Below are positions 1 through 64,000 of a DNA stretch of 64,000 nt, one piece after another. The notes beneath the pieces are model-generated. The model searched no databases. It saw only the letters and a list, made by a program, of their open reading frames with translations, and was not told where the DNA came from. The translations under genes and the position numbers were made by a program. Every line of letters starts with the position of its first letter. The first letter of the stretch is position 1. Origin of the DNA: Undaria pinnatifida (lineage: Eukaryota; Sar; Phaeophyceae; Laminariales; Alariaceae); the NCBI GenBank assembly GCA_012845835.1, contig JABAKD010000002.1, positions 7,682,603 to 7,746,602 of the forward strand, in the 5' to 3' direction.

Positions 1-422
1 AAGGTGAGGTAGCATGACAGGTTCAAACACGTACGCGTATCCTATACACGCAAACACACAGGAGTATTGCTGCGCTACACACGTATGTACCACACAGAGA
101 GAGTCCTGTGAATGTGTATCGGAAGAGTTGGTCTCCCCAGTCAAGATACCGCTCTGCTGTATGGACATTCCGCTGCATGGTGTGTGTGCGGAGATTCCGC
201 CGCAGCACGAGGAGGTGGTACGCCGTAAGGTTTGAAGAGGGCGAAGAACACGCAGCCGCAGAGAAGGAGGAACCTAGAACGAGCGAAGAGGCTCATAGCA
301 GACACCCACAGCACGCGGCGGAGGTGAGCTGCGACAGGAACCAGCGAGAGAATGTATGCAGCAGCCGAACTGAAGGACGCAGTCGCCGTCGCACGCAGAC
401 ACGGCAGACCGCAAGGGCAGGA

Positions 423-694
423 TCGAACAGCAGAGGCGCAAACGTTCCAGCGCATGCACCACCAGCGCTGGGTTGGCAGGCCAGCCGAAGGGTGCTTGTA
501 TGCTACTACTAGCAGTGTAGAGTGTGTTGGTGTTGGTGTGTGTGTCCCAAAATGCAGCCATCGAACAGCAGAGGCGCAAACGTTCCAGCGCATGCACCAC
601 CAGCGCTGGGTTGGCAGGCCAGCCGAAGGGTGCTTGTATGCTACTACTAGCAGTGTAGAGTGTGTTGGTGTTGGTGTGTGTGTCCCAAAATGCA
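423..694. repeat. 134-bp direct repeat, copies 1 and 2
   Basis: Two near-identical 134-bp units (423-556 and 561-694) start with TCGAACAGCAGAGGCG and end with CCCAAAATGCA, separated by 4 nt. The 138-bp period is 46 codons, so reading frames on both strands are kept. The plus frame from an ATG at 352 stays open to a stop near 750 and would carry a 46-residue duplication. A minus frame spanning 141-1040 is also open. I cannot tell whether either is translated. Confidence 0.9.
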
Positions 695-896
695 CCCACG
701 AGGTGGTTGTTTGCGTGCCAGGGTGTAGTTCGTCACGCCGTTTGATTTGAATCGCAGCCGTTTGAATTTTATGGTTTTGTAAGGACGAAGAGGGTTTTTT
801 GGGAAGGGATTTTTTTGTCCGCAGCCCAGGGCACAACGAAGTGAAATGTTTGTGTGTTGTGTTTTTTTTGTTGTCCCGCATCGTGATGTAGCAGGA

Positions 897-1030
897 TCGA
901 ACAGCAGAGGCGCAAACGTTCCAGCGCATGCACCACCAGCGCTGGGTTGGCAGGCCAGCCGAAGGGTGCTTGTATGCTACTACTAGCAGTGTAGAGTGTG
1001 TTGGTGTTGGTGTGTGTGTCCCAAAATGCA
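897..1030. repeat. 134-bp direct repeat, copy 3
   Basis: This third near-identical copy of the unit at 423-694 lies 202 bp after copy 2. It is offset by 336 bp (112 codons) from copy 2, so all three copies share one phase. The spacer is T-rich and shows nothing recognisable. Confidence 0.9.
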
Positions 1031-1180
1031 CCACCAGCACTGGGTTGGCAGGGCAGCCGAACTGTGCTTGGATGGCAGCTGCACGGTGCTTGGATGGTAC
1101 TAGCAGTGTAGTGTGTGTTGGTATTGATGTATGTGCTGGGTTGGCAGGGCAGCCGAACGGTGCTTGGATGCTAGTAGCAG
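1031..1180. repeat. Degenerate short tandem units after copy 3
   Basis: The phrases TGGGTTGGCAGGGCAGCCGA and GGTGCTTGGATG recur two to three times here. They match the inner part of the 134-bp unit, so this looks like shorter, diverged copies of it. Confidence 0.6.
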
Positions 1181-1220
1181 TGTCGGGGGGGGGCGAACCC
1201 CCCCCCCCGGGCCCGACACA
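1178..1220. repeat. G-run/C-run fold-back hairpin
   Basis: A run of 9 G (1185-1193) faces a run of 11 C (1198-1208) across a loop of about 4 nt. The flanks TGTCGGG and CCCGACA extend the stem. The shape resembles a small palindromic expansion. Confidence 0.75.
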
Positions 1221-1598
1221 GTGTGCGTTGGAAGGACCCTCACCAGTGTGCGTTCGAAAAAGTATATGGAAAAACTATTGTATGTATTTTTTATAATTTT
1301 AGCATGGTATCACGGGTCCAGGATTCTTGTAATCCTGAAATATCAGCCTGCTTTTCTTATCGTCCTGTTTCTTATTAGATGACCTGTGCGCATGGTGGCA
1401 ATAGAGCGTGGGTTGCTCTACACGGGTAAAGACGATGACGAATCCCAAGACAACGACGATGTATGACCAAGACCACCTCCCGCGGACCCGTACAATCCAG
1501 TTGCAATTCGGTGTACAGCACGGGATATCAAATGAGAAACAGAAATACCGGCCCAGACTGGGTTTCTTATCTGAGAGAGAGTGCGTTGTACACAAACT

Positions 1599-1687
1599 TC
1601 AACCCCTTTAGAGCCCCAAAACCCCTCCCTATATTAATTCCGAGTAATTATGTCCCCAAAACAGGTTTTCCAGGTGTAAAGGCTTAA
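1599..1687 (+). mobile_element. TTAA-type MITE (family B), copy 1
   Basis: The copy starts CCCCTTTAGAGCCCC and ends GTAAAGGCTTAA. Its internal blocks (CCCTCCCTATA, AGTAATTATGTCCCC) match the copies at 12049, 26276, 45139, 45438 and 51946. The left TTAA is mutated (TCAA), so this is an older copy. Confidence 0.65.
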
Positions 1688-1826
1688 TTTTCTCATTTCC
1701 CCGAGAATCCTCGCCTGGCTTTCTTATTGCTCTGTTTCTTAAGAGGTATCCCGTGCTGTGTTGTAGGACGAGGTCGTGGAAAACAGACAAGCGATGTTCA
1801 CAGCCCTATAGCTTTATTTGCTTCAT

Positions 1827-1961
1827 CATGTTTCCTCGGATTGTCGTCATCTCTATATGCAGGCACCCTTTGCACGTCGGCATCGTCGGCAACTGTCCCC
1901 TGCGACTATGCTGGTTCATCTGGCTCAAGCTAAGCTCGTACTGGATCCGGCTGGGATCAAT
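1827..1961 (-). pseudogene. Diverged duplicate of S/Q-rich exon
   Basis: On the minus strand these 45 codons align with the 3' half of the exon at 2122-2391. Shared parts are IQYELSLSQM against TQYGLSLSQM, and PTCKGCL against PTCTECL. Differences include in-frame one-codon indels, and the frame stays open. The donor of the partner exon (ATG followed by gtgagt) is here ATGATGAAG, so splicing at this point looks lost or moved. It could be a decayed duplicate or an alternative exon. No known domain is recognised; the paired cysteines (CxxC) are the only motif. Confidence 0.4.
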
Positions 1962-1965
1962 CTTA

Positions 1966-2060
1966 GCCTACCCTACCCTACCCTACCCTACCCTACCCCA
2001 CCCTACCCTACCCCACCCTACCCTACCCCACCCTATCCTACCCCACCCAACCCTTCCCTA
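1966..2060. repeat. (CCCTA)n pentanucleotide array
   Basis: A run of CCCTA with CCCCA variants; on the minus strand it reads TAGGG. It lies between the two related S/Q-rich exons, so it would form most of a roughly 160-nt intron. It resembles telomere-type repeats but has a 5-base unit. Confidence 0.9.
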
Positions 2061-2121
2061 TCCGGGACCGTAACTGCCGTCTCTTGGCATACGAGGTACA
2101 TCAGTAGTAGTTTCCACTCAC

Positions 2122-2391
2122 CATGTCTCCATCGTCTGTCGTGGTCATCTCCGTGGACAGGCACTCCGTGCACGTCGGGGTGGTGGGCATCAGTCCCTGG
2201 CTCTGCTGGCTCATCTGGCTCAGACTCAGCCCATACTGGGTCTGGCTGAGGTCAACAGGCAGGCCTTGTTGACTCTGACTATGACCATGATTCTGGATCC
2301 AGTTGGTGGGCTCTTGAGACGTGTCGTAGAGTCCCTGGCTTTGGCTTCCAGCGTCCCACGGCGATTGGGATCCACTCCCCCACATCGAGCA
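2122..2391 (-). CDS. Internal exon of an S/Q-rich protein
   Basis: On the minus strand this is exactly 90 codons, from TGC TCG ATG TGG to GGA GAC ATG. It is bounded by an acceptor (CATCATAGCAG) and a textbook donor (gtgagtgg), so both introns would be phase 0. The peptide is rich in Ser, Gln and Gly (QSQG and SLSQMSQQSQG phrases). Near its end are PTCTECL and a Thr/Asp-rich stretch. No family is recognised. The exon at 1827-1961 downstream is a diverged duplicate of its 3' half, which supports exon-level duplication. Upstream, the minus strand carries another donor-like GTGAGT near 2467, so further 5' exons are likely, but I could not join them in frame. Coding is inferred from frame, splice sites and the duplicate. 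Confidence 0.5.
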
Positions 2392-4112
2392 CTGCTATGA
2401 TGATACTGCTGCTGCTGGTGAGTCCTGTTCAAGCCACCCGGTTGCTCAGCAAAGTGTCGTACTCACTCGAACGTAACAGCAGCCTAGCAATAGTGTGGGT
2501 GTGTTCAAATTTCTGTCCTGTTGCAGTGAGTGAACTTTGGACAGAAGAACTCGCCAAGTACCTATGGTAGTTGCGAGTGGTGCAACTTGTCAAGGTTGAA
2601 GACTTGGCGTCGAAGAAAGCTCTTTGTGCCTCAAGCCAAGCCTGATTACGGCCACTCTCCTCTGGTGGCCTTCACGGGACTGTTGTGCAGTGTGCAGGGT
2701 TCCATATCATGTTTTAGCCCCGATATAGAATCCTTCAAACATTTTACGGAAACCCATGGTAGATATAAAACAAAAAAGTGAAAAATGTGAAGGCCAAATG
2801 AAAGATCCGCCGGCGCACGCGGCGCGCGGCCTGATTAGATTACTCGTAGAGCTCAGCAAAACGCACCACCATTCAAGGTGGTAGAGAGAGACACACAGGG
2901 TGAGTCTTTCTTGCGCAAGCGTGATGGATGCCTGTGAGTGCACATTGCGCTACTGCTGTGCTTGTGTCGTGAGCTCACGGCAGCAACGTGATGGGCTGGA
3001 GATCTCTGCAGACACAAGAACCTTTCGGGCTGCATGGTTTTTGTTTTTCAGAGGCCCTTCGCTCCCCACAAAGTGTCACGCGGCAGATCCACATTTCGGT
3101 GACCTCTCGCTGCTGCTTCTGCTGCCGCTGCCGTTGCCAGGAAGGAGCCACCCAGCTTCTTGGTCGTGCAGGAGAACCCAGAGCGCCTGCGCCTCCTACC
3201 GGCCCGGTTCGCAACGCCGGCTGCAGCCAAAGCGCCCGAGGCACTAAACTAAGGTGAGCGTGAGTTTGAGAGTCTCAAGAGATCGAACATTTCAAACATT
3301 TCTCAGTCATGTTTCACATAGACTCTTTCACATAAAAATTCAGAAAGATTATCATGTGGCCGGCAGCGGCAGTAGTGTATATAATATCAGAAATCAGAAA
3401 GCGCCAGCCGCAGACCTCCCCAATTCCTTGGTTAATAATGTTGGTCTGTTCCCAAAAGGCAGCCACTCATCGCGCATGTCAGGAGAGCACACACACCACC
3501 ATGCGACACGTCGCATTTTCAACGCGTTGTCGTTTTTGCCGAAAGTGTCGGCACCGCGTCTCTTTCTTTCTTGTATAAATCATCGTAGGAATCGTGCACG
3601 TGCTCGTGAAACCTTGACGGCCATGTACAGCAGCAGTAGTAGTACTGCTGTTTCCAATACTTTACGTATACGTACGTACAGCGCGGAAGTAGCAGTATAC
3701 AACTGCAATATACCAGGTTTGATATACTATGAGTAGCAGTCCCAGAGCCGTACACCACCCCCAAGATTTTTTGGGGGATTTTGCCTGAACAGTTTTCTTC
3801 AGAAATGATTTGCCGCATACGGGCGGTTATTTTTGGGTAGAAAGTGACTTGAAATTTGTGTGTGGTATTTTTTTTCGCAGCGTGTGACCCGTGTACAACA
3901 AACACACTTGTAGCGACCAGAAAAACGACCTTGTGACTGCGAAACTTTCGAGAGTCTACAATACATCGCGAGAGCGCGCAGCAGTACGACCAGGGGTCAT
4001 GCTGCCTGCACCCGTCCAGCGTACTGCAGCAGCAGTCCTTTCTTTAGTGTAGGTCGGACACCAAGTAAACCAGGTGTGGCAGGTGCCGTGAATCGTCAAT
4101 TTCTCCTTCTTA
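2392..4112. other. No firm gene; scattered splice-like sites
   Basis: Isolated splice-like sites occur (plus acceptor near 2525, GGTGAGTC near 2899, TTTTTCAG near 3050, AAGGTGAGCG near 3251), but no reading frame joins them convincingly. A GC-rich stretch at 3050-3250 is the best unassigned exon candidate. Confidence 0.4.
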
Positions 4113-4366
4113 TTAAATAAAAGTTTGTAAACTTTTGCTATAGTCTAGTACCACACAGCTACTGCTTTCATTGGCACCGGTAAGGCTCAAAGGAACGGTC
4201 GACTTAGATGGGCTGTTGCAGGAAGGCTTACTGCTGCTGTGTGTGGGCTGGATTTGTTTGCTCTTGTCGTGTGGTGGATCCAGTGCTGAGAGGACCATGT
4301 GTTTCACGTTTTCTACACTACCAAATAGTACCGGTTCGAGTAGTGTGGGTTGTGGGGCGGTGGACT
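4113..4366 (-). CDS. Possible terminal exon, unknown protein
   Basis: The minus strand has an acceptor (CTTCTACCTAG, ending at 4367) followed by 84 open codons to a TAA stop. The peptide is Ser/Pro/Thr/Leu-rich, containing PTLLEPVLFGSVENV and ending YSKSLQTFI. No domain is recognised. AT-rich sequence follows the stop. No upstream exon was identified. Support is only the frame, the acceptor and protein-like composition, so this may be chance. Confidence 0.22.
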
Positions 4367-4629
4367 CTAGGTAGAAGCAGGGCACTGCCGCCGCTGCTGC
4401 TATGTGTGTGTGTGTTCTTCACATTAAACCGTTCTTCTACTCGTCGACATCCAGCACACCCAGTGTCCGTACTGATTCTTCACCCTAGAAAGATCAGCTC
4501 TGTGGTCACAAGCTACGACACAGATAATGCATCGTAATGCATTCGACAAAGCAATGTCATGCCCTAGTACTGGGTACGACAGGCACAACATACATACGTC
4601 AGCAACAGAAATACATTGGAAGAGAGAAA

Positions 4630-4840
4630 TACGAAATAAACAAAAACAAAAACAAAAACAAAACAAAATAATAATAAGAAAACAAATAAAAACAAAGATA
4701 AAAATAAAACAAAAAATGAAACAAACAAAATGAAGGGGAAATCGAAGAAACAACCCAACCGGAAAGGAGAGCCAAAGCTCGGAAAAGAAACATAATAAAA
4801 TAAAATAAAATAAAGTAAAGTAAAACCAAAATAAGATAAT
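4630..4840. repeat. A-rich low-complexity tract
   Basis: Degenerate AAACA, AAATA and AAAAC units (for example AACAAAAACAAAAACAAAAC). This explains the long hydrophobic minus-strand frames here, which are composition artefacts. Confidence 0.85.
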
Positions 4841-5089
4841 CCGAACACGAGCCAAAAACCTGGACACGCAAGGAGGGAACAAAGGGGAAAAAAATACCCC
4901 AGAAAAAGACGAAAAGTGCTATGTACCTACTAGTCGGCCTGGTACCTTGCTACCCTGTCGCTATAGTGTGTAGCGTTTGTTATTTTATCATGTAGTCGAG
5001 GTAGGTAGGTGTCGTTCGTTGTTTGTTGATATTGCTGCTGCTGTTACTGTTGTTGCTGTTGTCATGCGGCCGAGAAGCCTTTGCGTGGG

Positions 5090-5175
5090 AGTCGGGAGGG
5101 GAGGGGGGAGGCGGAGCCGCGGGCGGGGGCGGGGGGGGGGGGGGAAGGAGCCGCGGGCGGGAGCGGGGACGGTTA
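5090..5175. repeat. G-rich, quadruplex-prone tract
   Basis: Runs of 4 to 12 G separated by single bases, including GGGGGCGGGGG-type segments. It has potential to form G-quadruplexes on the plus strand. Confidence 0.7.
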
Positions 5176-5368
5176 TCGTACAAAGAGGGGGTGAATGCAC
5201 ACCTGACACCAGGGTATACTGGTATGCCATGATCACAGATCACGGGCGTAAGGGCGAGGTCAATACATCGTACAGAGTGGCTGGAGCCTGTCCTGTGACC
5301 ACGGACTTTATTATGCGAGGTTATGTGAGAACAACAACTCCTGTTGCACAATCTCTCTTTTCACTGCG

Positions 5369-5424
5369 CTATTTAGTCTATACTGTTTGCAACTTGCTAT
5401 TTAGTCTATACTGTTTGCAACTTG
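5369..5424. repeat. 28-bp tandem duplication
   Basis: Two identical 28-bp units beginning CTATTTAGTCTATACTG, at 5369-5396 and 5397-5424. Confidence 0.95.
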
Positions 5425-5723
5425 CGTTATAATGTTGCAATATCGCACAGGTTGCAAATATGAGTTTCGACGAAATATTCCAAGGTCTCACAGCTCTACG
5501 AGTGTAGACTATGTTGTTAAGATGCGGCCCCGAAAGGCCTGTAATATACCCTTAAAAGGTCAACAGTTCGAAGTATTATTTTTGTAATATCGTGCCTGGC
5601 ACTTGGGATCGTCGAAAGAGAAACCGTTGCAATATTTTATAGTTCAACACAACAGTACGAAGAGTGCCACAAATCGTACGTACAGTCAGCAAGCAGTACG
5701 TGATCTGTAAATAACGTTCTGAC

Positions 5724-6278
<555 letters not shown>

Positions 6279-6437
6279 CTTATGACTTTTATGGCGGCTT
6301 ATAACCTGTTGTACGGCGTGTGGCCCCTGAGTTACAGTAGGCCAGGCAGCCCACAGGAGAGGCAAAGAAAGCACTCAGTCGGGAGTTAATCAGCTGGTTG
6401 GTGTTTCAGCTCAAGCTCCGAAGAGCATGGGATGAAA

Positions 6438-6560
6438 TGGTGCGCCAGCTAGCGTTGGGCTGCGAAAGCAACTGAGTTAAATCGACACACGACGCGTATG
6501 AAAATACGTGGAAGTGTGGTGAGCTAAAGCTTTATTTTTCCCCATCCGCCGGAGGATGAA
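6438..6560 (+). mobile_element. Family A, 3' part
   Basis: Matches the 3' half of the copy at 5724: GCGCCAGCTAGCG, then AAATCGACACACGACGCGTAT, GTGGAAGTGTGGTGAGC and CCGCCGGAGGATGAAGATA. The 5' half is missing. Confidence 0.7.
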
Positions 6561-6744
6561 GATAGGCGCTGATCAGGCCTGTTGTATTGATTGTCGGTCC
6601 TGTCCCCGAGAGGAGGGAGGAGAGTGTGCGGATGTGCGGGGAGCACGCTTGTTTGTTTCCGCTCGACCACCCTGGATCGACACAGAAGCAAGCTCCAATA
6701 CCCCGGACCCTGATCGTCAGGTCGCTCTCAGTTTTTATAAAAAT

Positions 6745-7465
6745 TGAAAATCGCCAGGTGCGAGTAGAACCGATTGAATGGTTGAAACTCAACATTGCAA
6801 GCTGCGGGGTACATCTACTGTATGTTTAATTAATGTACAGCAGTAGTTGCACAAAATTTACGGAAGGTCGTTCGCGTGCGTTATATGTTTGATCCTCGTG
6901 AGAGATATAGGTCGGTTACCCCTCTGGATGTTGTCAGGGTCAACAGGACGATTTCCTATAATAATCAAATTAAAAAACGCCAGATGTGAGTACAACCGAT
7001 TGAATGGTTGAAACTCAGTTTGAACGGTTGCGATCCTTCCCAATTGAATATGCTCAAGCGGCGTTGATTGTGCCGCATTCTTATGTAGTCGGCATTTGAC
7101 ATGCCGCCCTGCTTGTGCTGGTGTGGCACTTTCTGTTGCTGTGGGCTACTCGTAACAGGCGATTATGTACCGATCAGCGACTCAGTTGTTGCTGTTGTTG
7201 TTCTCACGTCAACTCGCATAATCAAGTCCGTGGTCACAGGACAGGCTCCAGACACTCTGGAGTGGAAGAATACCCCAGGGAAAAAACACAAAGAAACATG
7301 GATGTACCACGCAGCTTGCAAAGTCGAGTTTCAACCACTCAATCGGCCGTACTCACAACTGACGCTTTGCAATTACGTAGTACAGTACCACGCAGCTTGC
7401 AAAGTTGAGTTTCAATCATTCAATCGGTCGTACTCACAGCTGACGTTTTTCAATTTTTATCAAAA
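6745..7465. repeat. Cluster of family L repeats, opposite orientations
   Basis: Four short copies of one dispersed sequence. Two are reverse (about 6745-6815 and 6965-7040, with AACCGATTGAATGGTTGAAACTC). Two are forward in tandem (about 7306-7380 and 7385-7465, with CACGCAGCTTGCAAAGT). The forward pair lie roughly 80 bp apart. The same family occurs at about 5452, 11500, 13840, 17525, 24775, 25725, 39420, 46285 and 46560. Confidence 0.7.
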
Positions 7466-7469
7466 ACAA

Positions 7470-8960
7470 ACCCAGTATAGACGACTGGCTGCTGCTGCCA
7501 CGGTAGCAAGCTAACTGTCCTTAGTAGCTGGTCGTTACACAGAGAAGCTAGATTGGTTTAGAGCACACGAATTCGCAAAGAACAAACACGGCGTAGGTAA
7601 GCTTTCCTGTTTCTTACAATTAGTACTCCGGTATGATACAGCGGCAGGTCTCCCTTGCCATTCGTAGTAAGCAGGTATTGCTGGCCCCAGTCTGGGTTTT
7701 TTATCTGGGAAGGAGCGCATTCAAAAACTAGCTTCTCAAAATTGTGAAGTATTTTGGATTGCTCCCTGTTTGCGGGGCGTTTAAGAAGTTTGGACTAACT
7801 AAACCGTGCTCAGCGGCTAGCTCCACACTAAATCCTATATATAAACCTACCTATGGTCAGGGTTCACAGGGTTGCTTAGAGGTTGGTGTCACCAAAAGGT
7901 TTCTGGCCTTGCTCAGGCTTTTGTGTTTCGTTTCGTTTTCTTGTTGGCGAGCCCATACTGTACTCTGGTCGTAGTCGGTGACCGCGGAACTGCTACCGAA
8001 CTGAAGTTGTTGGGCAGATGGTCGACTTGACTGCAGGACAGGCAGTCAAAAAAAGTCCTGCAGGTCATCGGTCTGCTTGGTCGAGGCTGATTTTTCGAAT
8101 GCCCATTTTGTAATAGAAAAACGCTACCTAAACAAGCCGCGGAGCCGCGTGACTGCCCCCACCGACCTCGAACCCTCCCGAAGAAGGGTTGAGGTTAGGA
8201 TAGCCGTTAGGGGTAGGTCTTGGGTCTGGTTAATCTAGGCCGACGTGCGAGCTCGAAATCGACCACCATCGACCTGCAGGTTTTTTTTGCCGGGCCGTCC
8301 TGCATTTAGGGAGGGCAAGCTGGGCGTGTTTTTTTCATGTAGGCTGCTACTGCTGCACGTTACCATGGAAATTATGTGTGTGTGACACGATAGTAGATGC
8401 AGTGCCTGGTGCGTTCGATGGATGCCGGCAAGAAATAGGAATGCTAAAAAAGCGATGCACCATAAGACCGACGTGAAGTACAGTACCGTGGCTGGGAAAA
8501 CGCAGGACACCTGTGACCACGGCTTGTCCACAAACAAAAAGGCCGACGGAATGAAAAACTTTGTCGCAGGCAGGACTTGGGCTGGAGAAGCACAAAGCGT
8601 GTCGATGCAACGTACCGGTAGGAGCACACACACCCCACAACGAACACATTTGAAGCTGTTTTTCAACTCGGAGAGTGCAAACACCGAGCGACGGGTGTGT
8701 GTGGAAAGTTTTCGGCGAGACCTAGCCACAGCCACTACTTTCGTCGGAAGTGCCCGCCCGGCTGGGCGTGTATGGCGACATTTCAACGAGGCCTTTCCAC
8801 AAACGGTAACTTTCGTTTGTGTGTGTATGCCCCCCCTGGTAGATTGTTCCGTATTTTGGCCCAAGAAGAAAAGGCCAGTCATGCCAAAATAAAAAATACC
8901 GCATTCTCAGAATGTTCAGGCCTGTTCAACCCCCTCCCACGATTTCCCTCTCCCATGGTG
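7470..8960. other. No gene; fragments of older repeats
   Basis: A block near 7678 (CCCCAGTCTGGGTT) is shared with about 1550 and weakly with 45865. A block near 8505 (CCTGTGACCACGGCTTGTCC) is shared with the J-prime repeats at 15430 and 54975. A minus frame spans 8235-8882 but has no start, motif or splice support. Confidence 0.4.
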
Positions 8961-8974
8961 TGGCAGAGCCAAAT

Positions 8975-9075
8975 ACGACCGCCTTATCGGGGGAAGCCGC
9001 ATTATTTCTCCCCCAGTCGCGCGATATTGACCGCCTTATATAGGGATACCGCCTTGTTGAGGAACCCCTACTAGC
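8975..9075 (+). repeat. Dispersed repeat family K, copy 1
   Basis: Contains GACCGCCTTAT, AAGCCGC, a CCCCAGTCGCGCGA block and ends near AACCCCTACT. The same order of blocks occurs at 20262-20405. Confidence 0.6.
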
Positions 9076-9460
9076 TGCTGTGGCTTACTCTAGGACAACC
9101 GATTCCGACAGAGTTCGGGTATCCAAAGATTGAAGGACGGATGTATACGGGTTTTCACCGACATGGAAGCCTCACTGGGCTCCCCTGTGCTGTGTCAGTT
9201 CGACCCTCTGCGTCATCTTGCGGTGCTATTCCGGCTTGACCCGGGAGGGTCGAATCTGACATCCATCCCAGGGTTTGGGTTGTCTGTTTGCCTTACGTCT
9301 GAGATCTTCGTTAACCCGCCGTTTTCGTTGTTGTTGTCGGGGCCCTTTTGGATTTGGAGAGTCGACTCTGATGTCCACTCCTAAGGTGTGTGGTATCTGG
9401 TATTCATATATTGCGTGTTGCATGGTGGTTTTGCGCTTTCAGTGGGTTCGAAGGAGTACA

Positions 9461-9612
9461 CACAATTCGACGCGAGTCGACGAGGAAAAGAGAGTGCTTA
9501 ATTATTCTCGCGATAAATATGAAGGCGTTATTATACCGTGGTGAAGAGGGGAGAGGAGGTCCCGCTATGTGACCCCGGATCTGAGTTACTGCTGGGAGGG
9601 AGCGCGAGACTA
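9461..9612 (+). repeat. Dispersed repeat family J, copy 1
   Basis: About 150 bp with CAATTCGACGCGAGTCGACG, TCTCGCGATAAATATGAAGG, GACCCCGGATCTGAGTT and GGGAGGGAG. It matches 9669, 10741 and the reverse copy at 42203. Confidence 0.75.
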
Positions 9613-9668
9613 GTGCGAGGATAGTGAATGGGATCAAGAAGAGAAAAGTAAAAAGGCGTATCAAAGGC

Positions 9669-9814
9669 GTACAATTCGGCGCGAGTCGACGATGGAAAAG
9701 AGTGCTGAATTATGCTCGCGACAAAGAGCGAAGGCGCGCACCATAGTGTGGACGGGGGAGGAAGAGCCTGCTTAGGAGACCCCGGGTTTGAGTTACGTCT
9801 AGGGAGGGCGAAGG
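9669..9814 (+). repeat. Family J, copy 2
   Basis: Starts CAATTCGGCGCGAGTCGACG and has GACCCCGGGTTTGAGTT and AGGGAGGGCGAAGGAG. It sits in the same orientation about 60 bp after copy 1. Confidence 0.75.
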
Positions 9815-10149
9815 AGAAAAAAAAAGTGCGAACATGATGAATGGGATGAGCAAAAAAGGAAAGAAAAGATAGGGGGATGTGTTACCTCACGTGTTACACT
9901 TGGAAACCTACATTAGGCGGAAAAGACATGTACCCTGGTGTACCTGGGTACTTTTACACCTAAAAAAAACACTCGTGCTTTATACCTATGGCACGACGAT
10001 GTCTTTTCGGCCAATCGAGAGGTCAGTATGGTGTCAATTTGAGTCTGTACCTTTATATGAGTCAAAAACGGACCAGGTATACCTGTTTTTGGTTGTTGCC
10101 CGTAATGAATCCTAAGGTCAGCCGCGGACGTACAGCAGTCAAGTCAGCC

Positions 10150-10560
10150 ATCATCGTAACATAATGTTTTCTTTTGAATTCTTCTTGTTTCTGTTTCGTT
10201 CTCGAGTTGATGCTGGTTCATGCGTTTCTGGTTATTTCTTTTTTGCTTTGCCTGACGTAGATGACGTAGTTTCATCATCAATATTGCCTGTTTTCGTTTC
10301 TGCTGATTTCTTTTCTGCGGCGGTTAGTAAAGCTCGCGTTCCTGTCTTGCGTTTTTTTTCTCTTCTTGACGTTTTGTGTTTGGTCACTCTTCACTCGTAG
10401 TTGCTAATCATACGCATGAACACAAGCATGCAACAGCAGCAACAAAACACGGCGTGTAACAGCAGGTGCGGGTCACGAGTGTTGAGCTGTTTTTGTCAGC
10501 TCTGATGTGGATTGTTTTTGCTTTTGTCGTTTGATTATTAGTTTTTTGGTGTTATGTGTC
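10150..10560. other. T-rich stretch, no gene
   Basis: The plus strand is T-rich with TTTCTG and CTTTTG phrases. It resembles the T-rich flank after the WW gene at 58.6 kb, but no gene is attached here. Confidence 0.4.
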
Positions 10561-10740
10561 ACGGGTCGTGGGGGAACAAGCCAGACAAGGCTTGTTCTCC
10601 CGCGCCGAGCTCTACCCACCGCCACCTTCGCCACCGTTTGTTTTTTTTTGTAATTCGAGGGAAGTCATAGGGTATTCGCTAAAATATCCAAAATCGAAGG
10701 AATCAACTGCTGAGAGCAATTATGATAGCAGGATCGGTAG

Positions 10741-10890
10741 GCAAAATTCGATGCGAGTCGACGGGGGATGAAATAGCTGGAATCTTCTCGCGATACAAAA
10801 GAAGCACGTGTCGTAGTGGAGAGGGGGAAGAAGAGCCTGCGTGGTGGCCCCGGAGCTGAGTTGTGCCTAGGAAGGGAGAAGGAGAAGGGG
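10741..10890 (+). repeat. Family J, copy 3
   Basis: AAAATTCGATGCGAGTCGAC, TCTCGCGATACAAAAGAAG, GGCCCCGGAGCTGAGTT and AGGAAGGGAGAAGGAG in the family order. Confidence 0.75.
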
Positions 10891-11377
10891 AAAGGAAAAA
10901 TGCGAAGATAAAAGAAGGGATGAGAAATATATTTCTGTACTCCGAAGTATATATCATGTATGTAACCCCTTTGAGCTTCGTAGAGGGAAGAAACACGTTG
11001 AAAAATGTGGCGATTCCATTGCGTGGCCAAGCCCGCTTACGGACAGTTGCATGTGCGATATGTCGATATGTATCGCTGAAAAATTGTAGTTTTTTTTTGC
11101 TGCAGAACGTGACTATTGCATCTAGGATTTGGCGTCGGCACGGACACCGGGTGTGCTAGGTCTCGATGGGTGGAGAATAACAGAGCAACGCGAAGAGCAC
11201 GCCAACACCCACTACGACGAGGCATTTGCCGGTACGGATACTGGGGTGTGTGCTAGATGGCGATGGGTGAAAATAACGGCTTCACGTGAAGAACACACCA
11301 ACACACGCAGCATCGGCGACAAAGAGCAACCTGGCATGCTGGGGTGGGTTGCGTGTCCGAGGTGCGATGTAAGGTGT

Positions 11378-11492
11378 CCGCCGGTAGGGACAGCTCGCGC
11401 TGTCGTTGCCACGGGAACCAACCGAAGGATACCCCAGCTCGAGCTGGATTGTGAATACAGCAGTTGTGTTAACTTGACGCACGATATTATAA
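11378..11492 (+). mobile_element. Family A, 5' part
   Basis: CGCCGGTAGGGACAGCTCGC followed by CTGTCGTTGCCACGGGAACC, then GGATTGTGAATACAG. The 3' half is replaced at about 11493 by a reverse family L copy. Confidence 0.65.
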
Positions 11493-11665
11493 AAAATGAA
11501 AATACACTCCAGCTGTGAGATCGAAGATTTCGTCGAAACTCATCTTTACAAGCTGTGTGTGATACTCCGATCGCGCGCATTACGAGTTGAGTGTCCTCAT
11601 TAAGGATATAGGTCGGCGACTCCCCTTACAACTACAGTGTAGCTATCAGGGTCAACAGGGTGATT
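11493..11665 (-). repeat. Family L, full-length reverse copy
   Basis: The reverse complement matches 13840-13985 almost base for base, including TATATCCTTAATGAGGACAC, ATGCGCGCGATCGGAGTATC and GATGAGTTTCGACGAAATC. This pair defines the family at roughly 170 bp. Confidence 0.8.
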
Positions 11666-11824
11666 TTAGTCAGTCTGTGCGCGGAAACTATAAAACCCGT
11701 TTCTGAGGGGGACAAAATCTGACAGCTGTGACGGGAAATGTATCCTTTTATCAAGTGAATCTTGTAAGTCGAATAACCGGTGAGGGGGGCGGGCGGAGTT
11801 TTGAAGGACGTGGGGGCCTGGTTT

Positions 11825-11995
11825 TGATCAAAAGCGAGCGGGTTTAGAGGGGGGGGGGGAAGGGGGGGCAATTTGTGCATGTAAGCTATAAATCCTTTCG
11901 AGGGGATAAATCTGACGGTTTTGGCACCAGTATATTATTGGGGGGGGGGGGGGGGGGGGTTGGGGCGGGGGGGGGGGGCGGGGGGGGCAGCTCAA
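11825..11995. repeat. Poly-G tracts
   Basis: Two clusters of G runs (up to about 19 G near 11941) flank CTATAAATCCTTTCGAGGGG. A related phrase (GCGGAAACTATAAAACCCG) occurs near 11690 and another near 12003, so the G runs interrupt a small local repeat. Confidence 0.7.
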
Positions 11996-12004
11996 TATGT
12001 GCGT

Positions 12005-12180
12005 GGAAACTACACATTATTTTGAAAGTACGTGGAAGTGTGGTGAGCTTAACCCCTTCAGAACCCCGAAATCTATCCCTATACTGAATTCTAGTAAATC
12101 TGTCAAAGAAAAAAAAAGGATCTTTAGTGGGAAAGGCTTTTAGCTTTTAGTTTCCCCCATCCGCCGGAGGATGAAAAAAA
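12005..12180 (+). mobile_element. Family A 3' end, split by a family B insertion
   Basis: AAGTACGTGGAAGTGTGGTG and the closing CCATCCGCCGGAGGATGAAA belong to family A. They are separated by the element at 12049-12143, inserted at the TTAA that is intact in the copies at 5724 and 6438 (GAGCTTAA or GAGCTAAA). Confidence 0.7.
12049..12143 (+). mobile_element. TTAA-type MITE (family B), copy 2, degraded
   Basis: Left end TTAACCCCTTCAGA followed by CCCTATACTGAATTCTAGTA. The right end (GGGAAAGGCTTTTAG) has decayed. It sits at the same point of family A as copy 3 at 26276. Confidence 0.6.
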
Positions 12181-12304
12181 AAAATCAAGGCAAGGAGCTG
12201 GAAGAAGCGGCGCGGAAGCAACTTTGTGTGATACTCTCGAACTGCTGCGCGCTCTTCTTATCAATAGAGACGCTTGATTAGATCGCATTACGTAGTTGTC
12301 GTTT

Positions 12305-13170
12305 TTTTGGTTGGTGCACATGTGTCTCGGGGGGGGCTCGATAATAAGCAGCCCCTTAAAACTGCCCCTCGGGGGCGCTGTTTAGGGCAAGCTGCTTGGA
12401 AGAAGTGTGTTGGTTGGTTTGCACGTAATGCAAGGGGGGTAACACCCATTATAACTGCCCCCATTTTTGAAGGGGACAGACTACTTGAAAGTTGTGTGTT
12501 TTTGGCGGTTTACATGTATCCCAGGGGGGTTAGCTCATTAAAAGGACCCCCACGTTTTTTGGCGGAAAGTTGAAGTTGCTCGGAAGCAGACATTATCGAA
12601 GTATGAGAAAATATGGGTTTTGTACGTACGTAAGAAGTTTGACCAATCAGATCAATGCGGTAATTCATAGTCGTATGAGCGATAGCATTGGGTACACCTG
12701 GCCCACCCGTGTAGGCGACGACCTGCACGCGGAGCGCGTAGGGGAGCAGAGTCGGAGCTGCAGGTCCAAGGTGTGATACAGACTAGTTTAAGTAAGTAGC
12801 GTGTTTTGGTTGGTTTAGATGTGTCGCAAGGGGGTCAACCAATTAGAATTGCCCCCACGGTTTTTTTAGGGGAAAATTACTTAGAATGAATGTGTTTTGG
12901 TTAGTTTGCATGTGCCCCTTGGGGGTTAACCCGTTATAAATGCCCCCACGTGTTTGGGGAACGGATACGTGGACGTAGAGTGTTTTGGTCGGTATACATA
13001 TATGCCCCACGGGGGAAACCGATTATAGCTGCCCCCGCGTTTTTTGGGGACAAACTACTTGTAAGTATCATGTTGTGATCGGTTTATAATAGATATATTT
13101 CCCAAGGGGTAGTTCTATTAGAACTGCCCCCAAGTTTTTCGGGTACAAACTACTTGGAAGGAGTGAGGGG
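12305..13170. repeat. Satellite array (family F), about 90-bp units
   Basis: At least seven diverged units. Each has ATTATAACTGCCCCC, then ACGTTTTTTGGGGACAAACT, then TACTTGGAAG, then GTGTTTTGGTTGGTTT and a GGGGGTTAACC-like junction. Junctions lie near 12347, 12433, 12524, 12830, 12920, 13010 and 13108; the stretch 12590-12790 between units is unrelated. A solo relative lies near 25490-25560. The unit resembles the reverse complement of the family B element. Confidence 0.8.
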
Positions 13171-13438
13171 TGATTTTCGCGGTGATAACATCGAGAGTTT
13201 ATCTGTCTTCGGCTTGCAAAGCGAAAAAAATATATATGTTTAGATGAACGCCTCCGCTTCTTTCTACGTAGCGGTCCGCTTCGCATTGTCTCGCGGAACG
13301 ACGTCGAGGTTTCCTTACAGCGAACTACCAAAGGCAACGACAACGACGAAGACAGCGAGAGAGAGACAGGGGTAACAGGCCACCTACCTTTGCGACTGAG
13401 TCGGAGTCGCCATCATCTGTGCATGATCTGTGATATGT

Positions 13439-13665
13439 ATCTACCTACCTACCTACCTACCTACCTACCTACCTACCAACCGACCGACCGACCTACCTAC
13501 CTACCGACCGACCTACCTACCTACCTACTTACCTACCTACCTACCTACCTACCCACCTACCACCTACCTACCTACCTACCTACATACATACCGTCCGTCC
13601 GACCGACCGACCGGCCGACCGGCCGACCGACCGGCAGGCAGACAGACAGACAGGCAGACCTGCGT
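13439..13665. repeat. (CTAC)n array with CGAC, CGGC and CAGA variants
   Basis: Tetranucleotide repeat that drifts from CTAC to CGAC, CGGC and finally CAGA/CAGG toward its 3' end. The YLPT-type frames are artefacts. Confidence 0.95.
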
Positions 13666-13819
13666 ACGTCTCTATGCTCTGTACCTACAAATATCATGTT
13701 ACCTCCTTACGGAGTTGGATCACCTACCTTTGCGGCTGAATCGTAGTCGCCGCATATGTCCATTTGTTAGATAGAACCTGCGGCTTATTACACGCCTATG
13801 GTCTATGATATATAATACA

Positions 13820-13985
13820 TACCTCCGTAGATTGTAGTTCCAGGGGGTGTCGCCGACCTATATCCTTAATGAGGACACACACCCCGTAATGCGCGCGATC
13901 GGAGTATCACACACAGCTTGCAAAGATGAGTTTCGACAAGATCTTCGATCCCACAGCTGGAGTGTATTTTTATTTTTGTAGTATA
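13820..13985 (+). repeat. Family L, full-length forward copy
   Basis: Matches the reverse copy at 11493-11665. Contains GTATCACACACAGCTTGCAA, GAGTTTCGACAAGATC and CTGGAGTGTATTTTTAT, and is followed at once by a second (CTAC)n tract. Confidence 0.8.
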
Positions 13986-13987
13986 TA

Positions 13988-14070
13988 CCTCCCACCCACG
14001 TACCTACCTACCGACCTACCGACCGATCGACCGACCGACCGGCCGACCTATATACCTATTGGCCTACCTA
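13988..14070. repeat. Second (CTAC/CGAC)n tract
   Basis: CTAC and CGAC tetranucleotides, like the array at 13439. Confidence 0.9.
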
Positions 14071-14454
14071 CACCATCATTACGAGTACCTCACGGGGATA
14101 GGGTCTGGATTTAGGGTACCGAGCCACATGCCCTACTTACTTACCTACCCACCTCATGCGAACGTCGAATAAAAAAGCGGCCCCATGGGTCAACCAGGCA
14201 TGTTGGGGGGGGGGAGGCGTATTTGGGGGGGGTGTGGAGAGAGCGCATGCCATCGAGGAAAACCAAAACGTTACTTTTTTTTTTCGTCTCCCGGGGGTTA
14301 TAACCCGGTGAAGCTCGACCGTCCGCCGCGGAAGGTTTTCACCGCGCGCGCTCAGACGAGTGAGCGCCCGCGGGCAGGGAGGGCGATGTGGGGGCGGGGG
14401 GGCGAGGAGCGGGCGGGGATGGCGTTTACCCCGAAAGTTGGAAAGTTGGGCGCC

Positions 14455-14560
14455 AGCAACACCGACGGCGGCGGCAGCAGCAGCGGTGGCAGCAGCAGCA
14501 GCAGCGGCGGCGACGGCGGCGGCGGCAGCTGCAGCAGTAGCAGCAGCAGCAGCGGAACCA
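14455..14560. repeat. (GGC/AGC)n triplet repeat
   Basis: Imperfect GGC and AGC triplets. They give open poly-Ala, poly-Ser and poly-Leu frames in several phases and no splice-bounded exon. Confidence 0.85.
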
Positions 14561-14794
14561 AACGTTAAACATTTACATGTGTTTGGACTTGTATGCACCG
14601 CCCTTGCTTGAATGGTTTTTTATAAAAAATATTTCAAGGAAGTCAGCCGTGAGTTCGACGAATTTCGGGTCAATACGTTTTTGTTATTTTTCAGGCAGCG
14701 GCGGATCTTTTGTTTTTTTCACTGGTGCCGGGCATTAATTTTTTATGTCAATATGCCTGATATAATGCGGAGCATACAGCAATTGCGAAATATT

Positions 14795-14990
14795 AGTACG
14801 AGGACAACAACGACGAGAACAAAAGCGACAAGCACGACGACAACAACGATACCCACAACGACGATTGCAACCACAACAGCACCAGCAACATCAAAAACAC
14901 AGCCATCGTCACCCCACGTTACCGCCAACAGCAACATCAACCACGACCGCCACGACAACAGCAACGGCAACAACACCCACAGCGGCGACA
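14795..14990. repeat. Degenerate ACA/ACG triplet tract
   Basis: Mostly ACA, ACG, GCA and CAG triplets. The Thr-rich plus frame (from about 14612 to 15046) may simply reflect this composition. Confidence 0.75.
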
Positions 14991-15329
14991 ACTGGCTTAT
15001 CTTTTGTTTGTGGGAAAGAGGTGTTGCGGGGCGCAATCGCGGATGAGGGAACCGATACCGACATCGACATCGACGCCAAGACCAAAGATCACGTTAACAC
15101 CATTGGGACCCAGGTACAGTGGTGGTCCGTCTACTCGTATAGCAAAATATGTCAGCAGACGGTCAGTCAAGAGAAAACGTCCAGGGGTCAAGGGTGTAAA
15201 ACCGATCGTTCCACACTAGAACCTAGTATTTTGGCGTCCGTCAAGGTAAACTACTGGAAAATTGCCGTCGGTCAAGGGGTCGAAGTGCCGTCTCCTGGCA
15301 TACCTGGTCTAATAGTGCCGGTTGAGCAG

Positions 15330-15505
15330 TAATTCGATGAAAATCGACGAGCGTATAAAGCTGAAAAACAGGAACGCTTAACCCAATATATGCGCGAGAT
15401 AAATGAAGGCATGTGCCGGAGGGGGGGAGGGGGGGGGACGCCTGTGACCACGGCTTGTGGCTTGTCCAGAAGGTCGTTGAGGGTAAAGTCTCTTGCGAGT
15501 TGAGC
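15330..15505 (+). repeat. Dispersed repeat family J-prime, with poly-G
   Basis: AATTCGATGAAAATCGACGA, a GAGATAAATGAAGGCATGTG block, an interrupted G run (15419-15438) and CCTGTGACCACGGCTTG. The same order, poly-G included, is found at 54840-55030. Confidence 0.7.
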
Positions 15506-15814
15506 TGGAGAGCAGAAGCGAGGCCTAGAGAACACCAAAACGAAAGCGCCGGTTTCCCGTTTGCGTTACAGTACGCGACAACATTTGACAATTTGGCAGT
15601 CAAAATGTTTTTGACGAGAACCAAAACATGGCGTCTTTGGTGCTGAAGATAGCCTTGGACGCGTCCTGCCTTACATGAGAATTCCAACCTGGCCATAAGT
15701 ATGAAATTCTTCACTGGTGTCGCATACTGTATAGCGCCTGTGAAATCGATTCGCTTGGCACAGATGGGAGCAACCAGTAGCGGCAGTATGCGGAGTAGCT
15801 GCCGTTGTAGTGCC

Positions 15815-15890
15815 GGTTGACGCTATAGTGCGGGTTTCCGCTATAGTGCGGGTTTCCGCTATAGTGCGGGATGCCGCTATAATGCCGGTA
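15815..15890. repeat. 18-bp tandem repeat
   Basis: About four copies of CTATAGTGCGGGTTTCCG with drift in the last units. Confidence 0.9.
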
Positions 15891-16099
15891 TTTCCGGCTG
15901 CAAATATCAAGCTCCAGACCCGCGGATTATGCCACGCGAATAGTCCGGATAAAAAAATGGGTGCACAACTGCTACCGCAGCATATGCGTGAATCGTTTAT
16001 TTTGTTTGTTTAAACCTTTTTTTTCCCCCTTGAAATTCCAAAGGGGATGAATGAAAGAGCGGTGTTCTTTGAGCCCGTCAAGGCCGCTTGTTGGCCTCA

Positions 16100-17060
16100 T
16101 GATACTGCGTTTTCTGGTGTAGGGGCGGTCGGTCAAGGGGTCACACTGTCGCCGCTATTGTAGGTTTTGGAGGCCGGTATTTGGGGACGCGTCAAGGGTT
16201 TTGTTTGGCCGTATTATGTTGTTTTTAGTGTTGGGGCGGTCAGTCAAGCGGTCAATTCGCGGTCTGCTAGCACATGTTGACCTTAGTTTACTAACTTTAC
16301 TGGAAGGGGCGGTCAGTCAAGCCGTTGCAAACCGCGGTCTGCTTGCACATGTTTGCCTTCGTATACTGACTTTTGTGTTGGGGACGGTCAGCCAAGCGGT
16401 CATTATCTGCGATGCCGTATCGAATGTGATCAAGATGGACAGCGACGCCCCCTTGTAAGCGTTTTATGACGCGTGCTACGGTCGAGGTGCACTGGCTCTT
16501 TTTTTCCTTCCTGAGGGTGGTGACTTGAGGAGGTATATTGCCTTCTGAGGCAAATCCTGATTTTAAAAAAACTGCCCGATAAACGAATCCAGCCATTTAG
16601 CACCGCAGTCCCGACATGGGGACAAAACACTTGGAGTTAGACTGGGATAATTTCAGGGGTTGAAGATGGGTTGAAAACGAAACATTCAGATTGCAAAGTA
16701 AGAATGATTACGTTTCCGACGGTTTGGGGTTAAGGCAGAAAACACCCGTCATTCAGAAGAATATTTTTGCGAAAAAACGATCCCTCTATTGCCCTAGCAC
16801 TCGTCTTGATGCTGGTTTTGGTGTTGGGGGCGGTCAGCCAAGCGGTCAAAGCCGCGGTCATGCTCTACTAGACGGTCAAACCGCGGTCAACCCCTATATA
16901 TCGCAAAGTTTTATCCCATAGTTTTACACGTCTGACTGATCACCGACCGATCCCCAGTTGTTGGGGGCGGTCAGTCACGCGATCAAACCGCGGTCAACGT
17001 CAACCTCTGCAGGCGGCGGTCAAACCGCGGTCAACTCCTAGATAGCATAGTTTCACACGT
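16100..17060. repeat. Minisatellite field with GCGGTCAGTCAAGCGGTC core
   Basis: The core GGGGCGGTCAGTCAAGCGG, often followed by CAAACCGCGGTC, recurs around 16115, 16235, 16310, 16385, 16825 and 16965. Three of these form a roughly 70-80 bp tandem with GGTCTGCTTGCACATGTTTG. Weaker relatives lie at 15160, 18730, 18835 and 34670. Confidence 0.75.
16675..16805 (-). mobile_element. Family C MITE fragment
   Basis: GTTTCCGACGGTTTGGGGTTAAGG, the GTCATTCAG block and CCTCTATTGCC match one side of the family C elements at 46135-46250 and 57110-57215. Confidence 0.55.
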
Positions 17061-18200
17061 GGAACAGATGACCGATCCCCACATGATGCCCTAGGCCTAT
17101 GGGGGAACATCTGTGTGGCCTAGCTCATGGTACCAGGTCGGAGCCGTACGCTCCGCGTTCTAGCAAGTTTTTCCAGGGCTGGATCTGTACTCTCTACAAG
17201 ATATGCAGATTCCGCCCAACAATTTCATATCGGCAGGTGCTAGGGGTGTGAGTTGCCTGGAGTTCCCGCCTGGTTATTATTTGGCTGCCGGCCGCCAGCC
17301 AACTAGTCGACTGAAGCCGGGCAAGCGAAGCGAGCCAATAAAGCCCCCCCTGGCCGGGGGGGGGGGCGCTGGATGCGCCCCCGGAGGGCCGGCTGCGCCG
17401 CCGGAGGCACAATTTTCGTTATTTGGCGTCATTTTGTACGCAAAAAGTATGACAAAACGGCCTGCTGTAGGTTCTGTAGTTGAGCACTGGTTTATGCTTG
17501 AAAAATGAAAAAGAAAACACTTGAGCTGTGTGTGTGAGATCGACCAAAGAGGATTTTGATCAAAAACTCAGCTTTGCAAGCTGCGGTTTACATATAAGAA
17601 GCAGGCGAATAAAGAAAAAAATCGTCGTTTTGGTCGGTAAAGGCTATTTGTTATTTGTTTGTATAGACAAGATGCAAAACGTTCCGTCATGCGATCATGT
17701 AGAACAAGGACTGGCGCCTTCTTTGCGTACACCATAAAGTGTTTCCAAACCCAGTGCTGGGAGTTTGGGGCGCTTGGGAAGCCGGCTCTCGTTCAGTACA
17801 CGGTAGCGAACCGCATCTTTGTCGCGGGCGCTCGGGCGAGGAGGGGCCGTCGGAACGACCACTTGAATGATGCAGGCTCCATTGCCGCCGTGGTCACATG
17901 ACGGGCCGGGTTCAACGCTGCCAGCACCTTCGGCACTGCCATCGGTACCAGCACCATCGATGGCGATGGGTCGATGCACCGTGAGTTGCCTATCTGTTCG
18001 CAGCGAGCTTGGGCTCCCGTCTCGGGAAAATGCGTGCCCCGTACGAAACAAGCTTTCCTACAATAAACGAAACCCAAATACACAAAGTGGTTGGGTAGTT
18101 GGCACCTCCCCAACTAACTTGAATAACCAGCCAGCTAATAACTAGCAGGTAACTTGTAGTCAGCCAACTCACAGCCCCAGCATCTACAGGAGCTGCTGTA
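17060..18200. other. No firm gene; GC-rich palindromic stretch at 17330-17412
   Basis: A GC-rich segment has CCCCCCCTGGCCGGGGG followed by GCGCCCCCGGAGGGCCGGC, able to form stems. A short forward family L piece lies near 17525-17600. GC-rich DNA at 17790-17990 has open frames on both strands and a donor-like CACCGTGAGT at 17988, but no acceptor decides a frame. Confidence 0.4.
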
Positions 18201-18210
18201 GATAGATTAT

Positions 18211-18310
18211 CTAGATCGTGATCTGTCCAACATGTGTGATCTAGGTCGTGATCTGTCCAACATGTGTGATCTAGGTCGTGATCTGTCCAACATGTGTGAT
18301 CTAGATCGTG
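18211..18310. repeat. 30-bp tandem repeat
   Basis: Three units (18211-18240, 18241-18270, 18271-18300) of CTAGGTCGTGATCTGTCC plus CAACATGTGTGAT, then a partial fourth. A relative lies near 18660. Confidence 0.97.
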
Positions 18311-18333
18311 TGATGTGTCCGAGGTGTGGACTT

Positions 18334-18629
18334 AGGGCCGTTCCTAACGAACACGAAAAAAAATGCCAGGAATCGTGACAAAAAACGGTTACATTTTCGC
18401 GAAATCGTGATATTCGTCAGGAATCCGGACTTTGAATCGTTTGGACGTTCTGAATCGTTTTGACGTTTTTTCCATAAAAAAAGTGATGTCGTAGTCTAAT
18501 TCCTGACAAAAGAAAATCGTATTTTTCGTTTGTTTGTTGAAAACTTGACATTTCAAAATCTCAAAATGTCTGGAATCGTGACATGTCGGGACTCGTTTTT
18601 TTTTTTTTCAGTTCGTCAGAAACCGCCCT
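18334..18629. mobile_element. Non-autonomous DNA transposon with inverted termini
   Basis: The left end AGGGCCGTTCCTAACGAAC and the inverted right end AGGGCGGTTTCTGACGAAC match at 16 of 19 bases. The 296-bp interior is AT-rich with repeated AATCGT motifs and has no coding frame. No clear target-site duplication is visible, so the superfamily is not assigned. Confidence 0.7.
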
Positions 18630-19688
18630 GGCAGTTTCAAGATCTCACTGCAGATGAATGATCTACCGTAGATCGTGATCTGTCCGAGTTGGGCCTATTT
18701 TGGACTGAGTATGCTGGTTTTCGTGAGGGCGGCGGTCAGTCAAGGCGCCAAACTGCGGCGTACTCACAATATAGCATGTTTTGGCCTTAGGATACCACCA
18801 GTAGTTATAGTGCAGACAGAGGGCGCCCGGGCAAGCGGTCAACCCGCCGCGTCGTATTGATGTTTATATCGTCTATGACCAAGGCCGACAACGGCAGCTA
18901 CCATGCCCGGCGGCTGCTGGGCAGGGACGGGGGCGGGGAGAGGGTATGGTCCCGCGGGTATCGGGCGGGGAGGGGGGGGAGAGACAAGCCCGCCCCGCCC
19001 GCCCCCTCCCCGCGCGCCGCGCCTCGAAATGGAGCGCACGCCCGAGAAGTTAGCGAGAGGGAGGTTACTTGATGCACTCACTGCTGCTGTTGTTGTGCCA
19101 CGCTGTAACAAAAAATAGTTGCGGTAGCAGCACAGCAGTTCTCGCGGGGGTACAGGGTGCCAGGTATAATGCAACAATATCGTTAATAGGAGTACGCTTT
19201 CTTTGGTGTACGCTATTTTGTGTGTGCTATATTAACAGTATGAATGTACTGTTTTCTGCTACTATGGTATTGCTCTACAAGTATATACTGGGAATAGTGT
19301 GCACTACAGCGGATCGTTGTACGCTTTTAGCAGCATGAACGCACCACTAGAAAACAAAGTGTAGCACTATTGATGTATCGTTGTACACAGCATAGAGCGA
19401 CGACACCGACAGCGCTGGGTCCTGGTAGTTTGTAAACGTACGCAGAGTACTCGTACTCGGTTGAGTTGCGTTGACCGAACAAGGACTATTCCGCGCAAGC
19501 ACAGGCCATCACACGAACAGCGTCAACGAAATAGTACCGGTAGTCAGCAAGAGCGGAGAAAACTTGGAAGATTTCTAAGAGATTGGAAAACAACGACCGC
19601 TGACTCTAATCTTGCTTCCCCCTCCCCCCCGCGCCGTTTCCTCCGCCCCATGTTCCCTATTCCACGCGTTACATTTAGGCTTATGCAG

Positions 19689-19789
19689 GTTCACCTGCAA
19701 GTTGCGCCCGGATCGGCCTGGCCGGGACTACAGGAGCGAGGAGGTCTCCCAGCAGGACCAGGCCCAGGCTCCGGCGGCCCCCCACCTAG
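19689..19789 (+). CDS. Possible internal exon, unknown protein
   Basis: A long pyrimidine tract (19616-19676) leads to the acceptor TTATGCAG, then 101 GC-rich bases and a good donor (CCTAG then gtgaga). The most protein-like frame reads FTCKLRPDRPGRDYRSEE and then a Q/A/P-rich stretch. This implies a phase-2 intron before and a phase-1 intron after. The other two frames are also open, so the frame choice is a judgement. No domain is recognised and no partner exon was found; the next kilobase is minisatellite. Confidence 0.33.
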
Positions 19790-19917
19790 GTGAGACGCGT
19801 GTAATAAGGCTTGCTTTAGCTGGGTACGTAATTGGTTAACCTGTCACCAGTAGTCCAGTGGACTAATTAGTATGTAGTACCCTCTAATGAATGCCTTCAT
19901 ATGAGAGCGTTACTAAT

Positions 19918-20695
19918 GATACCGCCGACTGTCATTGTAAACAAGAGTGACTGAGTGTTGGGGTCGTAGCGATGATGCCGCCGGTTGTTGTTGGGCGCAA
20001 GAGAGAATCCACTGATGCAACAGGTTGTTGCTGTCGGCGAGAGAGAGAGAGCGTGAGCAAGGGCAACGCAAGGGGTTGGTGACGGGTCTGACTGTTGGTG
20101 GGAACTTGAGGCGGTGTTCGTGACGCCCAGGCCCAGGCCCAGGCCAGGCCCTCCGCCAGCGTGAGAAGAGTGGTGCAAGGTTTAGTTTGGGTAGGTAATG
20201 TTCTACCCTTTCACCGGCACAGTAGGGGTCTCCAAGAAAGGGGTGGTGTGCCTGAAAGCAGCACGACCGCCTTATGAAGGGAAGCCGCCTTACTCGATAG
20301 CACTGTACAGGTGTATGAGTGCAGTTCCCCAGTCGCGCCGAGCGATTTTGAGAGACTTATATCGGGATACCCGCATGATATGGGTATTGGGGGACCCCTA
20401 CTGTACTCCAGTGGACTGGTTGCTAGAACCGTACAGCAATAACTTAACATGGGAGTGTTGATGACGCCGCTGGCTGTTGTGAGCTAGAGAGGGTGCTGGC
20501 AAGGTCTTATGAGCAAGAGGAGGTGTTGGCGACGCGGCTGGCTGCTGTTGCGAGCAAGACAGAGTAGCGATGACGCCACTAACTGTCGCTGTGAGCAAGC
20601 AAGAGTGTAGATGGTGACGGTTGTTGCGAACAGGAGAGGGTAGCAGCGATGGCGCCGTTAGCTGTTGTTGCTTTGTTGTGAGCAAGATTACACGG
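19918..20695. repeat. Degenerate roughly 50-bp minisatellite, two blocks
   Basis: Units such as GATGACGCCGCTGGCTGTTG followed by TGAGCAAGAGAGAG recur at 19918-20095 and 20458-20695. A family K copy (20262-20405) lies between the blocks. Confidence 0.65.
20262..20405 (+). repeat. Family K, copy 2
   Basis: CGACCGCCTTATGAAGGGAA, CCCCAGTCGCGC, CGGGATACC and GGACCCCTACT in the same order as 8975-9075, with an extra segment. Confidence 0.6.
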
Positions 20696-20949
20696 GTGTT
20701 TACCTTCGTGTGGCGTCTTTCTAGCTCTTGCCCCCTCCCCCCCCTCCCTCTCTCTCCCGTCTGCACTTTGCTCGTTGCCTCTTTTTGTGCTCACATTGCG
20801 CCTCACTCGTTTTTTTTTTGTTTTTCTTGAGTGTGCGTTCGCTTCTGCCTATGTGTGTTTGATTAATCCTTGGAGCGGCGTGTAGTTCTTCCTCCCCTTC
20901 ACCCCCCCTCCGTACCCCCTGCTACCCCCCCTTCCCCTCACCGCCACCG

Positions 20950-21185
20950 TTCAGACTTTGCGACAGGCGATATCTCGTCAGTATTAAAGCTCTTGCTGAG
21001 CGCAACGTGTGTATAATTTTTATGTCACCGCCGGCCTTGTAGTCCCTCCTCCCCCCACCCCTCTACCCCCCCCCCCGCCCCACCTATCCGCCAACTTATA
21101 TAAGTTGCGACGCGCGATATCTCGTAGCCCAAGCATCTCCTGTGCGCGCCATGTGTGTCATTTTTATGTTATCGCCGGACACGGA
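20950..21185. repeat. Roughly 150-bp tandem duplication
   Basis: GCGATATCTCGT, GTGTGTA/TAATTTTTATGT and CGCCGG repeat in order at about 20960 and 21112. C-rich sequence lies between the units. Confidence 0.65.
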
Positions 21186-21439
21186 CCCGACCCCGACCCC
21201 GAATCCACCCGGAAGAGGCGGAAGCAGTGCTTGATCGGTCGGGAGAGATGCCTCAGGGAGACAGGGACAGAGTAGAAATTGGTGGGGCGAGCGATAGGCA
21301 GGCGGATGGCAGCCAGGCAGGAAAGACAGGTATTGCCGTGATCATTCGCTTCTCCGGGAGATAGGGAAAGAAAGCTGCTTGCTGCTGCCCCGTGCTAGCT
21401 TGGGTTGCCCGAGGGTTCGGCTCGGCGAACGGACAACCC

Positions 21440-21660
21440 GAGCGCACGGTGGAGCGTTAGCGGCAGTAGGAGCAGCGGCAGCAGCAGAGGTAGTAGCGCT
21501 AGCGGCGGCAGCTGAAGCAACAGCAGCGCCTGCGGCAGCAGTGGTACCAGCAGCAGTATTGCAGCAGGGGCGGCAGCAGCAGCGGTAATTATACCAGCAG
21601 CAGCAGCAGCGGCAGGGTAGCGATACCAGCAGCAATACCAGCAGCTACTGCAGCGGTTGC
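21440..21660. repeat. (GCA)n-type triplet tract
   Basis: Imperfect GCA, GCG and GTA triplets. Ala-rich and Leu-rich frames are open in both directions. Confidence 0.85.
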
Positions 21661-22034
21661 CGTGCCAGCACCAGCACCAGCACCAACTCAGAGGGCGAGC
21701 GCCGCCAACATATACGTACTTGTCCATCTCACAGTTCCTATACATACATTGTCCTGTGTACGTACTGCGCGCCCGCGCGATCGGCACGGCATTCCGCGTG
21801 CAACCTCCCCGTTCCGTCCCGTCCCGTCCCGTCCCGCCCCCCCGCCTCTTTGTTTTCTGTGCTTGGAAACGATCGGCACCTAGTTCACCTGCATCCTCGC
21901 CCCCGCGTGCGTTAGGAACGGCGGCGTCAAGTGTCCCACTTGCGGAGAAAAAGTGCCGGCAGCTATGCCCTACTCAAGGTAGCTTATCCCTCAGCCCCTC
22001 GGGTCCCGAGGTAGCTTCGTTTTTTCGACGACGT

Positions 22035-22560
22035 GTTGACTTGCTGCTGCTGTTACTGTCGTTATTGTTGTTGTTGGTGTTATTGTTGTGAGTGTTGGTG
22101 TTGATGGTGGTTTTGTTGCTGTTGTTGCTGTTCGTGGTGGTGGTGATGGTGATGTTGCTGTTGTTGGTGATTTTGGTGATGCTGGCGTTGTTGGGGATGT
22201 TGCTGCTGTTGGTTGTTCTTGATTTGCTGATGTTGCGGAGGCTGATTGCTGCTGCTGGCATTGCTGCTGCCGCTGCCTCTGTCAGCGCTGCTAGCGCTGC
22301 TGCCGCCGCTGCTGCTGTTGGCGGTGTTGCCGTTGTTACTGCTGCTGCTGTTGGTGGTGATATGTCGCTGCTGCTACTGATTTTGCTGCTTGCTGCTGAT
22401 GATGTTGGTGGCGATGTTGCTACCGCCTGCTGCTGCTGATTGCTGTTGCTGCCTGCTTTCTGCTGACTCTGCCGCCGCTGCTGCTGCCGCTGTTGTTGGT
22501 GTTGTTGTGGTGATACTGTTCCTGCTGCTGACTGCAGCTACTGACTGCTTCCGTTGCCTG
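22035..22560. repeat. (TGC/TGT)n-type triplet tract
   Basis: Over 500 bp of imperfect TGC, TGT and TGG triplets. It would encode Leu/Val/Ala strings on the plus strand and Asn/Ser/Gln strings on the minus strand; no splice-bounded exon. Confidence 0.85.
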
Positions 22561-23690
22561 TGCATACTTCTGTTCCTGCTGTACAGTGTATGGTGGCTTG
22601 GTATCTTATTTCGTGTATTGGTTTCGTTTGCCTTGATTTGCGCGTGAGATGGCACGAAGGACGAGTTGAGTTTGCTCCCATTTGGTGTGATCGGACATTA
22701 GTCTATAGACTCTAGTCTATAGACTATGTATATTACGTCATTTCGTCTGCTTTCATCTTCCTGCAAGAGTTTATTTTATTTATTACTCGTTTTTGTTTGA
22801 TATGACGTCGTCTTCAGTTCAGATAATTTGATTTCGTGTCCCGGGAAAAAACAAGCATACAGTAGTTTGACCATGAAAATTAATGTCTTCATTGTTGGTC
22901 TTTCCCCTCTGCTCTGCAGCTGCGCGACGCACCATTTGTAAACGACCTGATATATTGGTATTACTTAGGAAGAACATTTTCTGGAATCGCCGCATCATCG
23001 TCTGCCGTTTTTGGGGCTGCGCCTCTTCGTTCGCTTTCGCTTGATTTTATTCTCTTTGATCTCCTTTTGCTGTGTTTTCTTCAGACTCATGTTCTGTAAC
23101 ATTTCTACAGAAACGCTCCGCGCGCCTCTCTTTTTTTCTTTCGTGGATCTTCTTTCCAGCTGTCCTAGTTGTTATCTGCTGCTAGTCGTAAGCGACGGGT
23201 TCTCTCCGGAGACTACTATTCCGAACACTGCAGTTGCTAAATAGACGAAATACTGCTCTTAACCAGAAGCACAATATATATTTTTTTGGTTGGACAAAGA
23301 CGACTCTCTCTGACTGGCAAGTTTTTCTCTATCGAGATGCTAGAGATACATACGTTTCTAATGCTGCAACGTTTTGTGACACCCGACATGCAAGTAGTGC
23401 GTCTTCGAAAACGTGGGTATAGTTCTAAAGAAGTTAAGGCCGACAGGTTTGGCGTCAGAATGCTGAAGAATTATATCTCCAAGCATTGTTTTTATTGCAT
23501 TTGTGATGGTTTTTTTCTCCAACCATAGGTGGAGGTTGATCGGGCGGGTGACGGGCCATTCTCACGTGGATGTAAAGAGAAAAACAGCGACGGTCTTGCT
23601 AGAGAAGGCTGCAAGGCTGTATCAGATGTGTGCCTGTAGAACCGAGCCACAACTGACCACGAATGGCAGTTGCGGCAGATTTGGGAGTCA
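22560..23690. other. No gene seen
   Basis: Unique-looking DNA with a small nested palindrome (GTCTATAGACTCTAGTCTATAGAC region, about 22701-22724). No exon or known repeat was recognised. Confidence 0.4.
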
Positions 23691-23850
23691 TCTCCCATGC
23701 TACTACAGGTGCAGCAGATTCTAAGAATTTTCTGAGCTCCTAACATGAGGAGCCAGCTCTATATCAACATGACCCAAAACATGCCTTCGAAGACATCCAG
23801 TCGTTTGCGCATCCCGACCAACATGTCTATGCCATAGTCCGTACCATATG
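23690..23850 (+). repeat. Dispersed repeat family I, copy 1
   Basis: GGTGCAGCAGATTCTAAGAA, TTTTCTGAGCTCCTAACATG, AGGAGCCAGCTC and CTTCGAAGAC. Relatives lie at 24049, 57235, 62560 and 63230. Confidence 0.7.
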
Positions 23851-24217
23851 GTATATAACAGTGTTAGTGTTAGTGTATAACACGCCCCCCTGGTATGAAA
23901 TGCTGAGCCGATTTCCTCCGAAACCAGCGCGGCACGAACAACAACGAACAACAGCGGGGGCGGCTTTGGTTGGGAGGATGTCGTCTAGATCTTTCCATGG
24001 ACGTGTGTCGCTCGGCGTCTAGATTCTACCGGTCGTCGAGAAATCGGCATGCGAAACTCGTCCGAGGGGGGTGCGCTATACATCGTCGTACACGGTGAAC
24101 GACAAAATTCGCGTGAAACTTTCATGCTAACTGATAGCTGCACACTTGAGGAGCTCAACCGGTCACAAACCTTTAGTCTAACAACTGCAACCCTTACCGA
24201 GGGATCACTCTTGGCCC

Positions 24218-24669
24218 GAACGTTACCCGTGATTGCGGCCAATCAGCTTGTCTTACTACAACCGGCTGCTAAGGCTGCTAAGGTAATACACGGGGATGGA
24301 CATAAACCAACCCCGAACTGCTTTGGGGCGTCAGTGGGGAAGTACCGGGGCCTTGAGTTGACTGCCTATTAGTCGCCGACTACTAAATAAACGACAAGTT
24401 ACTACCTTGGCGTGCAGTACGTATAGTTGCTACCCATATTATTGAACGTTACCCGTGATTGCGGCCAATCAGCTTGTCTTACTACAACCGGCTGCTAAGG
24501 CTGCTAAGGTAATACACGGGGATGGACATAAACCAACCCCGAACTGCTTTGGGGCGTCAGTGGGGAAGTACCGGGGCCTTGAGTTGACTGCCTATTAGTC
24601 GCCGACTACTAAATAAACGACAAGTTACTACCTTGGCGTGCAGTACGTATAGTTGCTACCCATATTATT
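24218..24669 (+). repeat. 226-bp perfect tandem duplication
   Basis: Units 24218-24443 and 24444-24669 appear identical over all 226 bases (GAACGTTACCCGTGATTGCG to GCTACCCATATTATT). Absence of divergence means a very recent duplication or an assembly artefact. The first unit directly follows a family I fragment (24049-24217). Confidence 0.97.
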
Positions 24670-25259
24670 TTTGATAACATTTTGTTGTTGATGTTCTTCC
24701 TGCTGGCAACACCCATGGGAGTCATATAGTCTATACATATTCAATGGATGAAACGTCTCTAGAAGCACGCCGCCAGTGCATCACGCAGCTTGAAAAGATG
24801 AGTGTCGATCCTAAATTCATCGAATTCACAGCTGACGTGTTAAGAATAATTTTTTATAATTCTAGTCGGTTAGGTAGTTATAGTCTGTATCCTGCGGTAA
24901 TTTGCGGGCATCCGCGTTGTTTTACCCGACTGCAGCGCGTTTCTGGCTCGACGTGTATTTTTATCGATGGAGACTCAACTCAGGCAGCTGGTCCCAGCAA
25001 ATAGCTTCATAGCCGCCAAGTCCACTCAGAGCCCAGCTAAACGCAGAGACAGAACTTCTTGTAGCAAACACTTGACGAAAGACGCCGACTACAGCAGCAT
25101 CTGCCACTGCTTGGTTGTGGGGATATTGATTTGGTGTCTAAACCACATGGAAAGATTATCGCGCGAAACGGGCGTGGCATGCTCCTACCCGTTTGTATTC
25201 TGCTGTATGCTAGGTAGAGCTGCTCGTATACGGTGGACGAAGAACCAACGTTAGATTTT

Positions 25260-25432
25260 CCGCGGCGCCGGTAGGGACAGCTCGCGCTGTCGTTACCCCG
25301 GCAACTGGAGGATGCGCCAGCTAGCGCGAGATTGTGAATACCATCGAGTTAAATTGACACAGCATGTATTAAAGTACGTGGAGTTATGGTGAGCGCAAGC
25401 TTCGTTTTCCTTATCCGTTGGAGGATCAAATA
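25260..25432 (+). mobile_element. Family A, nearly full copy
   Basis: GCCGGTAGGGACAGCTCGCG, GCGCCAGCTAGCG, AAATTGACACAGCATGTATT and TATCCGTTGGAGGATCAAATA in order. The 5' end is slightly truncated and there is no family B insertion. Confidence 0.7.
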
Positions 25433-26081
25433 TACCTGGTATAGTCTAGATATGTAGTATTTGTTTTTGTCGTAACCTGTGCGTCCTACAGCGGGGGTTG
25501 ACCCGTTGACAGCTGCATCAGCTATGTTTTGGGGACGAATCACTTGGATCCAGTGTGAGGGAAACAGATGCAGTAGGAAGGTTAGCGTAGGCGGCAATGG
25601 TTGGGGTGCGCGGCTGGTACGCGGCCGTGACAGGGCGTGTATGCGCTATTACTAGACCCCCCCCCCCCCCCCACCTGGAGCACATGAGGTCATAGTGCAC
25701 ACCGTCATAGCAGGTGCATTCTTTAACAGCAAGTGTTAGTTTCGACGAAATTCTCGATCCCATACGGCAGGTGAGGTGTCTTCCGTAATTTTTGTATGAA
25801 AATAATGCGGGATATCCATAATGCATGCCACAGCTGCTGCTACTGCTGCTGCTGCTGCTGCTGCTGTTGTTGTTGGTCATCGACATCGGAGGACCAACGC
25901 CCGAGTGAGTACCGTGGACCGTAGCTGGACCAAGTCTGGCGGAAGGCTGTATTATCATGGCCGGGGGTTTTGTTTAGGGGGTGAGCTTGCGCAAGTCCTG
26001 CACTACCCGGAATTATCACGTTCCGGGTAGCTATCTCCAACGCACCTGATTCTCAACGAGGATCAGGTCGGGTCGACGTAC

Positions 26082-26403
26082 TCACGCACCCGTATTCAAC
26101 GGCAGCTACGAAGCTTGCGCCGTTGGAGTAGTAACGGTGACCGCCGGTATGGGGCAGCTCGCGCTGTACGTTACCACGGGAACTGAAGGATACGCCATCT
26201 AATAATAGCACTGGATTGCGAATGCAATTGGGATAAATTGACACGACATATCGAGTGCGAGAAGGCGTGGCGAGCTTAACCCCTTTAGAGCCCCCGAACC
26301 CCTCCCTACACTAAATCCAAGTAATTTTGTCCCCAAAAACGGGTTTCCAGTTGTAAAGGGGTTAAGCCTTACTTCCCCTGATCCGCCGGAGGATGGAATA
26401 AAA
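26082..26403 (+). mobile_element. Family A full copy interrupted by family B
   Basis: Starts ACTCACGCACCCG and ends CCGCCGGAGGATGGAATA then poly-A. It is split by the TTAA-flanked element at 26276-26365. Without the insert the junction reads GAGC-TTAA-GCCTTAC, matching GAGCTTAAGATTT in the empty copy at 5724. Confidence 0.75.
26276..26365 (+). mobile_element. TTAA-type MITE (family B), copy 3, intact
   Basis: TTAA (26276-26279), an 82-bp element starting CCCCTTTAGAG and ending TTGTAAAGGGG, then TTAA (26362-26365). Inverted ends are CCCCTTTA. The TTAA duplication and C-run termini are typical of piggyBac-type elements; no transposase is present. Confidence 0.8.
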
Positions 26404-26642
26404 AAAAAGTCGTGGACATGTGTACTGTGTACCCGTAGCACGCGTAGCCGGGGTGATCACACAGTACTTGTGGAAGCTTCGACGGTAGGTACCCTCCATC
26501 TCACTCATCGGCTGACGTGTCTTTTTTTTTAGAGTTTTTACAAACATTGTGCGTGCCACTGGTGGTGGTGCTGCTGTGGATTATTTGCCTGCCACCAACA
26601 CGTACTATTGTTAGGTGATGACGACGGGATCAATTGAGAGCG

Positions 26643-26674
26643 ACAACAACAACAGCAACAACAACAGCAACAGC

Positions 26675-26715
<41 letters not shown>

Positions 26716-26719
26716 CTGT

Positions 26720-26807
<88 letters not shown>

Positions 26808-26808
26808 T
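26643..26808. repeat. (ACA)n microsatellite
   Basis: About 165 bp of ACA/CAA with one TGTAAC interruption. Poly-Asn and poly-Thr frames are artefacts. Confidence 0.97.
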
Positions 26809-28299
26809 TTGCGCCGCTCTATATGTCAAGATTAAGCGACGCAGCAAGCAACGCAAAGAGAATCGAGGGGAAACACACGCGTACACGTCCCGCTTCAGCT
26901 TTAGAGCGGGTTGTACGCCATCCCGCAATGCCATGCCGCAATGCCCGTACATATTTTAGCTTCCGGGTTGTTGTTTTTGTATACCGACACTTCGTACTAC
27001 TATTCAAAGCAGTACAGTAGTACCTGGGATAGCCAACATGTTTATCATTTCTATTTGTTCTACATCGAAGTAGTATTACTTCAAATATTTCTAACTTCTA
27101 TGTTGAAATAAACAGTTATAAACACGTACCGGGCAGTATTAGCATTATGAAATAACTGTATACCTGGTACAGCTTCGTACGGTGCATATGCAGCCTTAAC
27201 AAAAATTTCGTGAATATTTACAAAGCAGTACTTAGTCTATGCCCCTGTATTCCCGTACAGAAGTACCTGGACCCATGCTGTGTTGCTTTTTATATCAACC
27301 CTTCCGAGTGCCATGTAAGGCGACCATAATGACGAGTGCGATGTTGGCAAGCGCGGATTGGCAAGAGCGTGTATGTAGCTGTACGAGCATCACCGTGCTG
27401 CTGTGCGCGTGCGCTACTAATAGTCGCGGTTTGCTTCCACTCCAGAGCTGGTGGGGGCCGCCGTCCTGTGATCGCGGACTAGGTCCTGGCGTTGCGTTAA
27501 TGTGAGAACGATATTGCAGTTCGGCCTCACAGCCTACCCCGGCGGCCCGGGCTGCTTCGTGTGGCCAATGCTGCAATCGCCAACTATTTTCGACACGTTT
27601 GTCCTCTCGAAATTCCTGACGAGGTTGAAACTATCGTGGGGTGCATGCAGCCTTAGGTTCTTCCTTCAACACGCCCCCGCCGGGTTCGTTGATAATATAT
27701 CAGCGCGGCGCGTCTTGTCCCGAATCGTCGATTGTCTCGGCCTGGTCTTGTTCTGTCAGCTTTTGTCTCATGGTTGGTCTGGTGTTGTCCGATTTTGTCT
27801 TGTCTTTTTTTAAGGTTTGGTCAGACGTTGTCTGATCCTGCGTGTTCCTTGGTATTGTATGAGATGGTGTCTCCGAAGCAAATAACTCATGAATCTCTAT
27901 TGCTGTCACTGTATCTCACACGACTGTATTAATAATGCATATCGGTATTTATTACGTCAAGCGCTACGAGACTAACTTTTTGGCTATTGCTGCTTTATTG
28001 GTCTATCACTAGTATTTTCAGATCTGGCCGTATGTTGTGTGGTCTTGACCATGAATGGGTCCGGTGTTTGCTTCCATGGCCTTTTCTTGTTATGTCTTCT
28101 CTGGGAATCTCTTGTTTCTCTGGGTTTCTTCGGTCTGATCTTTCTACGGTGTTCTACGGTTTTCTCTTGGTTGCCATGGTCTTGTCTCTAACCCCCCCTG
28201 ACTCACCCATACGCCCCCCCCCCCCCCCCGCTCTCACAACGCAACACCCTCCACCAACCACCTCCGTGCCTCCAAACAAACGGAACCATAACCCTCCAG

Positions 28300-28353
28300 C
28301 GCCGGAGCTGGATTCTACGGTCAAGCCCAACAACAACATCCTAGCGGCCCGCG

Positions 28354-28385
<32 letters not shown>

Positions 28386-28854
28386 ACCCGGGACAACAAC
28401 CACGACAACATCCGAGCGGACCACAACAGCAACAACCACCACAGCAGCAGCAGCAGCAGCAGCAACCAGATTCTGACGGAGTTCAACACTTCACGGGCGT
28501 GCTGCACCAAGCACCTCCAGCCAAACAGCAGCAGCAGCAACAACCACCACCTGGAGCGGGGGGACCGGGAAGTGTTTTCCAACAACCCCCGGGAGGAGGA
28601 CTGCTGCCACAGTTTACGGGAGGGCCATTCTACTCAGGCATAGGACTCGCCCCAGGCGATCCCATGGCACCGCTTGAATACGGTGGGTTGGGTGGGGCGG
28701 CGGTGATGGCGGGTTCATCCTCAGGGGTAATGGGAGGGTGGAAGGGGCTGGTGCCGCCGGCGCCAAGCGGACCGGTGATGCCAGACGCGGTTCAACCACA
28801 ACCGCAAAGCTTGGTGTTTAACGGGATCCCGGTACAACACCAGCAGCAGCTTGC

Positions 28855-28885
<31 letters not shown>

Positions 28886-29737
28886 AGTTTCCAGTTTGGT
28901 GGGCTACCGCAGCAACAGCCGCCGCAAAACGTCACGTACGGCGGGCTTCCTCCTCCTCCCGTGACGTCCACGATTATGATGATGATGGGGGCCCCTGCTG
29001 CCGCCGCCGTAGCTGCCGCACCAGGTCCCTGGTTTTCTGGCAGCGGCGCCAACATGATGTTGCCCCACGGGGTGTCAATTGCACCCTCGCCGTTTCCGTT
29101 TGGAGGGATGTCCGACATGCCGGTGGTCCCCTCACTCTTCGGCGGGAACGGCGGTGGCCTTTCCATGATGGGGGCCGGGCCCATCTTCATGATGGACCCT
29201 AACCTGCTACCGGGGGAACTCATGGGTGGTCTCGGGCAATCCCCTGGGGCAGGCCCGGGAGGCGGGATGGGGGGGGGGATGGTGCCGTATGGGACCCTCC
29301 CCTCAATGCGAGGCCCCGCTCCGTGGCCAGGAGACGCCCCTTGGCCGGGGGATTGCCTTTGGCCAGGGTCTGGGGATTGCCAATGGCAGGGGGACCTCGC
29401 CTGGCAAGGAGGGGTGGACCCCCCCCCTTGGGGGGTGGGGGACCTTCCGCCGTGGATGAATAACCCCGGGCAGCAGTTTGGACCGGGAGGATTCCCCGGG
29501 GGCCCACCTTCGCTGCCGCCTCCACCGTTTTTCCCGGGTGCTGTGCAGGCGCCCCCGAATGGTGTTGGCGGAAAAAAGAAGACGGTGGTGGCCCCCGTGG
29601 TGGAGGAGGAGCCGCCTCCCCCTGCAGCCAAGGAGGAGGCTCCTGCTGCTCCTGCTGCGGAAGAAGCACCAGCTGCTGAGGAGGCTCCCCCACCCGCCGC
29701 GGAGGAGGCACCTAAGGAGGAGAAGGCGGAAGAATGA
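28300..29737 (+). CDS. Last exon of a Q/P/G-rich disordered protein with WPGD repeats
   Basis: After a C/A-rich tract the acceptor ACCCTCCAG (ending 28299) opens a frame of 478 codons to TGA at 29735-29737. The frame has a stop upstream at 28289, so a 5' exon joined through a phase-2 intron is implied but was not found. Regions in order: a Gln/Pro/His-rich start (to about 28560) with poly-Gln; Gly/Pro/Met-rich segments with PFYSGIG and GGLP phrases; a second poly-Gln (about 28840-28890); a Trp cluster (29305-29460) of four to six WPGD or WQGD units; a KKK turn near 29572; and an acidic Glu/Ala/Pro tail. There is no catalytic motif or membrane segment. It resembles disordered scaffold or RNA-associated proteins in composition only. 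GC-rich codons and the sustained frame argue for real coding. Confidence 0.68.
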
Positions 29738-29880
29738 TCAGGGTGAGGGTGCGAGGTGGAGCTTGTTTTTTTAGCCCTTACTTTGATTAACTGCGAGAAA
29801 GAAACAAATCATCCTACACTAATGTCAACTAGTTTGTTCCCCACAACCGCGGTGCACGTTCATTCTGAAGGCGTTAGTAC

Positions 29881-29911
<31 letters not shown>

Positions 29912-30050
29912 GGGGAGCCGTTGGAGGAAGAACGAGGGTGAGATTCTGAAGAACGTTTTTTGAACGGTACCCGCGTTTATTTGGGGGAATGGATTGCTTG
30001 AAATCGGTGAGGGTTCATTTTTTCAGCAGTAAAAGGGTTATATAGCTTAT
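29738..30050. other. Flank after the disordered-protein gene, with poly-G
   Basis: Likely 3' untranslated sequence. It includes an uninterrupted run of about 28 G at 29881-29908 followed by GCAGGGGGAG. Confidence 0.6.
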
Positions 30051-30054
30051 TTGG

Positions 30055-30245
30055 CACTTTTCACGGGTCATGACCCATCGGGTCAGGAGTCTCGCGGGTC
30101 AAGTTGTTCGGTCGGGCCCGGAGGTGGTCGAAATCTCACTGGTCGGGTCGGGACGGGTCGGGTCAAGAGGTGTTCAAATCTCGCGCGTCAAGTCGGGTCA
30201 GCCCATCAACCCGACCCGCGAGATATAGCCTGACCCGCGAAAAGC
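30055..30245. repeat. Fold-back repeat family G, copy 1
   Basis: Begins CTTTTCACGGGTCATGACCC and ends TGACCCGCGAAAAGCC, so the ends are inverted. The interior is rich in CGGGTC and CCCGACCCG. Copies 2 and 3 lie at 51688 and 57628. Confidence 0.7.
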
Positions 30246-30599
30246 CGTGGGTATTTTAGGCCTTTTTTTGGAAACTGCAGGAGTTTTTCTACGCTCACTT
30301 CAAGTAGTTTCCCCCCCCAATAACGTGTGGTGCAGGTCAGAAAGGGGCTATTACCGTATGTCACGCCCAGATAGACCACTCCAAGCGATGGCATTCAGAG
30401 CAGAGCCGACTGATTTCCCCCAAAACGAGGGAGGGGGGGCGGCACATACGACGGAAATTGTGTTTTTTGGGAAGATCTCGTCGAGATCGTTCTAAAGATT
30501 GTTCTAGAGATCGTTCCATAGACGCGTCGCTCGGTGCTTGCGCTCTCTCTCCCCGTTGTAAACAAAATCGGCTCTGAAATGTGTTCGAAGGGTTGTGTT

Positions 30600-33100
30600 A
30601 CCGTGCGTGTTGCACGGTAATGGGGAAAGGTAAGGGCACGGCGGGGGGAGAATGGAAAGGCGGAAGAGGAGGCGGAGGAGGAGGGGGAAGGATGGAGCGT
30701 AAGGCTGGCGGTTAAGGGATAAGATCTATATCGCTTCTCTGGAATGGACTGCATGGAAATCTCTGCGCTTGTTATTCCAAGGTAGTTTGATTCCTCAAAA
30801 ACGTGGGTGCGGTAACTTCGAAAGGGGGGTAAAACCCTATCTTGGAACTGCGAAAAATATTCCACACTGATTTCACGTGGTTTGTTCCCTCCAAAAGACG
30901 GGTGCGGTTCGTTCTGATGAGATAAAGTGGGGTAGGAGTAAGGGCAAGGGTTGTGGTACGGGGGAGGAGAGATAAGGGGGGAGGATTGCGGGGGAGGGGG
31001 TTCGGGGGGGGGGGGGGGGGGTGAACTCATTCCATGCATGGTCGTAGTCTTATAACGATAGACCCTCTCACCCTTGCAATGTCAGGACGGAGCACGCCGG
31101 GTTTTCACCGACCAGGCAGATATCACGTGAACCAAGCGCAAAGGAGGGGGATGATGTAGGGGAATAATAGGACTAATGGGGATGTTGGGGTGAAGGGAGG
31201 AGGGGAGCGCCTTCGATCGCGTAAGCGACGAGTCCTGGGGGGGAGGGAGGAGGAAAGATGTAAAACCACGGCGTCGCTAGAGAAAACGAGGCCTCCGTTC
31301 GTAGAACGGTGGACGGGTAAAGGCCGACAAAGGCGCTGTTCCCGATTTTGTTGCCGCGGGGAATCCCTGGCGGGAAGACGGGTGGGAGAGAGGGAGGGAG
31401 ATGCCAATGGATGCGGGAAAAAGGGATGCGTTGCTCTTCATTTTTTGAGTTTTGATGGCGAGTTGGCGTTTTTTGGGGTTTATTGTGAGTTGGCGAGAGA
31501 TTGGGGGGAGGTTAGAGAGGGGTGAGTGAGTACGTGTGGGTTGAGTTGGTGGGCGGGGGTTGCCCCGTGCGGTAAAAAAATCTTGATTCGATTGCTGTAG
31601 ACGTACCATAGATTACTAGACCTCGCGCGTTTCGTATGCGCAAAAACAAATTTCCTGGGAGTAGTGCACGCCAGGGTGCCGTATCTCCTTAGGCTAGGGT
31701 GGGCGAGAGAGGGAGGGGGGGAAGTTCCCCCTTCTCCTATCCCCCCTCCATACGGCGTTGCAGGCTCGCGCGGACCTTGATCATCTGACGGCTGCCGGCC
31801 TCTCTGCGACTGATGTTTCGTGTTAGTACTGTAGTAGTCACCGCGTGCTGTAGGGGGGGGGGGGGGGGGGGCAGAATCCTATTGCTCGGAAAATGAGTGG
31901 CATTTTTCCTGTCCTGATGATTTACGCTGATGTTGGTTGGTGATCACACCACCGCCAGATGAAGGGGGGGGGGGAGGGAGGGTGCCCCCTCGCGTTCATG
32001 CGATCAGCATCCGTTGGCGTTGTCGCTGTTGGTGGCGGTGGCGGCGGCGGCGGTGGTGGTGGTGGCAGTGACGAGATTTCCGCGGCCGCCATCGGAAGGG
32101 GCGGCCAGACGTTACGACCTTCATGAGTAAATTTGCGGTCGCGGTGTCTTGTCGGACCACATGCCCCCCCCCCCTCTCCCTCGTGGGTCCATGTGCCCCC
32201 GCGGCGCCGAGGGGTCATTTCCCTTCCATTGTTCTTTAGTTGTGGATAGATAGGTAGGTGGGTGGGTTGATGGGTCGACGGGTGTCGAAATATTATTCGC
32301 GAGCGAAATACCCCCCTCCCGCCCCGCCTCCCCTCTCCTCCCCCGCTCTGCCCCGCCCCGCCCCGCCCCTAGTGGCGGGAGCTCGGTGCAGGCGCACGCG
32401 TTCGTCACAAGGGGAGAGGTGGGGGGGGGGGCTCTGCGGGTTTCGCTGCTTCGTTTTTGATTTGTTTGCTTTGCTGGGCGTGCGATAATATGGTGTTTAT
32501 TTGCGTGTATAACGGGGGGGGTGGGGGGGGCGTGGCGATAACCTTTATTTCCCCGGCCAGCCTCCTCGATAATCGCGTTGTTGGGTGCATCAGTAGTAGC
32601 TTATCTGGTTGTCGGTTCCTTTTTTAGGTGAAATGCAGCAAAGCGCCACACCCCCTGAGCCGAGGGACAAGAGAAAGAAGCTGGTTCGTTGTACGGTATT
32701 TTTGTTTTTGTTTTTGCTTTTGTTTTTGTTTTTGTTTTCTTGAGTGACGCGGTGACAGTATGTTTCTCGAGCGGGCGCAACGCGTGCTGTCGGGGAACGA
32801 TGAATCCCTCTCCATATTAACTGTTGCAAGCATTACTCCGCGCCACTTCCAAGCTGTGTCTTTCCGCCCAAGAGGAATGCGGTTCGTGCAGTTCTGAAGG
32901 CGTTTTAATCCCTTAAAGGACTGTGGTTCTTGGTGCAAGGATTTGGAGAAGGAACGGACCCGGGCGGTAGATGTTTGCCACTTCTAGGACGCAGGCGTAC
33001 TGCCGCTACTGCCACCGTTGTGCATTCATGAGGGGGGGGGGTGAGGGAAGAAAGGGACCCGTTTCTTGGAAGCAGCGGCGATTTTTTTTACCCGCCGGCC
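30600..33100. other. Purine-rich, G-rich region without firm gene
   Basis: The plus strand is strongly G/A-rich (30640-31020, 31140-31520), with G runs near 31008 and 31853 and a GGCGGC tract near 32030-32070. A (TTTTTG)n tract lies at 32697-32742. A reverse family D fragment lies at 31023-31145. Open minus-strand frames here are explained by the skew. Confidence 0.45.
31023..31145 (-). repeat. Family D fragment ending at a C run
   Basis: On the minus strand: TGCCTGGTCGGTGAAAACCC, GCGTGCTCCGTCCTGACATT, GAGGGTCTAT, then GAGTTCACCCC and a long C run (plus 31008-31021). This is the same order as the copies at 38330 and 44480. Confidence 0.65.
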
Positions 33101-33756
33101 GATGTAGTGGGTTCGGTTCGTGTGTAGTATTACCCTAGCGGGAGAGTAATGGTGGGAACATTATTGTGGAAACCCCGCCTGAGTAGAACAGTGCAGCGTG
33201 AGTTATCTCGTACTTTATTGGAGGAGGTGGACGGCGCCAATGATAGCAAGCGCGGTTTTGAAGACTTATATTCGTGGTTTTGTGTATATCGTGGGGGCGG
33301 TATTTCCTCGAGGGGGGGGGGGGGGGGGTAAGTGACATGGGGAAGATTTGTTGGAGCTATTAGTAGGCCAGACTTCGATATAGTCGAGTGTGGTCAAAAG
33401 TATTACAGCTGGCTTTTGTGTCAACTGGCAACTGGCATTTATTGCTTGATTAGTTTCCTTTTTTTTTGCTGTTTAGTTTTGGTAAGAATCGGTTTCTTTT
33501 TATTTGGTGATCGGCGGGGCCGTTACCGTTCGGTGCTGTGAACTGGTCGGTGTGTGGTTTCGTTTTGACATGTTTTGATTGGTCGATAGATTTGATGATC
33601 CTCGAATAGACCGGTCGGTTCGATTTAACATGGTGGAATCTGTATAGTAGGTCACCTTCTTATTTTTTTTAGGGTAATGTTCTCCGGCCAGCTTTCCTTT
33701 TTGATTGCGTCGGCCGGATAAATGGTTCACAGCAGGTCACCTCCCTGTGTTTTTTT

Positions 33757-34515
33757 TTATTGTTGGGTGGTTTGTTGGAATTCGATGGCCAGCTCTTTTT
33801 TTATTAAATTCGGCTGGCTGGTCAATCGGTTTAGTCGCTCGATGCATGTGGATGCGCGGTGATAAATAACGGCGTACATAATCCATTCATTGATTGATGA
33901 GCGGTCCTTTTTGTCGGCCGGCTGATTGATGATAAATATTACCGTCTTGGGCGGCCAGGTATCACTGTATTGTGTTCCCCTAGATAGGTCGACTTGACAG
34001 ATTTTTTGTGGGTGGTGGGTTTTGGTTGATTGGTTGGATTTTTGGTCCGTTGGCTGTACCTTCGTCGTGTGGACCGCTACCAGAAAATGAAAAGGAAACC
34101 TACAACGAAACGAAACAACGAGCGAATGAACGTTACTATTAATATTGCCGCTGTACTTTCGTACACGAGGAGGATGGTTCCGGAAGCCGCCCGGTGGTGG
34201 ATTTCGCGAACCACGTAACATTCCCCGGCCGAATGTGATCATGATATGGCGCTTTGATAAACCTCGCGTCACAAGAAATATCTTGAAAATGTTTACGCAC
34301 ACACGAACACATGCATGAACCGGCAGGAAAATGTGCCGCTTTTGTTTTATCTTTTCATGTTCAAGTTTGTTTTTGCATATTTTGTCGACTGTTCGCGCGG
34401 CAATGAAGACCGCGCACCGTGGTTTCCTGACACAATGTGTAATTTTGTGGTCCATTTGGCAAACTCGAACCGGTTGTCGATTTGGGACACTCGAACCGAC
34501 ACTCAGGCCGATCAA
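33757..34515 (-). other. Long minus-strand open frame, coding status unclear
   Basis: A 252-codon frame without stops in DNA that is not a simple repeat. The minus strand is A/C-rich here, which lowers stop frequency, and there is no ATG at the 5' end, recognised motif or splice site. It has clusters of Lys, Arg and Cys and no clear domain. It could be a chance frame produced by strand skew. Confidence 0.18.
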
Positions 34516-34599
34516 CCAGGCAGGAAATTGGCCTGAAATGGTTGTTCAAAAACGTAACTAGCTTCAAAATTTCTGTTCCCGAGCAGGACAATGCAAAAC

Positions 34600-37020
34600 C
34601 CCTCTAGGCTTTAGTTTTTGTTTTGGCTATCGCTCGGGCGGCATTTTTGTCTAATGTCCCCCGTGGATTGACCGCGGTTTGTAACCGCGGCTGATAGCTA
34701 CCGCCTCAGGACCCCGACGGCCACGCTCTCGCGGCGGCGCCTCCGCGCACGTCACCCGCCGCTATCTAGGGAGTCTAGCGGTCCTGCTCGCGAAGCTTGG
34801 CGAGCAATCCCGGAGAAAGTCCGAATAGTTAACATGACTTGCTCAAAAGCTTAAAATCCCGGCACTCAGGAAAATGGCGCCCAGTTTGCGGATGCAGTCC
34901 AGTGTATGCTGGCGGCTGTTATCTAATAAATGTCAAACAATCGCTCGCAGAATATGCGTGCAGCCCAGTATGTGCTGGCGGTGTTTGTCTAATATCGCGT
35001 CAAATACATACTGATTTGAGTCCAGTGTACTGACCGCTCAACCAAGGCTCTACTTTCAAGTCGAAAAATGGTCAACACAAATGACGGTAGCGATGGCAAT
35101 CAACACACATAATCAACTTAAAAGTTGCTTAAACTATGCGATTGTTTGTATATGCTGCTCATAATGCAAACACGGAGGCATTGTTATTTTATTTCGCAAT
35201 TATGCAACTGGCCGCGACTAATAACAGTTACTTGGTTATCATCAAGTAATCGTAGCCGTCAATACCAACACGAAGCCGAAAAGCTGAGAAGCAACGAAAA
35301 CTGTTTTTTTTTTACAGCTCGCACCAGCAGCAGCGCTTCTCGAGAGAAGGCCCACGACAACAGCGCTGGAAAGCTCCCCCCCGCCAGAATGTAGATGAAC
35401 CTAAACCTTCGACCGCGTCATCCACGTTCATGTGGCCCTGTCTGAAGCGGCATTGGTGGGCCATGGTGTGCTGGTGTCTCGAGATCAGCAGGGTTCGATC
35501 ATGAACTACAAGCTTTTGTATCATCCACCAGCAGCACGAGCATCAATCAATCTTCCAATGAACTGTCCAGTATATTATCGTAGTGTATTATATCATAGGA
35601 ACGTCATCGATATATATATATATAAAAAAATGGGGAGCCAACGAAACTCAGAATTGGTAACATCCAGCAGTACCTCTCAGCAGAAGAAGGCTCAGCCACA
35701 ACAACGCTCGCCACCTCTCGCGCCCTAGAGCATGGAGGCACCAGCACCTTCGACGCTGTCATATACGCTCATGTGTGGTCTTGTTCGGAGACACTCGGGT
35801 TGGCGGTGGGTTCCTTGTAGCTTTTGATCGAAAGTTAGTCGTCAAGCAATCATCAACGTCGAGCAGCTAGCTTCGGTTTTAATCGTTGTACCAAAAGCAG
35901 CAGATGCGTCCTTTCTTTAGGCTGTGCCATACAGAGAAGGAGCAGTATATTTAGGTACCATGGCATGTTATATTTTAGCTCGGTTTGTGCTGTGGCCGGT
36001 CTTGTTTTGATTTTTCATTCTGTAATCAACCACCTAACCCAATCGCAGACTTCTACAGGTTGGTTCAGAAAATATCCGACCAGAAATTATGAAGTCGTCA
36101 ATAGACTGCGTGGTGTAATGCTCCAGTCGTGGTTCATCTTATGATACTAAGCTGCGTCGTATCAAAAGGACAAGGGCTCGGCATGGGCTACAGACAATGT
36201 GTCATGTTTGGGGCTAATACTTTGATGTTCGTTTACACACTTGCAAGATGAAGTATACGCCACACATGCATACAGTAAGAGGGAAGTGTTTCGCATGCCA
36301 AGGGTTGTGGTAGGATGATATTAGCTTAAGTGGCTTCTTAGGCTGCTATCATAGTTGGAGCATAGAGCGCATTTGTAGAGGGCGGTTATCAATACACGGG
36401 GCGCTGCAACGTGCCCATTTTGTGTGGCATTATATTTTGGGAATTGTTTTATTCGTTTTGAATTGCAGTGCAATAGCCGGTAGACTTTGAAAGCTCGTGT
36501 TTGACCTCTAAAGGCTGTCGTTACAACGTACCTAGTATGCTGAATGGGTCACTGATGCTGATTAACTGACGTAATTTCAGATTCTCGCTGGTATTCACAC
36601 CAGAAGTATAGTTTGACATGCATTAGGACCTATACCTACATCCACATTGCCGCCGTCAACGCACGGGTCTGAATGTGTTGTCCTTTGGGATTTTGTTTTT
36701 CCGAGTATCAGTTTCAACATTGATATCGTACACATGGATCATTAACATGCATTCGGTGAGTTGGCAAGCTCAAAAAGTGAAAGAGGATACCAGTTGGCGA
36801 TGACGCATTCACTGTACAAGCTTCAAGTTAGGAGCTAACCCCAGGGTAGGATTTCCAAGTAGCAAGACATTTGTTTGTGACAATTGCATTGGCGACTTCC
36901 ATTCAGGTCGAGTGTTAAGAAGTAGGAAACAGCAGCCTATTCTCGTGGCATGTGTTCAGTGGCGATTACAGCAGTACAGCAATATACCTAGTCAGTGCTC
37001 AGTAGCATAAGAGTGCCGCC
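34600..37020. other. Mostly unique DNA; one diverged internal duplication
   Basis: A phrase near 35407 (CCTTCGACCGCGTCATCC then ACGTTCATGTGG) recurs diverged near 35747 (CCTTCGACGCTGTCATATAC then GCTCATGTG). A strong acceptor (TTTTTTTTTTACAG) ends at 35317, but the frame behind it closes quickly. Nothing else was identified. Confidence 0.4.
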
Positions 37021-37840
37021 AAAATGAGCGGACGTATCGTAGTCAGCGTTAAACGAGTGGTCTGTTATTTTCGGTGTTTAGAGATTGTCGACTTGGTCGA
37101 CTCTGTAGAAGTTAGATATTTTTGTTTTGGAATGTTCTTGGAAAGGAAGATTTCCATACATCCAAGCATTCGGCGACTTTTTTGTTTTCTGGACAAGACA
37201 AACCGAAAACTACGCAAAAATATAAGCTTGCTAGGCCCCCAAACAGCATTGAAGTACAGGGGATTTGGGGGTCTTGGATACTTTCGCGACAGAGTCCAGC
37301 AACTGAAGTCACTGCCGGGAAGAGATTGCGCACGGAAGACGACACAGCGAGCAGCGCATTGCCCAGGGAAAAAAACAGGGCAGGGATTTAGATCGAGGCG
37401 GGGGCTACCCTCCAGGCGATTCTGTAAGAAGTAGAGAAGTCTTGGGAGTTTCACCTGCCTCTTTCGTCGGAAGACCCCTGAGCGAAGCAAGCAACGAGGC
37501 AAGAAGCGAGGGTGTCCAAAACTCATACCAAGCGCCGGCCGGCCAGCAATAAATTGGCCTGAACTTGCTACCCCAATCGCAACCGACGTCAACAGTGCCC
37601 TCCCACCATCACCGTATTAATAATTTTTTTGGCTCTTTCCTCCTCAAAATAAAGACCAGAAAAACGAAACCCCCTTGACGAAAAAGAAAACACGATCTCG
37701 ACGGACATGTAAAAAAAAACTGTACCACCCTGTCGTGGCGAAAAAAAAACGCGAGAGCGGGATACTCAAGTATAGAATGCGCAATGTGCGCAAACACGAT
37801 CGATTTCATCCGTGGATCCCCTCGTCTCTACGTGGCTTTA

Positions 37841-37908
37841 GTGAACACCGTGCTACCACCGTATTCATAGATTCGTGAACACCGTGCTACCACCGTATTC
37901 ATAGATTC
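37841..37908. repeat. 34-bp tandem duplication
   Basis: Two identical units of GTGAACACCGTGCTACCACC plus GTATTCATAGATTC. Confidence 0.97.
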
Positions 37909-38329
37909 GTGAGTATTTCCTCTTTTCGCACGTACACCAGAAAAACAAACAAAAATACTCGTGACGAAAAAAAAGAGAACACCACAAGCGGGGCTATATA
38001 CAAAACAAAACGCACGCAATGAAAAAAGAAGAGAAAAAAACGAACAGGGTTGTATACAAAACAAAACACTCGTTAAAACACTCGTGACGAAAAAGCAAGC
38101 AAGGAACAGCATTTACAAACATGTTTTTATGCACAAAAAAAATAAAACCGACTTTCCCCCGTACCTTCTCCTCCTCCTCCTCCTCCTCACTGCGTAAAAT
38201 GTGCCTACCCTGAGCTAACGCCACCGCAATTCGTTCCAAGCTGCCATCCATAAACCAGAAAATTTGCAAAAGGTGTCGATGTCTGCAGCGGTTTTAGTTG
38301 ATAGTAGGACGCGGCCTACCCTATACATA

Positions 38330-38492
38330 ACTCGCTGAACGCCTCACGGCACTTCAAGTTTGACGCGAGCGATGTTGGCCTGGTCGGCGAAAGCCGAACG
38401 TGCTACCTCCCGGCATGATGGGGGTGCGAGGGTCTAAGTTCACAAAACTATAGCTATGCATGATTTGAGTACACCCCCCCCCCCCCCCCCCG
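38330..38492 (+). repeat. Family D copy with poly-C end
   Basis: CTCGCTGAACGCCTCACGGC, TGGCCTGGTCGGCGAAA, CGTGCTACCTCCCGGCATGA and GAGGGTCTAAG, then GAGTACACCC and a run of about 20 C. Stops interrupt the frame that is open in the copy at 41308-41800. Confidence 0.7.
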
Positions 38493-38628
38493 CGCTACCG
38501 CCGTGCTCTTCGCATGGTTCTTTTCTCTCAAGCGTCTCTTAAGCGTGGAATAAACACGATTTTCCCCTTTCTTTTCTAATGAAGAAAACATTCTTCGTCC
38601 CCTAAAAATCCATCGCTTCCAGCGGTCG

Positions 38629-38926
38629 TTAATAAAACGGATCTTTGTAAGTTTTCTTCTTCGTCCCTGTGTGATGCCATAGCTTCGAACCGTCCTCGCG
38701 GTACACCTCCTTCCAGCGCCCGGAGGAGTGCTCTCCCCGCCCCTCCGAGGCGTTTTTATCTTCCCTTTTTCCGGATGGTGGCGAAGCCGGAAAGTTACCC
38801 CGGGATGGGTTGCATCCGCCCCCGCACCCCCCCCCCCACCCGCCACCCGCGTGTCTGACCGGAACTCTCGGGCAGTTGGCATGGATGAAGAGGTTGTAGG
38901 TTGACTCCCTTGTCACGTCGTTAGTC
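38629..38926 (-). CDS. Last exon of a WW-like domain protein
   Basis: On the minus strand a pyrimidine-rich tract and CGCGCAG precede G-ACT-AAC-GAC, and the frame runs 98 codons to a stop at 38629-38631. The exon opens in the middle of a WW-like domain: after an implied split Trp it reads TNDVTRESTYN, matching YDELTHETTYD in the gene at 56752-58640 at the same phase-2 intron position. A Gly-rich, then Lys/Glu/Ser-rich linker follows. A second WW-like domain closes the protein: RWKEVYREDGSKLW then HHTGTKKKTYKDPFY. Its first Trp, the Gly, the aromatic pair, the Thr and the final Pro fit the WW pattern, but Tyr replaces the second Trp. WW domains bind proline-rich peptides. The upstream exon with the first Trp was not found within 2.5 kb. 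Confidence 0.7.
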
Positions 38927-40640
38927 CTGCGCGTATGTGGGTATGGCGTGGGGTGGAGTGGTAAACGGAGGGAGGAGGGAGGGGGCGCACGCTACGGTAG
39001 GCGCACGTAATGTCCTCAAGGTTCTCTACCTGTGAGCCGGGCCTTCTCCGCTTTATTTATGCTAAAACATATGGTAAGCTATCTAAAACTCGGGGGGCTA
39101 TTTCTTTTGTTCGCCTTTCAAGTGATCCGGCATTTGGGTGACGAAAAAAAACATGTTGCCGGATTTTTGGACGGGACGAAACTCAATCGGGTAGGGTCCG
39201 GCAGGGCCAGGGGATGAGGCTCACGGAAGTTTCAAGTCGTGCCGAAGTCATGGGGTTGATCGCATTGTAGGGGCGTTTCAAGATATATTCTTGGGCCATC
39301 ATAAGTCTGGAAGCACACGAGGGGTACTTTCACATTCCCCACAAACCCCATACTGAAACACCAACAGTTTTATATTCATGTGGAGAAGGATATCCCTGCT
39401 TGCGAAACTATGTATACCTCATCTTCGATCTCACAGATGGAGAGCATTTCATTTTTTTTGTAATATATGGCTCACCGTACACCTGCCTTTTGACGAAAAA
39501 TGAAAAGTCACAACCCGATGATCAATCTCATGGTTTTCGAAGGTTCGTCCGACACAAAATGTAAGGAGTCGTGTACAGCAGTCGCGGTCCCTCGTCGGTG
39601 CGGGGCCTTGCCAGATGGCAGGAACGGCATTAAAGTGGGAACCCCGAACCAACCCAGGATAGATCGGTACTCTGTAGGGTGATAATAACGATACGAGCTA
39701 TTTTCACCGCACTGTACAGGGGTTCCCCCCTAAAGGATACCGCATTATGGACGCTCGCTACTGTCAAAGTGCTGCCGAGTGATAGGGAAACAGGAGGTGT
39801 CGGTACTGGGAGCAGGCACCGCTTCGCGTTGTGTAGCTTTTTCTCGTAGATTGCTTGTCTCTTATAGCTCAAGGATTGGTGCAAAACGTCAAGGCTCCAA
39901 GTGGCGGGGTGGGGCCGGTGGATCATAAGTCAACCCTCCGCCAAAGGACCGCTCCACGAACCTGAGGCGGTGTATCCATTTCAAGACCACCCCGTGACAA
40001 GCCAACAAACCTGGTGTTATCTTTTTCGGTATTATCCCTCTTGAAGACCGTTATGGCCTTTGTCCGGGACAAGACCGAAAACGGTCTTACATCGGAGGAA
40101 GAATGTCACGCACGCGATTGCTTCTTGGCCGTCTTGTGTCAAGTTAGGGGTCTTGTATAACTTGCACAGGCGTTATTACTGACTTAAGAACGGGTTCGGG
40201 GATCAGGCGTAAAAAATCGTCTTGTCTGCTTCTTTTTTCGTGATGAGCCGATTTTTCTGATCCTATCTCTAATATGGTCTTAAACCGGATGGCCTTAAAA
40301 TGGGTACACCACTGTTCCTTCATTTCTACAGCTAGACACGACACCACTCCACAACGAACGGAAGTGCCTCGCGAAACACACTATAAGCCCAACTGCACTG
40401 CGGTATACGACGTAGAGGCACATCTTTTGTAGTCTGAGGCTCCTTACATGGGGAGCTAGCTCCATTATTGCTCATCCAAAACCGTGCCCTGAGATAAAAA
40501 AAAAACTCGCGCAAGCCGATGGACAATCTCATGGTCTAGGTATACACCGATGAAATATTTCTAAAAACAAGGTTGAAATCCCGACGAAATGGTACGAAAT
40601 CGGTTAAGGAGAGATCCCGCCATTAAGAAAACAGATACCG
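38927..40640. other. Upstream flank or intron of the minus-strand WW gene
   Basis: No exon supplying the first half of the WW domain (a TG dinucleotide then GT donor after a W-x(11) pattern) was recognised. Fragments of family L (39420-39475) and family I (about 40430-40500) are present. Confidence 0.4.
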
Positions 40641-40656
40641 CTGTGCAAAAAAAAAC

Positions 40657-40913
40657 CCCGTGCTGCGATAGAGGTGGCACTTTTTTTTTCTCCGGATGAC
40701 GGGGCTCCTTAACCCAAATCGTCGGAAATACGCCCCATTTATTTTAGCATGCTCCTCGTTGTGTACTTAAGCCATGGGGATTTTTCTTCCGGTCGCGTTT
40801 TTTTTTCTTTCTCTCCAAATCAGTTTTTTTTTGTTGGAGAGGTCTTAATAAGCTCCCAAATTTTCGAAGAACCTCAGAAAAAAAAGTGGTGCGCACCTCC
40901 ATCGTAGCACGCG
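40657..40913. mobile_element. Family C MITE, near-complete
   Basis: Starts CGTGCTGCGATAGAGGTGGC and ends ACCTCCATCGTAGCACGCG, an inverted pair of about 19 bp. Inside is GGGCTCCTTAACCCAAATCG, the unoccupied form of the site that holds a family B insertion at 51946. Confidence 0.75.
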
Positions 40914-41160
40914 TCAATGGTTGAAACAGCTACGTACGGAAGGGTATGCGGTCTTAAAGGAGAGGGGTACGTGGTCTTGTTCACGGGAGGAGGGAATGTG
41001 TGTGGTCTTTCTCCTCCAAGTGACGGTGACTCTCGATTAGATTGCTTTGATTGGTGTTTATGTGGTGAGTGCCGTCAGAGGGGGGGGGGGGGGGGGGGTT
41101 GGACTCGAACCCACGAGGGTATTTGGCCTTTGGTCTGTGTGAAGCGGGGGCTACGAATTG

Positions 41161-41360
41161 GTCTCGATGGAGGTGGCACATTTTTTTTTTCTCGTTTCGT
41201 ATGATATCCTCGCTTTAGGAGCTCAAGACATGTCCTTCTTAACCCAACAAAAACTGATTTGGAGAAAACCAAAACCGCAGTCCGACGAAACAAAGCCCAT
41301 GGCCTATCTAGCTAGGTCTACAAAAAACGTAAACATTAAAAAAATAAAATGGATGACATC
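41161..41360. mobile_element. Family C MITE, partial
   Basis: CGATGGAGGTGGCACA then T-run, GGAGCTCAAGACATGTCC, AACTGATTTGGAGAAAACC. The right terminus is missing; it runs into a family D copy near 41365. Confidence 0.6.
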
Positions 41361-41810
41361 CCGACGATTTTGGGTGAAGGATAACGTAGGGTTGCACAGA
41401 CCAGGCAGGGAGGCGTTCGGTGGGGGGGGGGGTGTTGAGCATCGTGCATGCCTGCTCGTAATCTATTAGATCATTGGCCCTCGGCATCCCTGCCATGTCG
41501 GTGGGGGTGGGAAGGCAATCATCGTAGTCCGTACGACCATAGACCCTCGCATCCCTCTGGAATGCCGGGACGGAGCACGTCGGGTTGTCACCGACCAGGC
41601 AGGCATAAATACGGGCGCACCAATCGCGAAGCGCCTCAAGGTGTTCGTTGAGTTGCATGGAGGGTGAGCTGCGTCCTAGTACAAATAAGAACCGCTCGTG
41701 AGGTTGACCTTCGGTACCTTGCGCGCCCCTTAGCGCATATGGGTGACCGCGTCTGCTGACTTGTTTTTTTTTCTAGTTTTAGCCACTTCCAGAGACAGCT
41801 ATGGGTACGC
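41308..41810 (-). pseudogene. Coding-derived repeat family D, best-preserved copy
   Basis: On the minus strand a frame is open from about 41810 to 41308. It contains QVSRRGHPYALRGAQ, HERFLFVLGRSSPSM, QLNEHLEALRDWCARIYACL, VGDNPTCSVPAFQRDARVYG and RTDYDDCLP. The copy at 44141-44617 keeps the same frame (YERFLKACSLPFMRLAEHLT) before a stop. The copies at 38330 and 31023 are broken. A frame shared between diverged copies says the family descends from a protein-coding sequence, either a mobile element or a multicopy gene. I recognise no domain. The far 3' part runs into family C sequence, so the true end is probably near the C run at 41421. Confidence 0.5.
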
Positions 41811-42202
41811 AACGGAGCGGGGGCATAACCCTTTTTGACCATTATATAGTAGATGTACCTGGTATAACGTATTTTCCGCTTCGACGACGGAAAACACTGA
41901 ATGCCGTAAACTTGAAGCGTTGCATCATAGGGTTATGGATCTATCGATCGGTATCCTGACTCTAAAAATTTTTCGCTGGTAGTGGTTTTTGTTTTATCGT
42001 TTTCCCTCTAATATAAGAAATAATTAGAGTCTTGTAACAGCAGCATGAAGTAATCAATTTGCGTCCCGTCCCCCACCCTTCCGATCATAGAAGTTAATTA
42101 AAGTATTCAATTAGAATGAATTGATGATACTTCACCACCCCCTATAGCATAGCATGATATATATGTTGCTCGTCGCTTCTACCAACTTCGCACCTTTGCT
42201 TT

Positions 42203-42340
42203 TTCATTCTCCCTCCCTAGATCCGGGGTCACTAAGCAGGCTCTTCTATCCTCTCTCCGCCTCTCGGTACGCGCCTTCGTGTATTATCGCGAGAAGACTC
42301 TAGCTACTTCTTCCCTCGTCGACTCGCATCGAATATCATA
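42203..42340 (-). repeat. Family J, copy 4 (reverse)
   Basis: The reverse complement reads TTCGATGCGAGTCGACGAGG, TCTCGCGATAATACACGAAGG and GACCCCGGATC then AGGGAGGGAGAA, as in 9461 and 10741. Confidence 0.75.
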
Positions 42341-42453
42341 GGTACCATCCCTTTTTGCGCAAAAAATTGTTCATTACCAACAACCCCCCCTCAAAAAATA
42401 TAATAGTAATAAATATGAATTCATTGATTACACTATATTACCCCCCCCCCCCC

Positions 42454-43176
42454 GGGTATCAACGACGCGAGCTGGAATAAGATGGAATAACGTAGTGGAG
42501 AAAATATGGAAGGACTTAGGTGGAGACCAAGAAGAGGTACTGTCTATAGAGAAGTTCGGCGGGTGCAAGGCAGAAGTAAAAGAAAGAATAGAAGAAAGGG
42601 AACGGCAAACACTAAGAACCAAGGTGAAAGAAGAGAAGTACTCAGAGATAGATATACGGGGGGTTGAGGGAAGATATTGGAATGAAAACGTATCTGCACG
42701 GCCCAATGGACTACGCGCAAAATTTGAAACTGCGATTTCGTGCAGGGGACCTGGATCTACCAGAAAGAAGAGAAAGATATACCAGTAGTCGGGAGGAGGA
42801 AGACGTGGCTACAAATATGTGTCCGTGTGGCACAACAATAGAGGGTAGGACTCACATAGTAGGAGAATGTGAAAGACACAAGGAGGAGCGGGATGCATTA
42901 AAGAAGGGGATGAGGAAATTAGACGTGTGTGCCACGGAAGAGTATGGTAGACTAAAGAGTAGCGAGAAAACAATCGCCATCCTAGGAGCTAGAGGATGGT
43001 CGCAGACGGCGAAACAGAGCGGCGCTAGGATAAGCAAACGGTTTCTGTGTAGTATAGGGAAGAAGCGTAATAAGCGCCCAAATGTTGGAGGTGTCCCTAT
43101 CAGGGGTAGGAACGGTGCTTCGTCTCGAAAGGGATGCGTGGTCAATGGTCAAATAACGAAGGCAAGCAACAAATGA
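42454..43176 (+). pseudogene. Non-LTR retrotransposon 3' fragment (RT C-terminal region), frameshifted
   Basis: The piece begins straight after a 13-C run. In one frame it reads RWNNVVEKIWKDLGG and EEKYSEIDI up to about 42660. It then continues in the next frame (from about 42664) as MKTYLHGPMDYAQNLKLRF, a cysteine/histidine knuckle CPCGTTIEGRTHIVGEC, a charged helix, and a basic C-terminus to TGA at 43174-43176. The C-x-C-x(8)-H-x(4)-C knuckle near the end of the protein is typical of LINE-type reverse transcriptases. The catalytic core is absent, so this is a 5'-truncated copy. The frameshift falls at a run of six G (42658-42663), so it could be a real inactivating change or a sequencing slip. 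Confidence 0.65.
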
Positions 43177-43579
43177 GTACCGCCCCCACCTCCCCTACAC
43201 CCCGGGTTTTCGTTGGTTGGCAACGACGCTGTAAAACATGCCAACTACTTGCGTGAGCTAGACAACCAAGTTCACGTTTTTTATTTTATTTTTTTAGTGG
43301 CGGTTACCGTGATGGTTATCGAGTTGCCGAATGCTAGATGCCTGCCTCTCACCAGTATGGGTTATCATCACCATCGTAGGAAACGATCCAAGAACCGGCG
43401 CCTTTTCCCCCCTTCCCCCCTTTCCCCCCTTTCGCCCGTTTCTCTCCCTTGACTCGCTTGGAAACTTTGCCGTTACTCCAGTAGGTGGTCGAGGTCGTTT
43501 CTGCCACGAAACGACAAGGGATACACACGACAGAGCCAAACACCATTGCGTGGATACATTTTAACACGATCCCCCCCAG

Positions 43580-43697
43580 ATTTCGCGGCATTTTCAAAAC
43601 CAAGCTGGCATCAGCTACCCATGTCATGGCAGTTACAGCACGCGCCATCGTTGAAGGAACCCTCTTTTCAGACCAGAGACTCAAATTCTAACGTGAG
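43580..43697 (+). CDS. Possible internal exon, unknown protein
   Basis: The acceptor GATCCCCCCCAG ends at 43579 and a strong donor (CGTGAG then gtaagt) starts at 43698. One frame is open through to the donor (FAAFSKPSWHQLPMSWQLQH). Another gives FRGIFKTKLASATHVMAV and stops at TAA 6 bp before the donor. Which is used is unclear. No partner exon was found, and the 86-bp tandem array follows 118 bp later. Confidence 0.28.
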
Positions 43698-43814
43698 GTA
43701 AGTGCTGTCGCGTATTGTTCTGTACAGTGTTGGAACATGGACTCGCAAGCAATCTTCACAGGCGCTCGGTGCCACTCTTCTCACAGAGATAGAGCGTCGA
43801 CGCGCATCATTCTT

Positions 43815-44158
43815 CCAGGTTAGGAGCCTCGACACTTTATTGTTCTTTCAGGTTATGAGCATTAACGCGTATCACATTTTCATTGGTATAGCAGTATCTT
43901 CCAGGTTAGGAGCCTCGACACTTTTTTGTTCTTTCAGGTTATGAGCATTAACGCGTATCACATTTTCATTGGTATAGCAGTATCTTCCAGGTTAGGAGCC
44001 TCGACACTTTTTTGTTCTTTCAGGTTATGAGCATTAACGCGTATCACATTTTCATTGGTATAGCAGTATCTTCCAGGTTAGGAGCCTCGACACTTTTTTG
44101 TTCTTTCAGGTTATGAGCATCAACGCGTATCACATTTCCATTGGTATCGCAGTATCTG
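43815..44158. repeat. 86-bp tandem repeat, four units
   Basis: Units start at 43815, 43901, 43987 and 44073. Each has CCAGGTTAGGAGCCTCGACAC, TTTTTTGTTCTTTCAGGTTA, GCATTAACGCGTATCACATT and GGTATAGCAGTATCTT. Units 2 and 3 look identical; unit 4 has about three changes. Each unit carries two CAG-GT junctions. Confidence 0.97.
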
Positions 44159-44617
44159 ACGGGACTCAGCCGACCATCCGCAATGAAAACAGTAGCACCA
44201 TATCTCGATACAACAACAAAAAATCCCCGTGAACTAGTATTATCGCGTGGGGGACGGATGGAGCACAACGACCGAAACACATATCGAGCGATCCGTCGTA
44301 CACATGAGTGTTTTACTGCTACCAGTCCATGCTGCGAGGGCGGGTTGTACGGCTCCTTGTACCGTAGCTCCGGATTGCTACGTGTAGCTGATGCTGTACT
44401 CGTCAACCTTTCCCCCGGCGCCCGCTTCGCCCTGAACCCCAAAAATAGTTACCCCCCCTTGGCCACACCAGAAAACAAAGTGTACTCATTGGCGCTGTCA
44501 TCCATGAGAAAGAAAGTAGGCACAACGCGCAGAAGTCCGTCTTACGAACGGTTCTTGAAAGCATGCAGTTTACCCTTCATGCGACTCGCCGAACACCTCA
44601 CGGCGCTTCGCGCTTAG
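44141..44617 (+). pseudogene. Family D copy joined to a 158-codon frame
   Basis: The frame runs from the last 86-bp unit to a stop at 44615-44617. Its last 25 codons (RRSPSYERFLKACSLPFM then RLAEHLTALRA) match the frame of the family D copy at 41308-41810 and stop where that copy continues with W-C. After the stop, family D sequence continues to GAGTACACCC near 44727. The earlier part has an ATG at 44182 and is not recognised. Confidence 0.35.
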
Positions 44618-44954
44618 TGCAAGCAATGCCTGCCTGGTTGGTGAAAACCCGACATGCTCCGTCCCGGCATAGTAGGGATGCGATGGTCGATGGCCATTCG
44701 ACTACGGCCTTGCACAAACTGAGTACACCCTCCCCCCTTCCGGGCCCTCTTTGCCCCTGAATCCCAAAAATAGCTAAGAGGGGTCTCCTCAGGTTCAGCG
44801 AGAAAAGTCGTGCTACGCTGCTGATCAATGTTACGGTCGGGCTAGCACTTTTAGACGGGAAAAGCAAACAACCTGATGGGGTCACGTGACTGAGGAACTA
44901 CTACCCAACAATGCTGGAACATCGTGTGTGATTTTTACAATAAATACCGATATG

Positions 44955-45240
44955 GTTCGACGCGTGCCATGCGATAGCGATACGATGTCGTGCTTGTTTT
45001 GCAAAACTATTTTCTGAACGACGGAGATTCCTTTCTTGACCCAAACCCGTCGAAATTTCATTCTTTTTGTGGTTGGTCATCGGGTTTCACTTCAGTTTGC
45101 TCAAAAAACAAGTTTTTTTGAGAGCGATACTGAGCTCCTTAACCCCTTTAGAGCCCGAAAATCCCTCTCTATGTTATTTCCAAGCAATTTTTCCAGTTGT
45201 GCAGGCGTTAAGCAACCACATTCGCACTGCGTGATATGAT
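44955..45240. mobile_element. Family C MITE with family B insertion
   Basis: GACGCGTGCCATGCGATAGC, CGACGGAGATTCC, TCTTGACCCAAACCCGTCG and a T-run, ending in CTGAGCTCC, where the element at 45139-45211 is inserted. Confidence 0.6.
45139..45211 (+). mobile_element. TTAA-type MITE (family B), copy 4
   Basis: TTAA, CCCCTTTAGAGCCCGAAAAT and TTTCCAAGCAATTTTTCC, ending GGCG then TTAA. It is shortened by an internal deletion relative to the 82-bp copies. Confidence 0.75.
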
Positions 45241-45437
45241 CATTCCCCTTTGTGCGGAGTTAGGATTCTCCACCCCGCACAAAATTATCTAACTCGATAA
45301 CCATCATGGTGACTGCCAAAAGAATGGTGGTGGTGATGGTGGTCGGGGGGTGGGGGGGGTAAATCCATTACCCGGGGGTCACGCAAAGACGATCACGGTA
45401 TTTTTCCACTGCGGATACGAGCAGTGTGTGTGTGTGT

Positions 45438-45512
45438 TTAATTTCCCCTTTAGAGCCCGAAAATGCCTCCCTATACTATTTCCAAGTGATTTTCCAGTTG
45501 TAAAGGCGTTAA
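45438..45512 (+). mobile_element. TTAA-type MITE (family B), copy 5
   Basis: TTAA, TTTCCCCTTTAGAGCCCG and CCTCCCTATACTATTTCC, ending GTAAAGGCG then TTAA. It has the same internal deletion as copy 4 and lies about 300 bp from it, so the pair may reflect a local duplication. Confidence 0.75.
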
Positions 45513-46009
45513 GAAGCCACCCTCAGAGGGAAAATGGTCCGCCTCTGCCTTACATAGCATGTGTCAATCCGTGAGTATCTACAGCAGATTTTCCATTGTG
45601 TTGTTTTTTTCTCGTTTTTTTTTGTAGTGCTCGGACAAGGCACGCAAAGCTCCCAAAACTGAGGACCGTTGACCACGAAAAAAAAAATCGAGGTGCATTC
45701 CTACGGAGGCGCGTGCGTTTTTATAAAATGGCATCCCCAGCAGCGGCAGAGGTTGTGATGTTCTGCCCGATGTCACACGCACTTAACTCTTATCGTATTT
45801 GCATCGCTTTCCCTTTTGCGTACAATGAATATCGCGCTTGACCTCAAGAAACACGAAAGCTGGCCAAGGGCTGGATTTCTTATCCGACAGCAACTTCCAA
45901 CTTCGCTTCGACCGACCCTTCCATTGTCCGATGGCCTTGGAATCGCGTTGACGCATCGTTGCGGGTCAGCACAGAAGCCGTTTGACACATTCTACGATGA
46001 TATAGAAGT

Positions 46010-46253
46010 GAGCCACTTTTTTTCTGAAGTTCATTTTTGGGGGGGGGATCTTAAGACCTCTCCCCAAAAAATGATTTGGGGTTGAAAAAGGACTACTACT
46101 ACTACCGTATCAAAAATCCCATTTGCCTACGCACACAACGAGAACCATGCTAAAATAAATGGGGCGTGTTTCCGACGATTTAGGGTCAAGGAGCCCCGTC
46201 ATTCAGAAAACGTTTCGTACAAAAACGGCTGCCACTATCGAAGCACGCGTCGA
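46010..46253. mobile_element. Family C MITE, one terminus missing
   Basis: GATCTTAAGACCTCTCCCC, ATGATTTGGGGTTGAAAA, TTTCCGACGATTTAGGGTCA and CTATCGAAGCACGCGTCG in the family order. Confidence 0.65.
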
Positions 46254-46259
46254 AAATTT

Positions 46260-48370
46260 TATTAAAAAAATCTATCGGCGTCGGCTGTGAGTTCGATGAA
46301 ATCAGGGTCGATGCTCTCATACGAAGTATTTGCAAGCTGCGTCTGTTGGCACTTGTAGCATACTATGTGGGTGCGTTTTCTCACTTAATGGGAGGGGTCC
46401 TGTTATTTTATTTTTGTAATTTTTTTTGTACCTATAGTATTAAAATATTTAATACCAGGTATATTTTGTTTTTCTCCCCTATAGTGGTTGGTGTTGGTGT
46501 TTTAGCTCTAGGTGGTGAATTTTGAGCTAGATCCAAACGTAATATCTATTTGGTAAGTTTCAATCATTTAATCGGTTGTATTCACAGCTAGCTGACGTTT
46601 TTCAATTTTTATGAAATGTAGTATTACTGTAGTCTGCACCATACTGCTCTATCATATGTATGGTGGATGGTTTGCGGGTGGATGGCTTGGTCAGGGTTGT
46701 TGGTACTTGTGGTTCAATGCTGAGTTTATTGTTTGTAGAGTATAGCCTCTAGACTACTGTAGGAGGCGTATCAATCGGTGCAGGGGAAGATGTTTGACGC
46801 CCCCGAGAGCGACCGTCGATGCTTCCCCTTACGCTCGGGATGGTAAATGCATTAAAAATGTTGTTTACAATAGCTGTAGAAGACGTGCTGACATCGTATG
46901 TTGTTTAGTTTTGCGCCGCGGCGTCAGCCGTCAACCCTGTTGTGTACTTGCGTACTGCAGGTACTAGGTATTCATCTAGGGCCAATATCATGACCAAACA
47001 ACACCTTCGCTTCCGACTCTTCCATTGTCCGATGGTCTTCGAATCGCGTTGACTTAGCGTCTCGCGTCGTCAGCGCAGATTATACTCCCACGATATACCC
47101 GCGGTACTACGTACACAAAACGAACCGTAGCAGCGCGCCTACTGCACAATGGTGGTGTACCTTTCCGAGAAACGAGCTACTGCCGTGGTATCATATGATA
47201 GGTGTTCCGAGATTATCGTTATCTATGTACTGGGACACCGTTAGATGTCGCCGGGTACGCAAAAAAGATACGATCTTCGATATTTAGCCCGAGTACCCAT
47301 GGCATGCAAATTTACGAAAAGTGTACTTCGAAGTTTACCTTTCTAACAAAAGGGTGACCTGTGATACACTGTGGGTGCCTTTACCGCCTACTTCAAGAGA
47401 CCTTGCCTAGACGGGGGGGAAAAAAAATCACCCCTGGTGAGGGTGAAAGCGTCAGGTCGGTCCTGCCGGCTACTGCTGTATGATAGCCCTGCATACAACA
47501 GCAAGCAGCAGCAGCAGCGGATGTGTCGTTTACATTCGACGGTTGGTTGACCGGGAGGGGAATATCTTTATTCTTGAGACGGTTTATGGAGCTGCTACGA
47601 ATAGGACTGCAGCATGTGGTGTCACACGGATTAACCAGTACATTGTTTTTTATAAACAAAGCACATTGGTGTGATATGGCGTCGCGTGAGAGACTGGTCA
47701 ACCAAGCCGACCAGATACCTGGCCCAAATGATACCTCCTGTCCCCTCCAAAGAAAGGCCGCTTCTTCCTTGCAATAGGGGGTTTCTATCATCCCTGTATC
47801 TCCACGTTTTCTTCTAATGGGACGTATGCACAAGGTATGACGCAGGGGGGTGGGCCAGTTTCTCCTTAGACTATGCTTCTCGGTTTAGGCAAGCTAATAC
47901 CCCGCGCAGAGAACATCTGCAACAACTATTGCGGGCAAGACACATCTATACTCGTCGCACGCTGTCATGAACTCGTTCGGTATCTGAGCTAGCCGTGCTG
48001 CCAAACCAGACGCTGCTGAACCAAGGATCCACGGTGATATCAAACACGGGTATGATATATCAACGTTTTATTATACAATATATCAACGGTAGACGCCTCC
48101 AGCAGAACCGACAAAAGACACATACGTACCGCGACGTCGTACGATATCAACAATACCTTCGTGCGCAAGAGAACACACCAGCTAGCAATACTACGCACAC
48201 ACTGCTAGCCACAAGCTCGGCATCTGAGCTATAGTCTGGTGGCGGTGCTACCAAAGCTTTTCCCGAATCCTAGATGTAGACTGATATGTTCGCCTCGGAT
48301 CTTTCCGGGTTTTTTTGGAGAGGAATACGTACTTGTATGCTGTTCGAACGATACTCGCACAAGCTGCTGC
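46260..48370. other. No firm gene
   Basis: Family L fragments at 46285-46360 and 46560-46615. A block at 47010-47060 (GACTCTTCCATTGTCCGATG then GTCTTCGAATCGCGTTGAC) repeats 45915-45960. A plus frame ending near 48234 looks somewhat protein-like but lacks splice or motif support. Confidence 0.4.
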
Positions 48371-48381
48371 TGACTGCTTAC

Positions 48382-48448
48382 CGTCCTCCTCGTCTTCGTC
48401 TTCGTCTTCGTCAGATGGGCAGTAGTATTGTTCACGGGGCATCAGGCA
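48382..48448 (-). CDS. Internal exon with acidic Asp/Glu run
   Basis: On the minus strand a strong acceptor (CTGCCTTTCTTCCAG) precedes 67 bases ending at a strong donor (gtaagcag). Only one of three frames is open: CLMPREQYYCPS followed by an alternating Asp/Glu run, giving a phase-0 start and a phase-1 end. Acidic runs of this kind are common in nuclear and ribosome-biogenesis proteins, but one exon cannot assign function. Flanking exons were not secured. A candidate 25-nt downstream exon near 48155-48180 (acceptor ATTGCTAG, donor gtattg) would fit the phase but is too short to trust. Confidence 0.5.
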
Positions 48449-48449
48449 C

Positions 48450-50280
48450 TGGAAGAAAGGCAGGGCGAACATCGCGGTGGCTGTGTGTGGTGGTGGTGGT
48501 GGTGGGGCGTTGTCCTGTAGCACAGTGCTCGTAACTCTTATCTGTTGAGTCTACTACGTGCGCTGTGATCCCGATCAAAATAGGTACATGCCAGTTGCTG
48601 CTATCTATGCTATGTGCCCGTATCATATGGGCTGGTAAGCCGGAAGATAGGAGATAACTTGAATACGATGTGGTACGAGGAGGATATTTATTTCCCAAGA
48701 TTTTTCAGTTTTTGCGAGCGTTTCTCTGTTATTACGCCGCGTTTTTGTTCCTATTCGGCGAAATTATTGCCGGTTCGAGGCGAGTTTTCACGTTGCTCGT
48801 TTCTACTTGCTCCCTGGTCCCGTTCTCGTACGAGCCAGCTGTGTCGTTTGGATCGTGGTTGGACGATGTATGGTGTATGGACGCTGTGTAAGCTGCCCCT
48901 CAGCCGGATGGGACTATGATCTATCCCCTGGGCAGCTCTGCAAAGTCGCAAGGTATATAGCCTAGAAGACTAGTCTAGCTCGTTTGATCGCTGGCCGCGT
49001 ATTGTGGGCCCAGAAGACGAGCGATGAGCCGAACAACCCTCGGGAAAAACTAAAACACATTTCGCTACCGCAAGATCCTTCCATCTCTCTGAACGTTCAA
49101 TCCGGCCGGGGGCTCTATATCTTTCTCTACCACATAGTCTAATTACTCTGCACGACGACGTGGGCCTGCGCATGGCAGTGGTCAAGTGAGCGAGGGGGCG
49201 GCGGATCAGTAGTTGAGGTTTTCTCAACGATCCGTGGTGTCGCCTCTTTCATCTTCCTCAGTATGTTCTTGTTCGTCTTTGTCTTCGTGTTGTTCCCGTT
49301 CGTGTTCCAGCTGTTGCCTTCGTGTTCGTGTTAGTTTTTCATTGACCAACGTGAGGACGGCACTATAGTCTACTACTACTAGTCTACAGTAGTAGTAGCA
49401 AGCAGTACTTTCTTCTTGATCCAGATATTAGACTACATGGGTGCTACTGATAATCAACACTGTTTGCTGCCGACATGTGCTGCTGCTACTGATACTGTAT
49501 AGATCTAGACTAATAGCAGTACGGCTTTTAGCTACAGATATATCTGATGATGATACTGATACCGAGCTCCTTGAGGTGCTGATACTACTGGTGCAGATAC
49601 TACTACTGTAACAGTACAGTACAACAGTACTGATGTTGATACGGACACAGTTGCGGATACTACTGAATCATATGATGATACGGATACTAGTTACTACCGC
49701 TTCACAGATACTGCTGCGGCTCGTGACGGCGGGGGGGGGGATGACATATCGCCACCAAATAATTCCACTCGCAATGAACCGCAACATAGTAACGGCATCA
49801 CCTACGACGTATCCCCGGCACGAACCGGCACTTTTGCTGCAAAATTATCGACCCGAGGGGGTCGAATCGAATCGACCCGAAGCGCGTCACCTCGACTTAA
49901 TGAATGAGTGAAGGTAAACAAGCATATCGCCGCCAACCAATCACCACCTCACAGCAATGCGCGCATCGATCGCCGTCACGCTGTTGCTTTGATGATTGTG
50001 ATTGGCGTAAAACAAAGCAACTAACCGCGTCGTAGAATAAACAAATATATAATATCTCCCACGACCACACGATCAATCACAACATACTCCCCTAAACCGG
50101 GAACACCATCAACACCCAACGAAGTGGGGGTACCGCAAGTCAACACCACCACCGCCGTACGCCCTTGAGGGAGACATCCTCAACGCGAGAGGAGCACAGG
50201 TTGTGGGTCTTTTTTTTCCTGTGTTGTGAACGAGACATTTTTCCCGAGACGAACCCGCGGTATATATTGGCATCACGATC
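48450..50280. other. Probable introns or intergenic DNA
   Basis: No exon is secured. A degenerate GATACT/ACTACT repeat lies at 49500-49700. A short G run occurs at 49731. Confidence 0.4.
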
Positions 50281-50287
50281 ATCGCCA

Positions 50288-50479
50288 TCAGCAAGGGCTT
50301 GCTCTGTTATAGGTGAGTCCGCTTCTTGCCCTACGTCGTTGGTAGAGAAACTCGATGACCCGCGCGCGTTCGAAGATGAGCGAATGGTGCCGCTGCAGCA
50401 TGGTAGCCAACAACAGCTGAACAAGCCTGTTCTTCTCTCGAAGTTGACAGAGGGCCGCTTTGTCCGCATCATTCGGCAT
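50288..50479 (-). CDS. Possible coding segment, unknown
   Basis: A minus-strand frame starting at ATG reads MPNDADKAALCQLREKNRL, then VQLLLATMLQRHHSLIFERA, a helical, protein-like composition, and stops after 63 codons. No domain is recognised and no clean splice site bounds it. A donor on the opposite strand (GTTATAG then gtgagtcc near 50312) competes for this segment. Low confidence. Confidence 0.22.
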   Translation of the reverse strand: MPNDADKAALCQLREKNRLVQLLLATMLQRHHSLIFERARVIEFLYQRRRARSGLTYNRASPC

Positions 50480-50519
50480 GTTCTACCGACCGCATGTATA
50501 CTTGTATACATATATTGAT

Positions 50520-51680
50520 GGCTTCGTGCAAGCTTGTTCTTCTACAGGAGGGGTGTGAAATCAAACAGCTTCCAACGCCACGATCGCAACAGGTCGTATC
50601 ATTCTACCACAGCTACTCTTAGCTAAAGAGAGGAAGGACTTACCCGGCATGTTTTCGGGGGAAAATACCGACCCACTCGTATCCCAAACAAGTCAGAAGT
50701 TTGCATCCTATCCTTCGATCGCGCTTTGGATTGTATCCGCATGGATAGCGGGAAGGGCTCTTATCTACCGAGTACAACCGGCCTCCTGTCTGTGGCAGTA
50801 GATAACACGCGTACCTTTAGGACGTGCGCATGAATGAAGCAAAAAGGAAAACCTCAGGTATTTTTCAGTCAAGCCGAAATCGTCCACTGTATAGTCGTCT
50901 CTCCTTGTTGATCCTGACCCCTATGCACCATCCACGGAAGCCACCGGACCTATTTAGGGAACACGCATGCTATGTACATCCATTCGCGATGGATCTAGGT
51001 TATGGCATTGACGACAGGTGTGTAGACTATCACGTGTGCCTTATGAGTCTTACCTGAATCATGCTCGGCCGAGAGAGCTTCTTGTAAAAATCTGACAGAA
51101 TCGAAGAAAATACACACAGTTAGTCTACAGAGTAAAAAAAAATAGAATTGACCAGGTATACGCTCTCGTACTGCCGAGGAGACACGTGGTGCACACTTCT
51201 CGGCCTAAGCGTGGTCTGGTCTCCCATGATGGGTTAAGGGATCCCACCACAACACACCACACACGAACGTGAGGGCAGATCTCGACGCAAACCGAAGGAT
51301 CAAGCAACTTGCAAAAATCAAACATTGGTCTAAACAGCCACCGCTGACGTATGCACATACATGTGTGTATGTATGCATGATATGTGCCTCTGGTATACCT
51401 GATTTTTTTCATTTTTTTTGACGTTTCGATTTATTTTTTCGACAAAAAATGACCACTCAGCGGCGGAACACTGAACCATCCCCCTATGTGTGCCATAGAC
51501 AAGAAAAAAAAGCGCATATATGGTATCATCATAGGGAACGAAGGCACGTGTGATTCGCAGTTTTTTTCCAGAAGGTCATGAATGAAAAAAAGAACTCGTG
51601 TTAATTTAGTCCGGTAATAAAAGTGACACATGAAAACATGTATACTCGTACAGATAGTAGTACAGGACACCTCGTAGTAA
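50520..51680. other. No gene seen
   Basis: AT-moderate DNA with short frames only; no recognised repeat family beyond short oligonucleotide runs. Confidence 0.4.
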
Positions 51681-51687
51681 TAAGCAG

Positions 51688-51868
51688 GGGTTTTCACGGG
51701 TCGGGCCAGATCGGGCCGGGTCGGGTCGGGTCGGGTCGGGTCGGGTCGGGTCGGGTCGGGTCGGGTCGGGTCGGGTCGGGTCGGGTCGGGTCGGGTCGGG
51801 TCGGGTCGCGTCGGGTCACCCTGACTCGATCCGACCCGTGAGATTCGCGAAACGCCTACAGCCCGACC
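51688..51868. repeat. Fold-back family G, copy 2, with (TCGGG)n
   Basis: TTTTCACGGGTCGGGCC at the start and GACCCGTGAGATTCGC near the end are inverted. Between them (about 51716-51815) is a nearly pure array of about 20 TCGGG units, which are sporadic in copies 1 and 3. Confidence 0.85.
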
Positions 51869-51872
51869 CGCC

Positions 51873-52140
51873 GCGTGCTACGATAGAGGCATGGTATAGC
51901 TCTTTTTGGCTAACAGAGTTGTTGTGTGAATGACGGGGCTTCTCCTTAACCCCTTCACAACTGGAAACCCGTCTTTAGGGACAAAATTACTTGAATTTCG
52001 TATAGGGAGGGGTTCGGGGGCTCTAAAGGGGTTAACGCCGAAATCGTCGGAGTAGCAAAAAAAATGTTGTTTTGCAAAAGCGAACACTTCTTTAATACCT
52101 ACACTGTGTAGCTCGGCCGTGGGTTTGGTCATTATAATCT
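51873..52140. mobile_element. Family C MITE interrupted by family B
   Basis: GCGTGCTACGATAGAGGCAT, then ATGACGGGGCTTCTCC, the family B element, then CGCCGAAATCGTCGG and further family C sequence. The right terminus is not clear. Confidence 0.65.
51946..52035 (-). mobile_element. TTAA-type MITE (family B), copy 6, intact
   Basis: TTAA (51946-51949), an 82-bp element in reverse orientation (CCCCTTCACAACTGG to GGCTCTAAAGGGG), then TTAA (52032-52035). The same length as copy 3. The host family C has an empty counterpart at 40657-40913 (CTCCTTAACCC). Confidence 0.8.
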
Positions 52141-52409
52141 GATCTTCGCATTTCCAGTTTTACTACAAAAAAAAAAGTTTTTCGGGGGGGGGGGGGGGGG
52201 GGGTATACAAGTAGAGCTCCTCAAGCCACTGCCCTCAGAAAGAAGTTGAAATGGTTGGCGCACTGCTAGAGTTCTATTAATTAGTAGCGTGTTGTCACCC
52301 GTGCCGGCCCGTGAGAGGTATCGAACTCCGAGCTATCGCTTGACCCGATCTACGGTAGAAACTGTGTAAGTAGAGCATACACCTGCAAAAAAAGTGTCAA
52401 GAAATTTGA

Positions 52410-52702
52410 GACGCGTGCTATGATAGAGGTATTAAGGTATACCGTTTTTTGGCGAAAATAGTTATCTGAACGACGGGAGCTCCTTGACCCAAAATCGTCG
52501 GAAAAAAATAAAATAATGTGCCAATTTTTTTTGCACTGATTACCGTCGTCGTGTGCCTAGCCCGTGGGCTTTTGTCATCCGGTAGCGCAGATGTTCGTTT
52601 TTTTTTTTCGCTCCAAATCGGGTTTTTGGGGGAGGTCTTCTTAAGCTCTCAAATTGAGCAACCTCAGAAAAAACGTGGTGCACCTCTACATCGTACAACG
52701 CT
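52410..52702. mobile_element. Family C MITE, near-complete
   Basis: GACGCGTGCTATGATAGAGG at the start and ACCTCTACATCGTACAACGC at the end are inverted. The inside order matches 40657-40913 (CTCCTTGACCC site, CTCCAAATCGGG, GGAGGTCTTCTTAAGCTC). Confidence 0.75.
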
Positions 52703-53034
52703 TCCGCACGGATCATCCTGCTGAACCCCGCCAAATGTGTCCATCCGCAATTTATCGCAGCGGCTAATCAATTTTCCCGCACAAGAAAAAAAATTAGCTG
52801 TGTGTTTTTCCTCGGTCAATGTTTTGTTTCGTGGTTGAAGCTCGTGCTGTGCTTGCGTGGTCGGATATGGCGGCAAAAATATATCATGGCCAAGACTATG
52901 GTTGGGGTGTCATGTTTCAGGCGTTTTTCTTTTGGCAGTGCGTCGGGGTCACTCGCGCGAGTGACCTCCCCCCCGCTGTTCCGTTTGCGGTCTTTGAGCT
53001 TAAGAGGCGCCTGGCAGCAATTTTTAAGCATTTC

Positions 53035-53290
53035 CTGGACGACTCGAAGAGGCTCGCTCCTTAAGCCAAGATCGTCGGAAGCATCATTCTTTTTTCGATT
53101 TTGCAAAATGATTGTTTTCGTATGCCTGGGGCCACGCACGGGTTGGTTCATTGGGTTTCACTTTTGTTCAGCTTGCTCCAGAATCGATTTTTTTTTATTT
53201 TATTGTTTTGGCTTCTCAAGCGAGGGACACCCCCAGAAAAAAAAACCGCCAAACAAGAAAAAAACGGTGGACCTCTAGCGTAGCTTGTTG
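53035..53290. mobile_element. Family C MITE, diverged
   Basis: GCTCGCTCCTTAAGCCAAGA, TCGTCGGAAGCATC, GGGTTTCACTTTTGTTCAGC and GGACCTCTAGCGTAGC. A shorter piece follows at 53360-53470 (CCTCCTTGACCC). Confidence 0.55.
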
Positions 53291-53711
53291 TGTCGCAGCC
53301 ATATTTTTTATCGTGTAGTCGGTGCTTGTAGTCGACATGTAAGGCTTCGGCACTTGACGGCGTTACCGCGATAGATATCTACAACTTGGGACTTTTCGGT
53401 GGACAAGAAAAGGAAAAAAAAAAAAACGTTTTCTGAGGAACGGGCCTCCTTGACCCAATTTTATCGGAATGCAATTCTTGCCTTGCAATAATGTATATAT
53501 AGTCTATGTATGGATCGAGGCTACGACGGGGAGGGGTGTTATAATATATCCCTGTTTTCACTGTTTGCTGACTCGCATGAGCGACTCTCTGTACGTCACG
53601 CGGACAAGAGACTCTCTAGAGGGTGTCTTCCTGGCGCTGCGTGGCTGGTCATCACATTGCGAGTTCATATCGCAAGATGAAGACGGCAAACACATTAAGG
53701 CGCGGCAAAGG

Positions 53712-53820
53712 AGAACAGGGGGCGGTTCTGTTCACTAGCGCGCGTGACCGCACGAGAAAACAAACAGAGGGCGCTTCCGTTCGCTAGCGCGCGTGACCAC
53801 GAGAAACTAAAAAGACAGGG
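53712..53820. repeat. Roughly 55-bp tandem duplication
   Basis: TTCACTAGCGCGCGTGACC and TTCGCTAGCGCGCGTGACC are each followed by a CACGAGAAA block and an ACAGGGGGC or CAGAGGGCGC phrase. Confidence 0.8.
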
Positions 53821-54839
53821 GCGCAAAACGTGACCCCCGCACCATAGCCTCGTCGATACGATATATATATATTTTTTTTCACCTAGGCCGCGAATTTTGG
53901 TCACCGGGTTTTATCTTCGATTTACAGAAAAATATAACTCTTGGAGTACAGACTGGTTCACGTAGTAGACCCCCATTTAATTCCCCGGCGTGTGCCCACG
54001 CCGTTTTATTTCGACTCAGACCGTGAAATTTTGCGCGCAAGTCTTCTGTGTGCCATTGCGAAGACCTCACCTATCGTTTTTTTTGTTTTTTTTTCGTTTT
54101 TCGTTTTTTTCGGTCTGATGTCTTGTCAGTTGAGACTTTTTTGGAAAGTGTGGCGCCCCACCTTTTAGACCATTTTTTTTCGGCGAAAACAACCCCCCCC
54201 CACCCCCCCACCTCCGGAGGTCAGGCCTCGGGATGGGCATGTGGACCACATGTGCAAAATTCAGGTTCTGTCTCTCAAAAACGGCGTGGACATTTGGACT
54301 TCTGTGCGTAAAAATGAGTAAGATGCGTTATTTCCTTCAAACGACATGGTTTTAGCGTAAGATCCAGTTTTTTCGCCATATCCCCATATCCCGCTTAAGG
54401 TTGAACACGGGCAGGTCAGATCTTCGATTTTTGCCGCCCAAAAACATTCTACAGAGATGCCTTGGAGTGTACCTCCAACCGGTGCGTGCGAAAATGCGGT
54501 GCTATTCGTTCTCGCCTCCGCTTGAAAAAAAAAATGAATATTATTAAGATTATCAAGGCCTGTCATTGATTGGTCGATACCGGTGCGAGTTTTGTTCCTA
54601 CGTAGAGACAGCCCGAGGCCGCAGAAAAAAAAGCTGGCCACGTCACCTTCTTCCATTCGCCTTGGGGGTGAGTATGATACCAACTATTCACCCTTTGACT
54701 GGATATTGCGAGCGGTATTCCCAGGGCAGAGAATTTGGGGGTTTTACGTGAACCAGCCTGTGGCCCCGGGAAAAAAAAAAAGGTGCGCCCCTTTTTCCTT
54801 AGCATATGTCATTTATAGCATTCTCCGCTTGGCATACGA

Positions 54840-55215
54840 GACACTCGATGATAATCGACGAGCGAAAAAACGCTGAAGAGTTGGGAACGCCCTATCATGT
54901 ATGCGCGGTAAAAATGAGGGCACGTACCGGGAGGGGAGGGGAGGGGGGCGGGGGGGGGGGGGGGGGGGGGTGCGATACCTGTGACCACGGCTTGTCCAGA
55001 AGGTCGCCGAGGGTAAATAAAGCCTCTTGCAAGTTGAGCATAGTCACTCGATGATAATCGAGGAGCACTAACAGCTGAATAGTGGGAATGCTGAACCCTG
55101 TGTGCGATGAAAATGAAGGCACACACCGGGCAGGGGCGCCACGTGTGACCACGACTTTGTCCAGAAGGTCGCTGGTGGGGTAAAAACGCCCAACGAATTG
55201 AGTTGCGCACAAAAA
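54840..55215 (+). repeat. Family J-prime, two tandem copies, first with long poly-G
   Basis: CACTCGATGATAATCGACGA, AAAAATGAGGGCACGTACCG, a G-rich run (54929-54970), CCTGTGACCACGGCTTGTCC and GTCGCCGAGGGTAAA. A second copy from about 55048 has no poly-G (CGGGCAGGGGCGCCACGTGTG). Confidence 0.75.
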
Positions 55216-55796
55216 AAGTTATGATAAAAAAATACAAGAATCGTAAGACCAACTACTAGGGGAAGTTATTCTTGGGCCTCCAGAACTGAGTTTTTAGCCC
55301 GATAATACATTTTTACTCGAAGTCTCGGCCAAAAGCACCGGCAGACCCATCAGGATGCTCCCCGTAGTTTTTGTCCCGAGCTTTCTGGCCTAGTTTTCCG
55401 TCTCTCCAGAGCCGTAGGTTGAGAGTTCTTCTAATTTGTCGGTTCTAAGGGCATGGCGAGTTTTAGCCAAAACCCCTCGAAAATCAAATATTTTCGACCT
55501 CAGTTCCTACCAGCAGTACCCATTTCCATAAACTGATTGGTTGTGCCAGTAATCAAAACGATACCCCAGAGAAACGGAGAACTGCTCTAAACACCCCTCG
55601 GAAAACTACGGAGTGGGCCTTGAGGAGCGTATTTGTGACATAAGACAGTCCAGCCGAGTATAACATGTATATTTGGGTGACGATGCAGTGCTGAGAGCCA
55701 ATTTTTTTTTTACCGTGGTAGCTGGTCGACAAGTACAGCTGCTGAGAGTCTAGATTTTGTAAAAAAAGCCTTGCTCGTAAGATTCGGGTGTCACTT

Positions 55797-55808
55797 GCTG
55801 TTGTTGTT

Positions 55809-55891
<83 letters not shown>

Positions 55892-55926
55892 CGTCGTTGT
55901 TGTCGTTGTTGTTGTTGTTGTTACAG

Positions 55927-56021
<95 letters not shown>

Positions 56022-56110
56022 GCTGTTGTTGTTGATGTTACAGTTGCTGTTGTTGTTGTTACAGTTGTTGCAGTTGTTGCAGTTGTTGCAGTTGTTGCAG
56101 TTGTTGATAC
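55797..56110. repeat. (GTT)n microsatellite, about 310 bp
   Basis: A GTT repeat with sparse TTACAGTTG and GTC interruptions; GCAGTTGTT units at the 3' end. The complement of the motif at 26643. Confidence 0.97.
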
Positions 56111-56751
56111 TACTAGTAGTATTGGTATTGCCCTTCGACACCGTAGCGTAGATGCCGTTTCGATAGAAATCGAACGTCCATTTCCCAATTTCCCTTTCCG
56201 CGCATCACCTAGCCCATGGCATGGAATACACAGCATTTCTCGAACACGGTTGCTGGATGAGGTGCGTACAGAACTCCTCTAGCTTAGGATGCCATAACAA
56301 AAATCGTCGCGTCTCGTACCTTCATCGTGGCACGCGGCAAAATACGCTTTGCAGAAAATGCTTCATTTCAGCGTGGCGATCAGAGCTGTTCCGCCACGAC
56401 CACTCGACTGCGTTTCCACGATCGAAGCTGTTTTCGAGCAATATTATCGCATCACAGCTAACTGATGCTCCTCGCATACCTACCTTCAATCTTCCCCCCC
56501 CCCCCCCCGTGTTAGGCTTGCGCTCGCGTTTTGGTTTTTTGTCTGCTGCTATTGATGTTCGCCTCAGACGCGGCATGTAAAAAACATTTCGTGCACGCTC
56601 GGTTTTCTTCGAACGGCGTTGGTGGTGACGTTGTTGCTTGATTTTCTTCCCCGGACTCGTTTTTTTTCGCAGGGCGGAACGTCGAGGTCGTCATAAGGAG
56701 GAGCAAAGCGCGAGCGGCAAAAACTAAATTCACAAGCCGAAAGATTCGAAA

Positions 56752-58640
56752 ATGACTTTTTCGCGAATCACTGCCATGCGAAGGGGGCGATACGAGGCCA
56801 CCGAGGCCATCGGGAAATGGACGGCTGCGTACGACGAGAGCGGGCATATGTTCTGGTAAGCTTTGCGAAGTTAGGGGTTAGGCTTAAGCTTGGGGTTCGA
56901 GTCACCAACCATTGTTTTTTTTTCCGACGCGTGCTACGATAGAGGTGACACAAACACATTTTTTTTGCCTAATACTACCCCTCAATTTGGGAGCTTAAGA
57001 CATACCTCTCCTGAAAAACTGATTTGGAGAGAGAAACAAAACTGCTGACTGGGGATGAAAAAAAAAAAAAAACATGGCCTCGTATACAACGAGAGAACCA
57101 GGCAAGAAAAAAAAATGGCGAAAGTTTCGACAATTTTGGGTTAAGGAGCCCTGTTACTCAGAAAAACATTTCAGCCAAAAAGAGGGGTATACCTTACTAC
57201 GTCTATCGTAGCACGTGCCTTATATAGACTAGTGGGCGCAACAGATTTCTAAGAATTTTCTGAGCGCCCAAAGATGAGGAGCTAGCTCATTATCAACATC
57301 ACCCGAAACATGACTTCAAAGGCGTTCTTCGTTCGCGCAACCCCACCAAAATATCTATTATGTGCTCACCGGTGGTCCCTAACTTTGAGAAGCTCAACAG
57401 GCCAGGTATACCTTCCTTTTGGCGCAAAAAAAGAGCTACCGTGGGACGACTCGCTAGGGTTAGGTTTAGGCTAGGTACGGTTAGAAACTTATACGAAGGT
57501 TGTTGCCCAACCAAGCACGTGAACCTCTCCTCCTCTCTCCTCTCCCGCCACCAGTCGTTTCCGTTGGGTCTCCGATCCTTTAGCTTGTTGTGTTCAACGC
57601 GTGACAAAAAACAACGTGCCCATAGAAACCAGGGCTTTTCACGCGTCATGCCCCGGCCCGCGGGTCGCACCAGGAGGTTTCCAAACCCTTGCGGGGTCAG
57701 ACCGGGTTAGGTCAGGGGGTGTTGGAAATGTCATCTTGCGGGTCGGATCGCTCCGGGTCAGGAGGGCTTCAAATCTGACGGATTGGGGTCGGGTCAACCT
57801 GACACGATCCGTCCGACCAGGCGAGACGTTATCTGAACCGTGAAAATTCCTGAAGAAAAACGATACATACAACCACGCCGGCAACGACAACTTTCAATCG
57901 TTACGAGTCGTGCTTTGGTTCAAGTTACGAATCGTGGCATGCATTCGGCGTTCGTTAGTTCAGCATGATTCCGGGTACACGCTAGTTTGTCCCGTGTATC
58001 ATGGAATATTTTCGAAACCAACTGCTTCGGGCTTCAACCAACCCCGTTGTCGATTCGCAGGCACCATAATATCGCGAATACCGCTCATTTCATCGCTTCC
58101 TCTGCACGCCTCTTTTTCGTCCTCAGGTATGACGAGCTCACGCACGAGACCACGTACGATCCCAGTGCCGGCAGGCGCCACCCCCAGCCCCACCAAGTCA
58201 TGTCTCATACCGCGCTCTTCGCTAGAGGCTCAACCAACGGCGCCGCCCACATGCCGCACGTGTCGCCGCCAGACGGCGATTATCTGATGCCTCTCTCGAG
58301 TCGCGCTTACCCGTACCCAGCGCCGGGGCAAAACGTTGGTGGGTACGTCACATCGTCTGGGCACATGGTAAGCGCGAGACCTCCATCCTACGCCGAGACA
58401 TCCTCGCGCTTCTCCCCCCTCCATCGCCAGCACGGCAACCACCACCAGCAACACTATCAGCACCCGCACCAGCAGCAGCACTACCAAGGCCAACACCAAC
58501 ACCAGCTCGGGCGTCACGCGTACCCGGGAGTGACCTTGTTCAATGGGTACCGTTGGGAGGAGTGCTTCAAGATGGACGGGAAGAAATTCTGGCGGCACAA
58601 GGAGACCGGCGCCATCGTGCACAAGGATCCTTACCGCTAA
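56752..58640 (+). CDS. Two-domain WW-like protein, two exons (56752-56855, 58127-58640)
   Basis: Exon 1 starts at the first ATG after an in-frame TAA at 56725 and ends ATG-TTC-TG at the donor gtaagc. Exon 2 starts after CCTCAG with G-TAT-GAC. Spliced, it gives 205 residues and a TAA at 58638. The phase-2 intron splits Trp35. The first WW-like domain spans W23 to P47: G31-x-x-F34-W35, D37 at the usual Asn site, T40, Y45 for the second Trp. A His/Gln/Pro-rich, probably disordered linker follows (about 48-174). The second domain ends the protein: W178, G186, F189-W190, T195, H200 for the second Trp, P203. WW domains bind proline-rich motifs, and PPSY in the linker could be a ligand. The 1,271-bp intron holds family C, I and G repeats. 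A possible 5' UTR acceptor (TTTTTTTTCGCAG) lies near 56673. Partner gene: 38629-38926. Confidence 0.78.
56926..57218. mobile_element. Family C MITE, near-complete, inside the WW gene intron
   Basis: GACGCGTGCTACGATAGAGG and GTCTATCGTAGCACGTGCC are inverted ends. Inside are GGGAGCTTAAGACATACC, ACTGATTTGGAGAGAG and TTTTGGGTTAAGGAGCCC. This copy gives the clearest termini of the family. Confidence 0.8.
57235..57440 (+). repeat. Family I copy inside the WW gene intron
   Basis: AACAGATTTCTAAGAATTTT, CTGAGCGCCCAAAGATGAGG, AGCTAGCTCATTATCAACAT, TTCGTTCGCGCAACCCCACC and AGCTACCGTGGGACGACTC. Confidence 0.7.
57628..57852. repeat. Fold-back family G, copy 3, inside the WW gene intron
   Basis: GGGCTTTTCACGCGTCATGC at the start and ATCTGAACCGTGAAAATTCC at the end are inverted. 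The interior has CGGGTC-type units like the copies at 30055 and 51688. Confidence 0.7.
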
Positions 58641-59700
58641 GCCGGGTGGGTGGGAGGGTTCGGGAGTGCAACGGCCGTGGCTGCGGCGGGAGGAGGAGGC
58701 ATGAAGCCGACCTCCCCGCCGGAGCAGGTTGGAGTGGTCTGCCCCTACTTCCCCTTCCTCCGAGGAGTTCTAGACGGCAGGGTGGCGACGGCGGTGGCGG
58801 CAGCGAGGAGAGGAGCATGGAGCGCCTCGCCAAGAAGCCGACAAGATGTGTGGTCCGCTCATCGTTATCCTTCGTCCGTGGTGTCCTAGTGGTAAGCGCT
58901 TTGTGCGCGTCGTGGGGCATGATTCTGTGTGGCTAGCTGTAGGCGATTTGTTTTTCGCTTTCGTGGACATGTGCATTGTCTAGCTGGTTGGCGTCTCGTC
59001 GACGGAATGTTGATGGTGTGCGGGGAGATCTCCGTACGAGCTGTGTTTTTTCGTGGTGTGTAGTGTGTTTTTTTTCTTTTGCTGTGGGGAGGCGGCGGAG
59101 GCGCTGTTGTTGAGTGCCAAAACATCAATTTTGAAAGCCTTCTTTGGGCAAGGCTCTACAACAGTGTTCCTAATACATGCCATAGGATACAAATATATAT
59201 ACATTTATGTATATACATATCCACGTAGGGGGAAACTCGGGGATGGACCCAGGATATCCCCTGACGAATAAAGGCCCAGGGTAGCTAGCGCGAGGCTTCA
59301 CCGTGATGTTAGCGTGTTTTTTGTTGTAGTTTAGTGCTTTGGCGACCATTTGAAGCTTTCGGTGTTTGTGTGAGTGCGCGCGCAGCTTTTCGTGCGTGTG
59401 CGTGTGCGGAGGTGGTTCCATGTGGTGTTTTCAGAGCGCCTCTTGCCTTGTGCTTAGGTGCGTTCTTTGTGCTTTCCTTGTTCTTCGTACGAAGTGTGAT
59501 CATTTTGTTTCGGCGTGTGCTGGTGGTTTTTGAGTTGTGCGTTTGCCTTGTTTTGTATATTTGCTGTCAAGCTTGTGTGCTTTTGTTAGGTTATAGTTTC
59601 CATGTTTTGAACGTGTACAACAGTGCTCGTCATTTGGTTCTTTTAGTGGTCATTTTGCAGAAACTTTCTGCTCTCTAGCGGTGTAGCAACCAACCAATTC
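58641..59700 (+). other. T/G-rich flank after the WW gene, likely 3' UTR
   Basis: The plus strand turns T/G-rich soon after the stop and stays so past 59.6 kb. No separate gene is seen. A polyadenylation signal could not be fixed; AATAAAGG at 59268 is one candidate. Confidence 0.4.
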
Positions 59701-60174
59701 TGACTTCTCTGCTTTTTTCGTTCTTGTGATGTGCTCTCGGGTATTTGGGTTTTCTCGTCCGGTTGTTTTTTGTGATCTTGTCATTTGTTAACGGCTTCTT
59801 CCTTGTTTTGCTTTCTCGTGATCTCGTTTTTTATTTCCTTCACTTTTTCGCTATTTTTTTTGTCGATTTCTTCCATATTTTGCTTCAATTTTGTCGTGTG
59901 CGCGGAGCAGACTTAGCTGCCGCTGGCGGTTGTGCCTGCCTGTGGCTAAACTGTCGACTTTCTTGTGAGCTTATTTCCAACGCATCCAGACCGCCTTTCT
60001 CTGCATTAGCTATTGTGCATGTTACCACTGCGCTTAGCTTAGCTGAAGGCCAGGTTACGGGTTCCGGCGACGTAATCGGCGGTGTCAGCATCAAGTGTGC
60101 AACGGTCAAAGCGCGTAATTGTGAATACGAGCTTTGGCACTTTGCAACCCAGATCTGACTACTTAAGTATTTTG

Positions 60175-60720
60175 TTATGGTGACAGCTTTGGCTGAGGTT
60201 GCGGTTACAAATATGGCTATGGTCATGACCGCGGTTTTTTCGTTACGGTTATGATTAAGATCAAGGTTATTACGGTAACGGGTGCCGTTGGCTCGGCTAA
60301 AGCTGCGGGTATTTCGGTAACGGTTATGATCATTCCGGTTACGGCTACCATTACCGGTATGGGCATCGTCCGAGTGCGGTTACGGTTACAGTTCCGGCTG
60401 CGGTAACGGATCCGGTTGATGTGACTTGTACGGTACCGGTTACGGTTATTTTTGGTTGCGGTTATGACGGTTACGCTTGCGTAGTCGTCGGTGGTATCTG
60501 CCCATAGTGCAACGTTCGAACCACGTATAATGAATACGAGCTTCGACACTTTGCTAGCGCCAGCGCTAACTACATTATGCGGTTACCGTTATGGGTTACG
60601 GTTATGGGTTCCGGTTATTTCCGGATATTGTGATTTTCGGTTAAGGCTAAGACTATAGGCATTATGATTACTGTGGTTACAGTTGAACTCGTCACGGTTG
60701 TTACGATTGCTTAGTCGTCG
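60175..60720. repeat. Degenerate GGTTAC/GGTTAT repeat field
   Basis: GGTTACGGTTATG-like hexamers dominate, with two relatives of a GAATACGAGCTT-x-GACACTTTGC block (60122, 60532) between them. Confidence 0.75.
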
Positions 60721-61117
60721 GTATCATCTAGCATGACAGTACAACATTCTGAGCATGTGCTATTGAGTACGAAAACTAGTTTTTGTCGCTTTGCGACTTG
60801 AGCTTTGTACACACCCGGAAGGAGAAGGAGGAGTTTTTATTTTTGCGTTGTCTCCTGCATATTTTTGTAGGGCATAAAACGCACCGTAAGCAGACGGGTC
60901 TTCGTCGCCATGCTGCCGAGAATTCCGAACAACAACAAGCATGTAGGACTTTTGAGGCGCGTCTCGCCGCACGGCGTGGGGGGCGGACTGATCTAAATAC
61001 TAGATCGTATTTGCCGGGTGGGGAAAGTATCTTTGTGATTATCCAGCTAGCTAGCTAACGTCGTCGTCTCTTTTTCCTTGTACTTTGTGCGATGTGAAAC
61101 GGGGTTTTCCTTGTTTT

Positions 61118-61660
61118 GGGTGATGTTTTCACGTGCGGAGGGGGGGGGGGGGGGCGGGGGGGGGCTGACGGGGAATGGGGCGCCTTGGTTGTTTCCAAGG
61201 AAGCAAAAGAACGAACCGGATGGGTAGCATGTGGTTATAGTACGAACTGTAGGATAATATCGAGGAGTTTCCATTTTTCGGGTGATGTGCACTTGCGGGA
61301 GAGGGGGGATGTCACGGGTGTATCCAAGGAGGATACAGCTGGGGCTGGACAGGGGGAAAGAAGGTGGTTTTCATACGGAATGTAGGATCGATTAACGGAT
61401 ATTCTTGCAAAGGTGACGTGCACACGCGGCGGGGAGAGGGGGGGGGGGGGAGGGGTGAGTCTCGGTCGACTCTAAAGAAGCAGTAGCACTATCTGGGTAT
61501 TATGTTTTACTCGGGATGTAGGATAATACCGTGGGTTTCCATGGCAGGGGTGATGCGCGCACGCAAGGGGATGCATCGGCTGTATTCAAGGAGGATATGT
61601 CTGGAGCCGGGAGGGGGAAAAGTAGGTGGTTACTATACGGCATGTAGGAGAACGGCGTTC
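61118..61660. repeat. Roughly 140-bp tandem array with poly-G
   Basis: About four diverged units with GGGTGATGTGCAC, a G run, TATCCAAGGAGGATA, GGGAAAGAAGGTGGTT and ACGGAATGTAGGATAATA then GTTTCCAT. G runs fall at the same place in units near 61141, 61300 and 61440. Confidence 0.75.
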
Positions 61661-62559
61661 ACGCTGCGAGCATCTTTTCGTAGCGTTGCTATTCTTGGTG
61701 TCGATGCATTTCGAAGCGAAAAACTGTCTTTTTTTGTGTTGCTGCTGTCGTTCTTCCATGGTAATATTTTGCTCTGCCGCCGATCATGTAACTTACCTAT
61801 TGAACTGGAGGGGGCCTCCTGCCCCGAAACGTACTGGTGTTGCCGAGGGACGATCGCGGAAAGGGGACGAGAAGCAGTAGCGGGGGGGTCGCAGGTGTAG
61901 TCGACGTCTCGGTTCTCCTGTGAACGGTCGCCAACCGTCCGTCCACGTTATCGTGCATATCATCGTCTACGTTTATTTTTACCGTCTGTACAACTGTGAA
62001 CGGGAATGTAAGCATAGGTTGTTGTTCACGTTTATGCCACAGCGGTCTTTATGGTGTACGTCGAGAGTGGCGCTCGCCTACCAGTACCCTACGCACCGAA
62101 AGCCCGTTCTTGACTGTGGTTGGTCGAAGGGTTATTTCCAGCGATTTTTCGAGGGGAGACACGTGAGAACTTGTAGCGCTTACTTGTACCCTTTCTTGCA
62201 TGTCGTGATGGTGCTCGAAAGTTTTGACACGAGAAGATATGATAGGCGGAGGGGAGGGGGGGGGGGGGGGGCGTCCATCCGTTTACTATTATAGGTGGTG
62301 ACGAGGGATGGGGTTGGGGGAGGAGGGAGGCTACGGCGGTCGAATTCGGTTTGTAACGCCCCGTAGATTACGCGCGCGACCACCGCGATCATTTAATTTC
62401 GCTTCGAACTTAAGATATCTGGGCACGATAATAGCAGAGACGACGAAAAAAGGGATAAAAAAAACGACACCCACGCCATTCTGCGCCATCCATCTATGTT
62501 ATGTCTCCGGCCTGTACGCAACGCATGGTGCACGCACATGCTAATGTGTACTAGGGGTG

Positions 62560-62790
62560 CAGCAGATTCGAAGAATTTTCTGAGCTCCTAGTCTGAGGAT
62601 CTAGCTCAAAGTCTCACATCACCCGAGACACGACTTCGAAGGCGTTCGTTCGCGCAATCCGACCAGCATTTCTATGCGCTCGAGTAGTCCTAAGAAGGGA
62701 AATGTAAAATTATCATGCTAATCGATAGTTCCATGATTGAGGGGGTCAACCCGTCAGAAAAAAACGCTCGGCCCGAAAGTGCAACTCCAT
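62560..62790 (+). repeat. Family I, copy
   Basis: GGGTGCAGCAGATTCGAAGA, TTTTCTGAGCTCCTAGTCTG, AGGATCTAGCTC, GACTTCGAAGGCGTTCGTTC and CATGCTAATCGATAGTTCC. Confidence 0.7.
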
Positions 62791-62888
62791 GTAAGAATAC
62801 AAAAGGCGTATGTGGAAGGAATCAGAGCGTAATCTCTTATCACTTCGTGCACGCTCTGTGATGACCGTTCCTTATCACGGTTCCTCCT

Positions 62889-62926
62889 GATTAAAAAAAA
62901 AAAACACACACACACGCACACACACG
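62889..62926. repeat. A-run and (AC)n microsatellite
   Basis: About 12 A followed by CA dinucleotides with one CG interruption. Confidence 0.9.
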
Positions 62927-63229
62927 ATTCAGGAAATGACCTCCCGAAGTTTTGAAACGTCACGTCTTCGAAAAGATAAATTATCACAATTCTTGCTTTT
63001 CGTTTTGCACGAACGGTGGAATCGTTTTTGTTTATACGGATAGCAAAATCTACCAAAACGTTTTCATTTCAAAGTCACTATTCATGACGAAAAAACGTTC
63101 ACGATTATTCGTGAAAAATCAAGGTCACTTTTTTCGTGGTTCACACGATTTTTCAGCACTTTTTTTTTTTTTTTCATTTGGGTTGATCCCTGAAAGCGCA
63201 AAGCTAATAAAGGCAGCGCCATCCCACGC

Positions 63230-63430
63230 CAGTTAGGGGTACAGCAGAAATTCCTGAGCTCCTAACATGAGGAGCTGCTGCGACCTAATCCCAAAACAAT
63301 ATGTACACGTGAAATTACTTGGTTAATGACTAACCGGTAGTACCTCACCCGAGGAGCTCAATCGGACAGGTATACTATTAGTTAATCCAACAACGGAAAC
63401 CTCTACCGTGGGATGACTCTCCATACCAGC
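63230..63430 (+). repeat. Family I, copy
   Basis: GGGGTACAGCAGAAATTCCT, GAGCTCCTAACATGAGGAGC, GAGGAGCTCAATCGGACAGG and CTCTACCGTGGGATGACTC. Confidence 0.7.
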
Positions 63431-64000
63431 GGAAAAAAATTGACAGATTGTATTCCCGCGTACGTATGTACGAAATATTATGTTGAACCGATCGGATCGC
63501 GTTTACCTAAAAATCAAAGAAACAGGTATGATAAAAAGAGGATATATAGACGTATATGTTCTCGTATTGCTTTTTGACGGCTGGATTCCCTCATCACAGT
63601 AGAGGCCGCGGACGCGACCGGCGTCTCGTCCTCGTCCCTTCCGATTCACTGAATCAAAAACATTGTTTGTCGTGGTTTTCATGTCTCCACGGCGTTTTTG
63701 ACGCATGGAACGGTAGGGAGGGTACTCCCTTTCCCGCTACCGGCTCCGAGCCACTCGCACGGGCGACTCTGTACTTCACTGACGAAAATACTTCAGGCGA
63801 TTTTCGCTTGGTGCAGCGTAGCTAACCATCCCAGATGGGACTACGAGGAACATGGCGGGTTACTCGCGCGAGTGACCCCGAGACGCTGCGACAAAACGCC
63901 TCCAAAAGGGACCGCCCTATTGTAGCTTTGGTCTTTTGTTACCGCTTTATACATTATAAAAATAGAAAAAATAACACTCCAGCGCTGTTAGACCGAAAGT
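63431..64000. other. No gene seen
   Basis: Unique-looking DNA with short frames only. The last bases (AACACTCCAGCGCTGTTAG) resemble the start of a family L copy cut by the window edge. Confidence 0.4.

Follow-up and report, generated by a model that had tools for sequence, protein, structure and literature searches.

Paralogous split genes and a wider family of WW-derived two-domain proteins without the second signature tryptophan in Undaria pinnatifida

Two split genes on opposite strands

Two genes, here called gene A and gene B, lie on opposite strands of the window, i.e. the whole stretch of 64,000 nucleotides of Undaria pinnatifida DNA that was analysed, and each would encode a protein with two WW-like domains. 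In both genes a predicted phase-2 GT-AG intron splits the first domain, interrupting the codon of its second-strand Trp after the letters TG, and the second domain closes the protein, which ends two residues past a DP motif. The features are as follows:

56752..56855, plus strand: gene A exon 1, 5' end set at the first ATG (presumed start codon); codes for the N-terminal half of WW-like domain 1
56856..58126, plus strand: gene A intron, phase 2, GTAAGC...CTCAG, 1271 b
58127..58640, plus strand: gene A exon 2, with the rest of domain 1 (as far as 58163), a His/Gln/Tyr/Pro-rich linker, domain 2 and the stop
58554..58631, plus strand: gene A C-terminal WW-like domain 2 (W...DP), top six-frame match to canonical WW domains
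43353..43648, minus strand: gene B upstream exon, 3' end at 43353; the 5' end is approximate, set at 43648, where the open frame has its first ATG
38927..43352, minus strand: gene B intron, phase 2, GTGAGA...GCGCAG, 4426 b
38629..38926, minus strand: gene B last exon, with the second half of domain 1, a Gly-rich linker, domain 2 and the stop
38638..38715, minus strand: gene B C-terminal WW-like domain 2 (W...DP), second-best six-frame match to canonical WW domains

The two C-terminal domains head the six-frame scan of the window with 22.3 and 17.3 bits, followed by a third match of 14.7 bits, and scans of the window with Rfam and for tRNAs found nothing.

To locate the joins, GT-AG pairs on both strands of the window with introns of 60-8000 b were scored with a matrix built only from eight canonical WW domains of the same genome. 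Pairs with a positive score for both halves and more than 8 bits in total were kept, 363 in all. The gene A pair ranks first of the 363 with 33.8 bits, the best pair that uses neither of its splice sites reaching 20.3 bits. The gene A structure given in the first-pass annotation was recovered: joining 56855 to 58127 removes a phase-2 GT...AG intron and keeps the frame open, a Trp codon of domain 1 lies at 56818 within exon 1, and the predicted spliced product has 205 residues and ends in KDPYR.

The gene B exon 38926-38629 was likewise recovered as described, with 98 codons plus the split Trp and the ending KDPFY. Its upstream partner was located here and is Lys/Gly-rich, followed at 43390-43353 by the first half of domain 1, which reads ...KGAGSWIVSYDGDDNPY-TG/gtgaga. 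With canonical WW domains only, this junction scores 16.6 bits and ranks 14th of 363, so that the canonical test cannot separate it from chance. When a family member on C31, whose first domain is uncut, was used as query, the same junction came out on top among 628,117 phase-and-split combinations that were scored, with 102 against 76 for the runner-up. The predicted join 43353/38926 is supported because the uncut copy spans it with 57% identity to the spliced first domain of gene B.

A direct comparison of A and B is too weak to prove paralogy, with E values of 1.49, 0.056 and 0.050 in three comparisons. Links via other loci and profile comparison were used instead: gene B matches the C31 copy (E 4.5e-4) and gene A matches C26:7881737 (E 0.0078), which in turn matches C26:7371971 (E 7.9e-6). 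Single-sequence links from the family to the C2 loci are weak. Intron DNA common to A and B was not among the repeats listed for 36000-60000 (seed 14, length at least 40). Together with the uncut copy and a third gene that is probably split alike, the sequence comparisons support the earlier proposal that A and B are paralogues with identical intron position and phase.

WW ancestry and signature residues

The first-pass annotation had made a significant WW profile match of the two proteins a test of its proposal. Domain 1 of gene A gives a near-match to Pfam PF00397 (23.9 bits, E 4.4e-5, cut-off 26.9 bits), and gene B, scanned from the start of its first WW-like domain, is not significant by that standard (10.3 bits, E 0.75). 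Five other pieces scanned against the same model gave no reported match, and the list of 65 WW matches for the genome (150 of 163 candidates scored) contains none of the ten family loci described below. Profile-profile comparison with hhalign against eight WW domains of the same genome relates both domains to canonical WW domains beyond chance, with 95.1% and E 3e-8 for domain 1 and 91.6% and E 8e-7 for domain 2, both being E values of a single comparison. The best sequence-profile matches of both are the WW domains of Prp40/PRPF40A/FBP11, and the top match of the whole gene A protein is Prp40 (E 0.14).

A predicted structure of gene A domain 2 (mean pLDDT 75.9, pTM 0.46) shows a three-stranded antiparallel sheet with strands at 12-16 and 22-26 and a third of two residues at 32-33. 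In structure searches with this model, WW domains come up in the top Foldseek rows and at rank 1 of VIA, all with E of at least 0.18 and Z of at most 4.3, and its best structural match is FBP11 WW1. Sequence profiles for domain 1, and profiles together with the model for domain 2, thus point to WW-derived domains that are nearest to Prp40/FBP11. Like the family, Prp40/PRPF40A/FBP11 proteins have two WW domains each, but the family lacks the second Trp, has a low-complexity linker and ends with domain 2, and gene A codes for only 205 residues. Prp40 also carries FF domains, none of which Pfam reported in gene A or in the part of gene B that begins with its first WW-like domain.

With the Pfam WW family the domains share the first Trp, an aromatic second strand, a mostly conserved preceding Gly, a Thr and, in domain 2, the Pro; they differ from it in that no scanned family piece reaches the cut-off. 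The first signature Trp is present in all domains and the DP in all ten C-terminal ones. The second signature Trp is missing from ten of ten C-terminal domains (six aligned, four by eye), where His, Tyr, Ile, Pro, Met or Ser takes its place, and is Tyr in four of four first domains, so that the WW signature of two Trp about 20-23 residues apart is not found. The Tyr, which also occurs in L002, a canonical WW piece among the eight read from the same genome, would leave domain 1 a partial aromatic groove, whereas the replacements in domain 2 leave no canonical groove. The C-terminal Pro, which in WW domains packs on the first Trp, is kept in the first domain of A, is Leu in B and C31 and is missing in the C2 gene.

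Other loci of the family

The suggestion of a small family of two is too narrow, as ten loci with the C-terminal domain were counted, five on C26 (spread over about 510 kb and including A and B), four on C2 and one on C31. A frameshifted copy, C26:7466088, was counted as one locus with the adjoining C26:7465872. Left out were C57:3631169 (E 0.52, one stop), C38:10817479 (E 1.51), C35:4826077 (E 6.6) and ten further weak matches (E 1.64 to 9.13). Stops interrupt two of the ten loci, one of them adjoining a frameshifted duplicate, while the eight intact ones all keep an open C-terminal frame and the DP, with a stop codon two residues further on. The family may be lineage-specific, as the first-pass annotation suggested; outside this genome the search covered viral contigs, where no relatives were found. 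None of the paper titles listed in literature searches concerned such a family.

The uncut C31 copy may be a retrocopy or a case of intron loss, which are not distinguishable here; a run of at least eight A, looked for as a sign of retrocopying, is absent from its 3.1-kb locus. The gene at C2:10633012/10639183 probably carries the same phase-2 split, with weaker support than in A and B, and this intron was not located in the six loci other than these two and A and B. First-domain exons of C26:7881737, C26:7371971 and the C2 trio were not found in the stretches read. In the trio, a phase-2 acceptor that precedes QHSVTGAFW or HYPAAGACW (the latter read by eye) may mark the second half of domain 1 with its Trp kept. 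A phase-0 first-domain candidate about 5 kb upstream of C26:7881737, at 21.0 bits, is not claimed and illustrates the chance reach of the junction scan.

Possible roles of the two domains

We consider it rather likely that A and B are old paralogues of a birth-and-death family. The proteins would consist of a basic or low-complexity N-terminal part, domain 1, a variable low-complexity linker (about 50-130 residues between the domains) and domain 2 at the C-terminus. Both domains would retain their WW ancestry, with a predicted WW fold for domain 2, after losing the second signature Trp. Domain 1, presumably folded likewise, might bind proline-rich or hydrophobic peptides weakly with its partial groove, domain 2 might be a groove-less structural or pairing module, and the protein, if expressed, would act as a small bivalent scaffold. 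SAV1 WW2, which lacks the second Trp as well, offers an analogy for domain 2. It is dimeric, and like domain 2 it is an atypical second WW domain in a protein with two (PMC5663475, PMC6131212). SAV1 differs in its SARAH domain, of which Pfam reported none in gene A or in gene B from its first WW-like domain. A bolder version, which we regard as doubtful, is that a brown-algal WW pair was converted, keeping the residues of the fold and giving up the groove (fully in domain 2), with domain-domain pairing in place of proline-peptide docking.

It is unlikely that the proteins are ordinary two-WW adaptors in which both domains bind PPxY-type peptides normally and substitutions of the second Trp are tolerated, although the WW ancestry of both domains and the L002-like Tyr of domain 1 would fit. 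KIBRA WW2, in which Ile replaces the conserved Trp as it does in C26:7371971, still reads a hydrophobic-x-Tyr motif within its tandem (PMC6744271); the two KIBRA WW domains form that tandem, unlike those of the family, which the linker keeps apart. Against normal binding, the domain 2 replacements include His, Pro, Ser and Met, so that not even the type of residue in the groove is conserved, and PPxY is no more frequent in the linkers than after shuffling. A self-ligand, suggested by PPSY in the gene A linker and PPGY in the C2 gene, was rejected (two of seven linkers, P 0.084 by shuffling). With the second Trp in none of the ten C-terminal domains, ordinary proline-peptide adaptor function is not to be assumed, and the earlier term "two-WW adaptor" is correct for the ancestry and unproven for the function.

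Somewhat less probable again is that A and B go back to a canonical two-WW gene, are by now mostly pseudogenes and show residual similarity. The interrupted loci and the poorly scoring domain 1 of gene B, which has no Pro, would agree with decay, but not the eight intact endings, nor the GT-AG sites and open frames that A and B keep despite domain identities of only 33% and 27%, nor the stronger constraint on domain 2 than on the linker in two wider C2 comparisons. That unrelated genes each acquired a WW-like stretch and a phase-2 intron by chance is very improbable, the unremarkable canonical rank of the gene B junction and the weak direct A-B matches being outweighed by the links via other loci, the profile comparison and the common ending in eight of eight intact loci.

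The family is a small but genuine extension of a known type of protein. Its loci escape the Pfam WW model, so brown-algal annotation may miss such genes. The two Trp are what usually places a WW domain among the modules that dock proline peptides. A family of many copies in which the fold is retained and the second Trp is lost throughout would offer a natural experiment on what such a domain does when it has no groove, the more so as a single genome holds both intact and broken copies.

Gene structure and an uncut relative

Genes A and B each carry a first WW-like domain cut by an intron (domain 1) and a C-terminal one (domain 2). The exons of gene A and the 98-codon exon of gene B described in the first-pass annotation were read as stated.

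Exons and intron of genes A and B (window positions)
56752-56855, + strand: gene A exon 1, read from sequence
56856-58126, + strand: gene A intron, GT-AG
58127-58640, + strand: gene A exon 2, joining in frame with exon 1
38926-38629, - strand: gene B last exon, in agreement with the first-pass annotation
3' end 43353, - strand: gene B upstream exon, absent from that annotation and located here

The spliced gene A product has 205 residues. GT-AG pairs of the window were scored with a matrix built from eight of the genome's canonical WW domains, all from outside the family, and retained only if they exceeded 8 bits with both halves positive (n = 363). The gene A join ranks first (33.8 bits), the best pair using neither of its splice sites reaching 20.3 bits. 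By this matrix alone the gene B join, across which domain 1 reads GSWIVSYDGDDNPY-W-TNDVTRESTYNLF, is unremarkable (rank 14, 16.6 bits); it was accepted because an uncut relative on contig C31 matches across it. This copy (C31:7990796-7991122) contains both domains in one intron-free stretch, domain 2 being broken by a TAA, and in a whole-genome search its domain 1 was 57% identical to spliced gene B across the join (E 1.4e-5). When this copy served as the query against 628,117 phase-and-split combinations of the window's GT-AG pairs, 43353/38926 came out on top (score 102), followed by runners-up with the same donor (76). A six-frame scan of the window for canonical WW places the domain 2 copies of genes A and B in the two highest ranks, that of gene B lying just 2.6 bits over the third-best.

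The gene B intron also holds a 174-residue open frame (42652-43176, + strand) with a Cys-rich CxC...H...C stretch, which we take to resemble the tail of a LINE reverse transcriptase; Pfam gave no match for 42664-43176. An 86-bp tandem repeat (43811-44157, four copies, 98% matching) lies just upstream of the first exon of gene B. A short way upstream of gene A is a 227-residue frame (55553-56236, - strand) that has no Pfam match and includes an array of the trinucleotide TTG (55795-56106). At 24218-24669 a 226-bp unit occurs twice, the 100% match of its copies indicating recent duplication.

Family size and membership

Own-genome searches (511 Mb, 68 contigs, the window belonging to C26), with the whole protein or individual domains as queries, extended the proposed family of two to 10 loci carrying the C-terminal domain, its frame being intact in eight.

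Loci carrying the C-terminal domain
C26:7371971, - strand: intact
C26:7465872, + strand: has stop; frameshifted copy at 7466088
C26:7721234, - strand: gene B, intact
C26:7741153, + strand: gene A, intact
C26:7881737, - strand: intact
C2:10640085, + strand: C2 gene, intact
C2:18251780, + strand: C2 trio, intact
C2:18261800, + strand: C2 trio, intact
C2:18275420, - strand: C2 trio, intact
C31:7991030, + strand: has stop

The five C26 loci span about 510 kb, and the protein ends two residues past DP in all eight intact loci (YR, FY, LY, LW, YK, YV, YI, YV). Single-sequence comparisons vary in strength; they strongly link the C2 trio internally (E 2.7e-17 and 1.2e-14), C26:7881737 to C26:7371971 (7.9e-6), gene B to C31 (4.5e-4), C26:7371971 to C26:7465872 (0.00135) and gene A to C26:7881737 (0.0078). 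Genes A and B are linked directly at E 0.05, and their paralogy, already proposed, is strengthened by the uncut C31 copy and the links via other loci. The C2 loci match gene A or B no better than E 0.2 to 3.75; they were retained because the C26 and C2 sets score 45.7 (97.1%) against each other as profiles, more than either scores against canonical WW (25.7 and 29.2). No report of such a family was found among the titles retrieved in a limited literature search.

Genes A and B and the C31 copy show both domains, as the C2 gene probably does (4 of 10 loci). Within the stretches read, domain 1 exons were not found for C26:7371971, C26:7881737 and the C2 trio, nor within the 3.1 kb of the broken C26:7465872. 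In the trio, QHSVTGAFWNPF or HYPAAGACWPPC comes after a phase-2 acceptor (L053 position 9732, with the matching exon in stretches L037 and L049), perhaps the second half of a domain 1 retaining its Trp.

Elsewhere in the genome, five Pfam WW matches each fall within about 15 kb at C22:9527180-9542205 and C27:19386077-19401280; these are local clusters of WW exons or genes, separate from the A/B family. EsV-1-7 repeats, a domain expanded in brown algae, abound: 150 of 150 scored candidates matched, of 2155, as against none in 14 control genomes. This abundance is consistent with a brown alga.

Age of the intron and selection

In the C2 gene the first half of domain 1 ends at 10633012 (EWKQVQDPYGRLC-TG/gtgagt) and the second begins at 10639183 (WQSSKTGQVTYG). 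With a matrix lacking this gene, the join tops its 8-kb stretch (20.6 bits, next 11.5), and column and phase are identical to those of genes A and B. This is probably a third gene with the intron (6170 b, if the join is correct), the score alone not being decisive because one of the six other scanned stretches reached 21.0 and the joined domain retrieved only itself from the genome. Two further features of this gene, a phase-1 intron in the linker and the connection to its C-terminal domain, come from reading by eye. Since domain 1 identity to gene A is as low as 21% (C2 gene) and 27% (gene B), the intron probably predates the gene duplications. Among the repeats listed, none of at least 40 b is shared between the intron of A and that of B.

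The 21.0-bit junction, on the reverse strand of L034 (C26:7881700-7889699) at 2912/3328, is WW-like and phase-0 with the canonical Trp at its end; it lies about 5 kb upstream of C26:7881737, is unclaimed and may be due to chance.

A crude Nei-Gojobori test of the most divergent trio member against each other member gave omega values of 0.31 and 0.32 for domain 2, with 7 non-synonymous and 6 synonymous differences in each comparison, and of 0.69 and 0.50 for the linker, the young pair being uninformative in domain 2 (0 synonymous, 2 non-synonymous). These few changes favour real coding sequence with domain 2 more constrained than the linker, a result applying to genes A and B only via C2 family membership.

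Signature residues and possible function

The WW fold is held by the first Trp, a second-strand aromatic and the final Pro, while the second Trp makes the ligand groove. Every family domain has the first Trp. The C-terminal domains retain DP (10/10) and the aromatic (Trp in seven, Tyr in the C2 trio), and all ten lack the second Trp (His, Tyr, His, Ile, Pro, Tyr, Tyr, Tyr, Met, Ser), domain 2 thereby retaining the fold side and losing the groove side; the earlier label of two-WW adaptors thus calls for caution as to function. All four domain 1 copies have Tyr at the second Trp position, keeping the groove-position aromatic, and the final Pro is lost in gene B, C31 and the C2 gene. PPxY occurs in 2 of 7 linkers (gene A and C2 gene), not beyond chance (P 0.084).

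Precedents for a groove-less domain 2 are found in earlier reports: SAV1 WW2 forms a homodimer burying its ligand site (PMC5663475; also PMC6131212), and KIBRA WW2, in which Ile replaces the conserved Trp, tolerates motifs deviating from PPxY, its binding to one target being undetectable when isolated (PMC6744271). In the present family, domain 1 might be a weak peptide-binding module, and domain 2 would be groove-less, serving support or pairing.
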